Positions 1 through 64,000 of a DNA stretch of 64,000 nucleotides are shown piece by piece. The DNA is taken from NCBI RefSeq assembly GCF_033441515.1, contig NZ_JAWQJT010000001.1:3782001-3846000 (forward strand), in the 5' to 3' direction. The stretch's first letter is position 1. Each line of letters starts with the position of its first letter. The DNA is from Amycolatopsis solani. GTDB taxonomy: Bacteria; Actinomycetota; Actinomycetes; Mycobacteriales; Pseudonocardiaceae. Under the pieces are notes generated by a model, which was given only the letters and a program-made list of their open reading frames with translations, was not told the DNA's origin and did not search any database. Both the position numbers and the translations under genes were made by a program.

Positions 1-508
1 CGCGCTTGTGGTCCTCTTCCAGCTCGGCTCGGCGGTGCGCGGCCGCTTCGTCGAGGTCGCGGCGGCGCTGCTCGGCCGCGCGGATCAGTTCTTCGTGCTC
101 GGCGCGGTGGCGGTCGCGCTCGGCCTCCGCCTCGGCCACCAGGCGGCGTTCCTCCGCCGTCAGCCGGACGGCCTCGGCCTCCGCCTCGCGGACGATGCGC
201 GCCGCGGTTTCCGTTGCCTGCGCGGTGATTTCGGTCGCCTCTTCGCGGGTCAGCTCGATCATCCGGCGCGAGCGCTCCTGGAGGGCGTCCGGGGCGATCG
301 GGGTGCGGCTGATCCGGTCGATCTTCACGCGGAGTTCACCGTTCTGCTCCGCGAGCTCGGCTCCGCGCCGCCGGGCGGCGTCGCGTTCGGCGGTGAGCCT
401 GCGGATCTCGGCCTCGGCCCAGTCGACGTATTCCTTGACCTGTGCGCGGTTGAACCCGCGCCACGCCAGGTCGAACCGTGCCACGTCCTCGCCGCCGCCG
501 GGGGCCAT
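1..508 (-). CDS. DivIVA-like coiled-coil protein, C-terminal part outside window
   Basis: The minus strand reads open from an ATG at 508 to the window edge, giving 169 residues without a stop. The first ~40 residues contain FDLAWRGFNRAQVKEYVDW, the start typical of actinobacterial DivIVA-domain proteins. The rest is almost entirely Ala/Glu/Arg-rich heptad repeat, predicting a long coiled coil (residues ~45-169). AGGTGAGG lies just upstream of the ATG. Proteins of this type (Wag31/SepIVA-like) sit at the membrane and organise polar growth or septation; that role is inferred from the domain only. The gene faces away from everything else here and is probably not part of the clusters. The missing C-terminus could carry another domain. 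Confidence 0.75.
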   Translation of the reverse strand, partial: MAPGGGEDVARFDLAWRGFNRAQVKEYVDWAEAEIRRLTAERDAARRRGAELAEQNGELRVKIDRISRTPIAPDALQERSRRMIELTREEATEITAQATETAARIVREAEAEAVRLTAEERRLVAEAEAERDRHRAEHEELIRAAEQRRRDLDEAAAHRRAELEEDHKR

Positions 509-627
509 GCCTCACCTCCGAATTGGATGGTTTTTCCTCGGCCGCACCTTTTCCTTGCGTGGCCGGGGAATCCGGTGTCACCCCAGTGTGCCGCAAACCC
601 GCCGCAGCGCGCTGCCCGGGCGGGCGA

Positions 628-1347
628 TCATTCGTCGAGCGGTTCGCCGGCGCCGGTGGACGTGCTGCGCACGCCGGGCAGCTCGGCGAGTTCGGCGGCG
701 AGGTCGTAGAGATCACCGCGGCCGTCGAGGCGCAGGGTGACGACCGCGATCCGTTGTCCCTCCTCGGAAAGCGACTCGTGGTCGACGTCGACGTGGTGCA
801 CCGACCAGCCCCGCCCGGTGCACGTGGCCAGCGCCGCGCGCAGCACGCCGTGGCCGTCGAGGTAGCTCAGCTGCAGGACCGGCGGCTCCCGGCGGTGGCG
901 CGCGACGAACCGCTGCAGCGGTGGGAAGCCGCGGGTCACCACGAAGTGCGCGATCGTCGTGCCGACGGCGAGCACCGGCAGCCCGGCGCCGCACGCCGTG
1001 CCGATCGCGGCGGTGACCCAGATCGTCGCCGCCGTGGTCAGGCCGCGGACCGCGTCGCGGCGGACGAAGATCAGGCCGCCGCCGATGAAGCCGATGCCGG
1101 ACACGATCTGCGCGGCGATCCGCGACGGGTCCAGCGAGACGTGGTCGAGGCCGAGCAGGTCGGCGAAGCCGTACTTCGACACCAGCATGAACACGGCGGA
1201 CCCGACGCCGACCAGGCTGTGCGTCCGCAGCCCGGCGGCCTTCATGCCCGCCTCGCGCTCGAGCCCGATGGCGACGCTCAGCACGAGGGCGAGCAGCACC
1301 GGCGGCAGCAGCTCCCACTGCGCCGACGTGGACCACAGTGTGGACAA
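628..1347 (-). CDS. MgtC/SapB family membrane protein
   Basis: The protein has 239 residues. An N-terminal MgtC/SapB region of about four membrane segments contains SVAIGLEREAGMKAAGLRTH and GIGFIGGGLIFVRRDAVRGL, both family hallmarks. A soluble C-terminal ~80-residue part resembles the ACT-like tail of longer MgtC proteins. The start chosen is the TTG at 1347, because AGGAGG lies 8-9 bases before it; a GTG at 1407 is in frame but has no ribosome site. Family members are linked to magnesium limitation and to modulation of the F-type ATPase, but substrate transport is not established. It is divergent from the next gene and shows no link with the secondary-metabolite loci. Confidence 0.85.
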   Translation of the reverse strand: MSTLWSTSAQWELLPPVLLALVLSVAIGLEREAGMKAAGLRTHSLVGVGSAVFMLVSKYGFADLLGLDHVSLDPSRIAAQIVSGIGFIGGGLIFVRRDAVRGLTTAATIWVTAAIGTACGAGLPVLAVGTTIAHFVVTRGFPPLQRFVARHRREPPVLQLSYLDGHGVLRAALATCTGRGWSVHHVDVDHESLSEEGQRIAVVTLRLDGRGDLYDLAAELAELPGVRSTSTGAGEPLDE

Positions 1348-1457
1348 GGTCGTGACCTCCTGTTCGCTTCGGCCGACGGCACGCGGGGAGAACCGCGAAG
1401 CCGTCACCAGGGGATACTGGGTCGACAGGACCGATCGTGCCAGGGTGAGGTGAGCGC

Positions 1458-2132
1458 GTGACAGCGACCCGGCCGGTCCCGGCGCCGGACTTCGTGGGGT
1501 ACCCGGAGGTGCGGCGCCACATCCGCGCGCTGCTCGACGGGCGGCCCGGCACGCACCGCCGCCCGGTCCCGGCGTGTCCGAAGTGGACCGTCACGGACCT
1601 GGTCGGCCACGTCCTGGAGAAGGCCGAGGGCGTGTTCGCGCGGCACGGCGGGGTGCTGCCCCCGCGTGAAGGGCCGCTGGAGGTCCCCGAGCTGCTCGAC
1701 CGCTGGGACGAGATCGGCGACGAACTCGACCGGCGCCTCGCCGAAGCGGGCGGGCGCAGCGGTGAAGTGCTGGTCATGGACGCCTACACGCACGAGCTGG
1801 ACCTGCGCGCGGCCCTCGGCGTCCCGCCGCCGGTGGAACACCTGGCGTGGGCGCCGAGCTTCGACGTGCTGGTCCGCGGCTTTTCGGGTTCGGTCGCCGG
1901 CCGCGGCCTGCCGCCGGTCCGGCTTCGCACGACGGGTGGCTCGGCGTGGACGGCGGGCCCGGGCCGGCCCGGGATCTCGGTGACCGCCCCGGCCCACGAG
2001 CTGTACCGGGCGCTGGCCGGACGTCGGTCGCTGGGCCAGCTCGCGGCCCTGGACTGGAGCGCGGCGCCGGCGCGCTGGCTGCCCGCGTTCACGTGGGGCC
2101 CGTTCTCGCCACCGCTCCGACCTGGGGTTTGA
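1458..2132 (+). CDS. Maleylpyruvate isomerase-like mycothiol-dependent protein
   Basis: A 224-residue protein starting at GTG 1458, with GAGGTGAGC just upstream. The N-terminal half carries the DinB/mycothiol-type helical bundle motif CPKWTVTDLVGHVLEKAE, with a likely metal-binding His, and a second part MDAYTHELDLRAALG that supplies further conserved Asp/His residues. The C-terminal ~90 residues resemble the small domain of mycothiol maleylpyruvate isomerases. Such proteins use a metal and mycothiol in isomerisation or conjugation; the real substrate cannot be told from the sequence. It stands alone and ends 16 bases before a long hairpin shared with the convergent CopC-CopD gene. Confidence 0.75.
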   Translation: MTATRPVPAPDFVGYPEVRRHIRALLDGRPGTHRRPVPACPKWTVTDLVGHVLEKAEGVFARHGGVLPPREGPLEVPELLDRWDEIGDELDRRLAEAGGRSGEVLVMDAYTHELDLRAALGVPPPVEHLAWAPSFDVLVRGFSGSVAGRGLPPVRLRTTGGSAWTAGPGRPGISVTAPAHELYRALAGRRSLGQLAALDWSAAPARWLPAFTWGPFSPPLRPGV

Positions 2133-2147
2133 GCGCGCCCGAACGTA

Positions 2148-2194
2148 GTGAATGACTCATTCCTGTCGTCGGACGACAGGAATGAGTCATTCAC
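2148..2194. repeat. 47-bp perfect hairpin with paired GAATGASTCATTC boxes
   Basis: Two 23-base arms are separated by one base. The element contains GAATGACTCATTC at 2150 and GAATGAGTCATTC at 2180, exactly 30 bp apart. It lies between two convergent genes, so it may act as a bidirectional terminator, though no T-tract follows. Related copies occur at 16966, 17097, 17243, 20427, 51747, 51864 and 52009. Confidence 0.9.
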
Positions 2195-2195
2195 G

Positions 2196-3518
2196 TCATC
2201 CGCCGGGCGGGGTGACCGTCAGGAGCGCCGCCAGGGCCAGGACCACCACGCTGAGCAGGACCTCCACCGCCACCGCGCCGCGCAGGCGGCGGAGGGTGAC
2301 CGTTTTCGTGGTCCCTTCGGGCGGTTCGCCCACGCTGCGCCGCACCGCCGCCCGCGACCGGCTCGCCACCGCCAGCAGCGCCGCCAGCCCGGCGATCTTC
2401 AGCAGCACCAGCAGGCCGAACTCGGTGGTCCACAGCGCGGACAGCGTCGGCATGATCCGCAACGCCAGTACCGCGCCGCTGATCGCGACCGCCGTCACCG
2501 CGCCCGCCGCGATGCGGGAAAACCGCGCCGCGACCGGGACCAGGTCTTCGCCCGGGGCCGGGCGGTACAGGCACAGGGCCAGCTGGACCAGGCCGCCCGC
2601 CCAGACCGCGATCGCGCCGAAGTGCACCAGGTCCGCGGTGACCGAGACGAACATGACCGGGTCCGTCACCGGGTGGCCGGTGGCCGAGAACGTCAGCAGG
2701 ACGACGAAGCCCGTCACCATCGTCAGGTTCTCGTAGCGGGCCCGCAGCTTGTCCGGCTGCCCGGGCCGCAGCAGCCGGGGCAGCAGGAACACCAGCACGG
2801 CCACCGCCGCCAGCCGGAGCAGCAGCAGCTTCCCGTACGCGACGCGCAGTGTGTCCGCCAGCAGCCCCGTGTCGGACACCGCGCCGATGCCCCGCCCGGC
2901 CGCGTACGGGCCCTGGAGCACGAACGCCGCCACGGTGGCCGCCGCGACCAGGCCCGCGCCGGCGGTGAGCAGGCGGCGGGCCCGGCGGTCGGTGCGGCCG
3001 GCCGGGCGGCACAGGACCAGGAACGCCGCGCCGCCGAGGAGGACGACGCCGAGGTAGGCCAGCCAGCGCACCGACGTCGAGGCCGCGTCGACGACGCCGT
3101 CGGTGCCGGTGGCCGCGGACACCGCGCCCGCCGACGTCACCAGCGGGCCGGTGCCGACCACGAACGCGAACGTGCCGCGGACCGGGTGCGAGTCGGCCGA
3201 GACGAACGCGTATTCGACCAGGTAGCTGCCGTCGGGGACGTCCGGCCGCAGCTTCACGGCGACCTGCTCGGGGTCCTCGCCGGGCTGGAACACCGGTCCC
3301 GCGTCGACCTGGTTCCCCGCGAGGTCGACGACCTTGATGGACCCGGGCTGGATCCCGATGTTCTCCGAGAGGGTGACCGACACCGCCGGCGGCGCCGCGC
3401 TCAGGCGGGCGCCGTCCCCGGGGGTCGACGAAACGACTTCGACGTGCGCCGAAGCGGGGGTGGCGCTGAGCAGCAGCCAGCCGGCGAGGAAGGCCAGCAG
3501 GGCCAGCGCGCGCTTCAC
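2196..3518 (-). CDS. CopC-CopD fusion copper-resistance membrane protein
   Basis: 440 residues. A signal peptide (residues ~1-25, ending ATPASA) precedes HVEVVSSTPGDGARLSAAPP, the CopC N-terminus whose His is a copper ligand. The CopC domain runs to ~125 with a second conserved segment SADSHPVRGTFAFVV. After a short linker, about eight hydrophobic segments form the CopD domain (residues ~150-435). The fusion is common in actinobacteria and is thought to bind copper outside the cell and move it across the membrane; this is family knowledge. The start is GTG 3518, which overlaps the stop of the upstream gene by four bases, so the two are probably translationally coupled. Confidence 0.88.
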   Translation of the reverse strand: MKRALALLAFLAGWLLLSATPASAHVEVVSSTPGDGARLSAAPPAVSVTLSENIGIQPGSIKVVDLAGNQVDAGPVFQPGEDPEQVAVKLRPDVPDGSYLVEYAFVSADSHPVRGTFAFVVGTGPLVTSAGAVSAATGTDGVVDAASTSVRWLAYLGVVLLGGAAFLVLCRPAGRTDRRARRLLTAGAGLVAAATVAAFVLQGPYAAGRGIGAVSDTGLLADTLRVAYGKLLLLRLAAVAVLVFLLPRLLRPGQPDKLRARYENLTMVTGFVVLLTFSATGHPVTDPVMFVSVTADLVHFGAIAVWAGGLVQLALCLYRPAPGEDLVPVAARFSRIAAGAVTAVAISGAVLALRIMPTLSALWTTEFGLLVLLKIAGLAALLAVASRSRAAVRRSVGEPPEGTTKTVTLRRLRGAVAVEVLLSVVVLALAALLTVTPPGG

Positions 3519-4090
3519 GACGCGGCGAGCTCGGGCCGCCTCGGCGCGCCGCAGTAGCAGCCGGTGATCTCGCGCTCGGCGGCCGAGGCGCGCCGGTGCA
3601 GGATGACCGCGACGATCATCGGGATGGTGACGATCGTGTTGTAGAACAGGTGCAGCTCCACCCGCGGCACCAGCAGCTGGATGATGCTGGTGGGCACCTT
3701 CTGCCCGGCCAGCCGCCAGCCGCTCTGCGCCTGGATGAACAGCAGCAGGTGCTCGATGTGGTGCCAGAACTGGATGCCCAGCGCGAGGTTCCACCACTGC
3801 CGCGACCGGCCGGCGAACCCGTGCCGCAGGACCCACAGGAAGACCAGCATGACCAGCGCGTAGCCGTAGTGCAGCCATTCCTGCGAGATCAGCCACGGGA
3901 ACGGCATGCCGAGCACGCCGCGGGCTTTCGAGGTCGGCCAGCCGAAGCCGTAGATCTGGACGGCCTGGACGATGTGCTCGGCCCAGTGGGCCAGCACGAT
4001 CAGCATGAACACCGCCAGCGCGCGGTTGTGGTAGCGGCTGTTGAGGCCGCCCAAGAACCCGGTCGGCCGGGCGATTTCGGACGTCGACAT
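3515..4090 (-). CDS. His-rich polytopic membrane protein of unknown function
   Basis: 191 residues, starting at ATG 4090. About four to five membrane segments are visible. Several hold histidines in helix-compatible spacing: VLAHWAEHIVQ near residue 33 and FWHHIEHLLLF near residue 110. The second is reminiscent of metal or heme ligation, but no family is recognised with confidence. The C-terminus carries CYCGAP. It overlaps the downstream CopC-CopD gene by four bases (GTGA), so a role in copper handling or in maturing a metalloprotein is a reasonable inference, not shown. Confidence 0.65.
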   Translation of the reverse strand: MSTSEIARPTGFLGGLNSRYHNRALAVFMLIVLAHWAEHIVQAVQIYGFGWPTSKARGVLGMPFPWLISQEWLHYGYALVMLVFLWVLRHGFAGRSRQWWNLALGIQFWHHIEHLLLFIQAQSGWRLAGQKVPTSIIQLLVPRVELHLFYNTIVTIPMIVAVILHRRASAAEREITGCYCGAPRRPELAAS

Positions 4091-4241
4091 GCGAACCCCA
4101 GGTCTTCCGAAGGCGAAGGTGTGCGTCGACGATAGCCGTCCGCGGGGCGATATCCGTTACTCCGGATTGCGCATTCCACCAGGGAAACCACGCCGATGGG
4201 CCGATTGCGCGCCGCGGGCGGGGCCGGCGGCGCGCACCCGG

Positions 4242-4934
4242 TCAGTGCGCGACGAGACCGGTCGGGCGGTCCGGCGCCGGCGGGACGCGGAACAGGCGGG
4301 TGAACAGGTCCAGGTGCGCCGGGTCGCCCTCGACGCGGACCTTGCCGCTGGCGATCGCGTCCGGCGCCGAGAGGTTGCCGTTCAGCAGGTCCAGCAGCGC
4401 CGGCCCCTGCGGCTCGATCACCAGGTCGGCGGCGGGCAGCGCGCCCGCGGACGCCTTGAGCGCGCCGTCGTCGACCATCGCGTGCACGACCATGTCGCCC
4501 GGGTGGTGCAGCTCGTAGTTGACGTGCACGCCCGAGGCGGCCTCCTCCTGGAAGGTCGTGTAGAGCGAGATGATCGCGGTGTCGAGCGTGAAGACCTCGT
4601 CCGGCTTCGGGTAGGTCAGCGACCGCGAGCCCCACAGGCCGAGGTCGAGCACGATGTGGTCGAGCTCGGTGCCGTACTCGGTGAGCTCGTAGACGACGCC
4701 CGCGTCCAGCTGCGAGAGCACCCGGCGGCGGACCACACCCGACTCTTCGAGCTCGTTGAGCCGCGAAGTCAGGATGCTCACCGGGATGCGGGGCAGGGTG
4801 CGCTGGAGATCGGTGAACCGCTTCGGCCCGAGCATGAGGTCACGGACGACGAGCAGCGACCAGCGCTCGCCGACGATCTCGAGCGCCCGGGCCAGGCCGC
4901 AGAACTGTCCGTAGGTGCGAGCAGAGGTAGGCAT
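4242..4934 (-). CDS. HxlR-family regulator with C-terminal SCP2-like domain
   Basis: 230 residues. Residues ~8-100 form an HxlR winged helix: FCGLARALEIVGERWSLLVVRDL, RFTDLQRTLPRIPVSILTSRLNELEESGVV. The C-terminal ~110 residues look like an SCP2-like or substrate-binding domain. It is a clear paralogue of the regulator at 20510-21208 (same length class, same N-terminal QFCG.ARALE.GERWSLL), which sits at the head of the enediyne locus. It diverges from the YcaO gene across a 300-bp intergenic region holding a triple direct repeat, so it may help control that operon. The effector is unknown. Confidence 0.85.
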   Translation of the reverse strand: MPTSARTYGQFCGLARALEIVGERWSLLVVRDLMLGPKRFTDLQRTLPRIPVSILTSRLNELEESGVVRRRVLSQLDAGVVYELTEYGTELDHIVLDLGLWGSRSLTYPKPDEVFTLDTAIISLYTTFQEEAASGVHVNYELHHPGDMVVHAMVDDGALKASAGALPAADLVIEPQGPALLDLLNGNLSAPDAIASGKVRVEGDPAHLDLFTRLFRVPPAPDRPTGLVAH

Positions 4935-5105
4935 ACTCGGGTCCTCACTTGTGTCGGGGTGCCAGACCGGGCACCACCCCCGAATCGCGCAGGGCCGCGA
5001 GGTCGGTTACGGTGCCCCGTGACGCACCGTTCCGCCGCGGGCGTCGCTGTCTACGGTGACGGTTGAGCGCCGTGCGCGGCCAGTGAGTCCCGCACCGGCC
5101 CACCG

Positions 5106-5159
5106 TGCGTTTCCCATGTCAACCCATGCGTTTCGCATGACTTCTCCGTGTTTGCCGCA
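5106..5159 (+). promoter_or_regulatory. Triple 11-bp direct repeat upstream of the YcaO gene (SARP-type box)
   Basis: Boxes TGCGTTTCCCA (5106), TGCGTTTCGCA (5127) and TGTTTGCCGCA (5149) are spaced 21 and 22 bp, about two helical turns. SARP activators bind direct repeats on one DNA face just upstream of a -10 element; TAGACC at 5169 would be a suitable -10. The same arrangement recurs at 22226-22279 and 12220-12273. The remainder of 4935-5234 shows no gene. Confidence 0.6.
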
Positions 5160-5234
5160 CTGGCTGAGTAGACCTCGGGTGGAGCAGGATTCAGATTCTC
5201 GTCCCGCTCCATCCGGCTACCGGCAGGAGAACCC

Positions 5235-7541
5235 ATGCGCACGACAGCGGTCAACGCACGGGTCCCGGAAGACGGCGGCGCGGTGCCGGCGCGGGCCCCG
5301 GCCTTCCGGCGCCACCTGCGGGCCGAGGTCAGGGCGGGCAAGGGCGCGTACCTGTTCTCCGAACAGGGCGTGATCGCGATGCGCGGGGCGAAGATCGAGT
5401 CGCTCGCGGCGTTGCTGGACGGTACGCACGACCTCGACGGGCTGCTCCGTGACCGGCCCGGCGGGATGGCACCGGAAGAGGTCGCCGCGCTGCTGGCGCA
5501 GCTGGTCGACGCCGGGCTGGTGACGTTGCGCAGCCAGAGCGACGAAGACCGGCTCGGTGACGAACGCGCACTGGCCTATTGGGACGCGTGCGGTGTGGAC
5601 GCCGACCTCGTCGCCGCACGGCAGGGCACCGTGCGGCTGACCGCGGTCGGCGACAGCGCCGACGGCGTCGACCCGGGTGCGGTCGAGCGGGCACTGGCCG
5701 GTGCCGGGCTCGGGGTGGTGCGCACCGCCGCCGGCTCCGCCGACCTGTCGGTCGTGCTGTGCGCCGACTACCTCGACCCGCGGCTGGCCGTGGTCGACGC
5801 CGAGCACCGGCGGGCCGGGCGGCCGTGGCTGCTGGCGCGCCCGTTCGGGGCCCAGGTGTGGATCGGCCCGGTGCTGCAGCCGGCCGGGGCCTGCTGGCAC
5901 TGCCTGACCCACCGGCTGTGGGGCCACCGGCACGCCGAAGCGTGCGTGCAGGAGGAGCTGGGCCACGCCGGCCCGGCCCGCCGCCCGATGCCGGCGTTGC
6001 CGCCGCTCACCTCGGCCGCGGCACACCTCGTCGCGCTGGAGGCCGCCAAGTGGGTGGCCGGGTACCGCTACCACGGCCAGCAGTGCGTGTGGACGCTCGA
6101 CACCCTGGACCTGCAGGGCAGGCTCCACGAACTGCGCCGCCGCCCGCAGTGCCCCGGCTGCGGCGACCCGTGGCAGGTCGCGTGGCGCTCGGTCCGCCCG
6201 GTGACGCTGCAACCGGCGAAGAAGGCGACCACCGGGGGCGGCGGGCACCGCACGGCGACGCCGTCGCAGATGCTCGAACGGCACCGGCACCTGATCAGCC
6301 CGGTCACCGGGATCATCAAGGAGATCCAGCCGGACCCGGCCGCGCCGCCGTTCGCCAACGCCTACCGCTCCGGGCCCAACGTCGCCCGCGGCATCACCGG
6401 GATGGCCGCGCTGCGCGCCGGGCTGCGCTGCGAGAACGGCGGCAAGGGCGTCAGCCCGCTCGACGCCGAGGTCAGCGCGCTCTGCGAGGCGGCGGAACGG
6501 TTCTCGGGCAACTACCAGGGCGACGAGCTGCGCATCCGCGGCTCCTACGAGGAGCTGGGCGAGCAAGCCGTCCACCCCAACGACTGCATGCTGTTCGCCG
6601 GACGGCAGTACGCCGACCGCGCCGCCTGGAACCGCGCGCACGCGGACTTCCAGCACGTCCCCGAGCCGTTCGACCCGGCGGCCCGCACCGACTGGACGCC
6701 GGTGTGGTCGACGTCCGGCCGCCGTCGGCTCCTGCCGACGTCCTACCTGTACTACGGGACGCCGCGGGAGAGCGCGACGGCCGGGGTGCGCGCCGACTCG
6801 AACGGCGCGGCGGCGGGCAGCAGCCTGGAGGACGCGATCCTGCAGGGCGCGCTCGAGCTCGTCGAACGCGACGCCGTGGCGCTGTGGTGGTACAACCGCA
6901 CCCCCGTGCCGGGCGTCGACCTCGCGTCCTTCTCCGACGCGTGGCTGGAGGAGATGGCGGGCAACTACGCGGCGATCGGCCGGGAGATGTGGGTCCTCGA
7001 CGTGACCGCCGACCTGGGGATCCCGGTGACCGTCGCGCTTTCGCGGCGGACCGACGGCCCGCACGAAGACATCATGATGGGCTTCGGCGCGCACCTCGAC
7101 CCGCGGATCGCGGTGCGCCGCGCGGTGACCGAGCTCAACCAGATGCTGCCGGTGGTGCACCAGTCGGGGCACGGGCTCGACGACCCGGACGCGCGGCGCT
7201 GGCTCGCCTACGCGACCGTCGCGAACCAGCCGTACCTGCGGCCGGCCGCAGGGGAGCGGATGCGGACCGCCGCGGACTTCCCGTTCGTCAACCGGCCCGA
7301 CGTCCGCGACGACGTCGAAGCGCTGGGCCGGGTGTTCGACCGCGCCGGCCTGGAACTGCTGGTGCTCGACCAGACCCGCCCCGACGTCGGCATCCCCGTG
7401 GTCAAGGTGCTCGTCCCCGGCCTGCGCCCGTTCTGGGCCCGGTTCGCGCCCGGCCGGCTCTTCGACGTCCCGGTCGCGCTGGGCAGGCTGGCGGCGCCGA
7501 CCCCCTACGAGCGGCTCAACCCGTTCCCGATGTTCCTGTGA
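5235..7541 (+). CDS. Fused TOMM cyclodehydratase (C-domain plus YcaO)
   Basis: 768 residues, ATG after CCGGCAGGAG. The N-terminal ~340 residues match the E1/ThiF-like C protein (leader-peptide binding) of thiazole/oxazole-modified microcin systems, with a predicted zinc tetrathiolate C220-x2-C223 and C306-x2-C309. From ~350 the YcaO domain begins (PVTGIIKEIQPD), with CEAAERFSG and ELVERDAVALWWYNR as ATP-site segments. It ends NPFPMFL, a shortened form of the proline-rich C-terminus of azoline-forming YcaO proteins. Such enzymes use ATP to cyclise Cys/Ser/Thr on a precursor peptide. The SagB gene follows directly. The nearest candidate precursor is the 58-residue peptide at 12559; none lies immediately adjacent. 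Confidence 0.9.
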   Translation: MRTTAVNARVPEDGGAVPARAPAFRRHLRAEVRAGKGAYLFSEQGVIAMRGAKIESLAALLDGTHDLDGLLRDRPGGMAPEEVAALLAQLVDAGLVTLRSQSDEDRLGDERALAYWDACGVDADLVAARQGTVRLTAVGDSADGVDPGAVERALAGAGLGVVRTAAGSADLSVVLCADYLDPRLAVVDAEHRRAGRPWLLARPFGAQVWIGPVLQPAGACWHCLTHRLWGHRHAEACVQEELGHAGPARRPMPALPPLTSAAAHLVALEAAKWVAGYRYHGQQCVWTLDTLDLQGRLHELRRRPQCPGCGDPWQVAWRSVRPVTLQPAKKATTGGGGHRTATPSQMLERHRHLISPVTGIIKEIQPDPAAPPFANAYRSGPNVARGITGMAALRAGLRCENGGKGVSPLDAEVSALCEAAERFSGNYQGDELRIRGSYEELGEQAVHPNDCMLFAGRQYADRAAWNRAHADFQHVPEPFDPAARTDWTPVWSTSGRRRLLPTSYLYYGTPRESATAGVRADSNGAAAGSSLEDAILQGALELVERDAVALWWYNRTPVPGVDLASFSDAWLEEMAGNYAAIGREMWVLDVTADLGIPVTVALSRRTDGPHEDIMMGFGAHLDPRIAVRRAVTELNQMLPVVHQSGHGLDDPDARRWLAYATVANQPYLRPAAGERMRTAADFPFVNRPDVRDDVEALGRVFDRAGLELLVLDQTRPDVGIPVVKVLVPGLRPFWARFAPGRLFDVPVALGRLAAPTPYERLNPFPMFL

Positions 7542-7592
7542 GCGCCCCCGTGCGGGAGCTCGTTGTTCGTTGTCCGCTTGAGGAGTTTGGCC

Positions 7593-9038
7593 TTGCCTGC
7601 AGACCGCCCGGAGGGGATCCCGGACACCGTCCGGCTCTGGTCCCTCACCGAAGACACCCTGCTGGAGGCGGGGGACGACGACACGATCGTCGCGATCACC
7701 TGGTGGGGTGAGTACGAACTGGCGGGCATTCCCGGCCCGGTCCGCGAGTCACTGGGCCGGATGGTGCTCGGCCCGGTCTCGATGGGCAACCTCGCCTCGT
7801 CGGCGGCCGGTGGCGCCGAAGCCTGGGCGGGCGCGCTGCGCAAGGCCCTCAACCGGCTGTCGGGCTCGGTCGTGCACTCGCTGGCGCTCAACGACGGCCG
7901 CGGGCCGCTGCTGTCGGCGATCCCGGTGACGCAGTTCCCGGTCTTCTCGACCGATCCGGTGCCGCCCGGCAGGCTCATCAAGCTTTCGCGGTTCTCGGCG
8001 ATGCGGCCGGACAGCGGCGGGCTGCTGCTCGAGTCGCCCCGCGCCCGCTACCGGGTCGCGCTGCTGCGCCCGCCGGCCGTGACGGTGGCGTCGTCGCTGG
8101 CCCGGCCGGTCACCGTCGCCCAGGTCGCCGAGACCACCGGGCTGGCCGAAGCGGTGGTGGCCGACATCGCGGCGTTCCTGGTGGCGGCCGGCGTGGTGCT
8201 GGCGGCCGACGACTGGGCGGAGTTCGCCGAAGACGGCGACGACGACCTCGCCCCCTGGTCACCCGACGACCTGATGTTCCACGCGCGCAGCCGGACGTGG
8301 CAGAAGGGCGGGCCGTCGGAACCGGGGCCACGCCGGACCGGCGCCGAGCCGCCGGTGGTCAAGCAGATCAGCGCGGGCCCGACCTTCCCGTTGCACCGCC
8401 CGGACCCGGCGGTGCTCAAGGCGACCGACCCGACGCTGAGCACGTTGCTCGAAGAAGACCACGTGTGCCCCGAGGTCACCGAACGCGCGTTGTCGGCCGA
8501 GCAGATCGGGGAGTTCCTCTTCCGCGCCGCGCGGGTCCGGTCGATCGGGCCGACCTACCTGCCCGGCGGGCCCGGCCACGAGGCGTCCCAGCGGCCGTAC
8601 TTCAGCGTCGCCTGCCTGTACGAGCTCGAAATCTACGTCGCCGTCAACCGGTGCGCGGGGCTCGGCCGCGGGATCTACCACTACGACCCGCTGTGGCACA
8701 CGCTGACGCTCATCAACGACGACGCGGTGGCCCTGGACGGCATGCTGGACCTGGCCATGATCGGCGCCGGCAGCCACCGCCGGCCGTCGGTGCTGCTGAC
8801 GATGACCGCGCGGATGTCGCGGATCGCGTGGGTGCTCGGCAGCGCCGCGTACGCGACGACGCTGCTGCACGTCGGCGCGCTCCAGCAGGTCCTGTACCTC
8901 ACGGCGAAGGCGATGGGGCTCGCCGCGCACGCCGTGCCGGTCGACGCCGGCGACCGCGTCGACCGGTCGCTGAAGCTGGAGTGGCCCGCCGAAGTGAGCG
9001 TCGGCGAGTGCGTCCTCGACTTCCCCGGGGTCGGTTGA
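7593..9038 (+). CDS. SagB-type FMN-dependent azoline dehydrogenase
   Basis: 481 residues from TTG 7593, chosen because GAGGAG lies 7 bases before it. A variable N-terminal region (~1-280) is followed by a nitroreductase-like domain of the SagB/ThcOx class: EQIGEFLFRAARVRSIGP, PYFSVACLYELEIYVAVNRC, GIYHYDPLWHTL and, near the end, LHVGALQQVLYLTAKAMGLAAH. These enzymes oxidise azolines made by the YcaO enzyme to azoles with FMN. The usual Ser-Gly-Gly segment is replaced by LPGGPGHEASQ, so substrate range may differ. It follows the YcaO gene by 51 bases, in one operon. Confidence 0.85.
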   Translation: MPADRPEGIPDTVRLWSLTEDTLLEAGDDDTIVAITWWGEYELAGIPGPVRESLGRMVLGPVSMGNLASSAAGGAEAWAGALRKALNRLSGSVVHSLALNDGRGPLLSAIPVTQFPVFSTDPVPPGRLIKLSRFSAMRPDSGGLLLESPRARYRVALLRPPAVTVASSLARPVTVAQVAETTGLAEAVVADIAAFLVAAGVVLAADDWAEFAEDGDDDLAPWSPDDLMFHARSRTWQKGGPSEPGPRRTGAEPPVVKQISAGPTFPLHRPDPAVLKATDPTLSTLLEEDHVCPEVTERALSAEQIGEFLFRAARVRSIGPTYLPGGPGHEASQRPYFSVACLYELEIYVAVNRCAGLGRGIYHYDPLWHTLTLINDDAVALDGMLDLAMIGAGSHRRPSVLLTMTARMSRIAWVLGSAAYATTLLHVGALQQVLYLTAKAMGLAAHAVPVDAGDRVDRSLKLEWPAEVSVGECVLDFPGVG

Positions 9039-9106
9039 CCCCTGAATCCGGGGGTTCGCCCTGTTACCTTGGTGACACTGGGGTGCGGGGTGACGCGGGA
9101 GGGGCC

Positions 9107-10297
9107 GTGGTTTATCCGGTGCGGGTGCGCGGGCTGCGCTTTCGGAGGCGGGCCGCGCCGCTCGCGGACGAGCGGCGGGACTCCCGCGCGCTCGTGCTCG
9201 GCGCGCAGGCCGCGGCCGCCGCCGGCGTGGCGTTGCTCGCTGTCCTGCCCGTGCTCACCGGTGCCGAAGCGTGGTTCCTGCGGCCGGTCGCGCTGGCGTG
9301 TGCGGCGGGGCTGGTGGCCGGGCACCTGCGCTGGTTCGCCCGCGGCCGCGCCCGGCGCCCGTGGCTGGCCCTGACCGTGCAGGCCACGCTGGGGTTCGGG
9401 CCGTTGCTGTGGCTGGGCGAGCCGTGGAGCACCGCGAGCGGGTTCTTCGCCGGCGGCCTGCTGCTGGTGTCCCCGCCGGCCAGAGCGGTTCCCTGGGCGC
9501 TGCTCGCGTGCGTCGTCGCGGGGATCGTTTCGGCGGTGCCAGGCTGGCCTGCAGGCCTGTTCGACGCGGGAGTCGGGGGTGCGGTGTCGGCCGGCGTGGC
9601 GGCGCTGTCGCTGTTCGGGCTCGGGACGGCCGCGCGGGTGGTCGCCGGCCGGGCGCGGGAGGTCTGCGAGCTGAAGCGCCGGACCATCGCCGAGGAACGC
9701 ATGCGCTTCTCCCGAGACCTCCACGACCTGCTGGGATTGAGCCTTTCGGCCATCACCCTCAAGGGTGAACTCGTGGATCGCCTCGTGCCCGGGAAGCCGG
9801 AGCTGGCCAAGGCGGAACTGGCCGAACTGCTCGTGATGTCCCGGCGCGCGCTGGCCGACGTCCGCACGATCGCGGCGGGCTACCGCGAGCTGTCGCTGGA
9901 CGACGAGTGCCGCGCGGCGGCGGACGTCCTGAGCGCGGCGGGCACCCGCGTGACGGTCGCCCGGTCCGGCATCGGCGAGCTGCCCCCGCCGGTGGCCACG
10001 ACGCTGGGGACGGTGCTGCGCGAAGGGGTGACGAACGTGGTGCGCCACAGCACCGCGAGCTGGTGCGCGTTCTCGGTGAGCACCGAGGACGGCACGGCCT
10101 GGCTGGAGATCGTCAACGACGGCGCGAACGGCGCGGGCAGCGGCGAGGGCTCGGGCGCGGGCCTGCGCAACCTGGGCGACCGCGTCGAGGCGATGAACGG
10201 CACGCTGACCACGGAGGTGGGCCCGGACGGCACCCACCGCCTGCTGGTGGCCATCCCGGTCGGCTCGCTACGGCAGGAACGCCCCCGCGCAAGCTAA
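9107..10297 (+). CDS. NarL-type sensor histidine kinase
   Basis: 396 residues from GTG 9107, with a GGGAGGGG ribosome site. About five to six membrane segments (residues ~30-180) form the sensor. The HisKA_3 dimerisation helix contains FSRDLHDLLGLSLSAITLKGEL, including the phosphorylated His. The ATPase part shows REGVTNVVRHS (N-box), IVNDGANG (D-box) and GSGAGLRNLGDRVEAM (G-box), so the kinase looks intact. It is closely related to both halves of the double kinase at 13702. Likely partners are the response regulators at 10484 and 13051. It lies in line with the YcaO and SagB genes and converges on the first regulator. Confidence 0.88.
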   Translation: MVYPVRVRGLRFRRRAAPLADERRDSRALVLGAQAAAAAGVALLAVLPVLTGAEAWFLRPVALACAAGLVAGHLRWFARGRARRPWLALTVQATLGFGPLLWLGEPWSTASGFFAGGLLLVSPPARAVPWALLACVVAGIVSAVPGWPAGLFDAGVGGAVSAGVAALSLFGLGTAARVVAGRAREVCELKRRTIAEERMRFSRDLHDLLGLSLSAITLKGELVDRLVPGKPELAKAELAELLVMSRRALADVRTIAAGYRELSLDDECRAAADVLSAAGTRVTVARSGIGELPPPVATTLGTVLREGVTNVVRHSTASWCAFSVSTEDGTAWLEIVNDGANGAGSGEGSGAGLRNLGDRVEAMNGTLTTEVGPDGTHRLLVAIPVGSLRQERPRAS

Positions 10298-10344
10298 CGC
10301 CCGCTCCGCCGCTTCGCTCGCTTCGCCGCCTCCGCTCCGCCCCA

Positions 10345-10431
10345 AGCGCCCCAATGTGGCCTTGGTTGCGTCAGACGCACCCAAGGCGGCCTTCGGTGCG
10401 TCAGACGCACCGAAGGCCACATTGGGGCGCT
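10345..10431. repeat. Long compound hairpin between convergent kinase and regulator genes
   Basis: Outer arms AGCGCCCCAATGTGGCCTT (10345-10363) and its exact complement (10413-10431) enclose two smaller hairpins, each centred on TGCGTCAGACGCA (10367 and 10397). The two 13-bp near-palindromes are exactly 30 bp apart, the same spacing as in the unrelated GAATGASTCATTC pairs. Its position between converging genes suits a bidirectional terminator. Confidence 0.85.
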
Positions 10432-10483
10432 CGGGGAGAGCGGGCGAGCGGGCGGGCGAAAGCGCTTTCCGGGACCGGGGTGG

Positions 10484-11089
10484 TCAGAGCCACTCGGCTT
10501 CGGTGGCGATGCGGATGGCGTGGACCCGGTTGCGGGCGTTCAGCTTCGTCACCACGGCGGCCAGGTAGTTGCGGACCGTTCCGGCGGACAGGAACAGCTC
10601 GGACGCGATGTCGGCGACCGTGCGCCCGCGTGCCGCCAGCGAGAGGATCTCGATCTCGCGCGGGGTCAGCGGGCAGTCGTCGGTTTCCCAGGCGGCGAGC
10701 GCCAGTTCGCTGTCGATGACCCGGCGTCCGATCGCGACCGACCGGACCGCGTTCGCCAGCTTGTCCGACGGCGAGTCCTTGAGCAGGAAGCCGTTCACCT
10801 TGGCGTCCAGCGCCCGGCGCACCGTGCCCGGCCGGCCGAGGCTGGTCAGGATCAGCGTGTGGACGTCCGGCAGGCTCTCGTGGATTTCGATCGCGGCGGA
10901 CAGGCCGTCCTTGCCCGGCAGGTCGATGTCGATGATCGCGACGTCGGGCTGGGCCGACTTCGCGGCGGGCAGGATCTGATCCCCCGTGGACACCTCGGCG
11001 ACGACCTCGATGTCGGATTCGAGGTTCAGCAAGGCGACGAGCGCGCCGCGGACCATGTGCATGTCCTCGGCCAGCAACACCTTGATCAC
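10484..11089 (-). CDS. NarL/LuxR-family response regulator (first copy)
   Basis: 201 residues from GTG 11089 (GAGG seven bases before). The receiver domain (~1-120) shows KVLLAEDMHMVRGALVALL, the phospho-acceptor in AIIDIDLPGKDG and the conserved Thr/Lys segments LILTSLGRPG and FLLKD. The LuxR helix-turn-helix (~140-200) reads CPLTPREIEILSLAARGRTVADIA and SAGTVRNYLAAVVTKLNARNR. Same length as, and roughly two-thirds identical to, the regulator at 13051, so they arose by duplication. Probable partner of the kinase at 9107. Confidence 0.9.
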   Translation of the reverse strand: MIKVLLAEDMHMVRGALVALLNLESDIEVVAEVSTGDQILPAAKSAQPDVAIIDIDLPGKDGLSAAIEIHESLPDVHTLILTSLGRPGTVRRALDAKVNGFLLKDSPSDKLANAVRSVAIGRRVIDSELALAAWETDDCPLTPREIEILSLAARGRTVADIASELFLSAGTVRNYLAAVVTKLNARNRVHAIRIATEAEWL

Positions 11090-11351
11090 GACGGTACCTC
11101 GCACCCCAGTCCGACGACTCCGAACGGTAATTGTACGCCATTGCCCGGCATCGCCGGAGTTTCCCGGAAGTGAAACCCCGATCGCGCACCGCGGGAGAAT
11201 GCCCCTCAATTCCTGCGCACTTACCCGAGATAGGCACGTGCCCGCAATCCCGCGGCCGATGACGGCAGCTTGGGCCGAACGGCCGCGGGTGCTCCCCAGT
11301 CGATCACGCCGCCCCCGGACCCGGCGGGGCGGCGACTCCCCAGTTCGTCCT

Positions 11352-12104
11352 TCAGCTCGCCAGCGACCGCGAAACGGCGGCCTGGCGCAGGTCGGGCAGG
11401 GCCAGCAGGACCGGCGGGTCGAAGCCGTGGCGCGGGCGCAGCCGCACGTCGGCCAGGCTCGCCGTGACGCCGCGCTGGATGTGCACCGGCCCGGTGAGGC
11501 CGGTGAACGGCCGCAACGCCTGGTTGCCGTCCAGCGCGCAGGTCCCGAACGCGTGCGTCAGCACGTACCATGACCCGAGCGGCACGTCTGCCAGCGCGTA
11601 TGGCCCGGGACCGGGCACGACCACGTGCCGGGCGGGGGTGCCCTCGGCGATGCGGGCGCTGAAGAGCCCGATGAACACCGGCCCGACGTCGGCCGGCGAG
11701 GAGAGGCGCAGCTGCCCGCGCACGGTGGCGCCCGAACCCGGCTCGGCCTGCCGGTCGGCGATCCGCGGCGCCATGCCGTGCAGCTGGCGGTAACCGGACG
11801 GCGAGACGCCGACGCTGCCGCTGAACCGCGCGCTGAAGGTGCCGACGCTGTTGTACCCGACCTGGTGGCTGATGTCGGCCACCGAGATGACGGTGGTCGC
11901 GAGCAGGCGTTTCGCCTCCGCCAGCCGCAGGGCCGAGAGGAACCGGCCGGGCGAGAGCCCGGTGACCCGCAGGAACACGCGGGTGAAGTGGAACTTGCTG
12001 AACATGGCCGCGCGGGCGAGGTCGTCGATCGTGAGCCGCTCGCCCAGGTTGTCTCGCATGGTCACGATGGCTCGTGCCACGGCTTGCCGGACGATCTCAT
12101 CCAT
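11352..12104 (-). CDS. AraC-family regulator (RiPP-side copy)
   Basis: 250 residues from ATG 12104. Unusually the AraC DNA-binding domain is N-terminal (~1-105): LTIDDLARAAMFSKFHFTRVF and a second helix pair ISVADISHQVGYNSVGTFSARF. The C-terminal ~140 residues form an uncharacterised domain with VGLFS-like and VPLGSW segments. The regulator at 22581 beside the enediyne core has the same order and related motifs, so they are paralogues. The gene diverges from the 58-residue peptide gene across a low-G+C region with a box triplet at 12220. The effector is unknown. Confidence 0.85.
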   Translation of the reverse strand: MDEIVRQAVARAIVTMRDNLGERLTIDDLARAAMFSKFHFTRVFLRVTGLSPGRFLSALRLAEAKRLLATTVISVADISHQVGYNSVGTFSARFSGSVGVSPSGYRQLHGMAPRIADRQAEPGSGATVRGQLRLSSPADVGPVFIGLFSARIAEGTPARHVVVPGPGPYALADVPLGSWYVLTHAFGTCALDGNQALRPFTGLTGPVHIQRGVTASLADVRLRPRHGFDPPVLLALPDLRQAAVSRSLAS

Positions 12105-12219
12105 GGTGGGCCGTCCCTCCGGTCGAGGAGTGCCGCCCGATCGCCTTCCCGGCGAAGGCACCCGGTGCGGGAATTGATTTCGGCTAAAACTGTAGATCCG
12201 TTGGCGTCTACTTCTTAAG

Positions 12220-12273
12220 TGCTCTGTGCACCGGTCGACGTGGATTTCGCCGGTGGTCGACATGCGTTTTGCA
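12220..12273 (+). promoter_or_regulatory. Degenerate 21/22-bp spaced box triplet in the AraC-peptide intergenic region
   Basis: TGCTCTGTGCA (12220), TGGATTTCGCC (12241) and TGCGTTTTGCA (12263) show the same 21 and 22-bp spacing as the triplets at 5106 and 22226, though only the third box is a close match. It lies in the 454-bp, relatively A+T-rich gap 12105-12558, which holds no other gene I can support. Confidence 0.4.
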
Positions 12274-12558
12274 CATGCCCCGTTTGCGCGGCTCCGGCGG
12301 GGGTAGCCGGGGTGTGCCGGGCATGCGTCACCCGTGAAGGTGATGGCAAAGCGCAGTCGACTGACCGCGCTTGGTCACGAAATCGGCGTGATCCGCTCCT
12401 CTTTCGACTTCTTGTTAGGCCGTTCGGCCCTCTCCCCGGAACCGCACGGACCATGTGTAAGCCACAGCGCCCCGATGATGCGGGCACTGGCTGTCGTTGC
12501 GTCCGTCGGCGACGATTTATGGCACGTGAAGCAATCATCTTCGCCACTGGGAGCAAAA

Positions 12559-12735
12559 ATGTCCGCACAGGTTTCTGCTGACGTCCGCGCGCTTTTCGCC
12601 GATATGGGAATCGAGTTCGAGAAGACCGTGACCGATCTGGCCATCGACCGCTTCGAGCAGTGGAGCAACCGCGGCGCCGACGTCCGCCCCGTCATGGGCA
12701 CCATCTGCAACATGGACCTCCTCGAAGCGGCCTGA
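12559..12735 (+). CDS. 58-residue peptide, candidate RiPP precursor
   Basis: ATG 12559 follows CTGGGAGCAAAA, a good ribosome site. The acidic, helical N-terminal ~38 residues (for example DVRALFADMGIEFEKTV) would suit a leader. The C-terminal end, from about residue 39, contains PVMGTICNMDLLEAA with one Thr (48) and one Cys (50) as possible azoline sites. The gene is framed by the duplicated regulators and lies in the same locus as the YcaO and SagB genes, 5 kb from them. Only one or two modifiable residues is few for a TOMM core, so it could instead be a small regulatory or structural protein. No database family is recognised. Confidence 0.6.
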   Translation: MSAQVSADVRALFADMGIEFEKTVTDLAIDRFEQWSNRGADVRPVMGTICNMDLLEAA

Positions 12736-13050
12736 GGAGTGTTTGCCCTGTTCCTGACGGTGCCGAGCCGGTCCCGGCGGATGCCTCCCGCGTCCGGCGC
12801 GACCGGCTCGTCGCATGTGGAGGGCCCGAGTGTCCACAGTCGCCGGCGGGGGACTTTCCAACCGTACCGCCGGTCCGCTCGTCACGGCCGGTAGCCGTCC
12901 GGTCGCGACGCGGCATTTTTAACCTGGCGCTTACCAGTGCCGGTGTATTTCCGCGGCGGCGGCGGCAAAGTGGTGCCCGAATGGTGCAACCGATTCGTCA
13001 AGCAGAATGTTTAACTGAGCTTCTGGGGAATCGTGAGTGCGGAGGCACCC
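12736..13050. other. Intergenic region after the peptide gene
   Basis: 315 bp without a supportable gene. Arms CGAGCCGGTC (12764) and GACCGGCTCG (12801) could pair around a 27-base loop just after the peptide stop. An A+T-rich patch with CATTTTTAAC near 12914 may belong to the promoter of the following response regulator. Confidence 0.4.
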
Positions 13051-13656
13051 GTGATCAGAGTGCTGGTTGCCGAGGACATGCACATCGTGCGGGGCGCGCT
13101 GGTCGCCCTGCTGCGGCTGGAGCCCGACATCGAGGTCGTCGCGGAGGTCGCGTCGGGGCTGGAGATCCTGCCCACCGCCAAGGCGAAGCAGGCGCAGGTG
13201 GCGGTCATCGACATCGACCTGCCGGGCAAGGACGGTCTCACCGCGGCCGGTGAGCTGCACGAACAGCTCCCGGAGTGCCGGACCCTCATCCTGACCAGCC
13301 TGGGTAGGCCGGGGACGCTCCGGCGCGCCCTGGACGCCAAAGTGGGCGGTTTCCTGCTGAAGGACGCGCCGCCCGACAAGCTGGCCAACGCCGTGCGCGG
13401 GGTCCTCGCCGGCCGCCGCATGGTCGACGGCGACCTGGCGCTCGCCGCCTGGGACACGGTGGACTGCCCGCTCACCGGCCGCGAGCTCGACGTGCTGCGG
13501 ATGACCGCGCAGGGCTACGGGACCGTCGAAGTCGCCGCGCGCCTGTACCTCTCGGCCGGCACGGTCCGGAACTACCTGACGACCGTCGTCGCGAAGCTCA
13601 ACGCCCGCAACCGGGTCGACGCCATCCGCATCGCCGAGGAGTCCGGCTGGCTCTGA
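13051..13656 (+). CDS. NarL/LuxR-family response regulator (second copy)
   Basis: 201 residues from GTG 13051, preceded by GGAGG; a GTG at 13033 is also in frame, but the chosen start gives the same length as the sister gene at 10484. The receiver has VLVAEDMHIVRGALVALL, VIDIDLPGKDG and LILTSLGRPG. The LuxR domain has CPLTGRELDVLRMTAQG and SAGTVRNYLTTVVAKLNARNR. It converges on the double kinase at 13702, separated by only 45 bp, mirroring the layout of the kinase at 9107 and its regulator. The nearly identical recognition helices suggest both regulators could bind the same sites. Confidence 0.9.
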   Translation: MIRVLVAEDMHIVRGALVALLRLEPDIEVVAEVASGLEILPTAKAKQAQVAVIDIDLPGKDGLTAAGELHEQLPECRTLILTSLGRPGTLRRALDAKVGGFLLKDAPPDKLANAVRGVLAGRRMVDGDLALAAWDTVDCPLTGRELDVLRMTAQGYGTVEVAARLYLSAGTVRNYLTTVVAKLNARNRVDAIRIAEESGWL

Positions 13657-13701
13657 CCGCCCGCGGTCCGGGGAAAAGGTACAGACCAGTATTTCCGTGG
13701 T

Positions 13702-16113
13702 TCAGACCGGTACGACCGCGCGCAACCGGAAGCGGCCGTCCGGCTCGACCCCGGCGGTGAGTTCGCCGCCGAGGTCGGCGACCCGGTGCGACAGGTTGCC
13801 GATCCCGCTGCCCGGCGAGGTGTCCCGCGGCGCCGCGACGGCCCGCGGGCGCCGCGGTTCGGGCACCGCGGGGCCGGGTTCTTCCGGTACCGCGGCCTCC
13901 TCGGTCTCGCGGCTCGCGGGGCGGGGCCCGTCGCCGTTGCGCTCGACGCCGTCGTTGACGATGTCGAGGCAGATCCCGTTGTCCGTGCGGCGCATGGCGA
14001 TCTCGCAGCTCTCCACCCGGCTGTGCCGCAGGACGTTCGTGACGCCTTCGCGCAGGACGACGGCCAGCACCGTCCGCACCGGCATCGGCAGCTCGTCCTC
14101 GAGCATCTCCATCCGCACCCGCACGTCGGCGGCCACCAGCACGGACTTCGCCGTGCGGGACTCGCTGTCGAGGGACAGCTCGCGGTAGCCGCTGGCGACC
14201 GACCGGACGTCGGAGAGGGCCTGCCGCGTCAGGCCGAGGACTTCGGTCAGCTCCTCGGCGGCGCGGCCGCGGTCCAGTGGCAGCACCCGCGCGGTCAGCT
14301 CGCTCTTCAGCGCGATCGCGGACAGGCTCATGCCGAGCAGGTCGTGCAGGTCGCGGGCGAACCGCAGCCGCTCTTCGGCCAGCGCCATCTCGGCCAGCCG
14401 GCGGCGGGTGTTGTCGAGCTCGGTCACCAGCCGCACCAGCCACAGCAGCCCGAACACCGCCAGCCCCGTCATCACGGTCGCGGCGGTGTAGAAGACCGTG
14501 GAGGTGATGTCCGCGCCGGAGAACCGCTGGATCTCCGCGTAGGCGGCGATGTTCACCGCGAAGAACGCCCAGCCCGCCACCGGCGGCAGGACCAGCAGCC
14601 CGCTGCCGATCAGCAGCCCGGGCACGCTGACCCAGTTCGCGCCCAGCGGCAGCAGCGGCAGGTAGGTCAGGCAGACCTGGACGAAGAGCATGCCGTAGCT
14701 CTGGCCCGACCGCAGCTGCGTCGCGGGCCGGTTGAAGTACGAGAACTGCAGGGCCAGCAACGCCACCACGCAGCCGACGACCAGCGCCACCTCCCACGCC
14801 TGGGTGGTCAGCTGGAGCACGTGCACGGTCGCGCCGCACCCCATGATGGCCATGCACGCCGGCAGCAGCCAGCGGATCCGCTTCGACTCGCTCGCCGACC
14901 GCTTCGTTTCGGGCGCGGTAGGTCGCACGGTCCGGTCGGCCACCGGGAGCTCGACGCGCAGCCGGAACCGGCCGTCCGCGCCGGCCTTCACGGTGGCCGT
15001 GCCGCCGAGCGCGGCGACCTCGTCGGGCAGGGCGGTCAGCTTGCTGTCCGGGGCGAGCGCCGCCTCGTCCGCGGTGACCCCGTCGTTGACGATTTCGAGG
15101 GTGACCTTGCCGTCGTGGTGGCGGACGTCGATCTCGCAGTGCTCGACTTCGCTGTAGCGCAGGACGTTCGTGACCCCTTCGCGCAGCACCCGGGCGAGCA
15201 GCGTGCGGGCCTGGACGGGCAGGTCGCCCTGGTCGAGGTGGATCTGCACGGCGATGTCGGAGGCCGACAGCAGCGTCTCGGCCGTCCGCGACTCCTTTTC
15301 CAGCGAAAGCTCCCGGTAGCCGTGGGAGACGGCCCGGACGTCGGAGAGCGTGCGCTGCGCGGTGGCGGTGATCTCGGCGAGCTCGGCTTTGGCGCGGTCG
15401 GCGGACTTGCGCATCAGGCGGTGCACCAGCTCGCCCTTGAGCGCGATCGCGGACAGGCTCAGCCCGAGCAGGTCGTGCAGGTCGCGGGCGAAGGCGAGGC
15501 GCTGCTCGGCGACCGCGCGCTGGGCCAGTTCGGTGCGGGCCTGGTGCAGTTCGTTGACCAGCCGGACGAGCCGGGCCAGCAGGTAGAACAGGAAGCTGTA
15601 GAAGGCGGCCGCGAGCCCGTTGTAGATCGCCGACAGCGGCGGGGCGTCGAAGAACCAGTAGACGAAGACGACGCTGAGGCAGACCGCGGTGAGCGTGGGC
15701 CAGGCCCACCGGGGCGGCAGCACGAGCAGGGCCGCGCCGCCGACGAAGTCCGGCATGTCCGCCCAGTAGACGCCGAAGGTCAGGATGGGCAGGTAGGCCA
15801 GCACGACCATGACGCCGAGCAGGACCCGGCTGGTCGCCGAGTCGAGCTGGGCCCCGGGGCGGCTGAACCACAGCAGCTGGATCGCGAGCAGCCCGGCGAC
15901 GGCGGCGATCGCGTAGACCGCGTGCAGGCCGTCGACCGACGTCGGCAGCAGGTTCACCACGCCGACCACGCCGAACCCGGCGACGACCACGACGACGATG
16001 GCCGCGGCCAGGTAGGTGGCCAGCCGTGGACGCCGGTCCGCCGCGGTGGTCCCGCGCGGTTCGGCGGTCGCTGAGCGCCCGGTGGGGGGCTCGAGTGCGG
16101 CGACCGGAGACAT
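13702..16113 (-). CDS. Tandem fused double histidine kinase
   Basis: 803 residues from ATG 16113 (GGGGGG upstream; an ATG at 16185 is also in frame). Two complete NarL-type kinases are joined head to tail. Half one has about six membrane segments, FARDLHDLLGLSLSAIALKGEL with H213, and N- and D-boxes REGVTNVLRYS and IVNDGV. Half two begins near residue 410, repeats a ~six-segment sensor, then FARDLHDLLGMSLSAIALKSEL with H590, REGVTNVLRHS, IVNDGV and a G-box GSGIGNLSHRVADLGG. In half one the G-box is replaced by DSKLTALPDEVAALGG, lacking the glycines, so its ATP binding may be lost. It converges on the regulator at 13051, its likely partner. Confidence 0.88.
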   Translation of the reverse strand: MSPVAALEPPTGRSATAEPRGTTAADRRPRLATYLAAAIVVVVVAGFGVVGVVNLLPTSVDGLHAVYAIAAVAGLLAIQLLWFSRPGAQLDSATSRVLLGVMVVLAYLPILTFGVYWADMPDFVGGAALLVLPPRWAWPTLTAVCLSVVFVYWFFDAPPLSAIYNGLAAAFYSFLFYLLARLVRLVNELHQARTELAQRAVAEQRLAFARDLHDLLGLSLSAIALKGELVHRLMRKSADRAKAELAEITATAQRTLSDVRAVSHGYRELSLEKESRTAETLLSASDIAVQIHLDQGDLPVQARTLLARVLREGVTNVLRYSEVEHCEIDVRHHDGKVTLEIVNDGVTADEAALAPDSKLTALPDEVAALGGTATVKAGADGRFRLRVELPVADRTVRPTAPETKRSASESKRIRWLLPACMAIMGCGATVHVLQLTTQAWEVALVVGCVVALLALQFSYFNRPATQLRSGQSYGMLFVQVCLTYLPLLPLGANWVSVPGLLIGSGLLVLPPVAGWAFFAVNIAAYAEIQRFSGADITSTVFYTAATVMTGLAVFGLLWLVRLVTELDNTRRRLAEMALAEERLRFARDLHDLLGMSLSAIALKSELTARVLPLDRGRAAEELTEVLGLTRQALSDVRSVASGYRELSLDSESRTAKSVLVAADVRVRMEMLEDELPMPVRTVLAVVLREGVTNVLRHSRVESCEIAMRRTDNGICLDIVNDGVERNGDGPRPASRETEEAAVPEEPGPAVPEPRRPRAVAAPRDTSPGSGIGNLSHRVADLGGELTAGVEPDGRFRLRAVVPV

Positions 16114-16292
16114 CAGTGCGGACCCCCCGGAGTCTGCGCGGCGGCCGGTCCGCTCGGGAGGCCGGAACCTGGACGCGGTGTGCATGGCGTGCGGTAGATC
16201 CTAACTCACGGGAGCGCGCCGAAAACGGTGCGAAAGCGCGCAGAACGGTCCCGGCGGCCGTTCGGACGCCGGGAAACGGAGTGGACGGACGC

Positions 16293-16808
16293 TCAGCGGC
16301 CGCCCGGTGCGGGCGGGAACCCGAAGGCGTGCGCGAGCAGCCCGAGGAAGTCGAGGCGGGGCACCGCGACGGACCCGGTGTGCAGGACCGAACCCTGTGC
16401 CAGCCGGAAGAAGCTCAGCCCGGACTCGTCGTCGTCCCACGAGTCGCCACCCGCGGCCCCGGGGATGTGCCGGGTCGCCGGGAAGTCGTCGGTGAACCGG
16501 GTGCCCGCGGCCGAGAACGCGGCGACGTCCCAGCCGAGGTGCCGCCGGTACTGCTCGACCTTGGCGTAGGGCGCGCGGGACACCAGCACCAGCAGCAGGC
16601 CGGGATCGTCCAGCGCGGCCGCGACGTCGGCGGTCGGTACCAGGTCGGCGGGTCCGCTGTGGTCGGCCATCGGGTGGTGCACGGCCAGGCGCTGGTGACC
16701 GCCGAACAGCCCGGCCAGCGAAACCCGGCCCCGCGCCCCCTCGAACAGGTACTCGGCCCCGGCGACGACGCGGGGGCGATCCAGCTCCGGCACGGTCAGC
16801 TCCGTCAT
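16293..16808 (-). CDS. DUF899-type thioredoxin-fold protein
   Basis: 171 residues from ATG 16808. The pattern YLFEGARGRVSLAGLFGGHQRLAVHHPM, followed by VSRAPYAKVEQYRRHLGWDV and a later DSWDDDESGLSFFRL, fits the DUF899 thioredoxin-like family; the CVGC-like cysteines seen in the relative at 50930 are absent here. Biochemical function of the family is unknown. Both DUF899 proteins lie at the edges of the secondary-metabolite region. Nothing in the sequence fixes a role, and it could be unrelated to the clusters. Confidence 0.65.
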   Translation of the reverse strand: MTELTVPELDRPRVVAGAEYLFEGARGRVSLAGLFGGHQRLAVHHPMADHSGPADLVPTADVAAALDDPGLLLVLVSRAPYAKVEQYRRHLGWDVAAFSAAGTRFTDDFPATRHIPGAAGGDSWDDDESGLSFFRLAQGSVLHTGSVAVPRLDFLGLLAHAFGFPPAPGGR

Positions 16809-16965
16809 GACTCGTCCTCCCTGGCTGTGGTCCCACAGCGGATTGTGAGCCGGTGCCGGTGCGGGAGCCCAGCGTTCGGGCGGGGAACCGCACCTTAGGA
16901 GACGCGGACCCGCGTGTCGCTGCTCGCTTGGTCGGGCGCGGCTGCGGGCTCCGGCTCCGGATGAC

Positions 16966-17012
16966 GTGAATGACTCATTCCTGTCGTCGGACGACAGGAA
17001 TGAGTCATTCAC
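16966..17012. repeat. 47-bp perfect hairpin with paired GAATGASTCATTC boxes
   Basis: Same 23-1-23 structure and sequence as the element at 2148. The two 13-bp boxes start at 16968 and 16998, 30 bp apart. Here it lies upstream of two divergent genes, so it cannot simply be a terminator for both. Confidence 0.9.
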
Positions 17013-17067
17013 GACGTTTGGCGAGGGGGCGCCGGGCGTGCGGGGTGTGGTGTCGCGGGGGTCGGGT

Positions 17068-17292
17068 GCGGGGTGCTGGTCGGTGGTGGGGGTCGCGAAT
17101 GAGTCATTGGGGGCTTCGGTGGTCCCGAATGAGTCATTCGCGACCCTGGGCTTGGCGAGGTGCCACCTGGGCGCGCGGGGTGTGGTGGCTGCGGCCGGGC
17201 GTGGCGGGCTTGCGCGGGGTGCTGGTCGGTGGTGGGGGTCGCGAATGAGTCATTGGGGGCTTCGGTGGTCCCGAATGAGTCATTCGCGACCC
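17068..17292. repeat. Perfect 79-bp direct repeat carrying two further box pairs
   Basis: Positions 17068-17146 and 17214-17292 are identical over 79 bp, 146 bp apart. Each copy holds a GAATGAGTCATTS pair at 30-bp spacing (17097/17127 and 17243/17273). The surrounding gap 17013-17409 has no supportable gene on either strand; the open frames across it are composed of the repeats. The Sua5-like gene starts downstream. Confidence 0.88.
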
Positions 17293-17409
17293 CCTCGACC
17301 GGTAAGCGACCACCCGGCGTGCGGGGTGTGGCGTCCCGCGGGGCCGAACGCGTGCCGGGTGGAGCGGGCCCGCCGTGCCGGTGTGGGCCGGCGACCCTAG
17401 GCTCGGCCC

Positions 17410-18030
17410 ATGGCACGCTATTTCGACCTGCACCCGGAGAACCCGCAGAAGCGGTCGCTGGGCCAGGTCGTCGAAATCCTCCGCGGCGACGGGCTGATCG
17501 CCTACCCGACCGACTCGTGCTTCGCGCTCGGGTGCCGGCCGGGGAACCGGGACGGGCTCGACCGGATCCGCAGCATCCGCAAGCTGGACCACCGGCACCA
17601 CTTCACGCTGGTCTGCCAGGACTTCGCGCAGCTCGGGCAGTTCGTCATCGTCGACAACGCGGTCTTCCGCGCGATCAAGGCGGCGACCCCCGGCAGCTAC
17701 ACGTTCATCCTGCCCGCCACGAAGGAGGTGCCGCGGCGGCTGATGCACGAGAAGAAGAAGACCGTCGGCGTGCGCATCCCGAACCACCGCGTCACCCAGG
17801 CGCTGCTCGCCGAGCTCGGTGAACCGCTGCTGTCGAGCACGCTGCTGCTGCCCGGCGAGGGCGAGCCGATGACGCAGGGCTGGGAGATCAAGGAAGAGCT
17901 GGACAACCAGCTCGAAGCGGTCCTCGACTCGGGGGACTGCGGGGTCGAGCCGACGACCGTGGTGGACTTCTCCTCGGGCGAGGCGGAGATCCTGCGCGTC
18001 GGCGCCGGTGACCCTGCCCCGTTCGAGTGA
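17410..18030 (+). CDS. L-threonylcarbamoyladenylate synthase-like (Sua5/YciO/YrdC)
   Basis: 206 residues from ATG 17410. The YrdC fold is indicated by EILRGDGLIAYPTDSCFALGC near residue 30, IRKLDHRHHFTLVCQD, GSYTFILPAT and KKTVGVRIPNH. The family makes threonylcarbamoyl-AMP for t6A modification of tRNAs; the YciO branch, which this short form resembles, is less well understood. It stands alone between a repeat-rich gap and a convergent gene six bases from its stop. A housekeeping role is likely. Confidence 0.8.
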   Translation: MARYFDLHPENPQKRSLGQVVEILRGDGLIAYPTDSCFALGCRPGNRDGLDRIRSIRKLDHRHHFTLVCQDFAQLGQFVIVDNAVFRAIKAATPGSYTFILPATKEVPRRLMHEKKKTVGVRIPNHRVTQALLAELGEPLLSSTLLLPGEGEPMTQGWEIKEELDNQLEAVLDSGDCGVEPTTVVDFSSGEAEILRVGAGDPAPFE

Positions 18031-18036
18031 CGGCGG

Positions 18037-18702
18037 TCAGCTCTCCAGCAGTTCCAGCCATTCGGCGGTGTGGCGCCCGGTGAACGTCAGGTCCAGCTCT
18101 TCGGCGAACCGGCGGCCGGTCACCAGCAGGCAGAAGTCCTCCGCCGGTCCGCTCACGCGGTCGGTCGCGTTCTCCGGGCCGAAGTCCCAGCGCGTTCCCG
18201 ACGGGGCGGTCAGCTCGAAGCGGAACGGCTTCGCGGGCGGCGTCTCCTGGTGGCGCCGGTAGGCCCGATCCCTGGTCCGGACGCCGTAGTACGCGACGTG
18301 GCCGATGGCGTCGTCACGCTGGGGGTGGACGCCGAACAGGTCGGCGATGTCCTGGCCGCCGGCGAAGACCTCGGTCAGCACGGCCGCGGCGAGGACCGAC
18401 GGGCGCAGGGGGCCGTCGCTCCACGGCAGCTCCGGCTCCGGTGGGGCCGAGGCCAGCAGCGCGTTGGCCTTCCGCTGCTCGATCAGCCAGATCAGGATGG
18501 CCTCGTCGAGCGAGTCGTAGGAGATCTGCGGGGTGACGCCGAAGGCGCCCGGGTTTTCGACGCTGAGCCGGACCAGCCGCGCGGTCGACGTCAACCGGGC
18601 GAAGTGCCCGGTGATGTTCGGGCCGGGACCGTACCCGTGGCGTTCGGCCAGCTCGGCCAGCGCCTCCGTCTCGGTCTGCAGGTCCGTGAACACGTCGGCC
18701 AT
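18037..18702 (-). CDS. TIGR03084-like protein, paralogue of the one inside the enediyne core
   Basis: 221 residues from ATG 18702. The C-terminal part FRFELTAPSGTRWDFGPE followed by a DFCLLVTGRR segment is shared almost word for word with the protein at 33575 that sits beside the PksE gene. The N-terminal half fits the DinB/maleylpyruvate-isomerase bundle, with VFAGGQDIADLFGV in the middle. The function of this family is unknown. The close resemblance to a core-cluster gene suggests that this region may be part of, or derived from, the enediyne locus. Confidence 0.7.
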   Translation of the reverse strand: MADVFTDLQTETEALAELAERHGYGPGPNITGHFARLTSTARLVRLSVENPGAFGVTPQISYDSLDEAILIWLIEQRKANALLASAPPEPELPWSDGPLRPSVLAAAVLTEVFAGGQDIADLFGVHPQRDDAIGHVAYYGVRTRDRAYRRHQETPPAKPFRFELTAPSGTRWDFGPENATDRVSGPAEDFCLLVTGRRFAEELDLTFTGRHTAEWLELLES

Positions 18703-18829
18703 CGGTGCCGCCCTCCTGGGGTCCGGGACTGCCCGGGTCCAGGCTGGCAGGCGGGCTCGCGGGGGCTCCACTCCGCGGTTGCGACGTCCGCCTCGGCTAT
18801 GTTCATCCGCACGGACGAAGGGAGCGGGC

Positions 18830-19213
18830 GTGAAGTACCTGCTGGCGATGTACCTGAACCCCGACGTGATGGCGAACCTGTCCGAGGCCGAGATGGACAC
18901 CATCATGACCGGGCACCAGGATTTCATCCGCACGATCAGGGAATCCGGCGAGATGATCAGCACGCAGGCGCTCGGCGCGGTCGCCGACAGCTCCGTCGTG
19001 CGGGTGCGCTCGGGCCTGCCCGCGGTCACCGACGGGCCGTTCCTGGAATCGAAGGAATTCCTCGCCGGCTACTACCTCGTGGAGTGCGCGAGCAAGGACC
19101 GCGCCGTCGAGCTCGCGGCGCTGATCCCCGACGCCGCCGTCGACGGCCTCGGCATCGAAGTGCGCGAGGTCGTCTTCTTCGCCGACGCCGAAACCGAAGT
19201 CCCCATGGCGTGA
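18830..19213 (+). CDS. YCII-related DGPF protein
   Basis: 127 residues from GTG 18830, with GGGAGCGG before it. It contains the DGPF signature in TDGPFLESKEFLAGYYLVE, typical of DGPF/YCII proteins that accompany ECF42 sigma factors. The downstream sigma gene overlaps its stop by four bases (GTGA), so the two are coupled. These proteins have a ferredoxin-like fold and no established catalytic role; in ECF42 systems they are often the main regulated target. Confidence 0.88.
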   Translation: MKYLLAMYLNPDVMANLSEAEMDTIMTGHQDFIRTIRESGEMISTQALGAVADSSVVRVRSGLPAVTDGPFLESKEFLAGYYLVECASKDRAVELAALIPDAAVDGLGIEVREVVFFADAETEVPMA

Positions 19214-20427
19214 GCGGCGTCGCCGAGGTCCTGCGGCCGCTGGTGCCGCAGGTGCTGGGCGTGCTCGTCCGCAAGTACGGCCAGTTCGACGCCTGCGAGG
19301 ACGCCGTGCAGGAGGCCCTGCTCGCGGCGAGCGAGCAGTGGCCGGTCGACGGGGTGCCGGACCACCCGCGCAGCTGGCTCGTCACGGTCGCCACCCGGCG
19401 GCTCACCGACCTCTGGCGCAGCGAAAGCGCCCGTCGCCGTCGCGAAGAGACGGTCGCTGTGCGCGAGCCGGCCGCCGTCGTCGCCGGTCCCGGGGAGGAG
19501 CGGCCCGCCGAGTCCGATGACACGCTGTCGCTGCTGTTCCTGTGCTGCCACCCGGCGGTTTCGCCGCCGTCGCAGGTCGCGCTGACGCTGCGCGCGGTCG
19601 GCGGCCTGACCACGGCGCAGATCGCGAGCGCGTTCCTGGTGCCCGAGGCGACCATGGCGCGCCGGATCACCCGGGCGAAGGAGAGCATCGCGGCGGCGGG
19701 CTCGACGTTCAGCGAACCGTCGCCCGCGGACTTTCCGGAGCGGTTGCGCGTGGTGCTCCAGGTGCTGTACCTGATCTTCAACGAGGGGTACACGGCGACG
19801 TCGGGGGAGCACCTGCTGCGCGTCGAGCTCGCGGCGGAGGCGATCCGGCTGACGCGCGCGGTGCGCGCCCTGCTCCCGGGCGAAGGCGAAGTCGCCGGGC
19901 TGCTGGCGCTGATGCTGCTGACGGACGCGCGGCGGGCGGCGCGCACCGGCCCGGAGGGCGAGCTGGTCCCGCTGCCGGAGCAGGACCGCGGCCGCTGGGA
20001 CGCGGCGATGATCGCGGAGGGCGTCGAGCTGGTCCGTGCGGTGCTCGGCCGCGGCCCGATCGGGCCGTACCAGGTCCAGGCGGCGATCGCGGCGCTGCAC
20101 GACGAAGCGCCGAGTACGGAAACGACGGATTGGCCGCAGATCGTCGAGCTCTACGGCGTGCTGGGCGAGCTGATGCCGGGCCCGGTGGTCACGGTGAACC
20201 GGGCGGTGGCCGTCGCGCAGGTGTCGGGCCCGGAAGCCGCGCTGGAGCTGCTCGACGGCGTCGACGTGGCGCACCGGGCCGACGCGGTCCGCGCGCACCT
20301 GCTGGAGGACGCGGGCCGCGCGGCGGAGGCACGGGAGTTCTACCTGCGGGCGGCGAAGCGGACCGAGAGCGACCCGGAACGCCGTTACCTGCAAGCGAAA
20401 GCGGCGCGGCTCGGCCCCGGGATGTAG
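19210..20427 (+). CDS. ECF42-type RNA polymerase sigma factor with C-terminal TPR-like extension
   Basis: 405 residues from GTG 19210. Region 2 reads KYGQFDACEDAVQEALLAASEQW, then WLVTVATRRLTDLWRSE. Region 4 reads GGLTTAQIASAFLVPEATMARRITRAK. The extended C-terminal ~200 residues (FNEGYTATSGEHLLRVELAAEA, AVAQVSGPEAALELLDGV) are the DUF6596/TPR-like tail of ECF42 factors, which replaces an anti-sigma factor in control of activity. Coupled to the DGPF gene. The target genes are not evident from the sequence. Confidence 0.9.
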   Translation: MSGVAEVLRPLVPQVLGVLVRKYGQFDACEDAVQEALLAASEQWPVDGVPDHPRSWLVTVATRRLTDLWRSESARRRREETVAVREPAAVVAGPGEERPAESDDTLSLLFLCCHPAVSPPSQVALTLRAVGGLTTAQIASAFLVPEATMARRITRAKESIAAAGSTFSEPSPADFPERLRVVLQVLYLIFNEGYTATSGEHLLRVELAAEAIRLTRAVRALLPGEGEVAGLLALMLLTDARRAARTGPEGELVPLPEQDRGRWDAAMIAEGVELVRAVLGRGPIGPYQVQAAIAALHDEAPSTETTDWPQIVELYGVLGELMPGPVVTVNRAVAVAQVSGPEAALELLDGVDVAHRADAVRAHLLEDAGRAAEAREFYLRAAKRTESDPERRYLQAKAARLGPGM

Positions 20428-20473
20428 TGAATGACTCATTCCTGTCGTCCGGCGACAGGAATGAGTCATTCAC
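20427..20473. repeat. Hairpin with paired GAATGASTCATTC boxes
   Basis: Arms of 21 bases with a five-base loop. Boxes start at 20429 and 20459 (30 bp). The centre differs from the copies at 2148 and 16966, but box spacing is kept. It begins at the last base of the sigma gene stop and faces the convergent HxlR gene. Confidence 0.9.
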
Positions 20474-20509
20474 GGCATCGGGGCGGGCCGGCGGTGTCCG
20501 ATGTGGACG

Positions 20510-21208
20510 TCAGCGGACCACGATGCCGGTCGCCGGCTCCGGGGCCGCCGGGACGTGGAACAGCCGGCCGAACAGCTCCAGGTCGGACAGCTCGCCCTCG
20601 ATCGCGATCTTGCCCGAGCGCAGTGCCGTCGGCGCGGGGAGCTGGCCGCTCATCAGGTCCAGCAGCGCCGCGCCGTGCACGGCCTTGATGACCAGGTCGG
20701 CACCCGCGAACCGGCCCTCGCCGACCTTGACCGCGCCGTCCTCGACGAGGGCGTGCACGATCATGCGGTCGTCGTAGCGGATCTCGAAGTTGATCTGGAC
20801 GCCTTCCGCGCACTCGGCGCGGAACGTCGTGTACAGCGACAGGATCGCCGCGTCCAGGGTGAACACGTCGTCGGCGCCGGGGGCGTGCAGCGAGCGGGCA
20901 CCCCACAGGCCGAGGTCGAGCAGAATGTGGTCGAGCTCGCTGCCGTACTGGGTCAGCTCGTAGACCAGGCCCGCCTCGAGCTCGGCGCGGACGCGGCGGC
21001 GGATCACGCCGGTCGCCTCCAGCTCGTTGAGCCGGGCCGACAGGATGGACGGCGGGATCTTCGGCAGGCCGGCCTGCAGCTCGTCGTAGCGCTTCGCGCC
21101 GAGCACCAGATCGCGGATGATCAGCAGCGACCAGCGCTCGCCGATGAGCTCGAGCGCGCGGGCGACGCCGCAGAACTGGCCGTAGGCACGGGTTTGTGCA
21201 GTGGGCAT
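20510..21208 (-). CDS. HxlR-family regulator with SCP2-like domain (enediyne side)
   Basis: 232 residues from ATG 21208. N-terminal winged helix: FCGVARALELIGERWSLLIIRDLVLG, YDELQAGLPKIPPSILSARLNELEATGVI. The C-terminal half, with ADLVIKAVHGAALLDLMSGQ, looks like an SCP2 lipid-binding fold. Closely related throughout to the protein at 4242 by the YcaO gene. It lies 67 bp downstream of the SARP gene in the same direction, so the two are probably co-transcribed. It may sense a pathway product; the ligand is unknown. Confidence 0.85.
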   Translation of the reverse strand: MPTAQTRAYGQFCGVARALELIGERWSLLIIRDLVLGAKRYDELQAGLPKIPPSILSARLNELEATGVIRRRVRAELEAGLVYELTQYGSELDHILLDLGLWGARSLHAPGADDVFTLDAAILSLYTTFRAECAEGVQINFEIRYDDRMIVHALVEDGAVKVGEGRFAGADLVIKAVHGAALLDLMSGQLPAPTALRSGKIAIEGELSDLELFGRLFHVPAAPEPATGIVVR

Positions 21209-21275
21209 CGAACGTTCCTCACTTCTTTCTCGGGCGATCCGACGGTTCGGCGGGTGCCGGGGAAGTCTGGGCGGA

Positions 21276-22082
21276 TCAGCGGTGGTCGCCTTCGGAGATC
21301 AGTTCCCGGTGCAGGATCTGCAGGTCGTCGCACGGTTCGACGCCCAGCTCGCCGGCCAGCCGGGACCGGAGTCTGCGGTAGACGGTCATCGCGTCGGACC
21401 GCCGTCCACTGCGGCCGAGCGCACGCATCAGCTGCCCGTGCAGGGCTTCGTCGAGCGGGCTGCCGGTGGTCAGCGAGCGCAGCTCGCCGATCAGCTCGCG
21501 GTGCCGCCCGCCGATGATCTCCGCTTCGATCCGCAGGTGCAGCACGCTGCGCCGCTGCTCCAGCAGCTCGGTCCGGTAGGCGGACAGCACCGGTCCACAG
21601 TGGACGTTCGCGAACGGGGTGCCGGACCAGAGGTCCAGCGCCGCCCGGTAGGCGTCCGCGGCGGCCGAGTGGTCGCCGGCGTCCTGGTGCTCGTGGCCGA
21701 TCTGCTGCAGCCGGGTGAAGTCGTGGGTGTCCACCTGGGCCGGGTCGATGTGGAAGGTGTAACCCGATTGCTTGGTGGTCAACATCTTCTCACCGTCGGC
21801 CGCGAGCTCGTTCTGGTCGATGCACCGGCGGAGGTGGTAGACGTAGGTGTGCAGCGTGGTCCGGACCGTCCGCGGCGGGTTGTCCGACCAGAGCTCCCGG
21901 ATCAGGGTGTCGATGTGTACCATCTTCCCCGGTCGCATCACGAGCACGGCCAGCAGTGCCAGCACCTTCGGGGTCGTCGGGGCGAAATCCGTTCCCCCGC
22001 GCAGCACTTCCAGCGGCCCCAGCACGGTGAAGCGGACACCACCTCGGTCCGGCTCGTTGGTTCGCCGCTGTTCGGAGTACAT
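21276..22082 (-). CDS. SARP-family transcriptional activator
   Basis: 268 residues from ATG 22082. The N-terminal OmpR-like winged helix (VRFTVLGPLEVLRGG, LALLAVLVMRPGKMVHIDTL, ELWSDNPPRTVRTTLHTYVY) and the following BTAD domain (residues ~100-255) define a short SARP of the pathway-specific kind. Such proteins activate biosynthetic genes by binding direct repeats upstream of the promoter. It is divergent from the AraC gene, and the intervening region contains a box triplet at 22226. Likely the main switch of the enediyne genes. Confidence 0.92.
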   Translation of the reverse strand: MYSEQRRTNEPDRGGVRFTVLGPLEVLRGGTDFAPTTPKVLALLAVLVMRPGKMVHIDTLIRELWSDNPPRTVRTTLHTYVYHLRRCIDQNELAADGEKMLTTKQSGYTFHIDPAQVDTHDFTRLQQIGHEHQDAGDHSAAADAYRAALDLWSGTPFANVHCGPVLSAYRTELLEQRRSVLHLRIEAEIIGGRHRELIGELRSLTTGSPLDEALHGQLMRALGRSGRRSDAMTVYRRLRSRLAGELGVEPCDDLQILHRELISEGDHR

Positions 22083-22225
22083 GGCAGGCCTCCAGCATCA
22101 TCAATGCGTCCTCGCGCTCCCCAGTTCGTGCCGCGCGGGTCGGTGGACGGCCGAACTCCGGGCTTCTATCCGAATGTGACAGAGCGGGGCCGCAACGGCC
22201 AGTGAACCGCCCACCAGAGTCCTTG

Positions 22226-22279
22226 TGCGTTCGCCCTGTCCGCGCATGCGTTTCGCAGGGTCCGCACGTGCGTTTCGCA
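22226..22279 (+). promoter_or_regulatory. Triple 11-bp direct repeat between SARP and AraC genes
   Basis: TGCGTTCGCCC (22226), TGCGTTTCGCA (22247) and TGCGTTTCGCA (22269) are spaced 21 and 22 bp, as upstream of the YcaO gene. TGCGNNNCGCA is also a short palindrome, so a dimeric regulator is possible. It would control the AraC-led operon, the SARP gene itself, or both. Confidence 0.65.
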
Positions 22280-22300
22280 TCCTCGGCCATCTGGCCGAAC

Positions 22301-22446
22301 CAGGGACCCCGGCCGTCCGGGGGGTCCCTGGATCGGACCAAACGGGACTCCCGGCGGACCGCGGACGATCAAGACGGCGGGTGTTGCGCACGCCGGAGCC
22401 GGGTGTTGCGCACCCCACACCCGGGTGGAACCCCCGCACCCGGGTG
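22301..22446. promoter_or_regulatory. Further operator-like repeats in the SARP-AraC gap
   Basis: CAGGGACCCC (22301) and its exact complement (22321) form a 10-10-10 inverted repeat. GGGTGTTGCGCAC occurs at 22379 and 22401, 22 bp apart. The palindrome CACCCGGGTG occurs at 22418 and 22437. The 498-bp gap 22083-22580 holds no supportable gene, but such a density of repeats suggests several bound regulators. Confidence 0.5.
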
Positions 22447-22580
22447 GGTGTCACGCGTCCGGGTCGGACGGACATCGGCATTCCTCAATCGCTCGTCGAT
22501 CGATCTGCGAGAAGTGGCGTCTTCCCTGGCACCAGGAGAACCAGGAGAACTGCCATCAGGGGAATTCGAGGTTTGGACTG

Positions 22581-23486
22581 ATGATGTTGCGCTCTATTGC
22601 GGCTGTCGGGAACGACGGCGAGTTCGGCGAACAGCGCCGCGAACCGGCGCTCGAGCGAGTGGAAAAGTCGGTCCGGCCCGCCGTCCTGCAAGCGATCTCT
22701 TCCATCCAGGAGCGGTACTTCGAGCCGATCACCCTCGCGGAGCTGGCGTCCGAGGTGTTCGTCAGCCGGTTCCACTTCTCCCGGATGTTCGCGGAGGCCA
22801 CCGGGGTCACCCCCGGCCGCTTCCTCACCGCGGTGCGGCTGTTCGAAGCGAAGCGGCTGCTGCTGACGACGTCGCTGAACGTCTCGGACATCGTGTGCAG
22901 CGTCGGCTACAGCAGCGTCGGCACGTTCACCAGCCGGTTCTCGCGGGCGGTCGGGATGACCCCGACGCAGTACCGCGAGCCGCAGGTCGCCGAGCTGCTC
23001 GTGGCGATCTCGCCGACGTTCCAGCGGCTCCCGCCGCTGCGGACGCTGCGCGCGGCCGGCCGCAGCTGCGCTTCGCTGCAGACCGGCACGGGCGTGCTGT
23101 CCCTGCACCTGGACATGCCGCGTGGCTCGGCACCCGCGGACACGCTGGTCGGGCTGTTCGCCGATCCGGTGCCCCAGTGCGGGCCGGTCGCCTTCGGCGG
23201 CATGGCCAACATGAGCTCCGGTGACCTGACCATCCACGGGGTCCCGGCCGGGCGGTGGACGGCGATCGCGGTCGCCCAGCACCAGCCGGGCAACGCCGGG
23301 CCGCGGTTCTCGATCGGCTACTCGGCCGTGCAGGTGGCCCCGCACGGCCAGTCGACCGGCCGGGTCGGCCTGCGCGCGCCCGCGTCGACCGACGCGCCGA
23401 TCGCGATCACCCTGGCGTCGAAGCAGTCGCCGTTCACCCAGCGGATGCTCGCCGCCCAGCGGCCGCACCTGCGCGCCGTCGCCTGA
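22581..23486 (+). CDS. AraC-family regulator at the head of the enediyne core
   Basis: 301 residues from ATG 22581 (ATG 22584 also possible). After a ~30-residue lead, the AraC domain reads FEPITLAELASEVFVSRFHFSRMFAEATG and NVSDIVCSVGYSSVGTFTSRFSR. The C-terminal ~170 residues form a domain related to that of the regulator at 11352 (LVGLFADPVPQ, GVPAGRW). The N-terminal placement of the DNA-binding domain is atypical for AraC proteins and shared by both. It ends 31 bp before the first UnbL gene in the same direction, so it probably starts or shares the core operon. Confidence 0.88.
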   Translation: MMLRSIAAVGNDGEFGEQRREPALERVEKSVRPAVLQAISSIQERYFEPITLAELASEVFVSRFHFSRMFAEATGVTPGRFLTAVRLFEAKRLLLTTSLNVSDIVCSVGYSSVGTFTSRFSRAVGMTPTQYREPQVAELLVAISPTFQRLPPLRTLRAAGRSCASLQTGTGVLSLHLDMPRGSAPADTLVGLFADPVPQCGPVAFGGMANMSSGDLTIHGVPAGRWTAIAVAQHQPGNAGPRFSIGYSAVQVAPHGQSTGRVGLRAPASTDAPIAITLASKQSPFTQRMLAAQRPHLRAVA

Positions 23487-23517
23487 TCCCCTTCGACGAG
23501 TAAGGACGACTACGACG

Positions 23518-24513
23518 ATGTCCACCTTCATCGGAGTTCTGCGCAAGAAGGTGCTCGCGCCTTCACTCGCTTCGGTCGGGTTCGCCGACCGCGGTTTCCC
23601 GGTCACCCACACCGACGCGACGGCCCGGCTGGAGGCGGTGCCGCAGGCGGTCGTGTGCGGGTTCGAATGGGCCATCGAAGGTGCCTCGCTGTGGGAGATC
23701 GAGCGCCGCCTGGCGCTGATCGAGCCGGAGCAGCGCGGCTTCGCCTACGAAGGCGCCACGATGGGCTACTCGATCCTCGACGCCATGCCGGGCGGCGGCC
23801 GCGACCGGACTCGCGAGCTGCTCGAGGGACCGGGCCGCCCGCACATCTTCCTGACCTACATCGGGATCGGCTTCGCCATGGCGCGGCTGCCGCGTCCACT
23901 GTGGAAGAACATCCTGCCCGAGCTGACCGGGGTGCCCTACCACCCGGTGATGAGCTGGCTCGCCGTCGACGGCTACGGCTTCGACCGCGCCTACTTCGAC
24001 ACGGACAAGTGGGTCGGCGAGCAGGCCGAGCCGCAGCCCTACCCGTGGGCGGGCCGCCCGGAGTACTTCGCCCGCGCCTTCGACCAGGGCGTCGGCCGGG
24101 CCCTGTGGTTCATCAACGGCGGCAACCCGGAGGCGGTCGCGGCCGCGGTCGGGCGGTTCGCCGAGGGTCGCCGGGCGGACCTGTGGAGCGGGGTCGGCCT
24201 GGCGGCGACGTTCGCCGGCGGCGCCGACCAGTCCGGGCTGGGCAAGCTGCGGCAGCTGGCCGGGGAGCACTACGACGAGCTCGCGCTCGGCGTGGTGTTC
24301 GCGGTCAAGGCCCGCACGTACTCCTCCTACGTCCCGGCCCACACCCACCTCGCGGCCGGCGTGCTCATCGACCTGTCGGTCCAGGGCGCGCAGAACCTCG
24401 CGGACCGCACCGAGCGAGCCGACGGCGAGGACGGCCCGGAACCGGCCTACGAACTGTGGCGGCAGCGGATCCGCGACGAATTCGACGTGGCCGCCCGGCG
24501 CCGCGCGAGCTAG
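23518..24513 (+). CDS. DUF1702 family enediyne protein UnbL/E5-like, first copy
   Basis: 331 residues from ATG 23518. The DUF1702 pattern is clear: RGFAYEGATMGYSILDAM, HPVMSWLAVDGYGFDRAYFD, RAFDQGVGRALWFINGG and GVGLAATFAGG. UnbL proteins occur in enediyne clusters with UnbV, UnbU, PksE and its thioesterase and are needed for the enediyne core in studied systems, but their reaction is unknown. No signal peptide or cofactor motif is seen. A second DUF1702 gene follows after 150 bp. A hairpin directly after this gene may reduce readthrough, so the two copies might be expressed at different levels. Confidence 0.88.
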   Translation: MSTFIGVLRKKVLAPSLASVGFADRGFPVTHTDATARLEAVPQAVVCGFEWAIEGASLWEIERRLALIEPEQRGFAYEGATMGYSILDAMPGGGRDRTRELLEGPGRPHIFLTYIGIGFAMARLPRPLWKNILPELTGVPYHPVMSWLAVDGYGFDRAYFDTDKWVGEQAEPQPYPWAGRPEYFARAFDQGVGRALWFINGGNPEAVAAAVGRFAEGRRADLWSGVGLAATFAGGADQSGLGKLRQLAGEHYDELALGVVFAVKARTYSSYVPAHTHLAAGVLIDLSVQGAQNLADRTERADGEDGPEPAYELWRQRIRDEFDVAARRRAS

Positions 24514-24558
24514 TCGTGGGTGTTCAGTCGGGTTCTAACCCGACTGAACACTCACGAC
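24513..24558. terminator. Hairpin between the two UnbL genes
   Basis: Arms of 22 bases, with a single G-T type mismatch, around a two-base loop, the centre reading GTCGGGTTCTAACCCGAC. It belongs to the family also found at 44639, 48822 and 54932. Unlike those it lies between genes in the same direction, so it may be a partial terminator. Confidence 0.65.
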
Positions 24559-24663
24559 CGGCGGCGCCCACGCAAGGGTGGAGTAGAGCGCTGACCTGCA
24601 CATCTGTGACCGTAGAACGGGAAACCGATCCATTCCAATTCGACCCGTAAGGGGGAGAGTGCG

Positions 24664-25647
24664 TTGGGCAATGGTTGGCGCGCGCTCAGGCGTCGCATCC
24701 TGACACCGAACGTCTCGGAGACTTCGCTGGAGAAGCGGGGCTTCCACCGGAAGAGCCCAGCCGCACAGGAACGACTCGAGACGGTCGGCGAAAAATTCCT
24801 CCTCGGGTACGCCCACGCGGTCGAAGCGCGTTCGGTCGAGCAAGCCGAGGAATGGCTCGAGCAGATCCCGACCCAGTTCCGCGGCTTCGCCTACGAGGGC
24901 GCGGGAATGGGGTACGGCGTCCTCGACGGGCTGCCGTTCGGCAAGAGCACGAACATCGCCGAATTCCTGGCCGGTCCCGGCGAGAAGCACGACTACATCA
25001 TCTACGTCGGGGTCGGCTGGGCCATGTGCCGGCTCCCGCGGTTCGCGTGGCCGAAGGCGTCGGCGTTCGACCCGCTGCTGCGCTGGCTCGTGCTCGACGG
25101 CTACGGCTTCCACCAGGCCTACTTCAAGACCGACAAGTACATCCGGCAGCAGTACCAGGAGCCGGGCTTCTCCTGGCCGGACCGGCGTTACGACGGCTAC
25201 GCGCTGCGGGCCATCGACCAGGGCATCGGCCGGGCGCTGTGGTTCATCTGCGGCACCGACGTCGAGCTGGTGACCAAGACGATCGAGGAGTTCCCCACCT
25301 CGCGTCACGGCGACCTGTACGCGGGGGTCGGGCTGGCCTCGACCTACGCGTGCGGCGTCACGGCCGACGAGCTGGGGGAGCTGGTCGACCGCGCCGGGAT
25401 CCACCACGGGCAGCTGGCCCAGGGCAGCGCCTTCGCCGCCGAGTGCCGGGTGCGCTCGGGCCTGATGATCCCGGAAACCGAGATGGCGGCCCAGGCGATC
25501 TGCGGGCTGTCCGCCGAACGCGCCGCGGCCATCACCCAAGAGGTCCGGCCGGCCGTGGTCGTCGACGGTGACGACGTCCCGGCGTTCGAAACCTGGCGGC
25601 AGCGGATCGCCGAAGAAGTGCTGACCCACGGAGGGAAGAACAAATGA
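24664..25647 (+). CDS. DUF1702 family enediyne protein UnbL/E5-like, second copy
   Basis: 327 residues from TTG 24664, following GGGGGAGAG. Motifs parallel those of the first copy: RGFAYEGAGMGYGVLDGL, DPLLRWLVLDGYGFHQAYF, RAIDQGIGRALWFICG and GVGLASTYACG. The two are clearly homologous but well diverged, so the duplication is not recent. This copy overlaps the UnbV gene by four bases and begins the tightly coupled UnbL-UnbV-UnbU-P450 run, making it the more likely equivalent of the canonical enediyne gene. Confidence 0.9.
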   Translation: MGNGWRALRRRILTPNVSETSLEKRGFHRKSPAAQERLETVGEKFLLGYAHAVEARSVEQAEEWLEQIPTQFRGFAYEGAGMGYGVLDGLPFGKSTNIAEFLAGPGEKHDYIIYVGVGWAMCRLPRFAWPKASAFDPLLRWLVLDGYGFHQAYFKTDKYIRQQYQEPGFSWPDRRYDGYALRAIDQGIGRALWFICGTDVELVTKTIEEFPTSRHGDLYAGVGLASTYACGVTADELGELVDRAGIHHGQLAQGSAFAAECRVRSGLMIPETEMAAQAICGLSAERAAAITQEVRPAVVVDGDDVPAFETWRQRIAEEVLTHGGKNK

Positions 25648-27617
25648 CCGCGACCTTCGGCTGGCTGCGCAAGCAGCTGGCGGGCATCGTGGCGCTGGTG
25701 CTGATCCTCGGCCTGTTCCTGGTCGCACGGCTGCCCAGCGTCTCCGCCGCCGAACAGGACAAGCTGGCGGACCAGTTCCACTTCACCCCGATGACGATCG
25801 CGCTGCCCGCGGCCACGAAGTCGCAGTCGATCCGGACGGTGAACAAGGAGTACGAGCACATCGCCGCGTGGATCTCCTCGGTCGGTGCCGCGATCGCGAT
25901 CAACGACATCAGCGGCAGCGGCAAGCCCAACGACCTCTGCCTCGTCGACCCGCGCAGCGACCAGGTCGTCATCACGCCGGCGCCGGACTCCGGCCCGCGG
26001 TACGCACCCTTCGCGCTCGACCCCGCCCCGGCGCTGCCGACGTGGGACTACATGGCGCCGATGGGCTGCGTGCCCGGTGACTACAACGAAGACGGCCGCA
26101 CCGACATCCTGGCCTACTACTGGGGCCGGACGCCGGTCCTGTTCCTGCAGAAGGCGAACGCGACCAAGTTCGACGCGTCCGCGTTCCAGCCGACCGAGCT
26201 GGTGCCGGGCAACCACCGCGGCGCCGACGGCAAGTACAACGGTCCACTGTGGAACACCGACTCGGTCACCATCGGCGACTTCGACGGTGACGGGCACGTC
26301 GACATCTTCGTCGGGAACTACTTCCCGGACAGCAAGGTCCTCGACCCGAACGCCGACGGCGGCATCACGCTGAACCAGTCGATGTCGCACGCCACGAACT
26401 CCGGCGCCAAGTACATCTACCGCTGGACCGGCGCCAAGTCCGGGGCGAACCCGCAGGCGAACTTCGTCGACGCGTCCCAGGGCATCCCGGAGAGCGCGCG
26501 CCTCGGCTGGACGCTGGCTTCCAGCGCCACCGACGTCGACGGCGACAGCCTGCCCGAGCTCTACATCGCCAACGACTTCGGGCACGACCACTTCCTGTAC
26601 AACAAGTCCACGCCGGGCCACATCGAGTTCGGTGAGGTCAACGGCGTCCGCGGGATCGACGACCCGAAGTCGAAGGTGCTGGGCCACGACTCCTTCAAGG
26701 GGATGGGCGTCGACTTCGGCGACCTGAACCACGACGGCCTCTACGACCTGTTCGTCAGCAACATCACGACGTCGTGGGGCATCGAAGAGTCGAACTTCCA
26801 GTTCATGAACCGGGCCAAGGACAACGCGGACCTGACCGCGCAGCTGAAGGACGGGGTTGCCCCCTTCCACGACGACAGCGGCTCGGCCGGCACGGCGTGG
26901 TCCGGCTGGGGCTGGGACGTCAAGATCCAGGACTTCAACAACAGCGGCGAGAACCAGATCGCCCAGGCGACCGGGTTCGTCAAGGGCCAGGTCAACCGCT
27001 GGCCGAACCTGCAGGAGATCGCCACCGCCCACGACGGCCTGCTGTCGAACCCGTTCTGGTGGCCGAACGCCCGTGCCGGTGACGACATCGGTGGCGACCA
27101 GACCCTGCACTTCTTCGTGAAGAGCCCGGACGGCCGGTACGTCGACCTCGCGCCGAAGCTGGGCCTGGCGGTGCCGGTCCCGACCCGCGGCATCGCGGTC
27201 GGCGACACCGACGGGGACGGCCTGCCCGAGTTCGCCGTGGCGCGGCAGTGGGAGCAGCCGATCTTCTACCACAACGACAGCCCGAACCCCGGCAAGTTCC
27301 TGCAGCTGAAGCTGTTCACCGACGCCCCGGTGGCGCCCGGCCCGCTGCCCGCGGCCGGCCCGCCCGCGATCGGCGCCCAGGTCACCGTGACGACCTCGGA
27401 CGGCAAGAAGTACCTCGGCCGGGTCGACGGCAGCAGCGGGGAAGCCGGCCGGCGCAGCTTCGACATCCAGATCGGTCTCGGCCAGGACGTCAGCGGCCCG
27501 CTCGACGTGCACCTGCAGTGGCGGGACCGGACCGGGCAGCTGCGGACGCAGGACCTGAAGCTCGAACCCGGTTGCCACATGTACCAGCTGGGCTCCACGG
27601 CGAAGGAAGCGATGTGA
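25644..27617 (+). CDS. UnbV-type CRTAC1/ASPIC protein of enediyne core
   Basis: 657 residues from ATG 25644. A single hydrophobic segment (IVALVLILGLFLVARL, residues ~14-30) indicates an exported or anchored protein. Several FG-GAP-like calcium motifs follow: DYNEDGRTDILAYY, DFDGDGHVDIFVG, DVDGDSLPELYIANDFG, DLNHDGLYDLFVSN and DTDGDGLPEF, suggesting a beta-propeller. The C-terminal ASPIC/UnbV region includes GAQVTVTTSDGKKYLGRVDG. UnbV is conserved across enediyne clusters; its role is unresolved. Overlap at the 5' end and a one-base gap at the 3' end show coupling to UnbL and UnbU. Confidence 0.93.
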   Translation: MTATFGWLRKQLAGIVALVLILGLFLVARLPSVSAAEQDKLADQFHFTPMTIALPAATKSQSIRTVNKEYEHIAAWISSVGAAIAINDISGSGKPNDLCLVDPRSDQVVITPAPDSGPRYAPFALDPAPALPTWDYMAPMGCVPGDYNEDGRTDILAYYWGRTPVLFLQKANATKFDASAFQPTELVPGNHRGADGKYNGPLWNTDSVTIGDFDGDGHVDIFVGNYFPDSKVLDPNADGGITLNQSMSHATNSGAKYIYRWTGAKSGANPQANFVDASQGIPESARLGWTLASSATDVDGDSLPELYIANDFGHDHFLYNKSTPGHIEFGEVNGVRGIDDPKSKVLGHDSFKGMGVDFGDLNHDGLYDLFVSNITTSWGIEESNFQFMNRAKDNADLTAQLKDGVAPFHDDSGSAGTAWSGWGWDVKIQDFNNSGENQIAQATGFVKGQVNRWPNLQEIATAHDGLLSNPFWWPNARAGDDIGGDQTLHFFVKSPDGRYVDLAPKLGLAVPVPTRGIAVGDTDGDGLPEFAVARQWEQPIFYHNDSPNPGKFLQLKLFTDAPVAPGPLPAAGPPAIGAQVTVTTSDGKKYLGRVDGSSGEAGRRSFDIQIGLGQDVSGPLDVHLQWRDRTGQLRTQDLKLEPGCHMYQLGSTAKEAM

Positions 27618-27618
27618 C

Positions 27619-28623
27619 ATGGCCACCCCGACTCTGACCAAGGTGGAGAGCGCGCCACCGAAGCGGACCAACAAGGTCATCACCGCACTGCGGCGCTTCG
27701 CGATCTCGATCACGATCTTCAACATCGTCGGCTACACGTTCCTCGGCTTCGAGCAGCCGTACCTGTACCCGTTCGTCGCGCTGGCGACCGCGTACACCAC
27801 GGAGATCCTGCTCGAGATCATCAACTCCCGCGTGACCAAGCGCGACGTCCGGTTCCGGGGCAACGGGTTCAAGGGGCTCGTGGAGTTCCTCCTCCCGGCG
27901 CACATCACCGGTCTCGCGCTGAACATGCTGACCTACGTCAACGACCGGATCTTCGTGATGATCTTCGGGGTCGTCGTCGCCGTCGGTGCGAAGTGGGTGC
28001 TGCAGGCCCCGGTGTACGGCCGGATGCGGCACTACATGAACCCGTCGAACTTCGGCATCACGATCATCCTGCTGGTGTTCCCGTGGGCGAGCATCGCGCC
28101 GCCGTACCACTTCACCGAGCAGATCCCCACCTGGGGCGGCTGGCTGATCGTCGGCATCATCCTGGTGTCGGGCACGGTGCTCAACGCGCTGCTGACCAAC
28201 CGGATGTGGCTGATCCTGGGCTGGCTGAGCTTCTTCGTGGTCCAGGCCTTCGTCCGCGGCTGGCTCTTCGGCACGTCGATCCCCGGCGCGCTGGCGATGG
28301 GGACCGGCGTCGCGTTCGTGCTCTACACCAACTACATGGTGACCGACCCGGGCACGTCGCCGTCGAAGCCGTTCTCGCAGTTCGCCTTCGGGTCCGGCGT
28401 GGCGCTGGCGTACGGCTTCTTCACCGCCGTGCACGTGGCCTACGGGCTGTTCCTGGCCACCGCGACCGTCTGCCTGATCCGCGGGATGTTCCTGTGGGGC
28501 CTGCACTTCTCGAACAAGGCCCGCATCAAGTTCGAAGCCGACCAGGCCGCGCAGAAGGCGAAGCTCGAACTCGCCGCGGCCCCGCCGGCCGATGACGAGA
28601 AGCCGGGAGCCGTCGCGGCATGA
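27619..28623 (+). CDS. UnbU-type polytopic membrane protein of enediyne core
   Basis: 334 residues from ATG 27619. About eight to nine hydrophobic segments from residue 28 onwards, with ITIFNIVGYTFLGFEQPYLYPF, MRHYMNPSNFGITIILLVFPW and MVTDPGTSPSKPFSQFAFG. The last is reminiscent of the flavin-attachment region of NqrB/RnfD proteins, to which UnbU is distantly similar; covalent flavin is not proven. The C-terminal 40 residues are a charged cytoplasmic tail. Always found with UnbL and UnbV in enediyne clusters. It overlaps the P450 gene by four bases. Confidence 0.93.
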   Translation: MATPTLTKVESAPPKRTNKVITALRRFAISITIFNIVGYTFLGFEQPYLYPFVALATAYTTEILLEIINSRVTKRDVRFRGNGFKGLVEFLLPAHITGLALNMLTYVNDRIFVMIFGVVVAVGAKWVLQAPVYGRMRHYMNPSNFGITIILLVFPWASIAPPYHFTEQIPTWGGWLIVGIILVSGTVLNALLTNRMWLILGWLSFFVVQAFVRGWLFGTSIPGALAMGTGVAFVLYTNYMVTDPGTSPSKPFSQFAFGSGVALAYGFFTAVHVAYGLFLATATVCLIRGMFLWGLHFSNKARIKFEADQAAQKAKLELAAAPPADDEKPGAVAA

Positions 28624-29996
28624 CGGAGCCCACGGACGACACCCGGGCGGCGCGCACCGCGCCGCCCGGGCCGCCGCGCCGAGCGACGATCCGGTTGCTG
28701 AAGCAGCTCTTCACCGACCGGCTCGCGCTCATGGGCGACAACGCCGAGGCCTACGGCGACGTCGTCCGCATCGCCATCGGACCGAAGGCGATGTACCTGG
28801 TGAACCACCCCGACCTGGCCAAGCACGTGCTCGCGGACAACGCCGCGAACTACCACAAGGGCATCGGCCTGCAGGAGGCCCGCCGGGCGCTCGGCGACGG
28901 CCTGCTCACCAGCGACGGGGAGACCTGGCGCAAGCAGCGCCGGACCATCCAGCCGGTGTTCCAGCCCAAGCGGATCTCGCGCCAGGCCGGGATCGTCGCG
29001 TCCGAAGTGGATGGTCTCGTCCGGCGGCTCGCCGCGCACGACGGGCCGGTCGAGATCCTGCACGAGATGACCGGGCTGACCCTCGGCGTGCTCGGCAAGA
29101 CGCTGCTCGACGCCGAACTGGGCGGGTACGAAACCCTCGGCCACTCGTTCGAAGCCGTGCAGGACCAGGCCATGTTCGAGGCGGTCACGCTGAGCATGGT
29201 GCCCGAATGGGTGCCGCTCAAGAAGCAGCTGCACTTCCGGACCGCGCGCGAAGACCTGCGCCGGATCGCCGACGAGCTCGTCGACCAGCGGCTCGCGAAC
29301 CCGGTCGAGGGCGGCGAGGACGTGCTGTCGCGGCTGATCGCGTCGGACTCGGGGGACGGGTCGTCGCGGGAGCGGATGCGCGACGAGCTGATCACGCTGC
29401 TGCTCGCCGGGCACGAGACCACCGCGAGCACGCTGGGCTGGGCGTTCCACCTGATCGACGAGCACCCGGAGGTCGGCGAGCGGCTGCACGCCGAAGCCGC
29501 CGAGGTGCTCGGCGACCGGTTGCCCGAGCACGAAGACCTGCGGCGGCTGACGTTCACCGTCGCGGTCGTCGAAGAGGTCATGCGGCTGTACCCGCCGGTG
29601 TGGCTGCTGCCGCGGATCGCCCAGGCGGACGACGAGATCGGCGGGTACCACGTGCCGGCCGGGTCCGACGTCGTCGTGGTGCCCTACACGCTGCACCGGC
29701 ACCCGGAGTTCTGGACCGACGCGGAGCGGTTCGACCCGGGCCGGTTCACCGCCGCGGAACGCCCGCCGCGCTACGCCTACCTGCCCTTCGGGGCCGGGCC
29801 GAGGTTCTGCATCGGCAACAGCCTCGGGGTGATGGAGGCGGTGTTCGTGCTCGCGATGGCCGCGCGCGATCTCGAGCTGCGCAAGGTGCCGGGCAAGGTC
29901 GTCGAACCCGAAGCGATGCTCTCGCTGCGGGTGCGCGGCGGGCTGCCGATGACCGTGCACCGCCGGGAACGGACTCGGCGGTCCGAAGCAGCCTGA
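28620..29996 (+). CDS. Cytochrome P450, enediyne E7-like
   Basis: 458 residues from ATG 28620. The I-helix motif AGHETTAST, the ExxR segment EEVMRLYPP, and the heme loop FGAGPRFCIGN with Cys397 are all present. The overall form (longer N-terminus, AGHETT, PERF-like FDPGRF) is that of CYP102/CYP4-like self-standing P450s rather than short Streptomyces ones. Enediyne clusters of the C-1027 type carry a conserved P450 (E7) of this size, which acts on the core by an undefined oxidation. Coupled to UnbU by a four-base overlap. Confidence 0.9.
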   Translation: MTEPTDDTRAARTAPPGPPRRATIRLLKQLFTDRLALMGDNAEAYGDVVRIAIGPKAMYLVNHPDLAKHVLADNAANYHKGIGLQEARRALGDGLLTSDGETWRKQRRTIQPVFQPKRISRQAGIVASEVDGLVRRLAAHDGPVEILHEMTGLTLGVLGKTLLDAELGGYETLGHSFEAVQDQAMFEAVTLSMVPEWVPLKKQLHFRTAREDLRRIADELVDQRLANPVEGGEDVLSRLIASDSGDGSSRERMRDELITLLLAGHETTASTLGWAFHLIDEHPEVGERLHAEAAEVLGDRLPEHEDLRRLTFTVAVVEEVMRLYPPVWLLPRIAQADDEIGGYHVPAGSDVVVVPYTLHRHPEFWTDAERFDPGRFTAAERPPRYAYLPFGAGPRFCIGNSLGVMEAVFVLAMAARDLELRKVPGKVVEPEAMLSLRVRGGLPMTVHRRERTRRSEAA

Positions 29997-30031
29997 CGTC
30001 TACTGTGGACATTCGATGAGGAGGTAGGCCG

Positions 30032-30601
30032 GTGCAACCCGAGGCCACCGAAGAAGAACGCGTCAAGGACATGACTCTCGAGGCGTACGCGGACACGATC
30101 GTGCCCGGGGAGAAGCGGTACCCGGAGGACCGGGCGATCGCGGGGGCGGCGCCCGGACCCGGCTCGGTCGCCGCTGGTGCGCTCGAGCTGCTGAACTTCG
30201 ACGCGACCGGCGTCACGGCCGGCCTGCCCTACCTCGCGCAGTCGCTCAACGACCACGCGAAGGCCTACGCCGGGGAGGTGGAGCTGGAGCTCGACCACGA
30301 CGTCCCGCCGTTCGTCGCGCTGCCGTACGAGCACCGCCGCGAACTGGTGAACCGGCTGACCACGCCGGGGCACCCGGAGAAGGACGGCTGGGTCAGCCTC
30401 GCGCTGTTCTGCAACATGGCCTTCGACAGCGCCGCGCACAAGCACACCGCCGAGGCCATCCGCGAGGGGCACCCCGGCCTGCTGGCGCTGGGGTACACCG
30501 AGCCGGACGCGGACGGGTTCTGGCGGTTCCCGAAGTACGGCTACGGCCGCAAGCTGGCCGAGCTCCACCCCGACACCACGCCTTCCGGGAGCCCCGCATG
30601 A
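30032..30601 (+). CDS. DUF5987-like small protein, possible GMC partner subunit (E8-like)
   Basis: 189 residues from GTG 30032, with GAGGAGG upstream. It begins TLEAYADTIVPGEKRYPEDRA, ends near GFWRFPKYGYGRKLAELHP, and has no signal peptide. The pattern recalls the small subunit of gluconate dehydrogenase-like GMC complexes, and the gene overlaps the GMC oxidoreductase by four bases, so a helper or accessory role for that enzyme is a fair inference. Length and position match the conserved enediyne gene E8; that assignment is from memory of cluster layouts and untested. Confidence 0.75.
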   Translation: MQPEATEEERVKDMTLEAYADTIVPGEKRYPEDRAIAGAAPGPGSVAAGALELLNFDATGVTAGLPYLAQSLNDHAKAYAGEVELELDHDVPPFVALPYEHRRELVNRLTTPGHPEKDGWVSLALFCNMAFDSAAHKHTAEAIREGHPGLLALGYTEPDADGFWRFPKYGYGRKLAELHPDTTPSGSPA

Positions 30602-32250
30602 CTGCCATCGACAAGACCGACGTCGTCATCGTCGGCAGCGGTTTCGGCGGGTCCATCCCGGCCTACCACCTCGCCGCCGGCGGGGCGAAGGTGACCGTGC
30701 TGGAGCGCGGGCCGTGGCTGGCCGCGGCCGACTTCGAGCACGACTACCTGCTCGGCTCGTCCTACACCCGCGCGTTCGACTTCGTCGTCGGCGACGGGAT
30801 GAGCGTGCTGGGCGGCAACTGCGTCGGCGGCGGCAGCGTGGTGTACTTCGCCGCGATGCCGCGCGCGCCGCGGTTCGTCTTCGAGCGCCACGGCAGCATC
30901 GGGCGCCGGATGTGGCCGTCGGTCATCTCCCGCGACACGCTGGAGCCGTGGTACGACCGCGTCGACGAGTCGATCCCGGTGTCCAAACAGGACTGGAGTG
31001 ACGTCTCCTACGCCGGCGGGCTGTGGGCCGCGGCCTGCAACCACTCGGGCCGGACGGCGAACCCGGCGCCGGTCGCGGTGGACAACGACACCTGCGTCAA
31101 CTGCAACTTCATGATGGCGGGCTGCAAGTTCGACGCCAAGCGGTCGATGCTGACCAACTACCTGCCCGCGGCCCTGTCGCACGGCGCGGAAATCCGGCCG
31201 CTGCACGAGGTCCAGCGCCTCGAGCGCACCGAGGACGGCAGCTACCGCGTCCACTTCGACACCGTGGACGAAGAGGACTACCGGGTGCACACCGGCACCG
31301 GCGTGATCGAGGCGAAGGTCGTCATCATCGCCGCAGGCGCCGGCGCGACCCCGGTGATCCTGCAGCGCTCGGAGGCGGCGCTGGGCGAGATGCCGCACGG
31401 CGTCGGCCGCTACTTCTCCGGCAACGGCGAGCGGCTCAACACCGCGATCATCGACGAGGACCGCGTCCGCGAGGTGCTCGGGCTGTCCCGTGAGGACGGT
31501 CCGGTGTACTCGGCCAACCACATCGGCAAGGGCCCGACCGTGGCGAACTGGGACAAGCTCGACGGGTCGCTGCCGGAGTACGAGCGGTACTCGCTGGAGC
31601 AGCTGTACTTCCCGCCCGGGCTGGGCACGATCCTCGCCCAGGTGCCCGGCGGCGAGGAGCCGCGCTGGTACGGGGCGGAGAAGAAGGAGATCCTCAAGCA
31701 GTGGGCCAACTGGCTCACGATCTTCCTGATGACCGAGGACGACAACGAGGGCGTCTTCGGCACCCCGCCGCCGACCGGCAACGCCTACCGCATCTCGCAG
31801 CAGATGCTGGGCCGCGGTTCGCTGCGCTACGACCCGACCGAGAACACCCGCCACGGCTGGGCGCTCGCGGACGCGGACTGCAAAGCGATCATCGAGAAGG
31901 ACGGCCTGGCGAAGGTCGCGCCGTGGACGAACGACGTCGTCGGGGCCTACACCGTGCACCCGCTGGCGTCCTGCCGGATCGGCGACGACGCGGCGACGTC
32001 CGCGCTGCACCCGAACCACGAGCTGCGCAACCACCCGGGCATCTTCGTCACCGACAGCGCGTCGGTGCCGGGCGCGCTCACGGTCAACCCGGCGATGACC
32101 ATCGCCGCGCTGGCCGAGCGCTCGGTCCCGGGCATCGTCCGGGAGCTGCAGGCGCGCGGGGTCGACGTCAAGTACGGCGCCCCCTCGCCGGACGGCTCGA
32201 TCACGGGACGGCGTGCGGTGTCCAAACTGGACCTGGTCGCGGGGAACTGA
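30598..32250 (+). CDS. GMC (cholesterol-oxidase-like) oxidoreductase, enediyne E9-like
   Basis: 550 residues from ATG 30598. FAD-binding VVIVGSGFGGSIPAYHLAAGG is at the N-terminus, then GGNCVGGGSVVYFAAMP. A cysteine cluster CVNCNFMMAGC near residue 165 resembles that of bacterial GMC dehydrogenases with iron-sulfur-like motifs. At the C-terminus, HPLASCRIGDD and NPAMTIAALAERS carry the catalytic His and FAD contact. Such an enzyme oxidises an alcohol or forms a double bond; in C-1027-type clusters the conserved gene E9 is of this kind. Overlaps the DUF5987-like gene. Confidence 0.88.
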   Translation: MTAIDKTDVVIVGSGFGGSIPAYHLAAGGAKVTVLERGPWLAAADFEHDYLLGSSYTRAFDFVVGDGMSVLGGNCVGGGSVVYFAAMPRAPRFVFERHGSIGRRMWPSVISRDTLEPWYDRVDESIPVSKQDWSDVSYAGGLWAAACNHSGRTANPAPVAVDNDTCVNCNFMMAGCKFDAKRSMLTNYLPAALSHGAEIRPLHEVQRLERTEDGSYRVHFDTVDEEDYRVHTGTGVIEAKVVIIAAGAGATPVILQRSEAALGEMPHGVGRYFSGNGERLNTAIIDEDRVREVLGLSREDGPVYSANHIGKGPTVANWDKLDGSLPEYERYSLEQLYFPPGLGTILAQVPGGEEPRWYGAEKKEILKQWANWLTIFLMTEDDNEGVFGTPPPTGNAYRISQQMLGRGSLRYDPTENTRHGWALADADCKAIIEKDGLAKVAPWTNDVVGAYTVHPLASCRIGDDAATSALHPNHELRNHPGIFVTDSASVPGALTVNPAMTIAALAERSVPGIVRELQARGVDVKYGAPSPDGSITGRRAVSKLDLVAGN

Positions 32251-32262
32251 ACCACCGTCAAC

Positions 32263-32295
32263 GAACTCGCGCACCCGGCCCGGGTGCGCGAGTTC
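32263..32295. terminator. Perfect 16-1-16 hairpin inside the core operon
   Basis: GAACTCGCGCACCCGG pairs with its exact complement around one base. It lies between the GMC gene and the CxxC protein gene; no T-tract follows. It may attenuate or process the transcript between the two gene groups. Confidence 0.6.
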
Positions 32296-32316
32296 GGCGT
32301 TTCAGGAGGAGGAACC

Positions 32317-33378
32317 ATGGCTCCGGGATTGGTCAGGCTCGCGCTGCGGCGGACGCTGCGGGACGTGAAGTACGTCGAGGCTGTGCGGCCGCGGCGGGCG
32401 AAGGGGCTCGTGAAGGCCGTCTACCGGCAGGTGGAGCGGGACTTCGGGATGCTCGCCCCGCCGATGGCGCTGCACTCGCCGTCGCCGGAGGTGCTCGCCG
32501 CGGCCTGGCTGGTGCTGCGGGAGTCGCTGGTGGCGGGCGGGTCCGCGAGCCGGGCGGACAAGGAGGTCGTCGCGGCCGCTGTGTCCGCGGCCAACGACTG
32601 CCCGTACTGCGTCGAGGTGCACGGGATGGCGCTCGGGTCGCTGGGGGATCCCGCGGCCGCCGCGGCCATCGAGGCGGGGGACGTCGGGGCCATCCCGGAC
32701 CGCGACACGCGGGCGCTGGCGGCGTGGGCGCGGGGAGAGGGGCCGCTGCCCGCGGACGTCCCGGCCGGCACCGCCGCCGAGTTCACCGGGGTCGCCGTCG
32801 CCTTCCACTACCTCAACCGGGTGGTGAGCGTCTTCCTCGGCCCGTCGCCCCTGCCGGAAAACGTGCCGCCGCCGGCGCGGGCCAAGGCCAAGGCGGTGCT
32901 GGGGTTCCTGCTCAAGCCCGGGACCCCGCCGCCGGCCGGGCGGGCGCTGGAACTGCTGCCCGCGGCGGCCGGGGACGGGCCGGACTGGGCGGTGCCGGGG
33001 GACACCCTGGCCGACGCCTTCGCGCGCGCCACGGCGGCGGTGGAGGCCGCCGGGGAACGGTCGGTGCCCAGCCGGGTGCGGGACCTCGTCCGCCGGGAGA
33101 TCAAGGCCTGGGACGGGAAACCGCCCGGGCTGAGCCGCGCGTGGGCCGAGCCCTTGCTCGCCGAACTGCCCGCCGGGGAGCGCGCTGCGGGACGGTTGGC
33201 CCTGCTCGTCGCCAAGGCGGCGTACCAAGTCGGGGCCGACGACGTCGCCGCCGTCCACGACGGCGATCGGGGCCTGGTGGAGCTGGTGTCGTGGGCGGCT
33301 TTCACCGCCGCCGTGGCCGCCGGTGAGCGCTTGCCGGTCCGCCCGCCAAGAGAAGACCCTGCAGGTCGGCACGGGTGA
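32317..33378 (+). CDS. Carboxymuconolactone decarboxylase/AhpD-like protein in enediyne core
   Basis: 353 residues from ATG 32317, with AGGAGGAGG before it. AhpD-like motif NDCPYCVEVHGMALG near residue 95 provides the redox Cys pair and His. A second, more distant copy of the same helical fold occupies the C-terminal half but lacks the cysteines. AhpD-like proteins act as disulfide reductants or peroxidases. In the enediyne setting this might protect against reactive intermediates or take part in core chemistry; neither is shown. It may correspond to the conserved unknown gene E2, though I cannot verify this. Confidence 0.78.
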   Translation: MAPGLVRLALRRTLRDVKYVEAVRPRRAKGLVKAVYRQVERDFGMLAPPMALHSPSPEVLAAAWLVLRESLVAGGSASRADKEVVAAAVSAANDCPYCVEVHGMALGSLGDPAAAAAIEAGDVGAIPDRDTRALAAWARGEGPLPADVPAGTAAEFTGVAVAFHYLNRVVSVFLGPSPLPENVPPPARAKAKAVLGFLLKPGTPPPAGRALELLPAAAGDGPDWAVPGDTLADAFARATAAVEAAGERSVPSRVRDLVRREIKAWDGKPPGLSRAWAEPLLAELPAGERAAGRLALLVAKAAYQVGADDVAAVHDGDRGLVELVSWAAFTAAVAAGERLPVRPPREDPAGRHG

Positions 33379-33574
33379 TGATCGGGAGGTCGGATCGCCC
33401 GCCGGGGCGCGCAGCACCGGGACACACGCAGAAACCCGGGACCGCGTCGCCGCCCCGCGCGGCAGTCGATCCGCCGGGCCGGCGGTCGCCGCACGGTGGC
33501 GCACTTACCCCCGCCACCGCCGCGGCGGCCGCCGGCCCACGAGAAGACGTCGCATCGGGTGAAAGGACAGACAG

Positions 33575-34369
33575 GTGACTGACACCACGGGCGTGATCGC
33601 CGACCTGACCGCGGAGGCCGCCGAGGTGGACGCGCTCGTGGCCGCCCTTTCCGAAGCGGAGTGGGACACCCCCACCCCGGCGCCGGGCTGGCCGGTCCGG
33701 CACCAGATCGGGCACCTCGCGTTCATCTTCCGCATCGCGGGCCTCTCGGCCGCGCAGCCGGAGGCCTTCGTCGCCATGACGAAGTCGCTCAAGGGCGGCT
33801 TCGAGGCGGCGGTGAACGCCGCGCTGGAGGACTACGTCCACGACCCGGCCGAGGTGCTGCTGACGCGCTGGCGCGCCGAGCGGGACGCGGGGATCAAGGC
33901 CCTCGCGGCCGTGCCCGGCGACCAGCTGGTGCCGTGGCTGGTGAACCCGCTGCCGCCGTACGTGCTGGCGTGCGCCGGGATGATGGAGGTCTTCGGGCAC
34001 GGCCAGGACATCGCCGACGCGCTCGGGGTGCGCCGCGAGCGGACCGACCGGATCAAGCACCTGGTCGGCTTCGCCGTGCGGGTCCGGGACTTCGGCTACG
34101 AGGCGCGGAACCTGAAGCCGCCGTCGGAGGAGTTCCGGTTCGAGCTGACCGCGCCCTCGGGCGCGCTCTGGACGTTCGGGCCCGAGGACGCCACCCAGCG
34201 GGTCACCGGCAGCGCGGCGGACTTCTGCCTGCTGGTCACCCGGCGGCGGCACCGCTACGACCTCGACGTGCGGGCGCAGGGCACGCTGGCGGACCAGTGG
34301 CTCGACATCGCCCAGGCGTACCGCGGGCCGGCCGGCCAGGGGCGCAAGCCCGGCCAGTTCGGCGCCTGA
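33575..34369 (+). CDS. TIGR03084-like protein beside PksE
   Basis: 264 residues from GTG 33575. The N-terminal bundle reads EAEWDTPTPAPGWPVRHQIGH with a likely metal-binding His, followed by HGQDIADALGVRRERTDRIKH and the shared C-terminal part FRFELTAPSGALWTFGPE ... DFCLLVTRRR. The family is of unknown function and related to mycothiol-dependent isomerases. Its size and place fit the conserved enediyne gene E11, a tentative match. A paralogue lies at 18037. The gap to PksE (34370-34618) shows no further gene. Confidence 0.75.
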   Translation: MTDTTGVIADLTAEAAEVDALVAALSEAEWDTPTPAPGWPVRHQIGHLAFIFRIAGLSAAQPEAFVAMTKSLKGGFEAAVNAALEDYVHDPAEVLLTRWRAERDAGIKALAAVPGDQLVPWLVNPLPPYVLACAGMMEVFGHGQDIADALGVRRERTDRIKHLVGFAVRVRDFGYEARNLKPPSEEFRFELTAPSGALWTFGPEDATQRVTGSAADFCLLVTRRRHRYDLDVRAQGTLADQWLDIAQAYRGPAGQGRKPGQFGA

Positions 34370-34618
34370 TCATCCAAAGTGGACGGTGTGGATCCCTTGT
34401 CCCAGCGTGCTGACGTGCCCGCCGCGGGCAGGGAGAGAGAAGACGGTCCGCACCGGCCGGGAGATGCTGGACTTCACGGCCCGGTGGACGGGCACTCCGG
34501 CGGCCGGGCCGCCCGAGGAGACAGACCGGCGGCGGGGCGGAAGCCCCGCGCCGGAGGACAGCGGGGACCTGATGGTCCCGGTGATACGGGGCTCGAGAGC
34601 CAGTGGGAGTGCGGTGGC

Positions 34619-37600
34619 ATGAGCGTAGAGCGGATTTCGATCGTCGGTATCGGTCTCCGGTACCCCGACGCGAGTTCTCCGGAGGAGCTCTGGGAAAACG
34701 TGCTGGCCGGGCGCCGGGCGTTCCGCAGGCTGCCGGACGAGCGGATGAACCGGGCGGACTACTACTCGCCCGACCCGAAGGCGCCGGACCGCTTCTACGC
34801 CCAGAAGGCGGCGGTGCTGCGGGACTACGAATTCGACCGGGTGGCGCACAAGGTCGCCGGCAGCACGTTCCGGGCGACGGACACGACGCACTGGCTCGCC
34901 CTCGACGTCGCCGCGCAGGCGCTCGCCGACGCCGGGTTCGACGAGGGTGACGGCGCGCCGAGGCAGAGCACCGGTGTCGTCATCGGCAACAGCCTGACCG
35001 GCGAGTTCTCCCGCGCCAACATCATGCGGCTGCGCTGGCCGTACGTGCGCCGCACGGTCGCGGCGGCGCTGGGCTCCCGCGGCTGGGAGGACGAGGAGAC
35101 CGCGAGCTTCCTGCGGGAACTGGAGATCCAGTACAAGGAGCCGTTCCCCGAGATCAACGAGGACACCCTCGCCGGTGGCCTGGCGAACACCATCGCCGGC
35201 CGCGTCTGCAACCACTTCGACTTCGCCGGCGGCGGGTACACCGTCGACGGCGCCTGCTCGTCTTCGCTGCTTTCGGTGGTCACCGCGGCCAACGCGCTCG
35301 TGCAGGGCGACCTGGACCTCGCCATCGCCGGTGGTGTCGACCTGTCGATCGACCCGTTCGAGGTGATCGGCTTCGCCAAGACCGGCGCGCTGGCCAAGCG
35401 CGAGATGAAGGTCTACGACGCCGACTCCAACGGCTTCTGGCCCGGCGAGGGCTCGGGCATGCTGGTCCTGATGCGCGAAAGCGACGCGCTGGAGCAGGGC
35501 AAGCGGATCTACGCGTCGATCGGCGGCTGGGGCGTTTCCTCCGACGGCAAGGGCGGCATCACCCGGCCCGAGGCGGCCGGGCACCGGCTGGCCATCAAGC
35601 GCGCCTACGACCGCGCGGGCTACGGCGTCGAGACCGTTTCCTACTTCGAGGGCCACGGCACCGGTACCGCGCTGGGCGACGCCACCGAGATCGAGGCGCT
35701 GTCCACCGCCCGCCGCGACGCCGACCCGCTGGCCAAGCAGGCCGCGCTGTCGACCATCAAGGGCAACATCGGCCACACCAAGGCCGCGGCGGGCGTCGCC
35801 GGCCTGATCAAGGCGACGCTGGCGGTGTACCACCAGGTCATCCCGCCGGCCACCGGGCACCACGACCCGCACGAGTCGCTGACCGGCTCCTCGGCGCGGA
35901 TGTACGTCCCGCGCGAGGCGACGCTGTGGCCGGAGGACCAGCCGGTCCGCGCGGGTGTCTCCGCGATGGGCTTCGGCGGGATCAACTCCCACATCACCGT
36001 CACCGAGTCGCCGACCGCGCCGCGGCGGCGCGAGCTCGACGAGCGGGCCCGCTCGCTGGTCGCCGGGCGCCAGGACGCCGAGCTGCTGCTGTTCGAGGCC
36101 GACGACCTCGCGACGCTGCGCGGGAACATCGCGGCGACGCTGGAAGCCGTCCCGAAGCTGTCGTTCGCCGAGCTGACCGACCTCGCCGCGTCGCTGGCGA
36201 AGGAGCTTTCGGGCAAGGCGGTGCGCGCGGCGGTCGTCGCGGCCAACCCGGAGCACGCCGAGCGGAAGCTGACGAAGCTCCTGGAGCAGCTCGAGTCGGG
36301 TGACTCGGTCTTCGACAGCGCCGACGGCATCTTCGCGAGCAGCCGCGGCACCGCGCCGAAGATCGGCTACCTGTTCCCCGGCCAGGGTTCGGGACGCGGC
36401 GGCGACAGCGCCCTGCGCCGCCGGTTCTCCTCGGCCGAGGAGATCTACCGCGCGGCCGGGCTGCCGGCCACCGGCGACCAGGTCGCCACCGAGGTGGCGC
36501 AGCCCCGGATCGTCACCGGTTCGCTGGCCGCGCTGCGGGTGCTGCGCTCGTTCGGCATCGAGGCGGCCACGGCCACCGGGCACAGCCTCGGCGAGCTGAC
36601 CGCCCTGCACTGGGGCGGCGCGCTCGACGAGCGCGGGCTGCTGGCGCTGGCGAAGGTCCGCGGCAAGGTGATGGCCACGACGACCGGTGACGGCACCGGC
36701 GCGATGGCCGGGATCGCCGCCTCGCCGGGCCGCGTCGAAGAACTCGGCCTGGGCGACGACGTCGTCATCGCCGGGTACAACGCGCCCGAGCAGACCGTGA
36801 TCTCCGGGCCCGCCCCGGCGATCGACAAGCTCGTGGCTCGCGCCAAGGCCCAGGGCGTCGGCGCGACCCGGATCAAGGTCTCGCACGCCTTCCACTCGCC
36901 GGCGGTCGAGCCCGCCGCGAACGCGATGACCGAGAAGCTGGGCGAGTTCACCTTCTCGCGGCTCGAGCGGCCGGTCGTCTCCACCGTCAGCGGCGACGTC
37001 CTGCACGCCGCCGAGAATTTGGCGGAGCTGCTGCGCGACCAGATCGTGCTGCCGGTCCGCTTCCGCGAAGCCGCCGCCAAGGTGGCCGAGCGCAGCGACC
37101 TCGTGGTCGAGGTCGGGCCGGGCCGCGTGCTGACCGGGCTGTTCGAGGAGATCGCGCCGGAGACCCCGGTGCTCGCGATCGACACGGACAACGCGTCGCT
37201 GCAGGCGCTGCTGCGGGTCGTCGGCGCGGCGTTCGCGCTCGGCGCCGACCTGGCGGTGGACGCGCTGTTCGAGGGCCGGGTCGTGCGTGCCCTGCCGGCC
37301 GACGGGGTGTTCAACTTCCTGGCCAGCCCGTGCGAGGCGGCGCCGTCGATCGACAGCGAGCTGGCCGCCGAACTGGCCGCGGAGAAGGCGCAGGCCGCCG
37401 ACGCCGAGGCCGGCGCCGCCGAGGGCGAGTCCGGCTCGACGCTGGACCTGCTGCGCAAGCTCGCCGCCGAGCGCGTCGAGCTGCCCCTGGAAGCCGTCAC
37501 CGCCGACACCCACCCGCTCGACGACCTGCACCTGTCGTCGATCACGGTCGGGCAGCTGGTCAACGACGTCACCCGGGCGCTCGGGCGGCCCGCGCTGGAA

Positions 37601-40444
37601 GGCATGCCGAACTTCGCGACGGTGTGCCTCGGTGAGCTCGCCGAGATGATCGACGAGCTGGCGCAGACGGCCAAGCCGACCGACTCCGGCGCCGGCGAGG
37701 CCGCCGGTGTCGGCCCGTGGGTCCGGCCGTTCGCGGTCGAATACGTGCCCGCGCCGCGGCCCACCGCGGACCTCACGCCGGGCGCCGGGCACGCCGAGTG
37801 GCAGGTCTTCGCCACGCCGCGGCACCCGCTGGCCGAGCCGCTGAAGGCGGCGCTGGCGAAGGCGGGCGTCGGCGACGGCGTCCTGCTGGTCCTGCCGTCG
37901 GACTGCGACTCGAGCCACGTCGGCCTGTTCCTCGACGCCGGCCGCGCGGTCATGGCCGCCCCCAACGGCACGCGCTTCGTGGTCGTGCACCACGGCTACG
38001 GCGCCGCCGGCCTGGCCCGGACCCTGCGGCTCGAGGACCCGTCGGCGAAGACGACGATCATCGACTTCGCGGACCCGACCCCGGCGGGCGAGGACGAGAT
38101 CGCGACGGCCGTGTCCACCGTGGTGGCCGAGGTCGCCGCGACCACGGACTTCACCGAAGCGCGCTACGGCGCCGACGGCGGGCGCACCGTGCCGCGGCTG
38201 TCCGCGCTGGCCGCGCCGAAGCCCGGCCCGATCCAGGACTCGCTGGACGCGACCGACGTCCTGCTCGTCACCGGTGGCGGCAAGGGCATCACGGCGGAGA
38301 GCGCGCTCGCGCTGGCCAAGGACTCCGGAGCGCGGCTGGCCCTGCTCGGGCGCAGCGACCCCGAGTCCGACACCGAGCTGGCGGAGAACCTCGACCGCAT
38401 GGAGGCGGCGGGCATCCGCTACCGCTACGAGCGCGCCGACGTCACCAGCGCCCCGGCGGTGGCCGAGGTGGTCGCGCGGATCGAGGCCGACCTCGGCCCG
38501 GTCACCGCGATCCTGCACGGCGCCGGCCGCAACGAGCCGGCCGCCCTGTTCTCCCTCACCGAGGACAGCTTCCGCAAGACGCTCGCGCCGAAGATCGGCG
38601 GGCTCAACGCGGTGCTGAACGCGGTCGACCAAGACAAGATCAAGCTCCTGGTCACCTTCGGCAGCATCATCGGCCGGGCGGGCCTGCGCGGTGAAGCGCA
38701 CTACGCCACGGCGAACGACTGGATGACCGAGCTGACCCTGCGCTTCGGCCAGGAACACCCGCGGGCGCGGGCGATCGCGCTGGAGTGGTCGGTCTGGTCG
38801 GGCACCGGCATGGGCGAGAAGCTCGGCGTGGTCAGCGCCCTGATGCGCGACGGCATCACGCCGATCCCGACGGAGGAGGGCATCACCATCCTCCGCCAGG
38901 TGCTGGCCGACCCGGCCGCGCCGCCGGTGCTGGTGGTCTGCGGCCGCACGTCGGGCCTGGCCACGCTGCCGATCCAGAAGCGGGAGCTGCCGCTGACCCG
39001 GTTCGTCGACCGCGCGGTCGTGCACTACCCCGGCGTCGAGCTGATCACCGAGGCGGACCTGTCGGACGGGGCCGACCCGTACCTGACCGACCACCTGCTC
39101 GACGGGCAGCTGCTGTTCCCGGCGGTGCTCGGCATGGAGGCCATGACGCAGGCCGCGGCGGCGACGCTCGACCGCGTCGGCACCCCGGTGCTCTCCGACG
39201 TCGAGTTCCTCCGGCCGATCATCGTCTCGCCCGGCGGGTCGACCACGGTCCGGCTGGCGACGCTGGCCCGCGACGCGGATACGGTGGACGTCGTCATCCG
39301 CAGTGACGAGACGGGCTTCAGCGCCGACCACTTCCGGGCGCGGCTGAGCTTCGCGCGGCCGGCGGAACTGGGCGAGCAGGTGCCCCGCGACGTCGCGCTG
39401 CCGCCGGTGCCGGTGGAGCCGATCAGCGAGCTGTACGGCTCGGTCCTGTTCCAGGGCAAGCGGTTCCAGCGGGTGCTCGGCTACCAGCGGGCGAGCGCCC
39501 GGCACGCCGTCGCCGAGATCGCGACCAGCTCGAACCACTACTGGTTCGCGCCGTTCCTCCCGCAGGACCGGCTGCTGGCCGACCCCGGCACGCGGGACGC
39601 GATGATGCACGCGATCCAGTGCTGCGTCCCCGACGCGACGCTGCTGCCGCAGGGCATCGAGAAGCTGTACCTGGCCGAGCCGGGCGCCCAGCACGACGAG
39701 TACGTCCTGCTGGACGCGAAGGAACGCTTCCAGGACGGCGACAGCTACGTCTACGACCTCGACGTCCGCAACCCGGACGGCACCCTGGTCGAGCGCTGGG
39801 AAGGGCTGAAGCTGCGCGCGGTCCGCAAGCGCGACGGCGCCGGCCCGTGGGTCCCGTCGATGCTCGGGTCCTATGTGGAGCGTGCCTGTGAGCGGCTGCT
39901 CGGCGGGACGCGGGCGGTCGTGCTCGAGCCGGACCCGGCCGGGCGCCCGGCGGAGGGCATCGCCGAGCGGAGGGCGCAGACCGCGCTCGCCGCGGGCCGC
40001 GCGCTCGACAAGCCGGTCGAGGTCCGCTACCGCCCCGACGGCAAGCCCGAGTTCGACGGCGGCAACGTCGGCGCTTCGCACACCTCCCAGCTGACCCTCG
40101 TGGTCGCCGGCGCCGACCAGGTCGCCTGCGACATCGAGACGGCGATCGAGCGCACCGAAGAGGACTGGGCCGGCCTGCTCGGCGAGGAGCTGCTCGGTCT
40201 CGGCCGGCTGCTGGCCGCCGACACCGGCGAACCGATCAGCGTCGCGAACACCCGCGTCTGGAGCGCACTCGAATGCGTGCGCAAGACCGGGCTGATGACC
40301 CAGGCGCTGACCGTCCGCCAGGTCGACGCCGACGGGTGGGCGCTGCTCGCCTCCGGCAACGCCCGGATCGCCACCTGGTCGACCACCGTCAACGACCGGA
40401 CCGACCCGATCGTGTTCGCCGTGCTCCACGCAGAGGGGAACTGA
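34619..40444 (+). CDS. Iterative type I enediyne polyketide synthase PksE
   Basis: 1941 residues from ATG 34619, the usual length for the family. Domains in order: KS (~1-460) with Cys213 in VDGACSSSLL, His346 in EGHGTGT, His386 in GNIGHTKAAAG; AT (~570-880) with Ser656 in GHSLGE; ACP (~935-1010) with Ser973/Ser974 in DLHLSSITVGQLV; KR (~1210-1460) with VTGGGKGITAES; DH (~1480-1640) with His1492 in LTDHLLDGQ; C-terminal phosphopantetheinyl transferase with Asp1838 in ACDIETAIERTEEDW. The PPTase activates the enzyme's own ACP. With the E10 thioesterase it makes a linear polyene, the starting point for the enediyne core. All catalytic residues I looked for are present. Confidence 0.97.
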   Translation: MSVERISIVGIGLRYPDASSPEELWENVLAGRRAFRRLPDERMNRADYYSPDPKAPDRFYAQKAAVLRDYEFDRVAHKVAGSTFRATDTTHWLALDVAAQALADAGFDEGDGAPRQSTGVVIGNSLTGEFSRANIMRLRWPYVRRTVAAALGSRGWEDEETASFLRELEIQYKEPFPEINEDTLAGGLANTIAGRVCNHFDFAGGGYTVDGACSSSLLSVVTAANALVQGDLDLAIAGGVDLSIDPFEVIGFAKTGALAKREMKVYDADSNGFWPGEGSGMLVLMRESDALEQGKRIYASIGGWGVSSDGKGGITRPEAAGHRLAIKRAYDRAGYGVETVSYFEGHGTGTALGDATEIEALSTARRDADPLAKQAALSTIKGNIGHTKAAAGVAGLIKATLAVYHQVIPPATGHHDPHESLTGSSARMYVPREATLWPEDQPVRAGVSAMGFGGINSHITVTESPTAPRRRELDERARSLVAGRQDAELLLFEADDLATLRGNIAATLEAVPKLSFAELTDLAASLAKELSGKAVRAAVVAANPEHAERKLTKLLEQLESGDSVFDSADGIFASSRGTAPKIGYLFPGQGSGRGGDSALRRRFSSAEEIYRAAGLPATGDQVATEVAQPRIVTGSLAALRVLRSFGIEAATATGHSLGELTALHWGGALDERGLLALAKVRGKVMATTTGDGTGAMAGIAASPGRVEELGLGDDVVIAGYNAPEQTVISGPAPAIDKLVARAKAQGVGATRIKVSHAFHSPAVEPAANAMTEKLGEFTFSRLERPVVSTVSGDVLHAAENLAELLRDQIVLPVRFREAAAKVAERSDLVVEVGPGRVLTGLFEEIAPETPVLAIDTDNASLQALLRVVGAAFALGADLAVDALFEGRVVRALPADGVFNFLASPCEAAPSIDSELAAELAAEKAQAADAEAGAAEGESGSTLDLLRKLAAERVELPLEAVTADTHPLDDLHLSSITVGQLVNDVTRALGRPALEGMPNFATVCLGELAEMIDELAQTAKPTDSGAGEAAGVGPWVRPFAVEYVPAPRPTADLTPGAGHAEWQVFATPRHPLAEPLKAALAKAGVGDGVLLVLPSDCDSSHVGLFLDAGRAVMAAPNGTRFVVVHHGYGAAGLARTLRLEDPSAKTTIIDFADPTPAGEDEIATAVSTVVAEVAATTDFTEARYGADGGRTVPRLSALAAPKPGPIQDSLDATDVLLVTGGGKGITAESALALAKDSGARLALLGRSDPESDTELAENLDRMEAAGIRYRYERADVTSAPAVAEVVARIEADLGPVTAILHGAGRNEPAALFSLTEDSFRKTLAPKIGGLNAVLNAVDQDKIKLLVTFGSIIGRAGLRGEAHYATANDWMTELTLRFGQEHPRARAIALEWSVWSGTGMGEKLGVVSALMRDGITPIPTEEGITILRQVLADPAAPPVLVVCGRTSGLATLPIQKRELPLTRFVDRAVVHYPGVELITEADLSDGADPYLTDHLLDGQLLFPAVLGMEAMTQAAAATLDRVGTPVLSDVEFLRPIIVSPGGSTTVRLATLARDADTVDVVIRSDETGFSADHFRARLSFARPAELGEQVPRDVALPPVPVEPISELYGSVLFQGKRFQRVLGYQRASARHAVAEIATSSNHYWFAPFLPQDRLLADPGTRDAMMHAIQCCVPDATLLPQGIEKLYLAEPGAQHDEYVLLDAKERFQDGDSYVYDLDVRNPDGTLVERWEGLKLRAVRKRDGAGPWVPSMLGSYVERACERLLGGTRAVVLEPDPAGRPAEGIAERRAQTALAAGRALDKPVEVRYRPDGKPEFDGGNVGASHTSQLTLVVAGADQVACDIETAIERTEEDWAGLLGEELLGLGRLLAADTGEPISVANTRVWSALECVRKTGLMTQALTVRQVDADGWALLASGNARIATWSTTVNDRTDPIVFAVLHAEGN

Positions 40445-40446
40445 AG

Positions 40447-40899
40447 ATGACCGACTACTACGAGATCCGCCACACGGTCGGCTTCGAAGAGACCAACCTG
40501 GTGGGCAACGTCTACTACGTGAACTACGTGCGCTGGCAGGGCCGGTGCCGCGAGATGTTCCTGAAGGAGAAGGCGCCGGCGGTGCTCGAAGAGGTCCGCC
40601 ACGACCTCAAGCTGTTCACCCTCAAGGTGGAGTGCGAGTTCTTCGCCGAGATCACCGCGTTCGACGAGCTGTCCATCCGGCTGCGGCTGGAGGAGCTCAC
40701 CTCGACGCAGATCCAGTTCGCGTTCGACTACGTGCACCTCACCGAGGACGGCGAGGAGCGCCTGGTGGCCCGGGGACGGCAGCGCATCGCCTGCATGCGC
40801 GGGCCCAACACGGCGACCGTGCCGTCGCGGGTCCCCGAGCAGCTGCGCGAGGCGCTGGTGCCCTACTCGACGGCCGCGGTCAACGGCAAGGGAGTCTGA
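40447..40899 (+). CDS. Enediyne thioesterase E10 (hotdog fold)
   Basis: 150 residues from ATG 40447, three bases after the PksE stop. The hotdog pattern DYYEIRHTVGFEETNLVGNVY and NYVRWQGRCREMFLKEKAP matches the TEBC/E10 family, which releases the polyene chain from PksE by hydrolysis without a serine nucleophile. The PksE-E10 pair is the defining signature of enediyne clusters. Confidence 0.95.
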   Translation: MTDYYEIRHTVGFEETNLVGNVYYVNYVRWQGRCREMFLKEKAPAVLEEVRHDLKLFTLKVECEFFAEITAFDELSIRLRLEELTSTQIQFAFDYVHLTEDGEERLVARGRQRIACMRGPNTATVPSRVPEQLREALVPYSTAAVNGKGV

Positions 40900-40900
40900 C

Positions 40901-41476
40901 GTGGGCTACGAAGCAGAGCCGGCCGAGAGGACGCACGTCCTCAAGCGGCTGCGGACCTCGCCCGCCCGCCGCGGGCTGTCGGCCCAGCCGGGGCTGCGCC
41001 AGGTGATGGCGCAGTTCGCGACCGGGGTGACGGTGCTGACGGCGGGCGGGGAGGACGCGCACGGCATGACCGCCAACGCGTTCTCGTCGGTCTCGCTGGA
41101 GCCGCCGATGGTGCTGTGCTGCGTCTCCAAGGCGGCCCGGATGCACTCCGCGATCGTCACCGCGGGCTCGTTCGGGGTGAACATCCTCTCGGCCGACCAG
41201 CAGGAGCTGTCGAAGTACTTCGCCGACTGGCGCCGTCCCGACGGGATCGCCCAGTTCGAAGCGGTCGGCTACACGGTGGGCGGCAAGACCGGCTCGCCGC
41301 TGCTGACCGGGGCGCTGGCGTGGCTCGAGTGCGAGCTCGCGCAGGTGATCGAGGGTGGTGACCACTCGATCTTCCTCGGCCGGGTGGTCGCCACCAGCCG
41401 CGGCGAGGGCGAGCACGCGCTCGTCTTCTACGGCGGCGGCTACCACCAGATCGACGGGCGCGCTCGCGCGGCCTGA
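40901..41476 (+). CDS. Flavin reductase, enediyne E6-like
   Basis: 191 residues from GTG 40901, one base after the E10 stop. FMN-binding pattern: QVMAQFATGVTVLTAGGEDAHGMTANAFSSVSLEPP and VLCCVSK, ending with GEHALVFYGGGYHQ. Such short-chain flavin reductases provide free FADH2 or FMNH2 to two-component monooxygenases. E6 of C-1027 has this function. The most likely client in this window is the acyl-CoA-dehydrogenase-type monooxygenase at 58296. Confidence 0.9.
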   Translation: MGYEAEPAERTHVLKRLRTSPARRGLSAQPGLRQVMAQFATGVTVLTAGGEDAHGMTANAFSSVSLEPPMVLCCVSKAARMHSAIVTAGSFGVNILSADQQELSKYFADWRRPDGIAQFEAVGYTVGGKTGSPLLTGALAWLECELAQVIEGGDHSIFLGRVVATSRGEGEHALVFYGGGYHQIDGRARAA

Positions 41477-41490
41477 AGGGGACGGAAGTC

Positions 41491-42534
41491 ATGCTGATCG
41501 CGGTCACGGGCGGGACGGGGTTCCTGGGCGGGCACACGGTCGCGGCCCTGCTGCGGCGGGGCCACCGGGTGCGCCTGCTCGCCCGTGACCCCGGCCGCGT
41601 TCCGTCCACTGTGGACGTCGTGACCGGTGACGTCGCGGATCCGGGCGCGGTGGCCCGGCTCGTCCACGGGGCGGACGCGCTGCTGCACGCGGCGGGCGTG
41701 TACACCTTCGACAGCCGGCGCCGGGCCGAGGTGTGGCGGGTCAACGTCGAGGGCACGTCGGCCGTGCTCGACGCGGCCCGCCGCGCGGGTACCGGGCGGA
41801 TCGTGCACGTCTCCACCGTCGGGGCGCTGTTCCCGACCGGTGAGCCGTCGATCGGGGCGGCGAGCCCGGTCGGCGCGCCGCGGGAGGCCTACCTCGCGGC
41901 CAAGGCCGAGGCCGACCGGATCGCGCGCGGTCACCGGGACGACGGCGCGCCGGTCACCATCACCTACCCGCCCGCGCTGCTCGGCCCGGCGGACCCGCAC
42001 CTGGGTGACCAGAACGCGCGGCTGCGGGACCTGCTGCGCGGGCTGATGCCGATGTGGCCCTCGGGCGGGCTGCCGATCGGCGACGTCCGCGACTCGGCGG
42101 AATTGCACGCGCGGCTGTTCGATCCGGCGGCGCCGGGGCCGGCGTACTTCGGGCCGGGGCACTTCCTGCGCACCCGCGACTACCTCGGCGTGGTCCGGGC
42201 CGCGACCGGACGGCGGCTGCCCGCGGTGTTCCTGCCCGCGCGGGCGATGTTCCCGGTCGGGCGGGCCGCCGATCTCCTGCAGCGCGCCTGGCCGTGGCAC
42301 ATCCCGGCCGAGTACGGCGCGCTCTACGTCTGCGCCACCGCCGTCCCCGTCGACGCGGGCGCGCCGCACGCCGGCGTCCCCGCGCGGCCGCCGCTGGAAA
42401 CCGTGCGCGACACGGTGGCCTGGTTGCACGCGACCGGCCGGCTGACCGACCGGCAGGCGGGCGCCGTTGTCCTGTCCAGTGTGTCCACTGTGGACGCCGG
42501 TGCCGGCGCCCCGACCGAGGAGGTCCTGCCATGA
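41491..42534 (+). CDS. NAD(P)-dependent epimerase/dihydroflavonol-reductase-like protein
   Basis: 347 residues from ATG 41491. Extended SDR motif TGGTGFLGGHTVAALLRRGHRV, then VHGADALLHAAGVY. The usual active-site YxxxK appears as EAYLAAKAEADR. It probably reduces a ketone or epimerises an intermediate. The C-terminal ~90 residues are less conserved. It is coupled by a four-base overlap to the 59-residue protein and then the carboxylase genes, placing it in the same transcript as PksE. Confidence 0.85.
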   Translation: MLIAVTGGTGFLGGHTVAALLRRGHRVRLLARDPGRVPSTVDVVTGDVADPGAVARLVHGADALLHAAGVYTFDSRRRAEVWRVNVEGTSAVLDAARRAGTGRIVHVSTVGALFPTGEPSIGAASPVGAPREAYLAAKAEADRIARGHRDDGAPVTITYPPALLGPADPHLGDQNARLRDLLRGLMPMWPSGGLPIGDVRDSAELHARLFDPAAPGPAYFGPGHFLRTRDYLGVVRAATGRRLPAVFLPARAMFPVGRAADLLQRAWPWHIPAEYGALYVCATAVPVDAGAPHAGVPARPPLETVRDTVAWLHATGRLTDRQAGAVVLSSVSTVDAGAGAPTEEVLP

Positions 42535-42710
42535 CCGCCAGCGATGCCATCGAACCCGCCCGGTCGGCCGCGGCGCCGCCCGCCGTGCCGGACGTGCCCG
42601 CCGAGTGGCCGGTCCGCCCGATGCCCCGCCTCGGCCGCGGCATCGTGTGGTCCGACATCGTCGCCGAGATCGAGCACGACCAGCAGCTACGGATGAGGGA
42701 TGCCGCGTGA
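42531..42710 (+). CDS. 59-residue protein coupled to acyl-CoA carboxylase
   Basis: ATG 42531 overlaps the reductase stop, and its own stop overlaps the GTG of the carboxylase beta gene, so all three are translationally linked. The N-terminal half is Ala/Pro-rich and likely disordered; the C-terminal half reads GIVWSDIVAEIEHDQQLRM, a probable amphipathic helix. No family is recognised. Such tight coupling suggests it works with a neighbour, perhaps as a small carboxylase accessory. Confidence 0.65.
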   Translation: MTASDAIEPARSAAAPPAVPDVPAEWPVRPMPRLGRGIVWSDIVAEIEHDQQLRMRDAA

Positions 42711-44419
42711 GCGGAGGCCACGAATCCGGGGCCCAGCGAGCCGACGCGGAGGTGGTGCCGGTCCCGGAAGGGCCCCGGCCGGGCCGCCGCCGGCTCGCGC
42801 GGCCGGGGGAGACCGGGGACGCCCAGGTCATCGAGCTGGCCAGGGCGACCGACCAGGTGCGCGCGGAGCCCGCGGACATGCCGCTGCTGCGGCGCCGCCG
42901 CGACGAGCTCCGCGGGCACATCCACGAGGGCAAGCTCGACGCCGTGCGCCGCCAGCACTCGCTCGGCAAGCTCACCGCGCGCGAACGGCTGGCCCTGCTG
43001 CTCGACGAGGATTCGTTCACCGAGATCGAGCCCTACCGGCGCCACCAGGCGAGCGGGCCGGGCCTGGCGGGCAACCGCCCCTACACCGACGGCGTCGTCG
43101 CGGGGTCCGGCACCATCGACGGGCGCCGCGTCTTCGTGTACGCCCAGGACTTCACGCTGTTCGGCGGTTCGCTCGGCGAGGCGCACGCGGCCAAGATCCA
43201 CAAGGTGCTCGACCTCGCGGTGGCCAACGGCGCGCCGGTGATCGGGCTCAACGACAGCGGCGGCGCCCGGATCCAGGAGGGCGTGCTCGCGCTCAACGGC
43301 TACGGCGGCATCTTCCGCCGCCAGGTCGAGGCGTCCGGCGTGATCCCGCAGATCAGCGTCATCCTGGGCCCCTGCGCGGGCGGCGCGGCCTACTCGCCGG
43401 CGCTGGCGGACTTCACGTTCATGGTGCGCGACACCGCGCGGATGTACCTGACCGGCCCGGACGTCGTCGAGGCGGTCACCGGCCGCCGCGTCACCCACGA
43501 GGAGCTCGGCGGCGCCGACGTCCACGGCACCCATTCGGGCGTGGCGACGGTCGTGCACGACGACGAGGAGAGCTGCCTCGCCGACGTCCGCTACCTGGTG
43601 TCCCTGCTGCCGTCGAACTACCTCGACCCGCTGCCGGACGCGAGCCCGTCCGGCGCGAGGGACGACTACCGCCCGCGGCTGGCCGAGCTGGTGCCGGTCG
43701 AGCCGAACCAGCCGTACGACATGCACGACGTCTTCGCGGAGATCGCCGACGACGGCGAGTTCTTCGAGCTGCACGAAGGCTGGGCCCGCAACGTGCTGTG
43801 CGCGCTGGCCCGCATCGACGGCCGCGTGGTCGGCCTGGTCGGCAACCAGCCGGTGGTGTTCGCCGGCGTCCTGGACGGCCCGGCGTCGCAGAAGGCGGCG
43901 CGGTTCGTGCGGTTCTGCGACGCGTTCGGGATCCCGCTGGTGAGCCTGGTCGACGTCCCGGGGTTCCTGCCGGGCGTGGAGCAGGAGCGGAGCGGGATCA
44001 TCCGCCAGGGCGCGCAGCTGCTGCACGCGTACTGCGAAGCGACCGTTCCGCGGGTCCAGGTGATCCTGCGGAAGGCGTACGGCGGCGCGTACATCGTGAT
44101 GGACTCGCGGTCGATCGGCTGCGACCTGTCGCTGGCCTGGCCGACCAACCAGATCGCGGTGATGGGCGCGGAGGGCGCGGTGAACGTCCTGCACCGCCGC
44201 GAACTGGCGGCGGCCGAGGATCCTTCGGCGTTGCGGGCGAAGCTCGTCGCGGAGTACACGGAGGAGTACCTGAACCCGCAGTACGCGGCCGAGCGGGGGC
44301 TGGTGGACGACATCATCGACCCGGCGGAAACCCGGGCGGCGCTGGCGCGCGGGCTGGCCATGCTGCGGGACAAGCGGAAGCCGGGACCGTCACGCAAGCA
44401 CGGGAACCTGCCGATCTGA
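42707..44419 (+). CDS. Acyl-CoA carboxylase beta (carboxyltransferase) subunit
   Basis: 570 residues from GTG 42707; the first ~50 residues exceed the usual ~520. The carboxyltransferase domain is clear: HEGKLDAVRRQHSLGKLTARERL, GLNDSGGARIQEGV, GPCAGGAAYSPALADF (oxyanion hole) and, in the second half, DVPGFLPGVEQERSGIIRQG and KAYGGAYIVMDSRSIG. The enzyme transfers CO2 from biotin to acetyl- or propionyl-CoA. Here it would supply malonyl-CoA to PksE. No biotin-carboxylase alpha subunit is in the window, so it must use one encoded elsewhere. Confidence 0.93.
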   Translation: MSGGHESGAQRADAEVVPVPEGPRPGRRRLARPGETGDAQVIELARATDQVRAEPADMPLLRRRRDELRGHIHEGKLDAVRRQHSLGKLTARERLALLLDEDSFTEIEPYRRHQASGPGLAGNRPYTDGVVAGSGTIDGRRVFVYAQDFTLFGGSLGEAHAAKIHKVLDLAVANGAPVIGLNDSGGARIQEGVLALNGYGGIFRRQVEASGVIPQISVILGPCAGGAAYSPALADFTFMVRDTARMYLTGPDVVEAVTGRRVTHEELGGADVHGTHSGVATVVHDDEESCLADVRYLVSLLPSNYLDPLPDASPSGARDDYRPRLAELVPVEPNQPYDMHDVFAEIADDGEFFELHEGWARNVLCALARIDGRVVGLVGNQPVVFAGVLDGPASQKAARFVRFCDAFGIPLVSLVDVPGFLPGVEQERSGIIRQGAQLLHAYCEATVPRVQVILRKAYGGAYIVMDSRSIGCDLSLAWPTNQIAVMGAEGAVNVLHRRELAAAEDPSALRAKLVAEYTEEYLNPQYAAERGLVDDIIDPAETRAALARGLAMLRDKRKPGPSRKHGNLPI

Positions 44420-44429
44420 GGGGGCTCGG

Positions 44430-44621
44430 ATGGTGCTGAGGGTGGTCCGGGGCACCCCGGACGACGTCGAACTGGCGGCGCTGGTCACGGCGCTGACGGT
44501 GCTGTCGGCGGGCTCCCCGCCGGAGCCGGCCGCCGAGGTGGCGGGCTGGCGGGCGCGGGGTTCGGCGGAACCGCCCTTCCGCCGCCCGGGCGCCTGGCGC
44601 CTCTCGGGCCTGCCCCGCTGA
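44430..44621 (+). CDS. Acyl-CoA carboxylase epsilon subunit
   Basis: 63 residues from ATG 44430. The pattern LRVVRGTPDDVELAALVTAL and the Trp near the end (GAWRLSG) are those of actinobacterial AccE/PccE subunits, which bridge and activate the alpha-beta complex. It follows the beta gene by 10 bases. Its presence supports a dedicated carboxylase complex in the pathway and ends the long PksE transcript before a strong hairpin. Confidence 0.88.
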   Translation: MVLRVVRGTPDDVELAALVTALTVLSAGSPPEPAAEVAGWRARGSAEPPFRRPGAWRLSGLPR

Positions 44622-44638
44622 AGGGACGTTCGGTGCGC

Positions 44639-44688
44639 GGCTCGTGAGTGTTTAGTCGGGTTAGAACCCGACTAAACACTCACGAGCC
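44639..44688. terminator. 50-base near-bidirectional hairpin
   Basis: Perfect 24-base arms with a two-base loop, centre GTCGGGTTAGAACCCGAC. It closes the PksE-carboxylase operon and faces the convergent zinc-finger gene. Same family as the hairpins at 48822, 54932 and 24513. Confidence 0.85.
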
Positions 44689-44706
44689 ACGCGCTGAGCC
44701 GACGTG

Positions 44707-44952
44707 TCAAGCGGCCCGGTCGTCGCGCTCTTCCGCCTGGCGGGCCGAGGTGAGCTCCCGGAGCCGGGCGGCCGCCTCGCCTTCCCGTGCCGGGGAATAC
44801 GTGCTGTGGCCCGGGTGGACCGCGACGTACCGCACCATCCCGTCGAGGAGGACTTCGACCTCCGTGTGCTCGCCGGGCAGGAACGCGCCCCCGCAGGCCG
44901 CGCACGTGCGCTGGCGCTCCGCGGCGCCCCAGTGGGTCTCGTGATCGGTCAT
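44707..44952 (-). CDS. Small CxxC protein of unknown function
   Basis: 81 residues from ATG 44952. One CAACGG motif near residue 17, with His residues close by, suggests a single zinc knuckle or rubredoxin-like half site. The C-terminal 25 residues are a charged helix. It lies alone between a terminator hairpin and a peptide gene on the other strand. No function can be assigned. Confidence 0.6.
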   Translation of the reverse strand: MTDHETHWGAAERQRTCAACGGAFLPGEHTEVEVLLDGMVRYVAVHPGHSTYSPAREGEAAARLRELTSARQAEERDDRAA

Positions 44953-45120
44953 GAGGCACCCCGCTCAAAGGTCCAGGTGAATCTCGGTCACCCCAGTGCA
45001 CTCCCGGCGCGATGCCCACCGCCACTCGTGCGGTGCGCATCCACCCGGACCTGAGTCGCGCACATCCGATCCGCGACCGGGCGGGCGCATGGTGGGACGT
45101 CCCACCGGAAGGAGAGAACC

Positions 45121-45261
45121 ATGACAGCAGCAGCGGTTCCGGCCGAACCCCAGCAGCCCGCCGAGCCCGTCCAGCGCGCCGCCGAACGGCACCTGATCGC
45201 GGTGCCGGACCCCGAGCCGGAGGCGGACGAGCGCGGGCACATCGTGCTCGGCTACAACTGA
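45121..45261 (+). CDS. 46-residue peptide of unknown function
   Basis: ATG 45121 follows GGAAGGAGAGAACC, a strong ribosome site. The sequence is Ala/Pro/Glu-rich, acidic in the middle, and ends GHIVLGYN. There is no Cys, Ser in the tail or signal peptide. Two short genes in a row (this and the 103-residue protein at 45420) sit between the carboxylase operon and the next tailoring operon. It could be a RiPP precursor or a small partner protein; evidence for either is weak. Confidence 0.5.
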   Translation: MTAAAVPAEPQQPAEPVQRAAERHLIAVPDPEPEADERGHIVLGYN

Positions 45262-45419
45262 CTCGCACGTTCGAAGATGACCACGTCCCGGCCGCCACGG
45301 GAAACTGGAGGTCGGCCGGGGCGTCACGGGGTTCCCGGCGGGGCGCGCCAGTGGCCTGTCCGCGACGCACGTCCGCGTGGGCCGGCGCGCCGGCGGACGT
45401 TCGGTAGGGAGGCCGGCGA

Positions 45420-45731
45420 ATGGCAGTGCGCCTCCAGCTCACCGCTGGCTTCGAGATCCTCGAGGCGTGGGCTGAATCCGCGACCCAGGCCCGCCGCAAC
45501 GCGCTCTACGAAGCGCTGTTCGCGGTCGGCGACGGATCGGCGTTCCTCGTTTACGACATTTTCGGCGACGCGGCGAACCCGCGCAATTTCGTCATTGTCG
45601 TGAAAGCGGATCTGGTTCTCAAAATCATGGTCCAGCGCGCGGAATCGTCTTTCGAAATCTGTTATGTCGGCGCGCTCGAGGACGACGTCGACGTCGCGCC
45701 GGCCCAGTCGAGCCCGGCCAACCCGGAGTAA
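45420..45731 (+). CDS. DUF6235-like small protein
   Basis: 103 residues from ATG 45420, with GGGAGG eight bases before. It shows LQLTAGFEILEAWAESATQA, NALYEALFAVGDGSAF and FVIVVKADLVLKI, a pattern I associate with the actinobacterial DUF6235 family of unknown function; this match is from memory. A compact alpha/beta fold without catalytic motif is likely. The 193-bp gap downstream contains the CGTTATT inverted repeat that precedes the next operon. Confidence 0.6.
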   Translation: MAVRLQLTAGFEILEAWAESATQARRNALYEALFAVGDGSAFLVYDIFGDAANPRNFVIVVKADLVLKIMVQRAESSFEICYVGALEDDVDVAPAQSSPANPE

Positions 45732-45886
45732 CCGGCGAAAGTTCGTGGTCCGAACGGCGCAACGGGCGTTCGCGTGTGGTCGAACCACCCCGCGTAGGTG
45801 GCGCAACAACACCTGCTCCGGTCATGTGTTTCACACCTTGACTATGGCCCTCTCGGTATGAAACTCTTCATATGTTCGCTGGTCAG

Positions 45887-45911
45887 AACGTTATTTTTGG
45901 GGCGAATAACG
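45887..45911 (+). promoter_or_regulatory. CGTTATT-N9-AATAACG operator ending in TGGGGCGAATAACG
   Basis: Perfect seven-base arms (45889 and 45905) around nine bases. The last 14 bases recur exactly at 59567-59580, again 12-13 bases upstream of a start codon. It likely overlaps the promoter or 5' leader of the operon starting at 45925. Confidence 0.6.
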
Positions 45912-45924
45912 AGGAGGCAGCACA

Positions 45925-46464
45925 ATGTCGTCACCTGAACTGCCGGGACTTGACGTTTCCAGCCGGGTCCGGGCACGGGACATCCAGATGACCGGGACTG
46001 CCGATCTCGGCCGCCGGGTTCTCATGATCACGGGCGCCGTCGACACGACCGACCACGACGTTTCGGTCAGCGTCAACCTGCCCGAACCGGGCCGCTGGCA
46101 CGTGATCAAGGCCGAAACCAACCTGACCGACCAGACCTGGGTCGCCATGCAGGCCGTGCTCGACGAGGACTCCACGTTCCTCGACGACGACCTGCTGATG
46201 TCGCCGCAGTTCACGAAGAGCTTCATGACGCCGGACCAGCGCCGCCTCACGTTCTACGACGGCGAGGTGCGTCCGGGCGAGACCGTGCTCAAGGCGTACT
46301 CGATGGAGACGGGCGGGCGCAAGCCGGCGTACTTCTACTCCCGGTACAGCCCCATCCCCACCGACAGCGCGGAGCAGTCGCAGCAGACGCTGGACGAGCT
46401 GGTCGCCCACGGCATGAACCAGCGACCCGTGATCGAGCTGATCGTCCCGGTGACCGTCATCTGA
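45925..46464 (+). CDS. Conserved-looking protein of unknown function
   Basis: 179 residues from ATG 45925, with CGAGGAGG upstream. Mostly beta-strand and soluble, with VSVNLPEPGRWHVIKAET, LTFYDGEVRPGETVLKAYSM and PVIELIVPVTVI. No family is recognised and no catalytic motif is seen. It opens a four-gene operon with an FAD oxidoreductase, a 150-residue protein and an AhpD-like protein, so an enediyne tailoring or protective role is plausible only by context. Confidence 0.65.
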   Translation: MSSPELPGLDVSSRVRARDIQMTGTADLGRRVLMITGAVDTTDHDVSVSVNLPEPGRWHVIKAETNLTDQTWVAMQAVLDEDSTFLDDDLLMSPQFTKSFMTPDQRRLTFYDGEVRPGETVLKAYSMETGGRKPAYFYSRYSPIPTDSAEQSQQTLDELVAHGMNQRPVIELIVPVTVI

Positions 46465-46498
46465 CGACCCGCCGGGTCCCGATCGAGCTGGGGAGCAC

Positions 46499-47827
46499 AT
46501 GATCTCGTTCGTGCCCGAGCCGCACCTGCTGGACTCGCCCCGTGGACGTGACTGGCCCCGCCCGCCGGTGCCGGCCCCGGTCCGCGGGACGCTGCCCGCC
46601 ACCTCGGCGGACGTCGTGGTCGTCGGCGCCGGCCCGGCCGGTGTCGCGGTGGCGTCCGCGCTGTGGCACCACGGCGTCCGCGACGTCGTCATCGCCGACC
46701 GGACCGGCCGTCCGTGCAGCCGGTTCTTCGGCCGCATCGACCGCCTCGGCCAGCGTGTCCTGCGCTCGCCGTACGAGCACCACCCCGGCGTCGAGGGCTA
46801 CCGCGACTGCGAACTCCTGGACTTCGCGCGCCTGCACTGGGGCAAGCTGACCCGCACCGAGCGGCGCGAGATCCGGATGTCGCAGTCGGGCCACCGCTCG
46901 GTGGTGCCCGTGGACGTCTTCGACGCCTACTGCGACCACTTGATCGCCAGCCACCACATCGGGCGCAAAGCTTGGCAGGCGCGCGTCCGCGAGGTCGTGC
47001 CCGGAGGCGACGCGGTCACCGTGCGCGCCGACCGGTTCTCGGTCACCGCCCGGCACGTCGTGCTGTGCCTCGGCGAAGAGCGCCGCGACGCGCCGGATTC
47101 CTGGTGGGGCGGCGGATCCGCGCCGGCCGGAGTGTCCTATTGGGACGAATCGGTGCCGGTCGGCGGGCGGTGCCTGGCGGTGGTGGGCGCCGGGCTCACC
47201 GCGGCCCACCTCATCGCCGGCGCGCTCGACGAAGGCCGCGAAGTGCATTGGGTCGTGCGGGAAACCGGCGAGCGCTACCAGTGCGCCGACGTGAACTCCT
47301 CGTTCTTCCGCCCCGAAGGCCGCTTGCGCTTCAACCGCGTCGGCTGGTCCGAGCGGCTCGAGCTGATGAGCACGTTCCGGCGCGCGTCGATCATGTTCGA
47401 GTTCCGCCCGCTGCTCGAACGCGCGCAGGCCGAGGGACGGCTGGTCGTGCACCGCGGCGCCGAGGTCAAGAGCATCGGACCCGGTGTCGGCGGAACGACC
47501 GTGGTGCGCCTGGCCGGCGGCGGCCGGATCGCGGCCGACCACGTCCAGCTCGCGCTGGGCACCACCCCGTCGATCGGCGAAGGCCTGCTGCCCGACGACG
47601 CCCTCGCGGTCCGAGACGGCTGGCCGGAACTCGACGAGCGGACCCTGACCCACCTCCGCGCCCCCCGGGTGTCGGTGGTCGGCGCGGCGGCGGCGATGGT
47701 CCTCGGCCCGGCGGCCCGCAACATCGACGGCCACCGGGTGGCGACCACCCGAGCTGCGGCGGCGATCGCTCAGGTGCTGCAGGGCGGCGAGCTCCCGGCG
47801 CCGGCGAAGACCGCGGTCGGCGTCTGA
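46499..47827 (+). CDS. FAD/NAD(P)-dependent oxidoreductase (monooxygenase-like)
   Basis: 442 residues from ATG 46499. Dinucleotide-binding VVVVGAGPAGVAVASALWHHGV lies at residue ~40, and a second Rossmann motif CLAVVGAGLTAAHLIAGAL at ~220. A third segment SVVGAAAAMVLGPAARNIDG near the C-terminus completes the FAD site. This arrangement fits class B flavoproteins related to lysine N-hydroxylases and Baeyer-Villiger enzymes, but the FxGxxxHxxxW fingerprint is not evident. The substrate is unknown. Third base-spaced gene of its operon. Confidence 0.82.
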   Translation: MISFVPEPHLLDSPRGRDWPRPPVPAPVRGTLPATSADVVVVGAGPAGVAVASALWHHGVRDVVIADRTGRPCSRFFGRIDRLGQRVLRSPYEHHPGVEGYRDCELLDFARLHWGKLTRTERREIRMSQSGHRSVVPVDVFDAYCDHLIASHHIGRKAWQARVREVVPGGDAVTVRADRFSVTARHVVLCLGEERRDAPDSWWGGGSAPAGVSYWDESVPVGGRCLAVVGAGLTAAHLIAGALDEGREVHWVVRETGERYQCADVNSSFFRPEGRLRFNRVGWSERLELMSTFRRASIMFEFRPLLERAQAEGRLVVHRGAEVKSIGPGVGGTTVVRLAGGGRIAADHVQLALGTTPSIGEGLLPDDALAVRDGWPELDERTLTHLRAPRVSVVGAAAAMVLGPAARNIDGHRVATTRAAAAIAQVLQGGELPAPAKTAVGV

Positions 47828-47838
47828 GGAGGAACGTG

Positions 47839-48291
47839 ATGGACGCCGGCGAAGACACCCGGTTCGCGCTGCCCGAGGTCGACGCGCCCGCCGCCACCGA
47901 GGTCGGGGTGATCCTGCTCGGCCTCGAGGCCGACCGGCTGCTCGCCGGGCTCGGGCTGGCCCGGCTGGCGGACGACCCGGCCCTGGTGACGCAGGTCGTC
48001 GACCAGGCCCGGCACGGCGTCCCGGACACCGGCCTGCCCGGGCTCCTGGACACCGGCAAACAGCACTGGCGGGCCCTGCGCGCGACGCTCGGCGACCCGC
48101 CGTCGACGTCGACGCCGGGCTCGCTGCGGCGGGAGTGGGACCGGGCGTCGGCCCGGGTCGCCGCGGCCGTTCCCGGTGCGGGTGCCGCGTCGCTGGCCTA
48201 CCTGACGGCGTGCGTGCTCCGCCGCGCCGACGTCGACCGGATCGCGGATCGAAAGGACACCGATGTCGTACTTGAAGTCCCTGCCGGCTGA
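47839..48291 (+). CDS. 150-residue protein of unknown function
   Basis: ATG 47839 follows GAGGAGGAACG, 11 bases after the oxidoreductase stop. The protein is Ala-rich and predicted helical, with LGLEADRLLAGLGLARLADDP and YLTACVLRRADVDRIA. The last 29 bases overlap the AhpD-like gene in another frame. No family is recognised. The overlap suggests coupling with the AhpD-like protein. Confidence 0.65.
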   Translation: MDAGEDTRFALPEVDAPAATEVGVILLGLEADRLLAGLGLARLADDPALVTQVVDQARHGVPDTGLPGLLDTGKQHWRALRATLGDPPSTSTPGSLRREWDRASARVAAAVPGAGAASLAYLTACVLRRADVDRIADRKDTDVVLEVPAG

Positions 48292-48811
48292 GACCACGCT
48301 GCTGCAGGTCTTCCAGGCCAACCCCGGCCCGGCCCGGCACCTGCTGGCCTTCCACGAGGAGCTGCTGCGCGGCGATTCGCCGTTCACGCCGGGGGAGCGG
48401 GAGCTGATCGCCGCCTACGTCTCCGGCGTCAACGACTGCGGCTACTGCCACGGCATCCACACGGTGACCGCCGAGGCGTTCGGCGTCGAAGCGGGCCTGC
48501 TGGGCGCGGCGCTGGACGACCTGGACTCCGCGCCGATCGACGAGCGGCTGAAGCCGGTCCTCGCCTACGTCGGCAAGCTGACGCGGACGCCGTCCCGGAT
48601 GACCGCCGCCGACGCCGAAGCGGTGTTCGCGGCCGGGTGGGACGAGCGCGCGCTGCACGACGCGGTGCTGGTCTGCGCGCTGTTCAACTTCATGAACCGG
48701 ATGGTCGACGGCCTCGGCATCCAGGCCGACGACGCCTACAAGAAGCTCTCGGGCGAGCGCCTGAAGCACAGCGGCTACGGCGGCCTCGCCCAACTGCTCC
48801 CCGAAGCCTGA
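48263..48811 (+). CDS. AhpD-like peroxidase-related protein
   Basis: 182 residues from ATG 48263. The carboxymuconolactone decarboxylase/AhpD core is seen in RELIAAYVSGVNDCGYCHGIH, with the redox Cys pair and His, and in LFNFMNRMVDGLGIQ. AhpD-like proteins reduce peroxides or disulfides. It is the second CxxC AhpD-type protein in the cluster, after that at 32317. It probably helps protect the cell, or an intermediate, from oxidation. Confidence 0.88.
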   Translation: MSYLKSLPAETTLLQVFQANPGPARHLLAFHEELLRGDSPFTPGERELIAAYVSGVNDCGYCHGIHTVTAEAFGVEAGLLGAALDDLDSAPIDERLKPVLAYVGKLTRTPSRMTAADAEAVFAAGWDERALHDAVLVCALFNFMNRMVDGLGIQADDAYKKLSGERLKHSGYGGLAQLLPEA

Positions 48812-48821
48812 GCGCCGCGCG

Positions 48822-48871
48822 GGGTCGTGAGTGTTAAGTCGGGTTCTAACCCGACTTAACACTCACGACCC
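48822..48871. terminator. Hairpin between convergent operons
   Basis: Perfect 24-base arms with a two-base loop, centre GTCGGGTTCTAACCCGAC. It separates the AhpD-like gene from the convergent epoxide hydrolase gene. Confidence 0.85.
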
Positions 48872-48885
48872 TGGCGGCGCTCGGA

Positions 48886-49998
48886 CTAGGCCAGTTCGGC
48901 GAAGAACTCGGCGATGTCGCGGCCGAGCGTGTCCGGCGACTCGACGGCCGGGTAGTGGCCGCCGCGCTCCATCACCGTGTAGCGGCGCAGGTCGAAGCGC
49001 CTCTCCACCCACTTCCGCGGCACCGCCGCGGGTTCGCGCGGGTAGGCGGCGACCGCGGTCGGGACGTTGAACAGCGGCTGCGCGTCGCTCTTCGGCGTCC
49101 ACGGCTTCTGGAAGCTCTCCGCGTACAGCCGCGCGGTGCTGCCCATCGAATTCGTGAACCAGAACAGCGAAAGCGTCGTGAGGACGCGCTCGCGCGGGTA
49201 CCCGGTCTCGAAGTCGCCGTCGTGGTCGGTCCAGTCGTGCAGCTTTTCGACCAGCCACGCCGCGGTCGCCGCCGGCGAGTCGCCGATGTAGGCGATGCTC
49301 TGCGGGCGGGTCGTGTGCAGCACGAAGTAGCCGTTGCTGTAGCGCGCCCACGCCGTGTTGGCCGCGCGCCGCACCTTCTCGTCGTCCGCCCAGAGCTCCT
49401 CGGGGATCGGGCCTTCGAGGCTGAACGGCATCGTCGTGTGCAGCCCGACGACGGCCTCCGGGTGGTGGTGGGCCAGGTGCTGGCCGATGATCGAGCCCCA
49501 GTCGGAGCCGTAGATCCCGTAGCGTTCGTGGCCCAGCACCTCGGTCATCAGCCGGTGGAACAGGTCCGCGGTCTCGGCGTACCCGATGCCTGGCCGGGCC
49601 AGCGGCGTCGAAAAGCCGTAGCCGGGCAGGTCCACCACCACGACCTCGTGGCCGTCCAGGTGCGGCAGCACCTCCTTGAAGTCCCAGAACGTCCACGGCC
49701 AGCCGCCGATCAGCAGCAGCGGCAGCTTCCCGTCGCCGGGGACGTGCAGGTAGTGCACCGGCTGGCCGTCGAAATCGACGCGGTAGTGCGCGTGCTCGTT
49801 CATCTCGGCCTCGTGCACGCGCCAGTCGTAGCTGTCCCGCCAGTCGGCCAGCAGCCCGGCCAGGTACTCCTGGTTGGTCCCGTACTCCCAGCCGTCGTTG
49901 GCCAGGTCGCCGGGCAGGCGCGTGCGCGCGAGGCGCTCGCGGAGGTCCTGGATGTCCTCGTCGGGCACGGCGATGCGGAACGGTTCCGGTTTCGGCAA
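48886..49998 (-). CDS. Epoxide hydrolase (alpha/beta fold with EHN domain)
   Basis: 370 residues from TTG 49998. The N-terminal EHN region (residues ~5-110) includes DEDIQDLRERLARTRLPGD. The alpha/beta core has GGWPWTFWDFKEVLP (oxyanion hole), the nucleophile Asp166 in GSDWGS and the base His348 in ERGGHYPAVESP. Epoxide hydrolases of this kind (for example SgcF, NcsF2) open epoxides to diols during 9-membered enediyne biosynthesis, so this gene suits that chemistry. Alone on the minus strand with two further genes upstream in the same direction. Confidence 0.9.
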   Translation of the reverse strand: MPKPEPFRIAVPDEDIQDLRERLARTRLPGDLANDGWEYGTNQEYLAGLLADWRDSYDWRVHEAEMNEHAHYRVDFDGQPVHYLHVPGDGKLPLLLIGGWPWTFWDFKEVLPHLDGHEVVVVDLPGYGFSTPLARPGIGYAETADLFHRLMTEVLGHERYGIYGSDWGSIIGQHLAHHHPEAVVGLHTTMPFSLEGPIPEELWADDEKVRRAANTAWARYSNGYFVLHTTRPQSIAYIGDSPAATAAWLVEKLHDWTDHDGDFETGYPRERVLTTLSLFWFTNSMGSTARLYAESFQKPWTPKSDAQPLFNVPTAVAAYPREPAAVPRKWVERRFDLRRYTVMERGGHYPAVESPDTLGRDIAEFFAELA

Positions 49999-50056
49999 GG
50001 GATTCGCCCTTCGTTCGTGGTGACCACGGCCGCGGACCCGGCCGCGGGCGCGGTGG

Positions 50057-50851
50057 TCAGCCCAGCCGGCCGAGGCCGCCGTACATCCGGCGGGTGGTGT
50101 CGCCTTCGCGGCGCCAGTGCCCGGTCGGCACCAGGCCGGGCGGCTGCAGGGTGAAGCCGGTGAACAGCGCCTCGATCTCGGCGCGGGTCCGGAACACCAT
50201 GGGCGACGTCGCGTTGCGGTAGATCGCGCGCATGGTGTCCTGCTCGGCTTCGGGTGACTCGTCGGCGTTGAGGTGCGAGAGCGCGAGGAACGACCCCGGC
50301 GCCAGCCGTTCGCGGAACGTGCGGACGATGCCGTGCGGGTCGTCTTCGTCGGTGATGAAGTGGAAGACGGCGACGCACAGCAGCGCGACCGGCTGCGCGA
50401 AGTCGATCAGGTCCGCCAGCTCCGGGTTGTCCACAATGGACATCGGCTCGCGCAGGTCGGCGGTCAGCAGCCGGGTGATCTTCTGCTCTTCCTCAGAAAG
50501 CAGGGTTTTCCCGTGGGTGGCGACGACCGGGTCCAGGTCCACGTAGGCGACCCGGGCGTCCGGAATGGACCGCCGGGCGATCTGGTGGGTGTTCTCCATG
50601 CTGGGCAGCCCGGCCCCGACGTCGATGAACTGCCGCACTCCGTGCTCGGCGGCGAGGTGGTGCACCACCCGGCCGAGGAACCGGCGGTTCTCCCAGACGA
50701 CGTCCTTGGTGAGCACCTCGCCGACCTGGTCGATGACCGCGTCCCCGGCCGCCCGGTCGACGGGGAAGTTGTTGTCCCCGTGGAGGAAGTAGTCGTACAT
50801 CCGCGCCGGCGACGGCTTCTCCGCCGCCACGGCGTCTTCTGCTCCCGGCAT
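50057..50851 (-). CDS. SAM-dependent methyltransferase, DUF574/PF04672 family
   Basis: 264 residues from ATG 50851 (GGGAGG upstream; GTG 50866 also in frame). The family pattern is clear: SPARMYDYFLHGDNNFPVDRAAGD, RQFIDVGAGLP for SAM binding and VAYVDLDPVV. C-terminal: MVFRTRAEIEALFTGFTLQPPG. These proteins are abundant in actinobacteria, and their substrates are mostly unknown. It could methylate an enediyne-associated moiety or be unrelated. Confidence 0.88.
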   Translation of the reverse strand: MPGAEDAVAAEKPSPARMYDYFLHGDNNFPVDRAAGDAVIDQVGEVLTKDVVWENRRFLGRVVHHLAAEHGVRQFIDVGAGLPSMENTHQIARRSIPDARVAYVDLDPVVATHGKTLLSEEEQKITRLLTADLREPMSIVDNPELADLIDFAQPVALLCVAVFHFITDEDDPHGIVRTFRERLAPGSFLALSHLNADESPEAEQDTMRAIYRNATSPMVFRTRAEIEALFTGFTLQPPGLVPTGHWRREGDTTRRMYGGLGRLG

Positions 50852-50929
50852 CCTGGCCTCCCGCACGTCGGTCCCGGCCGCGAGCCTAGGCCGCGCCGGG
50901 ACCGCGGGCGCCTTCGTGCGTGCGGAGGT

Positions 50930-51583
50930 TCAGTACTCGTCCCGCAGGCGGAGCCAGCCCATGGTCGAGGTCTGCGGCCAGCCCTCCGGCGAGTCCTCCC
51001 AGACCTCCTGGCGCCCGTACGGCGTGAGGTCGAGCAGGTTGAAGTCGAGCCGGAGTCGGTCGGTACCGCGCCCGTTGGTGAACCAGGTCCGGAAGACCTC
51101 GTCGCCGTCGCGCAGCAGCACGCTGACGCCGAACCCGCCGCCGGTGCCCATGTCTTCGTTGAACGTGCTGCCGTAGCTGGAGTACCACGGGATCTGCCAG
51201 CCGAACCGCTGCCGCAGCGGCTCCAGCTCTTCCTGCGGCGCCACGGACTCGAGGATCAGCCGCACCCCGCGCGGGGCGAGGTGTGCCCACGGCGAGAGGT
51301 TGTCGGTCAGCGATGCGCAGCCGACGCAGAGGTGGTCGCTGCCCGGCTGCTTCATGTAGTGGTAGATGATGAGCTGGTTGTGGCCGTCGAACAGCGAAAC
51401 GAGATCGCCGGTTTCGCCGTCGGGCCCGGTGAAGACGTAGCCGTCCTTCAACCGCACCATCGGCAACCGCCGCCGCTGGGCGGCGAGGTCGTCCAGCGCG
51501 TGGGTGAGCTCCTTTTCCTTGACGAGGAGCTTGTCGCGCTCGGCCTGCCATTCCTCCGCCGAGACGACGGGCGGGCGATTCAT
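50930..51583 (-). CDS. DUF899 thioredoxin-like protein
   Basis: 217 residues from ATG 51583. A coiled helix (residues ~10-40) precedes the thioredoxin-like part: LVSLFDGHNQLIIYHYMKQPG, then CVGCASLTDNLSP with two cysteines, FGWQIPWYSSYGSTFNEDM and, at the end, GRQEVWEDSPEGWPQT. DUF899 proteins are of unknown function, perhaps redox-linked because of the CxxC. A shorter relative lies at 16293. It diverges from the thiol peroxidase gene across a repeat-rich gap. Confidence 0.85.
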   Translation of the reverse strand: MNRPPVVSAEEWQAERDKLLVKEKELTHALDDLAAQRRRLPMVRLKDGYVFTGPDGETGDLVSLFDGHNQLIIYHYMKQPGSDHLCVGCASLTDNLSPWAHLAPRGVRLILESVAPQEELEPLRQRFGWQIPWYSSYGSTFNEDMGTGGGFGVSVLLRDGDEVFRTWFTNGRGTDRLRLDFNLLDLTPYGRQEVWEDSPEGWPQTSTMGWLRLRDEY

Positions 51584-51746
51584 GGGGTGGTCCTTTCCTT
51601 CGGCGGTGGGGGAAATCGACCGTAGCAGCGGGTTCCGGTGGGGAACACCGGTCGCGGGTGGGAGGGCACGGGAGGAGACGCCGGTCAATCGTGTGGGTGA
51701 AAGACTGAAGCTTTTCTTTCGCCGGTGCGGCCGGGTGCGATGCCGT

Positions 51747-52051
51747 GAATGACTCATTCATGTTGTCTGGTGACGTGAATGACTCATTCCTGTCGTTCGG
51801 GCCGGGAGGGGATGGGTGGTGGAGGAGAGGTGCGTGGTCGGTGGCGCGGGCGGCGAGCGTCCCGAATGACTCATTCGGGACGCTGGCGGTCCCGAATGAG
51901 TCATTCGCGACCTCCGCCTGGGACGTCGGGCCGGCCGGGCCCGGTCAGGTCAGGCCACGGGCCGCCGGCGGAGCGCGCAGGCCCTCTCGCGGCCGGGTGC
52001 GATGCCGTGAATGACTCATTCATGTCGTCTGGTGACGTGAATGACTCATTC
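51747..52051. repeat. Three further pairs of GAATGASTCATTC boxes
   Basis: Pairs start at 51747/51777, 51864/51894 and 52009/52039, each exactly 30 bp apart. Two pairs are in direct rather than inverted order, so they do not make the long hairpin seen at 2148. The first and third pairs lie in near-identical ~60-bp copies. The 577-bp gap 51584-52160 carries nothing else I can support. Confidence 0.9.
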
Positions 52052-52160
52052 CTGTCGTTCGGACCCGCGCACGGAATCCGGCAGTCGAGGAGAGGCGCCG
52101 CGCGAGCCGGAGCCGGAAACTGGGGCCTCGACCCGTACCCAGCCGAAAGTGGTTCAGTCC

Positions 52161-52700
52161 ATGAACGCGATTCCCGAACGCACCGGCGTCACGACCTTCC
52201 GCGGCCGTCCGGTCACCCTGCTCGGGCCGGCCGTCGGTGTCGGCGACCAGGCTCCGGACTTCACCGTCGTGGCGCCGGACATGTCCCCGGTCGCGGGCGC
52301 CTCGCTCGCCGGCCGCGTGCGGATCGTCTCGGTCGTGCCGTCGCTCGAGACGCCGGTCTGCGACCTGCAGACCCGGCGGTTCAACGAGGAGGTCGCCGGG
52401 CTCGGGGACGTCTCCGTGCTCACCGTCTCCGTCGACCTGCCGTTCGCGCAGGCGCGCTGGTGCGGTGCCGCCGGGATCGAGGGCGCGCTGGTCGGCTCCG
52501 ACCACCGCGACCTTTCCTTCGGTACCGCCTACGGTGTGGTGATCAAGGAATTCCGCCTGCTCGCCCGCGCCGTTTTCGTGATCGACGCGAACGACACCGT
52601 CGTGCACGCGGAATACGTGCCGGAAATCGGCGAGCACCCCGACTACGACGCCGTCATCGCCGCCGCCAAGGCCGCCGAGACCGCGCGCGCGGCCGCGTAA
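52161..52700 (+). CDS. Thiol peroxidase (Tpx family)
   Basis: 179 residues from ATG 52161. Peroxiredoxin motifs: QAPDFTVVAPDMSP, VPSLETPVCDLQTRRFN with peroxidatic Cys67, and QARWCGAAG with resolving Cys101, the atypical 2-Cys arrangement of Tpx. It reduces hydroperoxides with thioredoxin. Its place among cluster genes and near a sequence-rich regulatory gap suggests a protective function against reactive oxygen linked to enediyne production, though it could be a general stress gene. Confidence 0.92.
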   Translation: MNAIPERTGVTTFRGRPVTLLGPAVGVGDQAPDFTVVAPDMSPVAGASLAGRVRIVSVVPSLETPVCDLQTRRFNEEVAGLGDVSVLTVSVDLPFAQARWCGAAGIEGALVGSDHRDLSFGTAYGVVIKEFRLLARAVFVIDANDTVVHAEYVPEIGEHPDYDAVIAAAKAAETARAAA

Positions 52701-52805
52701 CGCCAAGCACGAATGAAGGCGCCCGCGCGGAAGTGGGTGCCCACCATGGTAGTCGGGGTTTGCTGTGCCGAACCCGGCAGAGATCCGTGACGACAAGGGG
52801 CCGGA

Positions 52806-53264
52806 ATGACGACCACCGAACAATCCCGTTTGGACGCGTACTACGGAGAGTTCACCAGCGACAAGGAGAAGGAGGTGCTCCAGGTTCCGCTGCGGCTGGT
52901 GGCGGCGTGGGCGAAGAACGACGCCGACGGCGTCGCCGACGTCTTCCTGGAGGACGGCCTCCTGCTGCTGCCGGGTGACGTGTACAAGGAAGGCCGGGAA
53001 GAGATCCGCATCTTCATGAAGGCCGCCTACGCCGGGCCGTTCAAGAACAGCGGTGTCACCGGGCAGCCGGTCGACCTGCGCTTCGTCACCGACGACGTCG
53101 CGCTGATCCGCACGCACGGCGGCATCCTCGCCGAGGGCGAGACCGAGATCGCGCCCGAGCTGGCCGTCCGCTCGACCTGGATCACCGTCAAGCGCGACGG
53201 GACCTGGTACCTGGCCGGCTACCAGAACAGCCCGCGCGGCGAAGGCGCCACCCTCCGCTGGTAA
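52806..53264 (+). CDS. SgcJ-like NTF2-fold protein, type A copy 1
   Basis: 152 residues from ATG 52806. It follows the SgcJ/EcaC pattern: VPLRLVAAWAKNDADGVADVF, LLPGDVYKEGREEIRIFM, RTHGGILAEGETEIAPEL, ending QNSPRGEGATLRW. The SgcJ family is linked to enediyne clusters, with an NTF2/SnoaL cone fold and an unsettled role. The partner at 57224 shares the same ending, and the following gene is a distinct type B protein, so this is one half of a duplicated two-gene unit. Confidence 0.88.
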   Translation: MTTTEQSRLDAYYGEFTSDKEKEVLQVPLRLVAAWAKNDADGVADVFLEDGLLLLPGDVYKEGREEIRIFMKAAYAGPFKNSGVTGQPVDLRFVTDDVALIRTHGGILAEGETEIAPELAVRSTWITVKRDGTWYLAGYQNSPRGEGATLRW

Positions 53265-53287
53265 CCCCCATCTTCGAGGAGAAACCG

Positions 53288-53743
53288 ATGACTTCCAAGG
53301 CTTCCGACCTGGTCGCCAAGGCCAAGCAGTGGGCCGGCTACTACGGCGACTTCCCGAACGGCGAGGAGGGCGCGGTCTTCACCGTCCCGCTGCGCCTGCG
53401 TGCCGCCTGGGACGCCGGTGACGCCGACGCGCTGGCCGACCTGTTCACCGACGACGGCAGCATGCTGATCGGCGACGAGCAGCTGCGCGGCCGCGACGCG
53501 ATCCGCGCCTACCTGACCGAGCAGTTCGCGGGTGCCTACCGCGGCAGCCGCGTGGCCGACGAGCCGGTACAGGTCAAGTTCCTGGCCGACGGCGTCGCGC
53601 TCGCCATCACCAAGGGCGGCTTCATCAACCAGGGCGAGACCGAAATCGCGCCGGAGAACGAGAACCGGGCCACCTGGGTCGTGCGCAAGGAGGGTGGCGA
53701 CTACAAGCTCGTCTCCCACCAGACCAGCCCGATCCGCGGCTGA
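53288..53743 (+). CDS. SgcJ-like NTF2-fold protein, type B copy 1
   Basis: 151 residues from ATG 53288, 23 bases after the type A gene. It shows VPLRLRAAWDAGDADALADLFTDDG, IGDEQLRGRDAIRAYL, KGGFINQGETEIAPENEN and the ending SHQTSPIRG. The same ending and DEQL segment occur in the type B protein at 57721. A two-gene unit suggests a heteromeric complex, but that is inference. Confidence 0.87.
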   Translation: MTSKASDLVAKAKQWAGYYGDFPNGEEGAVFTVPLRLRAAWDAGDADALADLFTDDGSMLIGDEQLRGRDAIRAYLTEQFAGAYRGSRVADEPVQVKFLADGVALAITKGGFINQGETEIAPENENRATWVVRKEGGDYKLVSHQTSPIRG

Positions 53744-53755
53744 GCCCGCCGCGGT

Positions 53756-53788
53756 GCGAAGGCCACCCCGACGTGGGGTGGCCTTCGC
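53756..53788. terminator. Hairpin after the first SgcJ-like pair
   Basis: GCGAAGGCCACCCC pairs with its exact complement around a five-base loop (GACGT). It lies 12 bases after the type B stop and before the methyltransferase gene. Confidence 0.75.
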
Positions 53789-53888
53789 GCGTGGACTGTC
53801 CACTGTGGTCGCGCACGGGAGAAGTCGACGCCGGGCGCGGGGCGCCGCCACGATGGGTGGCCACAGGCGACGAGCGGAAGGTGATCCC

Positions 53889-54917
53889 GTGGACAGCAAC
53901 CGTCCGGCAAGACTCTCCGACACCGAGCAGGCCGGGATCCGCCTGTTCGAGGAGACACTGGGTTACGTCTATTCCGCGGCATTGCGCGCCGCGGCCGCCG
54001 TCGGCGTCGCCGACCACCTGGCCGATGGCCCGAAGACGGTCGTCGAGCTGGCGCAGGCCACCGGCGCCCACGCGGACAACCTGAACCGCGTCCTGCGCGC
54101 CCTCGCCATGCGCGGGGTGTTCCACGAGGACGACCGGGGGCGGTTCGAGCTGACCCCCGAGGCCGAGCTGCTGCGCTCGGACGTGCCAGGTTCGCTCCGG
54201 TCCGCGGTGCTGACGTTCACCGACAAGACGTTCTGGAACTCGCACGGCGAGCTCGCCCACAGCGTGGAGCACGGCGACGCGTCCTTCGACAAGGTCTTCG
54301 GTACGACGTTCTTCGACTACTTCCGGGACGTCGAGTCGCCCGAGACGTTCTACTCGGGCATGCAGTCGAAGTCCGACTCGGAAAACGCTTCCATCGTCCG
54401 CAACCTGACGTTCCCGGCGGGCGCGACGGTCGTCGACGTCGGTGGCGGGTACGGCGGGCTGCTGCTCGAAGCGCTGCGCGCGGACGACAGCCTGTACGGC
54501 CTCCTGATGGACCTCGGCGACCACGTGGTGTCCGGCCACCGCCTCGGCGAGCTCGGCGACGACGACCGCTGGGAGCTCGTCACCGGCGACTTCTTCGAGG
54601 AGTGCCCGCCGGCCGACGTGTACCTGCTCAAGCACATCATCCACGACTGGAACGACGAGCAGTGCGTGCGCATCCTGCGCAACTGCCGCCGCGCGATGCG
54701 CCCCGGCGGCCGGATCGTGGTGCTGGACACGGTGATCCCGCCGCGCAACGAACCGCACCTCGGCAAGCTGTTCGACATCATGGTCATGTCGATCCTGCCA
54801 GGCCGGGAGCGCACCGAGGAGGAGTTCCGGACGCTGTTCGCGAAGGCCGAGCTGGAGCTGACCCGGGTCCTCGACACCGGGTTCGCGGTGTCGGTCGTCG
54901 AGGCCGTCGCGCGCTGA
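53889..54917 (+). CDS. O-methyltransferase (dimerising class I)
   Basis: 342 residues from GTG 53889, with GGAAGG nine bases before. The N-terminal dimerisation helices (FEETLGYVYSAALRAAAAVGV; LNRVLRALAMRGVFHEDDRG) precede the SAM domain: VVDVGGGYGGLLLEAL, VTGDFFEECPPADVYLLKHIIHDWNDE with a likely catalytic His, and a final EEEFRTLFAKAELELTRV. These plant-caffeate-like O-methyltransferases act on phenolic or sugar hydroxyls. A typical tailoring enzyme for an aromatic side group of an enediyne, for example a benzoate or tyrosine-derived unit; the substrate is inferred. Confidence 0.9.
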   Translation: MDSNRPARLSDTEQAGIRLFEETLGYVYSAALRAAAAVGVADHLADGPKTVVELAQATGAHADNLNRVLRALAMRGVFHEDDRGRFELTPEAELLRSDVPGSLRSAVLTFTDKTFWNSHGELAHSVEHGDASFDKVFGTTFFDYFRDVESPETFYSGMQSKSDSENASIVRNLTFPAGATVVDVGGGYGGLLLEALRADDSLYGLLMDLGDHVVSGHRLGELGDDDRWELVTGDFFEECPPADVYLLKHIIHDWNDEQCVRILRNCRRAMRPGGRIVVLDTVIPPRNEPHLGKLFDIMVMSILPGRERTEEEFRTLFAKAELELTRVLDTGFAVSVVEAVAR

Positions 54918-54931
54918 TCGACTCGGGAAGG

Positions 54932-54975
54932 TCGTGAGTGTTTAGTCGGGTTCTAACCCGACTAAACACTCACGA
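54932..54975. terminator. Hairpin between convergent methyltransferase and acyl-CoA oxidase genes
   Basis: Perfect 21-base arms around CT; centre GTCGGGTTCTAACCCGAC. The last bases overlap the 3' end of the convergent gene. Confidence 0.85.
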
Positions 54976-56487
54976 GCCCGCACCGGCCAGCAGGTGCGCG
55001 AACGCGGTGGGGTCCTGGTGCAGGCGGCGGCAGAGCTCGTTGAGCCGCTCCGGCAGGCCGAGGACCTGCTCGGCGGTCAGCAGCCCGTGGGCCAGGAACC
55101 AGCCCGCGTGCGCCTCGATCTCCTCGAGGCAGTGCAGCTCGTACAAGTCCGGCGGTAGCTCCCCGGACACGACCTCCGCCGTCCGGCGGGCCGAGTGCGC
55201 GGACACGAAACGCAGGGCCAGTTCCGAACGCGCGTTCCAGTCGGCGAACGTCCTGTCGAGACCGGCCGTGAGTTCGTTGTGCAGCAACCGTTCCCGGTGC
55301 CGGAAGAGCGTGACCCACTCGTCCGCGCCCGGCTCGTCGGCGGGCGGCGTGTAGTCCTGGCCCGACGCCATCGTCCAGGCCGCGTCCAGCCCGATCAGCC
55401 GGTTGTCGCCGCCGGCTGACTGGAAGGCCAGCGTCAGGCCCTGGTAGCCGATCAGCCGGTGTTCGGAGAAGAACCCGGCAGTCCCGCTCGCGGACCGGGC
55501 GCGGTGCACGGCGTCGTCGGCCAGCGAAGTGACCGCGACCTTGGTCAGGCCCAGCTCGCGGTGGACGCCGGGAGGCGCGCCGAAGGACCAGTAGCGGCCG
55601 GTCTCGCGCCGGGCCAGCGTCGTCGCCGCCAGCGCCGAGGCCAGCGCGCCGAACAGCAGGCGCTGCTGGTTGAGGTGATCGATCGCGGGGATTTCGCCGG
55701 CCAGCCGGTCGAGCGTCCGGCGGCGGCCGGCGCGCTCGAGGGCGAGCGAGACGCTCGCGCGCGCGACCGCGGCGAGGCCGGCGGTGATCGCGCCCCAGCC
55801 GAAGCGGCCCATGCTCATCGTGCGCCGGCCGCGGGCGCCCGCGTCGGCCAGCGGGTCGTGGAAGGTGCCGTCCGCGGTGATCGACGCGCCGTCGCGCAGC
55901 CAGCGCCGGTAGGGGACGCGGACCCGGTCGAACCGGACCGTCGCGTAGTCCAGCGGCAGCAACGCCGTCGGCGGGCACGGCTCGATCGTGACGCCGGGGC
56001 ACGGGCCGCGCTCGTCGCGCACCGGGACCAGGAACAGCGCGGTGCCGTGCGCGGAGCCGCCGGTCACGAGCCGGGCGCTGACGACGGCGAGCGTCGGCAA
56101 CCCCGCCGGGCCGAAGGTGGCCGGGTACTTCGCCGCGCCGGGAACCGGGGTCGACAGCGCGAACTCCCGCGTCGCCGGGTCGAAGACGGCCTCGGTGTGC
56201 GTGCCGGAGTTGCTGTTGGCGTGGCCCAGTTCGGCGAGCAGCGCGGCGCCGGCCCACCGCCCGGAGACCAGGCCCGCCACGTCCTCTTCGGCCGCGCCCT
56301 GGTCGAGCGCGGCACCGGTGGCCATGCAGTGGTGCAGGAACAGCAGGAAGAACTCGCCGGGGTCGCGCACCGCGCTCGCTTCGAGCAGCGACCGCAGGCG
56401 AAGGGGGTCGTGCAGCAGCGGCCGGTCGGCGGCGAGCGCGGCCCGCAGGCGCGCTTCCGGCGGCTCCTCGGTGCGCAAGGGAATCAT
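54970..56487 (-). CDS. Acyl-CoA oxidase-like flavoprotein
   Basis: 505 residues from ATG 56487. The overall form is that of acyl-CoA oxidases: LGHANSNSGTHTEAVFDPATREFAL with the FAD-side Thr, an N-terminal helical region, and a long C-terminal helical half with FQSAGGDNRLIGLDAAWTMASGQ, which includes an oxidase-type cofactor contact. It probably takes acyl-CoA or a carrier-bound acyl group and introduces a double bond. It could belong to beta-oxidation of a polyketide starter or to tailoring; context does not decide. Nothing suggests truncation. Confidence 0.82.
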   Translation of the reverse strand: MIPLRTEEPPEARLRAALAADRPLLHDPLRLRSLLEASAVRDPGEFFLLFLHHCMATGAALDQGAAEEDVAGLVSGRWAGAALLAELGHANSNSGTHTEAVFDPATREFALSTPVPGAAKYPATFGPAGLPTLAVVSARLVTGGSAHGTALFLVPVRDERGPCPGVTIEPCPPTALLPLDYATVRFDRVRVPYRRWLRDGASITADGTFHDPLADAGARGRRTMSMGRFGWGAITAGLAAVARASVSLALERAGRRRTLDRLAGEIPAIDHLNQQRLLFGALASALAATTLARRETGRYWSFGAPPGVHRELGLTKVAVTSLADDAVHRARSASGTAGFFSEHRLIGYQGLTLAFQSAGGDNRLIGLDAAWTMASGQDYTPPADEPGADEWVTLFRHRERLLHNELTAGLDRTFADWNARSELALRFVSAHSARRTAEVVSGELPPDLYELHCLEEIEAHAGWFLAHGLLTAEQVLGLPERLNELCRRLHQDPTAFAHLLAGAGS

Positions 56488-56661
56488 GTCCGCCCTTTCC
56501 GCGGGCCGGGAGCACTCCACTGTCGCACGGTAACCGGGGCGGGCACGGCGCACTACTCCGAGAATGCCGGGTACGTTCGGTGATTCGCCCGGAAGGTGGC
56601 AGCGCCCGCCGCGACGGTGCCATTCTCGGTCATTCCACACCTACTCTCCACAGGAGTGACC

Positions 56662-57135
56662 GTGACTTCGGAAACCACGCTGACCAGAGAACTTTACGAC
56701 GGGTTGCAACTCGTCGAGTTCGACCGCTGGGACGCCATCATCGCCGACGACGTCCTCATCAACAGCCCGGCCCAGTTCGGGCAAATCGGCCTGGGGGCAC
56801 TGAAGGAATGGGCGAAGTGGTTCGTGCGCCTCGGCAAGCGCATCGACCTCGTCGACGAGCACCTCGCCCTCGACGAACAGGGGAACGGGCGGGGTTTCAT
56901 CGTCTTCACCCTGCACTGGAAACACGACGAGCCGTTCTTCCACATCGGGCCGACCGGCCGCGAGGGAACGTCCGTGGAAACAATTGTGCTGAAGATCGAG
57001 GACCACCGCATTGCGCAGATCGACGTCGCGAGCAACACCGTCGACCTCGTCCTCTACCTGACGCAGCGCGGCTGGCCGTACCCGCACAACGTGCGCCCGG
57101 AGCCGCTCGTCGCCGGCCTCGACCGGAGCGCGTGA
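56662..57135 (+). CDS. SnoaL-like NTF2-fold protein
   Basis: 157 residues from GTG 56662, with GGAG five bases before (a GTG at 56656 is also in frame). It has LYDGLQLVEFDRWDAIIADDVLINSP, GALKEWAKWFVRLG and VLKIEDHRIAQIDVAS, the cone-fold pattern of SnoaL/ketosteroid isomerase proteins. It lacks the SgcJ endings seen in its neighbours, so it is a third type. It lies 88 bases before the second SgcJ-like pair. Confidence 0.75.
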   Translation: MTSETTLTRELYDGLQLVEFDRWDAIIADDVLINSPAQFGQIGLGALKEWAKWFVRLGKRIDLVDEHLALDEQGNGRGFIVFTLHWKHDEPFFHIGPTGREGTSVETIVLKIEDHRIAQIDVASNTVDLVLYLTQRGWPYPHNVRPEPLVAGLDRSA

Positions 57136-57223
57136 CGTAGCGGCAATGCAGAAGGCGCCGGGTCACGGGGTGAGCGCCGATGATGGGCGGGACCCGTCCG
57201 CTGACGCGAAAGAGGAGGACCCG

Positions 57224-57691
57224 GTGTCCGCTGAAGTCGACGCGTCGTCCGCGTTGGACGACTACTACGGCCCGTTCACGAGCGAGCGGGAAAAGGAAGT
57301 GCTGGGTGTCCCGCTGCGGCTGGTGGAAGCCTGGGCACGCAACGACGTCGACGCGGTCGTCGACGTCTTCACCAAGGACGGCACCCTGATCCTGCCGGGT
57401 GACGTCTACAAGGTCGGCCGCGACGAGATCCGCCCGTTCCTGGCGGCCGCGTTCGCCGGCCCGTTCAAGGGCTCGCGGATCACCGGCAAGCCGGTGGACC
57501 TGCGGATCGTGAACGACACCGTCGCGCTGATCCGCACGCACGGCGGCATCCTGGCGCCGGGGGAGACCGAGATCTCGCCGGAGCTCGCCGTCCGCTCGAC
57601 CTGGACGGTCAAGAAGGAAGAAGACGGCGTGTGGTACCTCGCCGGCTACCAGAACAGCCCGCGCGGCACCGGCGCGACCCTCCGCTGGTGA
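57224..57691 (+). CDS. SgcJ-like NTF2-fold protein, type A copy 2
   Basis: 155 residues from GTG 57224, with AGAGGAGG before it. It is closely similar to the protein at 52806 (VPLRLVEAWARNDVDAVVDVF, LPGDVYKVGRDEIRPFL, RTHGGILAPGETEISPEL, ending QNSPRGTGATLRW). Followed by a type B copy 29 bases on, repeating the order of the first pair. The conserved surface pattern suggests the same role as copy 1. Confidence 0.88.
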   Translation: MSAEVDASSALDDYYGPFTSEREKEVLGVPLRLVEAWARNDVDAVVDVFTKDGTLILPGDVYKVGRDEIRPFLAAAFAGPFKGSRITGKPVDLRIVNDTVALIRTHGGILAPGETEISPELAVRSTWTVKKEEDGVWYLAGYQNSPRGTGATLRW

Positions 57692-57720
57692 ACACCCGGA
57701 ACACCGACGAAGGAGCCGCA

Positions 57721-58182
57721 ATGCCCGCCACCGCAACGGAGATCCTCGCCTCGTACGGGGTCGAGGAGGACACGGAGTTCTACCGCGAGTTCGACGACCC
57801 GCGCGACCGCGCCGCGCTCACCGTGCCGCTGCGCATCACGCACGCCTGGAAGACCAACGACGCGGACGAGTTCGCGAGCGTCTTCACCGAGAACGGCAGC
57901 CTGCTCATGCAGGACGAGCAGCTGACCAGCCGGGAGCAGATCCGCGCCTACATGCAGGCGGGCTTCGACGGCCCGCTGGCCGGCGCGCACGTCAAGGGCT
58001 GGCCGCTGCAGGTCACGTTCCTGGCCGAGGACACCGCGCTGGTGATCACCCAGGGCGGCATCATCCTCGACGGCGAGACCGAAACCGCGCCGGCGCGCCA
58101 GATCCGCGCCACCTGGATCGTGGTGGAGCGCGACGGCGAGTGGTCGCTCCTGTCGCACCAGAGCAGCCCGATCCGCGGCTGA
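57721..58182 (+). CDS. SgcJ-like NTF2-fold protein, type B copy 2
   Basis: 153 residues from ATG 57721, after GAAGGAG. It shares VPLRITHAWKTNDADEFASVFTENG, QDEQLTSREQIRAYM and the ending SHQSSPIRG with the type B protein at 53288. More diverged than the type A copies are from each other, which may mean relaxed or shifted selection. Confidence 0.87.
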   Translation: MPATATEILASYGVEEDTEFYREFDDPRDRAALTVPLRITHAWKTNDADEFASVFTENGSLLMQDEQLTSREQIRAYMQAGFDGPLAGAHVKGWPLQVTFLAEDTALVITQGGIILDGETETAPARQIRATWIVVERDGEWSLLSHQSSPIRG

Positions 58183-58198
58183 GCACCGCTCCGGCCGC

Positions 58199-58238
58199 AC
58201 CGGCGGCGTGCTCCGCAATCGCGGAGGTGCGCCGCCGG
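58199..58238. terminator. Imperfect hairpin after the second SgcJ-like pair
   Basis: GC-rich arms (CCGGCGGCG ... CTCCGC and GCGGAG ... CGCCGCCGG) can pair with small bulges around AATC. It lies between the type B gene and the flavin monooxygenase gene. Confidence 0.5.
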
Positions 58239-58295
58239 AGCGGGTAAGCGGATTCTCGATCCGACGCCGCACGTGGAAACCCGGAAGGACCACCG

Positions 58296-59483
58296 ATGAC
58301 GACGAACGTCCCCGTCCCTTCGCGCGAGGAACTGGTCCGCCGGGCCCAGGACCTGGTGCCCCTCCTGCAGAAGAACGCCCTGTGGCACGAAGAGAACCGC
58401 CGCCTGCACGACGACACGCTCGAGGCGCTGGGCGACGCCGGGTTCTTCAAGCTGCGCGTGCCGAAGCGCTACGGCGGGTTCGAGGTCGACACCGCCACCC
58501 TGAACGCGGTGCTCGTGGAGCTCGCGCGCGGTGACGGCGCCGTCGGCTGGACGACGTCGGTGTGGAACATCCCCGGCTGGATGGTCGGCATGTTCCCGGA
58601 CGCGGTCCAGGACGAGGTCTACTCGACGCCGGACGTCCGCGTCTGCGGCACGCTCAGCCCGGGTGGGCAGGCCGTGCCGACCGACGGCGGCTACGTCGTC
58701 AACGGCCGCTGGGGGTTCATCAGCGGCGCGCTGCACAGCCACTGGCAGGAGATCATCGCCATCGCCCCGACGCCGGACGGCCAGGGCATGTGGCCGGTCG
58801 CCGCGCTGGTGCCGCTGAGCGATCTGCAGGTCATCGACGACTGGTACACGATGGGCATGGCCGGCTCCGGCAGCGTGACGACCGCGGCCAACGACCTGTT
58901 CGTGCCCGCCGAGCGCGTCATCCCGCTGGTCTCGATCCTGCAGGGCCAGAGCCACTCGCCGGCCAGCGCCGAGCTGCCGATCTACCGGAACCCCTTGCTG
59001 GGCGTGGCGAACGCGTCTTCGGCGGGCACGGCGATCGGGCTGGCCGAGGCGGCGATGGAGAACTTCCTCGAGCGCGTCGGCACCCGCAAGATCACCTACA
59101 CCGACTACGCGCACCAGGCCGAGGCGCCCGTCACGCACCTCAAGGTCGCCGAGGCCCGGCTGCAGATCGACCAGGCCGCCTTCCACGCGGACCGGATCAC
59201 CCGCACCGCCGACGAGAAGGCCGCGACGGGCGGGGAGTGGTCGCTGCTCGAGCGCGCCCGCACCCGCGCGGACATCGGCGCGATCTGCCGGCTCACCAAG
59301 TCGGCGGTGGACGCGCTGAGCCTCGCCAGCGGTGGTTCGTCGGCCTACACCAGCGTGCCGATCCAGCGCATCGCCCGCGACATCCACGTGGTGAACCTGC
59401 ACGCGCTGATGGCGCCCGACACGAACAACGAGCTCTACGGCCGGGTCCTGCTCGGCCTGGAACCCAACACGCAGTACATCTGA
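58296..59483 (+). CDS. Acyl-CoA dehydrogenase-fold flavin monooxygenase (group D)
   Basis: 395 residues from ATG 58296. The fold is clear from FFKLRVPKRYGGFEVDTATL, VVNGRWGFISGALHSHW and MGMAGSGSVTTAANDLFVPAER, the last typical of HpaB/HsaA/ActVA-like monooxygenases rather than dehydrogenases. No catalytic Glu of dehydrogenases is seen at the expected place. Such enzymes hydroxylate using reduced flavin supplied by a reductase, here probably the E6-like protein at 40901. A hydroxylation of an aromatic or core carbon is likely. Confidence 0.83.
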   Translation: MTTNVPVPSREELVRRAQDLVPLLQKNALWHEENRRLHDDTLEALGDAGFFKLRVPKRYGGFEVDTATLNAVLVELARGDGAVGWTTSVWNIPGWMVGMFPDAVQDEVYSTPDVRVCGTLSPGGQAVPTDGGYVVNGRWGFISGALHSHWQEIIAIAPTPDGQGMWPVAALVPLSDLQVIDDWYTMGMAGSGSVTTAANDLFVPAERVIPLVSILQGQSHSPASAELPIYRNPLLGVANASSAGTAIGLAEAAMENFLERVGTRKITYTDYAHQAEAPVTHLKVAEARLQIDQAAFHADRITRTADEKAATGGEWSLLERARTRADIGAICRLTKSAVDALSLASGGSSAYTSVPIQRIARDIHVVNLHALMAPDTNNELYGRVLLGLEPNTQYI

Positions 59484-59558
59484 GCGCCCGCACCGGCGGA
59501 GAAGTCCCCGACCGACCGCCGGGTACGGTGAAAACGGTTTCGGAAAGTGTTGTGTGCC

Positions 59559-59580
59559 AACGTTCCTGGGGCGAATAACG
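59559..59580 (+). promoter_or_regulatory. Second copy of the TGGGGCGAATAACG element
   Basis: AACGTT (59559) and TGGGGCGAATAACG (59567) repeat the element at 45887 with three fewer bases in the middle, so the inverted repeat is reduced to CGTT/AACG. It ends 12 bases before ATG 59593 and should control the aminotransferase-GMC operon. Confidence 0.55.
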
Positions 59581-59592
59581 TCGTCTCCTCTC

Positions 59593-60990
59593 ATGATTGG
59601 ACTGAAAGCCGTGACCACACCTGGGATCCCGCCGTTGTCCGCCCCGGCCGCGGAGCTCGAAGACCTCGACCGCAAGCACCTGGTCCGCTCGATGCACCGC
59701 GGTGACATCACCGACCGCCTGGTCATCGTCAAGGGGCAGGGAAGCACGGTCTGGGACGCGCGCGGCAACGAACTCCTCGACGCCGCCGGCGGCGGGGTCT
59801 GGCACTCGCCGCTCGGTCACGGCCGCGCCGACCTCGCCGAGGTCGCCGCGAAGCAGATCAAGGAGATCGAGTTCTTCACGAGCCTCCTCGAGTTCACCAA
59901 CGAGAAGGCGATCCGGCTCGCCGAGCGGCTCGCGCAGCTCGCGCCGGCCGGCATCAACCGGGTCGCCTTCTCCAGCGGTGGCTCGGAAGCGGTGGAGACG
60001 GCGATCAAGGCCGCCCGGCTCTACCACACCCGCAAGGGTTCGCCGGACCGCACGTGGATCCTCGCCCGGCACTACTCGTTCCACGGCGCGACCTACGGCA
60101 GCGGCACCGCGACCGGCTTCCCGCCCATGCAGGCCGGCGTCGGCCCGAACCTGCCGCACGTCGAGAAGCTCTCCCCGCCCTACCCGTACCGCGCGAAGCA
60201 GCTCTACGGTGACGTCGACCCGACCGACTTCCTGGTCAAGGAGCTCGAGGACACCATCGAGCGGATCGGCGCGGGCAACATCGCGGCCATGATCGGCGAG
60301 CCGATCATGGCGGGCGGCGGCGTCCTGGCCCCGCCGGCCGGCTACTGGAAGCGCGTGCGCGAGGTCCTGAGCAAGAACGGGATCCTGCTGATCGCGGACG
60401 AGGTCGTCACGGCGTTCGGCCGGATCGGCTCGTGGTTCGAGTCGGCCAACCAGGGCATGGACGCGGACATCATCACCGCGGCCAAGGGCATCGCCGGCGG
60501 GTACGCGCCGCTGGGCGCCACCCTGATGACCGACGACATCGCCGACACCCTGATCGGCGACGGCGGCTTCTTCCACGGCTACACCTTCCAGGGGCACCCG
60601 GTCGCCTGCGCCCTCGGCCTGGCGACGCTCGACATCATCGAGCGCGAAGGCCTGCTGGAGAACGCGCGGCGCATCCAGGGCTGGTTCGAGGAGGGGCTGG
60701 CCCCGGCGCGTGACCTGCCGAACGTCGGCGACGTCCGGATCGAGGGCACCCTCGCCGCCCTCGAACTGGTCGCCGACAAGGAGACGACGATCCCGCTCGA
60801 CTGGTCGCAGGTCGAGGCGGTCGCGTTCGAGACGCGCAAGGTCCACGGCGTGATCGCCCGGCCGTACGGGCACAACTTCGTGCTCGCGCCGCCGCTGGTG
60901 TTCACCGAGGCGGAGGCGCGCCGGGCGACCGCGGCGGTCGTCGAGGTCGTGTCGCGGCTGCGTCCGGACGGCACGCTCGCGCCGCGCTGA
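59593..60990 (+). CDS. Class III PLP-dependent aminotransferase
   Basis: 465 residues from ATG 59593; a GTG at 59611 is the other possible start. Class III motifs: GGVWHSPLGHGRADLAEV, SSGGSEAVETAIKAARLYH, HYSFHGATYGSG, LLIADEVVTAFGRIGSWF and the PLP lysine K298 in TAAKGIAGGYAPLGA, then YTFQGHPVACALGLA. It transfers an amino group to a ketone or aldehyde. Together with the two GMC oxidoreductases that follow, an alcohol could be oxidised to a carbonyl and aminated, for example to make an amino sugar or amino side chain; this is inference. Confidence 0.9.
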   Translation: MIGLKAVTTPGIPPLSAPAAELEDLDRKHLVRSMHRGDITDRLVIVKGQGSTVWDARGNELLDAAGGGVWHSPLGHGRADLAEVAAKQIKEIEFFTSLLEFTNEKAIRLAERLAQLAPAGINRVAFSSGGSEAVETAIKAARLYHTRKGSPDRTWILARHYSFHGATYGSGTATGFPPMQAGVGPNLPHVEKLSPPYPYRAKQLYGDVDPTDFLVKELEDTIERIGAGNIAAMIGEPIMAGGGVLAPPAGYWKRVREVLSKNGILLIADEVVTAFGRIGSWFESANQGMDADIITAAKGIAGGYAPLGATLMTDDIADTLIGDGGFFHGYTFQGHPVACALGLATLDIIEREGLLENARRIQGWFEEGLAPARDLPNVGDVRIEGTLAALELVADKETTIPLDWSQVEAVAFETRKVHGVIARPYGHNFVLAPPLVFTEAEARRATAAVVEVVSRLRPDGTLAPR

Positions 60991-61085
60991 CCCCCGTGGG
61001 GTGGCGGGCGCGAGCCCGCCGCCCCGCCCGCCGAGCTCCGGCAGCGAGCTCGACCCCGATCCACCTTCTGGAGCTTGGAGAGCAG

Positions 61086-62633
61086 ATGTACGACTACGTG
61101 ATCGTCGGCGCGGGTTCGACGGGGTGCGTGCTGGCGGCCCGGCTGTCGGAGGATCCCGACGTCAAGGTGGCCCTGCTGGAGGCGGGCCCGCCGGACGACG
61201 CCGAGGAGATCCACATCCCGGCGGCGTTCAGCCAGCTGTTCCGCACCCGCTACGACTGGGACTACGACACCGCGGAGGAGCCGCACCTCGGCGGCCGCCG
61301 GCTCTACCTCCCGCGCGGCAAGGTGCTGGGCGGCACCAGCTCCACCAACGCGATGCTCTACGTCCGTGGCACCAAGATCGACTACGACGGCTGGAACCAG
61401 CCGGGCTGGTCGTTCGACGAGGTGCTGCCGTACTTCAAGAAGTCCGAGGACAACGAGCGCGGCGCGTCGGAGTACCACGGCGAAGGCGGCCCGCTGTCCG
61501 TTTCGGACAACCGCTCGCACAACCCGAGCTCGGTGGCGCTCGTCGAAGCCGCCGTCCAGGCCGGCTACAAGGCCACCGACGACTTCAACGGCGCCGAGCT
61601 GGACGGCTTCGGCGAGTTCCAGCTGACCCAGCGCGACGGCAGGCGGTGGAGCACCGCGGCCGCGTTCCTGCGCCCGGCGCTCGGGCGGCCGAACCTCACC
61701 GTGCTGACGGAGTTCCGCGCGCACAAAGTGATCATCGAGAACGGCCGCGCGGTCGGCGTCACCGGGCAGCAGGGCGACGAGGCGCCGGTCGACATCCGCG
61801 CCGAGCGCGAGGTCATCCTCTCGGCGGGCGCGTACAACTCGCCGCAGCTGCTTCAGCTGTCCGGCATCGGCCCGTCCTGCCTGCTCTCGGCGTTCGGGAT
61901 CCCGGTCGTCGCGGACAGCCCTCAGGTCGGCCAGAACCTCTCCGACCACGCGCTGGTGCCGCTGGTCTCGGTGCACTCGCAGCCGATCAGCATGATCGCG
62001 GCGGCCACGCCGGAGAACTTCCGGCTGTTCATGGAGGAGCAGCGCGGCCCGCTGACCGGCAACGGCCCGGAGGCCGGCGGCTACTTCCGCACCCTGCCGG
62101 ACCTGCCCGCCCCGGACGCGGCGATCTTCGCGGCGCCGGTGATGTTCGTGGAGAGCGGTCTCGCGTTCCCCTACGAGCACGCGATTTCCCTCGGCCCGGT
62201 GCTCATCACGCCGGAGAGCCGCGGCAACATCACCCTGCAGTCGACCAACCCGACGGCGAAACCGCGCATCCTCAACAACTTCTTCGCCGAGGAGTCCGAC
62301 CTGGAGACGGGCGTGCGGGCGCTGCGGGTCTCGATGGAGATCGCCAAGCAGGAAGCGCTGCGGCCGTTCCACGAGTCGTTCTACCAGTTCCCGGCGTCCG
62401 ATTCGGACGACGACCTCAAGGCGTACCTGCGCCGGTACACCCACTCCATCTTCCACCCGGCGGGCACCTGCGCGATCGGCGAGGTCGTCGACGCCGAGCT
62501 GCGCGTCCAGGGCGTCGACGGCCTGCGCGTGGCCGACTGCTCGGTGATGCCGGTCGTCGGCCGGGGCAACCCGAACGCGTCCGCCATCATGATCGGCGAG
62601 AAGGCCGCCGACCTCATCAAGGAGGCCAGCTGA
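61086..62633 (+). CDS. GMC oxidoreductase (choline dehydrogenase-like)
   Basis: 515 residues from ATG 61086. FAD site DYVIVGAGSTGCVLAARLSED, signature GKVLGGTSSTNAMLYVRG, second signature SAGAYNSPQLLQLSGIGPS and C-terminal HPAGTCAIGEVVDAELRV plus RGNPNASAIMIGEKAA with the catalytic His and Asn. Such enzymes oxidise primary alcohols to aldehydes. Its stop overlaps the start of the next GMC gene by one base (TGATG). Confidence 0.92.
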   Translation: MYDYVIVGAGSTGCVLAARLSEDPDVKVALLEAGPPDDAEEIHIPAAFSQLFRTRYDWDYDTAEEPHLGGRRLYLPRGKVLGGTSSTNAMLYVRGTKIDYDGWNQPGWSFDEVLPYFKKSEDNERGASEYHGEGGPLSVSDNRSHNPSSVALVEAAVQAGYKATDDFNGAELDGFGEFQLTQRDGRRWSTAAAFLRPALGRPNLTVLTEFRAHKVIIENGRAVGVTGQQGDEAPVDIRAEREVILSAGAYNSPQLLQLSGIGPSCLLSAFGIPVVADSPQVGQNLSDHALVPLVSVHSQPISMIAAATPENFRLFMEEQRGPLTGNGPEAGGYFRTLPDLPAPDAAIFAAPVMFVESGLAFPYEHAISLGPVLITPESRGNITLQSTNPTAKPRILNNFFAEESDLETGVRALRVSMEIAKQEALRPFHESFYQFPASDSDDDLKAYLRRYTHSIFHPAGTCAIGEVVDAELRVQGVDGLRVADCSVMPVVGRGNPNASAIMIGEKAADLIKEAS

Positions 62634-64000
62634 TGTACGACTACATCGTGGTCGGCGCCGGCTCCGCGGGCTGCGTGCTCGCGGCCCGGCTGTCCGAAGA
62701 CCCCGACGTCAAGGTCGCCCTGGTCGAGGCGGGCGGCAACGACGACGTCGAGAACATCCACATCCCGGCCGTCTTCGGCGACCTGTTCCGCACCCGGGTC
62801 GACTGGGACTACGACTCCCACGAAGAAGAGCAGCTGAACCGGCGGCGGATCTTCCACCCGCGCGGCAAGGTGCTCGGCGGCACCAGCTCGATCAACGCGA
62901 TGCTGTACCTGCGCAACAACCGCATCGACTACGACGGCTGGAACCAGCCCGGCTGGAGCTACGACGACCTGCTGCCGCTGTTCAAGCGGTCGGAGGACAA
63001 CGAGCGCGGCGCGTCGGAATACCACGGCGCGGGCGGCCCGCTGTCCGTTTCGGACGGTCGTTCGCTCAACCCGTCGACGACGGCGCTCGTCGAAGCGGCG
63101 CTGCAGGCCGGGCACCCGGCCAACGACGACTTCAACGGCCCCACCCAGGACGGCTTCGGCCGGTTCCAGGTGACCCAGCGCAACGGGCGCCGGTGGAGCA
63201 CCGCGCAGGCGTTCCTGCACCCCGCGCTCGAGCGGCCGAACCTGACGCTGATCAAGAACTACCAGGTCTACCGCGTGCTGATCGAGAACGGCCGCGCGAT
63301 CGGCGTCACCGGCCGTCAGGTCGACGACGAGCTGACGATCCACGCCGAGCGCGAGGTGATCCTTTCGGCGGGGGCGTACAACTCGCCGCAGCTGCTGCTG
63401 CTCTCCGGCGTCGGCCCGGCCGACCAGCTGCGCGGGCTGGGCATGGAGGTCGTGCTCGACCACGCCGAGGTCGGCAAGAACCTGCAGGACCACCCGCTGG
63501 TTCCGCTGATCTACGAACACTCGCAGCCGAACAGCCTGCTGAGCGCGTTCGAGCCGGAGAGCATCCGGGCGTTCCAGGAAGAGGGCCGCGGCCCTCTGAC
63601 GTCGAACGGCCCCGAGGCGGGCGGTTACGTGCGGACGCAGCCGGGCCTGCCGGGCCCGGACGTCGTGTACTTCGCGGGCCCGATGGAGTTCGTCGACAGC
63701 GGCCTGACGGTGCCGACCCGGCACGCGATCACCTTCGGCCCGGTGCTGCTGACGCAGCGCAGCCGCGGGCAGATCACGCTGGTGGCGGAGGACCCGACGG
63801 CCAAGCCGAAGATCGAGCACCGCTACTTCACCGCGGAGGGCGACCTCGACGTCGCGGTGGCCGGCGTCCGGATCGGGATGGACATCGCCCGCCAGCCGGC
63901 GTTCGCGAAGTTCAACGAGCGCCTGCTCAACGCCCCGGCGTCCGATTCGGACGACGACCTGCGCGAGTACGTGCGGCGCTACACGAACTCGATCTTCCAC
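62633..64000 (+). CDS. GMC oxidoreductase, tandem paralogue, 3' end outside window
   Basis: 456 residues are visible from ATG 62633 before the window ends. It follows the previous gene closely in sequence: DYIVVGAGSAGCVLAARLSED, GKVLGGTSSINAMLYLRNN and SAGAYNSPQLLLLSGVGPA. The C-terminal catalytic His region is cut off just as NSIFH begins. The pair may act as a heterodimer or on successive alcohol groups. The reading frame runs to the edge, so the cluster continues beyond it. Confidence 0.9.
   Translation, partial: MYDYIVVGAGSAGCVLAARLSEDPDVKVALVEAGGNDDVENIHIPAVFGDLFRTRVDWDYDSHEEEQLNRRRIFHPRGKVLGGTSSINAMLYLRNNRIDYDGWNQPGWSYDDLLPLFKRSEDNERGASEYHGAGGPLSVSDGRSLNPSTTALVEAALQAGHPANDDFNGPTQDGFGRFQVTQRNGRRWSTAQAFLHPALERPNLTLIKNYQVYRVLIENGRAIGVTGRQVDDELTIHAEREVILSAGAYNSPQLLLLSGVGPADQLRGLGMEVVLDHAEVGKNLQDHPLVPLIYEHSQPNSLLSAFEPESIRAFQEEGRGPLTSNGPEAGGYVRTQPGLPGPDVVYFAGPMEFVDSGLTVPTRHAITFGPVLLTQRSRGQITLVAEDPTAKPKIEHRYFTAEGDLDVAVAGVRIGMDIARQPAFAKFNERLLNAPASDSDDDLREYVRRYTNSIFH

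Follow-up and report, generated by a model that had tools for sequence, protein, structure and literature searches.

A candidate peptide-pheromone circuit with paired operator boxes beside an enediyne cluster in Amycolatopsis solani

The window (the whole 64,000-nucleotide stretch of Amycolatopsis solani DNA analysed here) probably encodes a peptide-pheromone two-component circuit, which would act through DesR/NarL-type operators and control its own genes together with the regulators of the linked enediyne cluster. We put the probability of this reading at about 0.6. The comparison of loci suggests that a sensor and a response regulator, and not the SARP, switch on the RiPP and enediyne genes together. 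In the proposed circuit, the response regulators RR2 and/or RR1 would bind near-palindromic TG-N7-CA boxes that come in pairs, usually at 22-bp spacing, and activate divergent promoters, with the CTGG that abuts the proximal box as the putative −35 region. The predicted targets comprise the precursor peptide, YcaO-SagB-HK1, HxlR-A, AraC-A, SARP-HxlR-B and AraC-B, so activation would be direct for the RiPP genes and, for the enediyne genes, would run via SARP/AraC-B. The YcaO/SagB-modified peptide, presumably exported, is the most likely autoinducing pheromone; the membrane domains of the kinase HK2 would sense it, and HK2 would phosphorylate RR2, closing a positive feedback loop.

The precursor, the maturation enzymes, a membrane kinase (membrane segments judged by eye) and a regulator all lie in one locus. 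The SagD-type YcaO cyclodehydratase with a TOMM leader-binding domain (5235..7541, + strand; Pfam PF02624; TIGR03604, TIGR03882) is followed by a SagB/ThcOx-type dehydrogenase (7563..9038, +; TIGR03605) and, downstream of SagB, by the HisKA_3 histidine kinase HK1 (9041..10297, +; domain search). The 58-residue peptide (12559..12735, +), with the leader ..LAIDRFEQW and the variable core ..GTICNMDLLEAA, is the YcaO/SagB precursor as judged by homology and position. It was present in 27/27 set-A sequences (window counted in), and in other lineages related small ORFs immediately precede YcaO. The database names of this peptide family, where given, read only "hypothetical protein". Leader-binding and YcaO fusion, SagB, a short precursor and a Cys/Ser/Thr core are shared with streptolysin S-like TOMM/LAP systems (SagBCD), whereas the standing HK/RR association and, at many loci, the enediyne cluster set the present system apart. 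No ABC exporter or leader peptidase was found among the window ORFs scanned, which were part of all ORFs.

RR2 (13033..13656, +; Response_reg and GerE domains; start codon uncertain) is the proposed box binder, and RR1 (10487..11089, −) is a NarL/DesR-type regulator 71% identical to it. HK2 (13702..16185, −), the proposed peptide receptor, is an 827-aa double kinase with two membrane-sensor and HisKA_3 modules; its two HisKA_3 stretches were found by search and its membrane segments were judged by eye. The earlier note mentioned neither these two response regulators nor the HxlR-type genes near each strong box array (HxlR-A, 4242..4934, −; HxlR-B, downstream of the SARP, 20510..21208, −; domain search), which are 61% identical to each other.

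The boxes are genuine, and they are both specific and conserved. Comparison of genomes from Amycolatopsis and other genera showed that the unit is not a triplet but two TG-N7-CA boxes, usually at 22-bp spacing, the proximal one adjoining CTGG. At the divergent promoter of YcaO and HxlR-A, a putative target, a symmetric four-box array occupies 5080..5163, comprising CCAG (5080-5083), boxes at 5084-5094, 5106-5116, 5127-5137 and 5149-5159, and CTGG (5160-5163). The spacing is 22-21-22, i.e., two box pairs back to back, facing the divergent promoters. The earlier note had described three boxes spaced 21 and then 22 bp here. The first two, TGCGTTTCCCA at 5106 and TGCGTTTCGCA at 5127, are exactly 21 bp apart as it claimed, but the third at 5149 (spacing 22) is the weak TGTTTGCCGCA, and a fourth at 5084, TGAGTCCCGCA, had been missed. 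The proximal box adjoins CTGG in 25/27 sequences on the YcaO side and in 25/27 on the HxlR-A side (window counted in). The YcaO-side proximal box ends at 5159, and the predicted −10 of the YcaO operon (CAGGAT, 5185..5190, +) starts after a gap of 25 bp; CAGGAT or CAGAAT stands near that distance in 22/29 listed elements (counted by eye; one row pair is the same genome). The pairs ending at CTGG form tandem near-palindromic sites upstream of a predicted −35.

The intergenic array between SARP and AraC-B (P3, 22199..22279) consists of CCAG (22199-22202) and boxes at 22203-22213, 22226-22236, 22247-22257 and 22269-22279. The boxes TGCGTTCGCCC at 22226, TGCGTTTCGCA at 22247 and TGCGTTTCGCA at 22269 follow at 21 and 22 bp, exactly the layout previously reported between the SARP and AraC genes. 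The last two are exactly 22 bp apart and point towards AraC-B and the enediyne genes. On the SARP-facing side, the proximal box adjoins CTGG in 28/29 sequences, and a canonical distal box is found in none. A weaker triplet had also been placed upstream of the 58-residue peptide. It is present at 12220..12273 (TGCTCTGTGCA at 12220, TGGATTTCGCC at 12241, TGCGTTTTGCA at 12263; spacing 21, 22), its first two boxes weak and the 12263 box almost invariant in the alignment, but it lies about 295 bp from the peptide gene, at the promoter of AraC-A (11352..12105, −; domain search), another putative target. The peptide has a better site of its own, absent from the earlier note. This candidate regulator element at the precursor promoter (12454..12490, +), the best in the window, has boxes at 12454-12464 and 12476-12486, 22 bp apart, followed by CTGG; proximal box and CTGG occur in 23/23 aligned sequences and the distal box at 22 bp in 15.

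For single boxes with up to two mismatches, the window showed no enrichment (17 against 19.2 expected); the specificity lies in the spaced pairs. TGCGTT-N14-16-TGCGTT (pairs at 20-22 bp) had three matches in the 10.28-Mb genome, all in the YcaO and SARP/AraC-B promoters, and the reversed control pattern had one. A genome scan had been proposed earlier, and it found these spaced pairs nowhere else in the 10.28 Mb. Compared with 400 kb elsewhere in the same genome, TGCGTTTnnCA occurred five times in the window against none, two boxes with CTGG three times against none, and the three-box pattern four times against none, these four being a single array counted in both orientations. A lone box with CTGG is common (8 in the 400 kb, 4 in the window). 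When the intergenic regions of related genomes were aligned (27, 23 and 29 non-independent sequences), 22 was the commonest TG-N7-CA spacing (77 pairs), followed by 21 (27), 23 (22) and 20 (15), with no more than 5 for any of the remaining spacings between 12 and 34. For a PWM derived from 19 non-redundant strict elements, none of them from the window's group, the top three hits in the window were 12454(+) at 29.9, 5116(−) at 18.9 and 5127(+) at 10.5, against a background maximum of 11.1 in 400 kb; the PWM misses the SARP/AraC-B site.

Co-occurrence points to the DesR/NarL-type response regulator as the binder. It was the sole DNA-binding protein common to all 12 well-surveyed element loci (about 33-59 kb each; one, G204, carries the CACTGT version of the box), present in 12/12 at 67-82% identity, against 10 loci with any SARP match, 7 with a SARP of at least 50% identity, 8 with AraC and 5 with a full-length HxlR match. 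At E ≤ 1e-70 it was found in 63/80 Amycolatopsis genomes; the same 63, and no others, have a YcaO match at E ≤ 1e-250, a cut-off in the gap between 1e-255 and 1e-183. Among the 39 element-positive named loci, the regulator lies in the 22-kb flank at 27 and elsewhere in the same genome for the other 12, and every element-bearing genome checked encodes one. Within 22-kb flanks it fails to separate element-positive (27/39) from element-negative (31/41) YcaO loci, which HxlR, AraC and close SARPs do separate; the two element-negative control genomes also encode the response regulator. The earlier suggestion that one regulator serves all three promoters survives in the form that one regulator class probably acts there.

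The SARP (21276..22082, −; BTAD and Trans_reg_C by domain search) had been named as that regulator, and binding to the boxes as direct repeats would let it co-activate the RiPP and enediyne genes. A SARP gene adjoins the P3 array, lies directly between HxlR and YcaO in 16 of the fetched Amycolatopsis regions and also at other loci, and is kept with the boxes at G068, where HxlR has no match. SARPs of at least 50% identity occur at 18/39 element-positive and 3/41 element-negative YcaO loci, the six Streptomyces loci with the CACTGT version carry a SARP match (39-40%), and the SARP repeat spacing of 11 or 22 bp given in an excerpt of PMC10936776 would fit. We nevertheless consider SARP binding unlikely. 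A SARP match is missing within about 48 kb of the element at G097 and G100, and within 22 kb at Micromonospora musae (L267), so a SARP does not accompany every element over these distances, and at loci with an intact element SARP identity drops to 30-40%. The boxes are near-palindromic and lie upstream of the putative −35, and the proximal box ends 25 bp from the putative −10, whereas the same excerpt (PMC10936776) has SARP repeats ending 8 bp from the −10. SARP operators (AfsR/afsS, DnrI, PimR) are alike in having boxes repeated at two helical turns in biosynthetic-gene promoters. As binder the SARP is thus not supported, though it may still have a role; it looks like a target of the circuit, since its own promoter has a box adjoining CTGG.

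Binding by AraC-A or AraC-B (22584..23486, +; its start is uncertain and it precedes the enediyne genes; domain search) is still less probable, even though AraC/XylS proteins use half-sites at 21-bp spacing, the proximal of which lies at the −35, a geometry that fits the boxes. AraC occurs at 30/39 element-positive named loci and 6/41 negative ones, but has no match at G058, G379, G227, G062 or at the M. musae and Streptomyces loci carrying the element or its variant, and both genes adjoin arrays and may themselves be targets. The HxlR paralogues, as autoregulators or repressors of divergent genes, are the most improbable binders. They lie close to both strong arrays and occur at 29/39 positive against 4/41 negative loci; yet the elements persist in G068, a genome in which no HxlR match reached E ≤ 1e-20 (36/53 candidates scored), and no match was found at G130, G379, G227, G062, G037 or the Streptomyces variant loci. 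Much of the enrichment of HxlR, AraC and close SARPs at element-positive loci is Amycolatopsis relatedness, which is no proof against those regulators.

The peptide and its proposed sensor diverge together. Across 27 sequences, with YcaO controlled, distances between peptide cores correlated with those of the two HK2 sensors (r = 0.71 and 0.42, p = 0.0005 each), and a second Amycolatopsis group (18 set-B genomes) repeated this (r = 0.63 and 0.42). It is the polymorphic core that tracks the sensors; the leader does not. In the full set, the core showed no co-divergence with HK1, the response regulators or the kinase domain at the C-terminus of HK2. That kinase region (HK2C_kin) and RR2, which lie in between, diverge no more across peptide types than within one. 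The co-divergence is imperfectly specific to the HK2 sensors: the HK2 N-kinase also co-varies (r = 0.24; 0.57 in a further analysis; 0.38 in set B), as do HxlR-B (r = 0.22, p = 0.017), SagB (0.19, p = 0.063), the HK1 sensor (0.20) and RR2 (0.21) in subgroup A1 (p about 0.04), and HK2C_kin (0.53) and AraC-B (0.47) in subgroup A2. When HK2C_kin or the leader served as control, several other genes reached significance. Two separate exchanges of peptide DNA and sensor DNA may lie behind the pattern. The peptide could instead be an antibiotic or other product, with linkage or shared local evolution behind the co-divergence: its gene adjoins RR2 and HK2, the HK2 N-terminal kinase co-varies too, and bioactivity is what characterised TOMM/LAP peptides are chiefly known for. 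We regard this as possible though the less probable reading, given that the intervening RR2 and HK2C_kin do not diverge by peptide type, that the sensors follow the core and not the leader, and that the second group repeats the result.

A peptide pheromone would place the locus beside agr and nisin-type autoinduction (AgrD-AgrC-AgrA; NisRK), with a precursor, modifying enzymes, a membrane kinase, a regulator and an element on the precursor promoter. In agr, peptide core and sensor co-vary, as they do here. The present system differs in its YcaO/SagB chemistry, NarL/DesR-type regulator and actinobacterial host, in an output that includes polyketide-cluster regulators, and in having no exporter or protease among the window ORFs scanned. 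The closest solved relative of RR2 by sequence is DesR of Bacillus subtilis (4ldz, E = 1.2e-46), and HK1 and HK2 resemble DesK in carrying HisKA_3, here with an RDLHDLLG H-box, and several membrane segments (by eye). An excerpt of PMC7726353 describes inverted and direct repeats for the regulator at the des promoter. Unlike DesK-DesR, the present system belongs to a RiPP/enediyne cluster, has two kinases fused in HK2, and has sensors that co-diverge with a peptide. To our knowledge, the TG-N7-CA/22-bp/CTGG element is new to the literature.

The enediyne core (23518..40444, +; domain search) includes DUF1702 (23518), UnbV/FG-GAP (25644) and an enediyne-type PKS (34379-40444). The same order of HxlR, YcaO, SagB, SARP and AraC-B was found in 26 further Amycolatopsis regions, 25 of them with DUF1702 within the fetched stretch. 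This conserved order ties the RiPP genes to the enediyne cluster. The link through SARP/AraC-B is the weakest step, because the PWM misses the site and the SARP side has the proximal box only (28/29 at P3, 11/18 at SARP-YcaO loci and 0/8 at the second copy of the SARP in set B). The C-1027 enediyne cluster likewise has several cluster-situated regulators, sgcR1-R3, one AraC/XylS-like, and the opening of that abstract mentions no peptide circuit (PMC2657911).

Laboratory cultures leave many actinobacterial antibiotic clusters silent, and among inducing signals the butyrolactone-like molecules are the best known. A ribosomal azole-type peptide as enediyne inducer would, if confirmed, offer a testable route to why such clusters stay silent. 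A family of peptides that databases list only as hypothetical would gain a function, and pherotype evolution of the agr kind would be seen to include YcaO peptides and regulators of the DesR type. Given their co-divergence, ligand and receptor lend themselves to direct testing as a pair. We give about even odds to the broader model, in which a species-typed (pherotype) YcaO/SagB peptide, read by the fused double kinase, would switch its own synthesis and the enediyne regulators via a DesR-type regulator at 22-bp boxes, as a portable module also present at loci of Streptomyces, Lentzea, Micromonospora and relatives. The CACTGT version was found, at exactly 22 bp, upstream of YcaO in 7/31 RR-positive loci failing the stricter pattern, and nowhere else in the 1.72 Mb of the 80 YcaO loci; six of the seven are Streptomyces loci with neither HxlR nor AraC. 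DUF1702 also lies close to YcaO at 8 of 12 more distant loci.

The window holds a RiPP locus, which encodes SagB and a YcaO protein with a leader-binding domain, followed by an enediyne cluster with DUF1702, UnbV, and an enediyne-type PKS. Between these two parts lie HxlR-A, AraC-A, HxlR-B, SARP, AraC-B, the histidine kinases HK1 and HK2, and the response regulators RR1 and RR2. The HxlR and response-regulator genes were missing from the earlier note. RR1 (10487-11089, minus strand) and RR2 (13033-13656, plus strand) are of the NarL/DesR type. DesR is the nearest solved relative of RR2, and 23 of 26 aligned regulators retain the GTVRNYL motif of the RR2 HTH. HK2 (13702-16185) is a tandem double histidine kinase, a fusion of two sensor-kinase modules in one chain, each with HisKA_3.

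The earlier note described an 11-bp box repeated three times at the YcaO promoter (5106) and again between SARP and AraC-B (22226), and both strong arrays were confirmed at these positions. The genome scan showed that TGCGTT pairs 20–22 bp apart occur three times in 10.28 Mb, all within these two promoters, and a control pattern matched once in the same genome. Single boxes at two mismatches were not enriched in the window (17 found, 19.2 expected), so the information of the boxes lies in their spacing. The two-box pattern with CTGG was found three times in the window versus none in 400 kb elsewhere in the genome, and the three-box pattern four times (one array, read on both strands) versus none in 400 kb. 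Six Amycolatopsis genomes (L006, L007, L014, L018, L020, and L023) share a second conserved pair of TGCGTTT boxes, spaced by 22 bp (TGCGTTTTTCC..CTGCGTTT and similar sequences). None of 10 query proteins was found within its 3-kb locus, and the group was set aside as unrelated. Palindromic repeats with TGAATGACTCATTC or its near complement gave low PWM hits at 2149-2193, 16967-17011, 20472, 51778, and 52040, possibly representing a family of terminators or interspersed repeats. Towards AraC-B, the last box is followed by a strong inverted repeat rich in G+C (CCAGGGACCCC..GGGGTCCCTGG, 22300-22331), a possible attenuator.

When the promoters of the window and related regions were aligned, the YcaO array read CCAG-[TGN7CA]-22-[TGN7CA]-21-[TGN7CA]-22-[TGN7CA]-CTGG. 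The array consists of two back-to-back pairs, each ending at CTGG and each facing one of two divergent promoters. The 21-bp spacing of the proposed triplet is the gap between two pairs, and the triplet is not the unit. In other lineages, one pair precedes the precursor-YcaO operon. On the YcaO side, the proximal box with CTGG was present in 25 of the 27 sequences in the window's group (14 with the distal box at 22 bp, 11 with it at 23 bp) and at 16/18 SARP-YcaO loci, where all distal boxes were at 22 bp. The HxlR-A side had the proximal box with CTGG in 25/27 (distal at 22 bp in 16), and the peptide promoter in 23/23 (distal at 22 bp in 15). On the SARP side, it was kept in 28/29 regions at the SARP/AraC-B intergenic array and at 11/18 SARP-YcaO loci, with a canonical distal box in neither set. 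The 22-bp pair of the AraC-B side (22247/22269 in the window) was at the corresponding position in 15 of the 29 aligned regions.

CAGGAT or CAGAAT lay at a near-constant distance downstream in 22 of 29 listed elements, as counted by eye. CTGG is a predicted −35 and CAGRAT a predicted −10. A PWM built from 19 non-redundant strict elements from outside the window's group scored highest in the window at 12454(+) (29.9), 5116(−) (18.9), and 5127(+) (10.5). The background maximum was 11.1 in 400 kb, so the site at 5127(+) would not stand out alone. At six Kibdelosporangium-type loci (L266, L273, L276, L277, L278, and L280), a relaxed two-box match was seen approximately 6.6–7.6 kb downstream of the YcaO start.

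The candidate binders were compared at 12 loci that carry the element in different lineages (approximately 33–59 kb each), 11 with the strict element and one (G204) with a CACTGT version. The response regulator was present at 12/12 (67–82% identity), AraC at 8/12, and HxlR at 5/12. HxlR as the binder was weakened by G068, a surveyed genome that has YcaO, and by the loci without HxlR. The SARP, which the earlier note had proposed as the binder, had matches of at least 50% identity at 7/12 loci and any match at 10/12, with none in the surveyed regions of G097 and G100. For SARP operators, a distance of 8 bp between their end and the −10 is described (PMC10936776); here the gap to the predicted −10 is 25 bp. 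After the wide surveys of element-bearing and control loci, the SARP is an unlikely binder. G097 and G100 also showed HK2 matches covering both modules.

The response regulator was found in 63 of 80 Amycolatopsis genomes (E ≤ 1e-70), and these are the same 63 genomes in which YcaO matched at E ≤ 1e-250. Among the best 80 of 560 relatives' YcaO loci, which overlap with the surveyed genomes (e.g., L235/G017, L258/G037) and are not independent of them, 39 had an element within 600 bp of YcaO. The response regulator lay in the 22-kb flank at 27 of these and elsewhere in the same genome in the other 12; it was also present in two element-negative genomes examined alongside. It was just as common at element-negative loci (31/41 flanks), whereas HxlR, AraC, and a close SARP were rarer there (4/41, 6/41, and 3/41), a contrast due in part to the many negatives from other genera with a diverged element. 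In seven of the 31 element-negative loci with the response regulator, the CACTGT version, with a spacing of exactly 22 bp, lay upstream of YcaO. This variant was sought post hoc and then checked against background, with no match in 400 kb of background sequence or in the remainder of the 1.72 Mb covered by the 80 loci. Five Lentzea loci had a perfect single box, TATGAAAACTTCATA. Among eight control YcaO loci without the strict element, the response regulator was present at seven, and one of the eight (G221) had the element at 23-bp spacing.

The 58-residue ORF, found in 27/27 sequences of the window's group, is taken as the putative precursor because other lineages have small ORFs sharing its motif (..IDEFDQWxN..) immediately upstream of YcaO. 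The array at 12220..12273, which had been assigned to the promoter of this peptide, instead serves the AraC-A side; the peptide has its own promoter, carrying the best element in the window.

The divergence of the peptide core was compared with that of the proteins in the window's group by partial Mantel tests with YcaO distance removed. The core followed the HK2 C-sensor (r 0.71) and N-sensor (r 0.42), both with p 0.0005, the smallest value possible with 2000 permutations, in a test that may overstate significance among related genomes. Values were lower for the HK2 N-kinase (0.24), HxlR-B (0.22), and SagB (0.19), and near zero or negative for SARP (0.04), the HK2 C-kinase (0.03), the HK1 sensor (0.02), RR2 (0.00), and RR1 (−0.18). 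The split HK2 of L086 entered this run as a partial sequence. With L086 dropped and gaps ignored, the values were 0.64 for the C-sensor, 0.69 for the N-sensor, 0.57 for the N-kinase, and −0.01 for the C-kinase. Subgroup and alternative-control runs were also made. The sensor signal was kept in both subgroups, together with weak HK1 and RR2 terms in A1 (0.20–0.23) and with the HK2 C-kinase (0.53) and AraC-B (0.47) in A2. In a second Amycolatopsis group (18 of 20 fetched genomes, RR2 DNA as control; L345, with no peptide up to the end of its contig, and the divergent L356 omitted), the values were 0.63 for the N-sensor, 0.42 for the C-sensor, 0.38 for the N-kinase, and 0.19 for the C-kinase (p 0.094), and the leader was not significant.

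The window and the related loci L065 and L066 share a common core (96–100%) and N-sensor (95–97%). L067 and L068 differ from these three in the core (53–70%) and N-sensor (73–75%), with YcaO at 95–97% throughout. Between the peptide and the sensors lie RR2 and the neighbouring C-terminal kinase region, whose DNA differed no more between types than among members of one type, so a single recombination tract does not explain the pattern. A pheromone and its receptor would be expected to co-diverge in this way.

From the observed elements, their conservation, co-occurrence, and co-divergence, and from a precursor assigned by position and homology, we infer a circuit in which the response regulator would bind the boxes and activate the promoters, the peptide would be modified and exported, and HK2 would sense it. 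The signal may reach the enediyne genes via SARP and AraC-B. This step is the weakest, since on the SARP side of the intergenic array (22199..22279) only the proximal box has the canonical form, and it is missing at the second SARP copy of another Amycolatopsis group (proximal box with CTGG in 0/8). Peptide-pheromone two-component systems and TOMM peptides are already known kinds; a pheromone-type circuit combined with a TOMM peptide and linked to enediynes was found in none of the matches listed from the open-licence literature. Some Bacteroidales RiPPs may be signals, as suggested from neighbouring signalling genes in an excerpt of PMC10352776.

Other features of the locus were recorded. HxlR-A (4242-4934) has a C-terminal match to an SCP2/alkyl-sulfatase-like domain, perhaps for a lipid-like ligand. 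The plus-strand frame at 18070-20427, between HK2 and HxlR-B, has matches to DUF6596 and to regions 2 and 4 of sigma-70, and its product looks like an ECF-type sigma factor. In five relatives (G017, G030, G040, G041, and G069), the YcaO promoter is located approximately 10–12 kb from the end of the contig or chromosome record.
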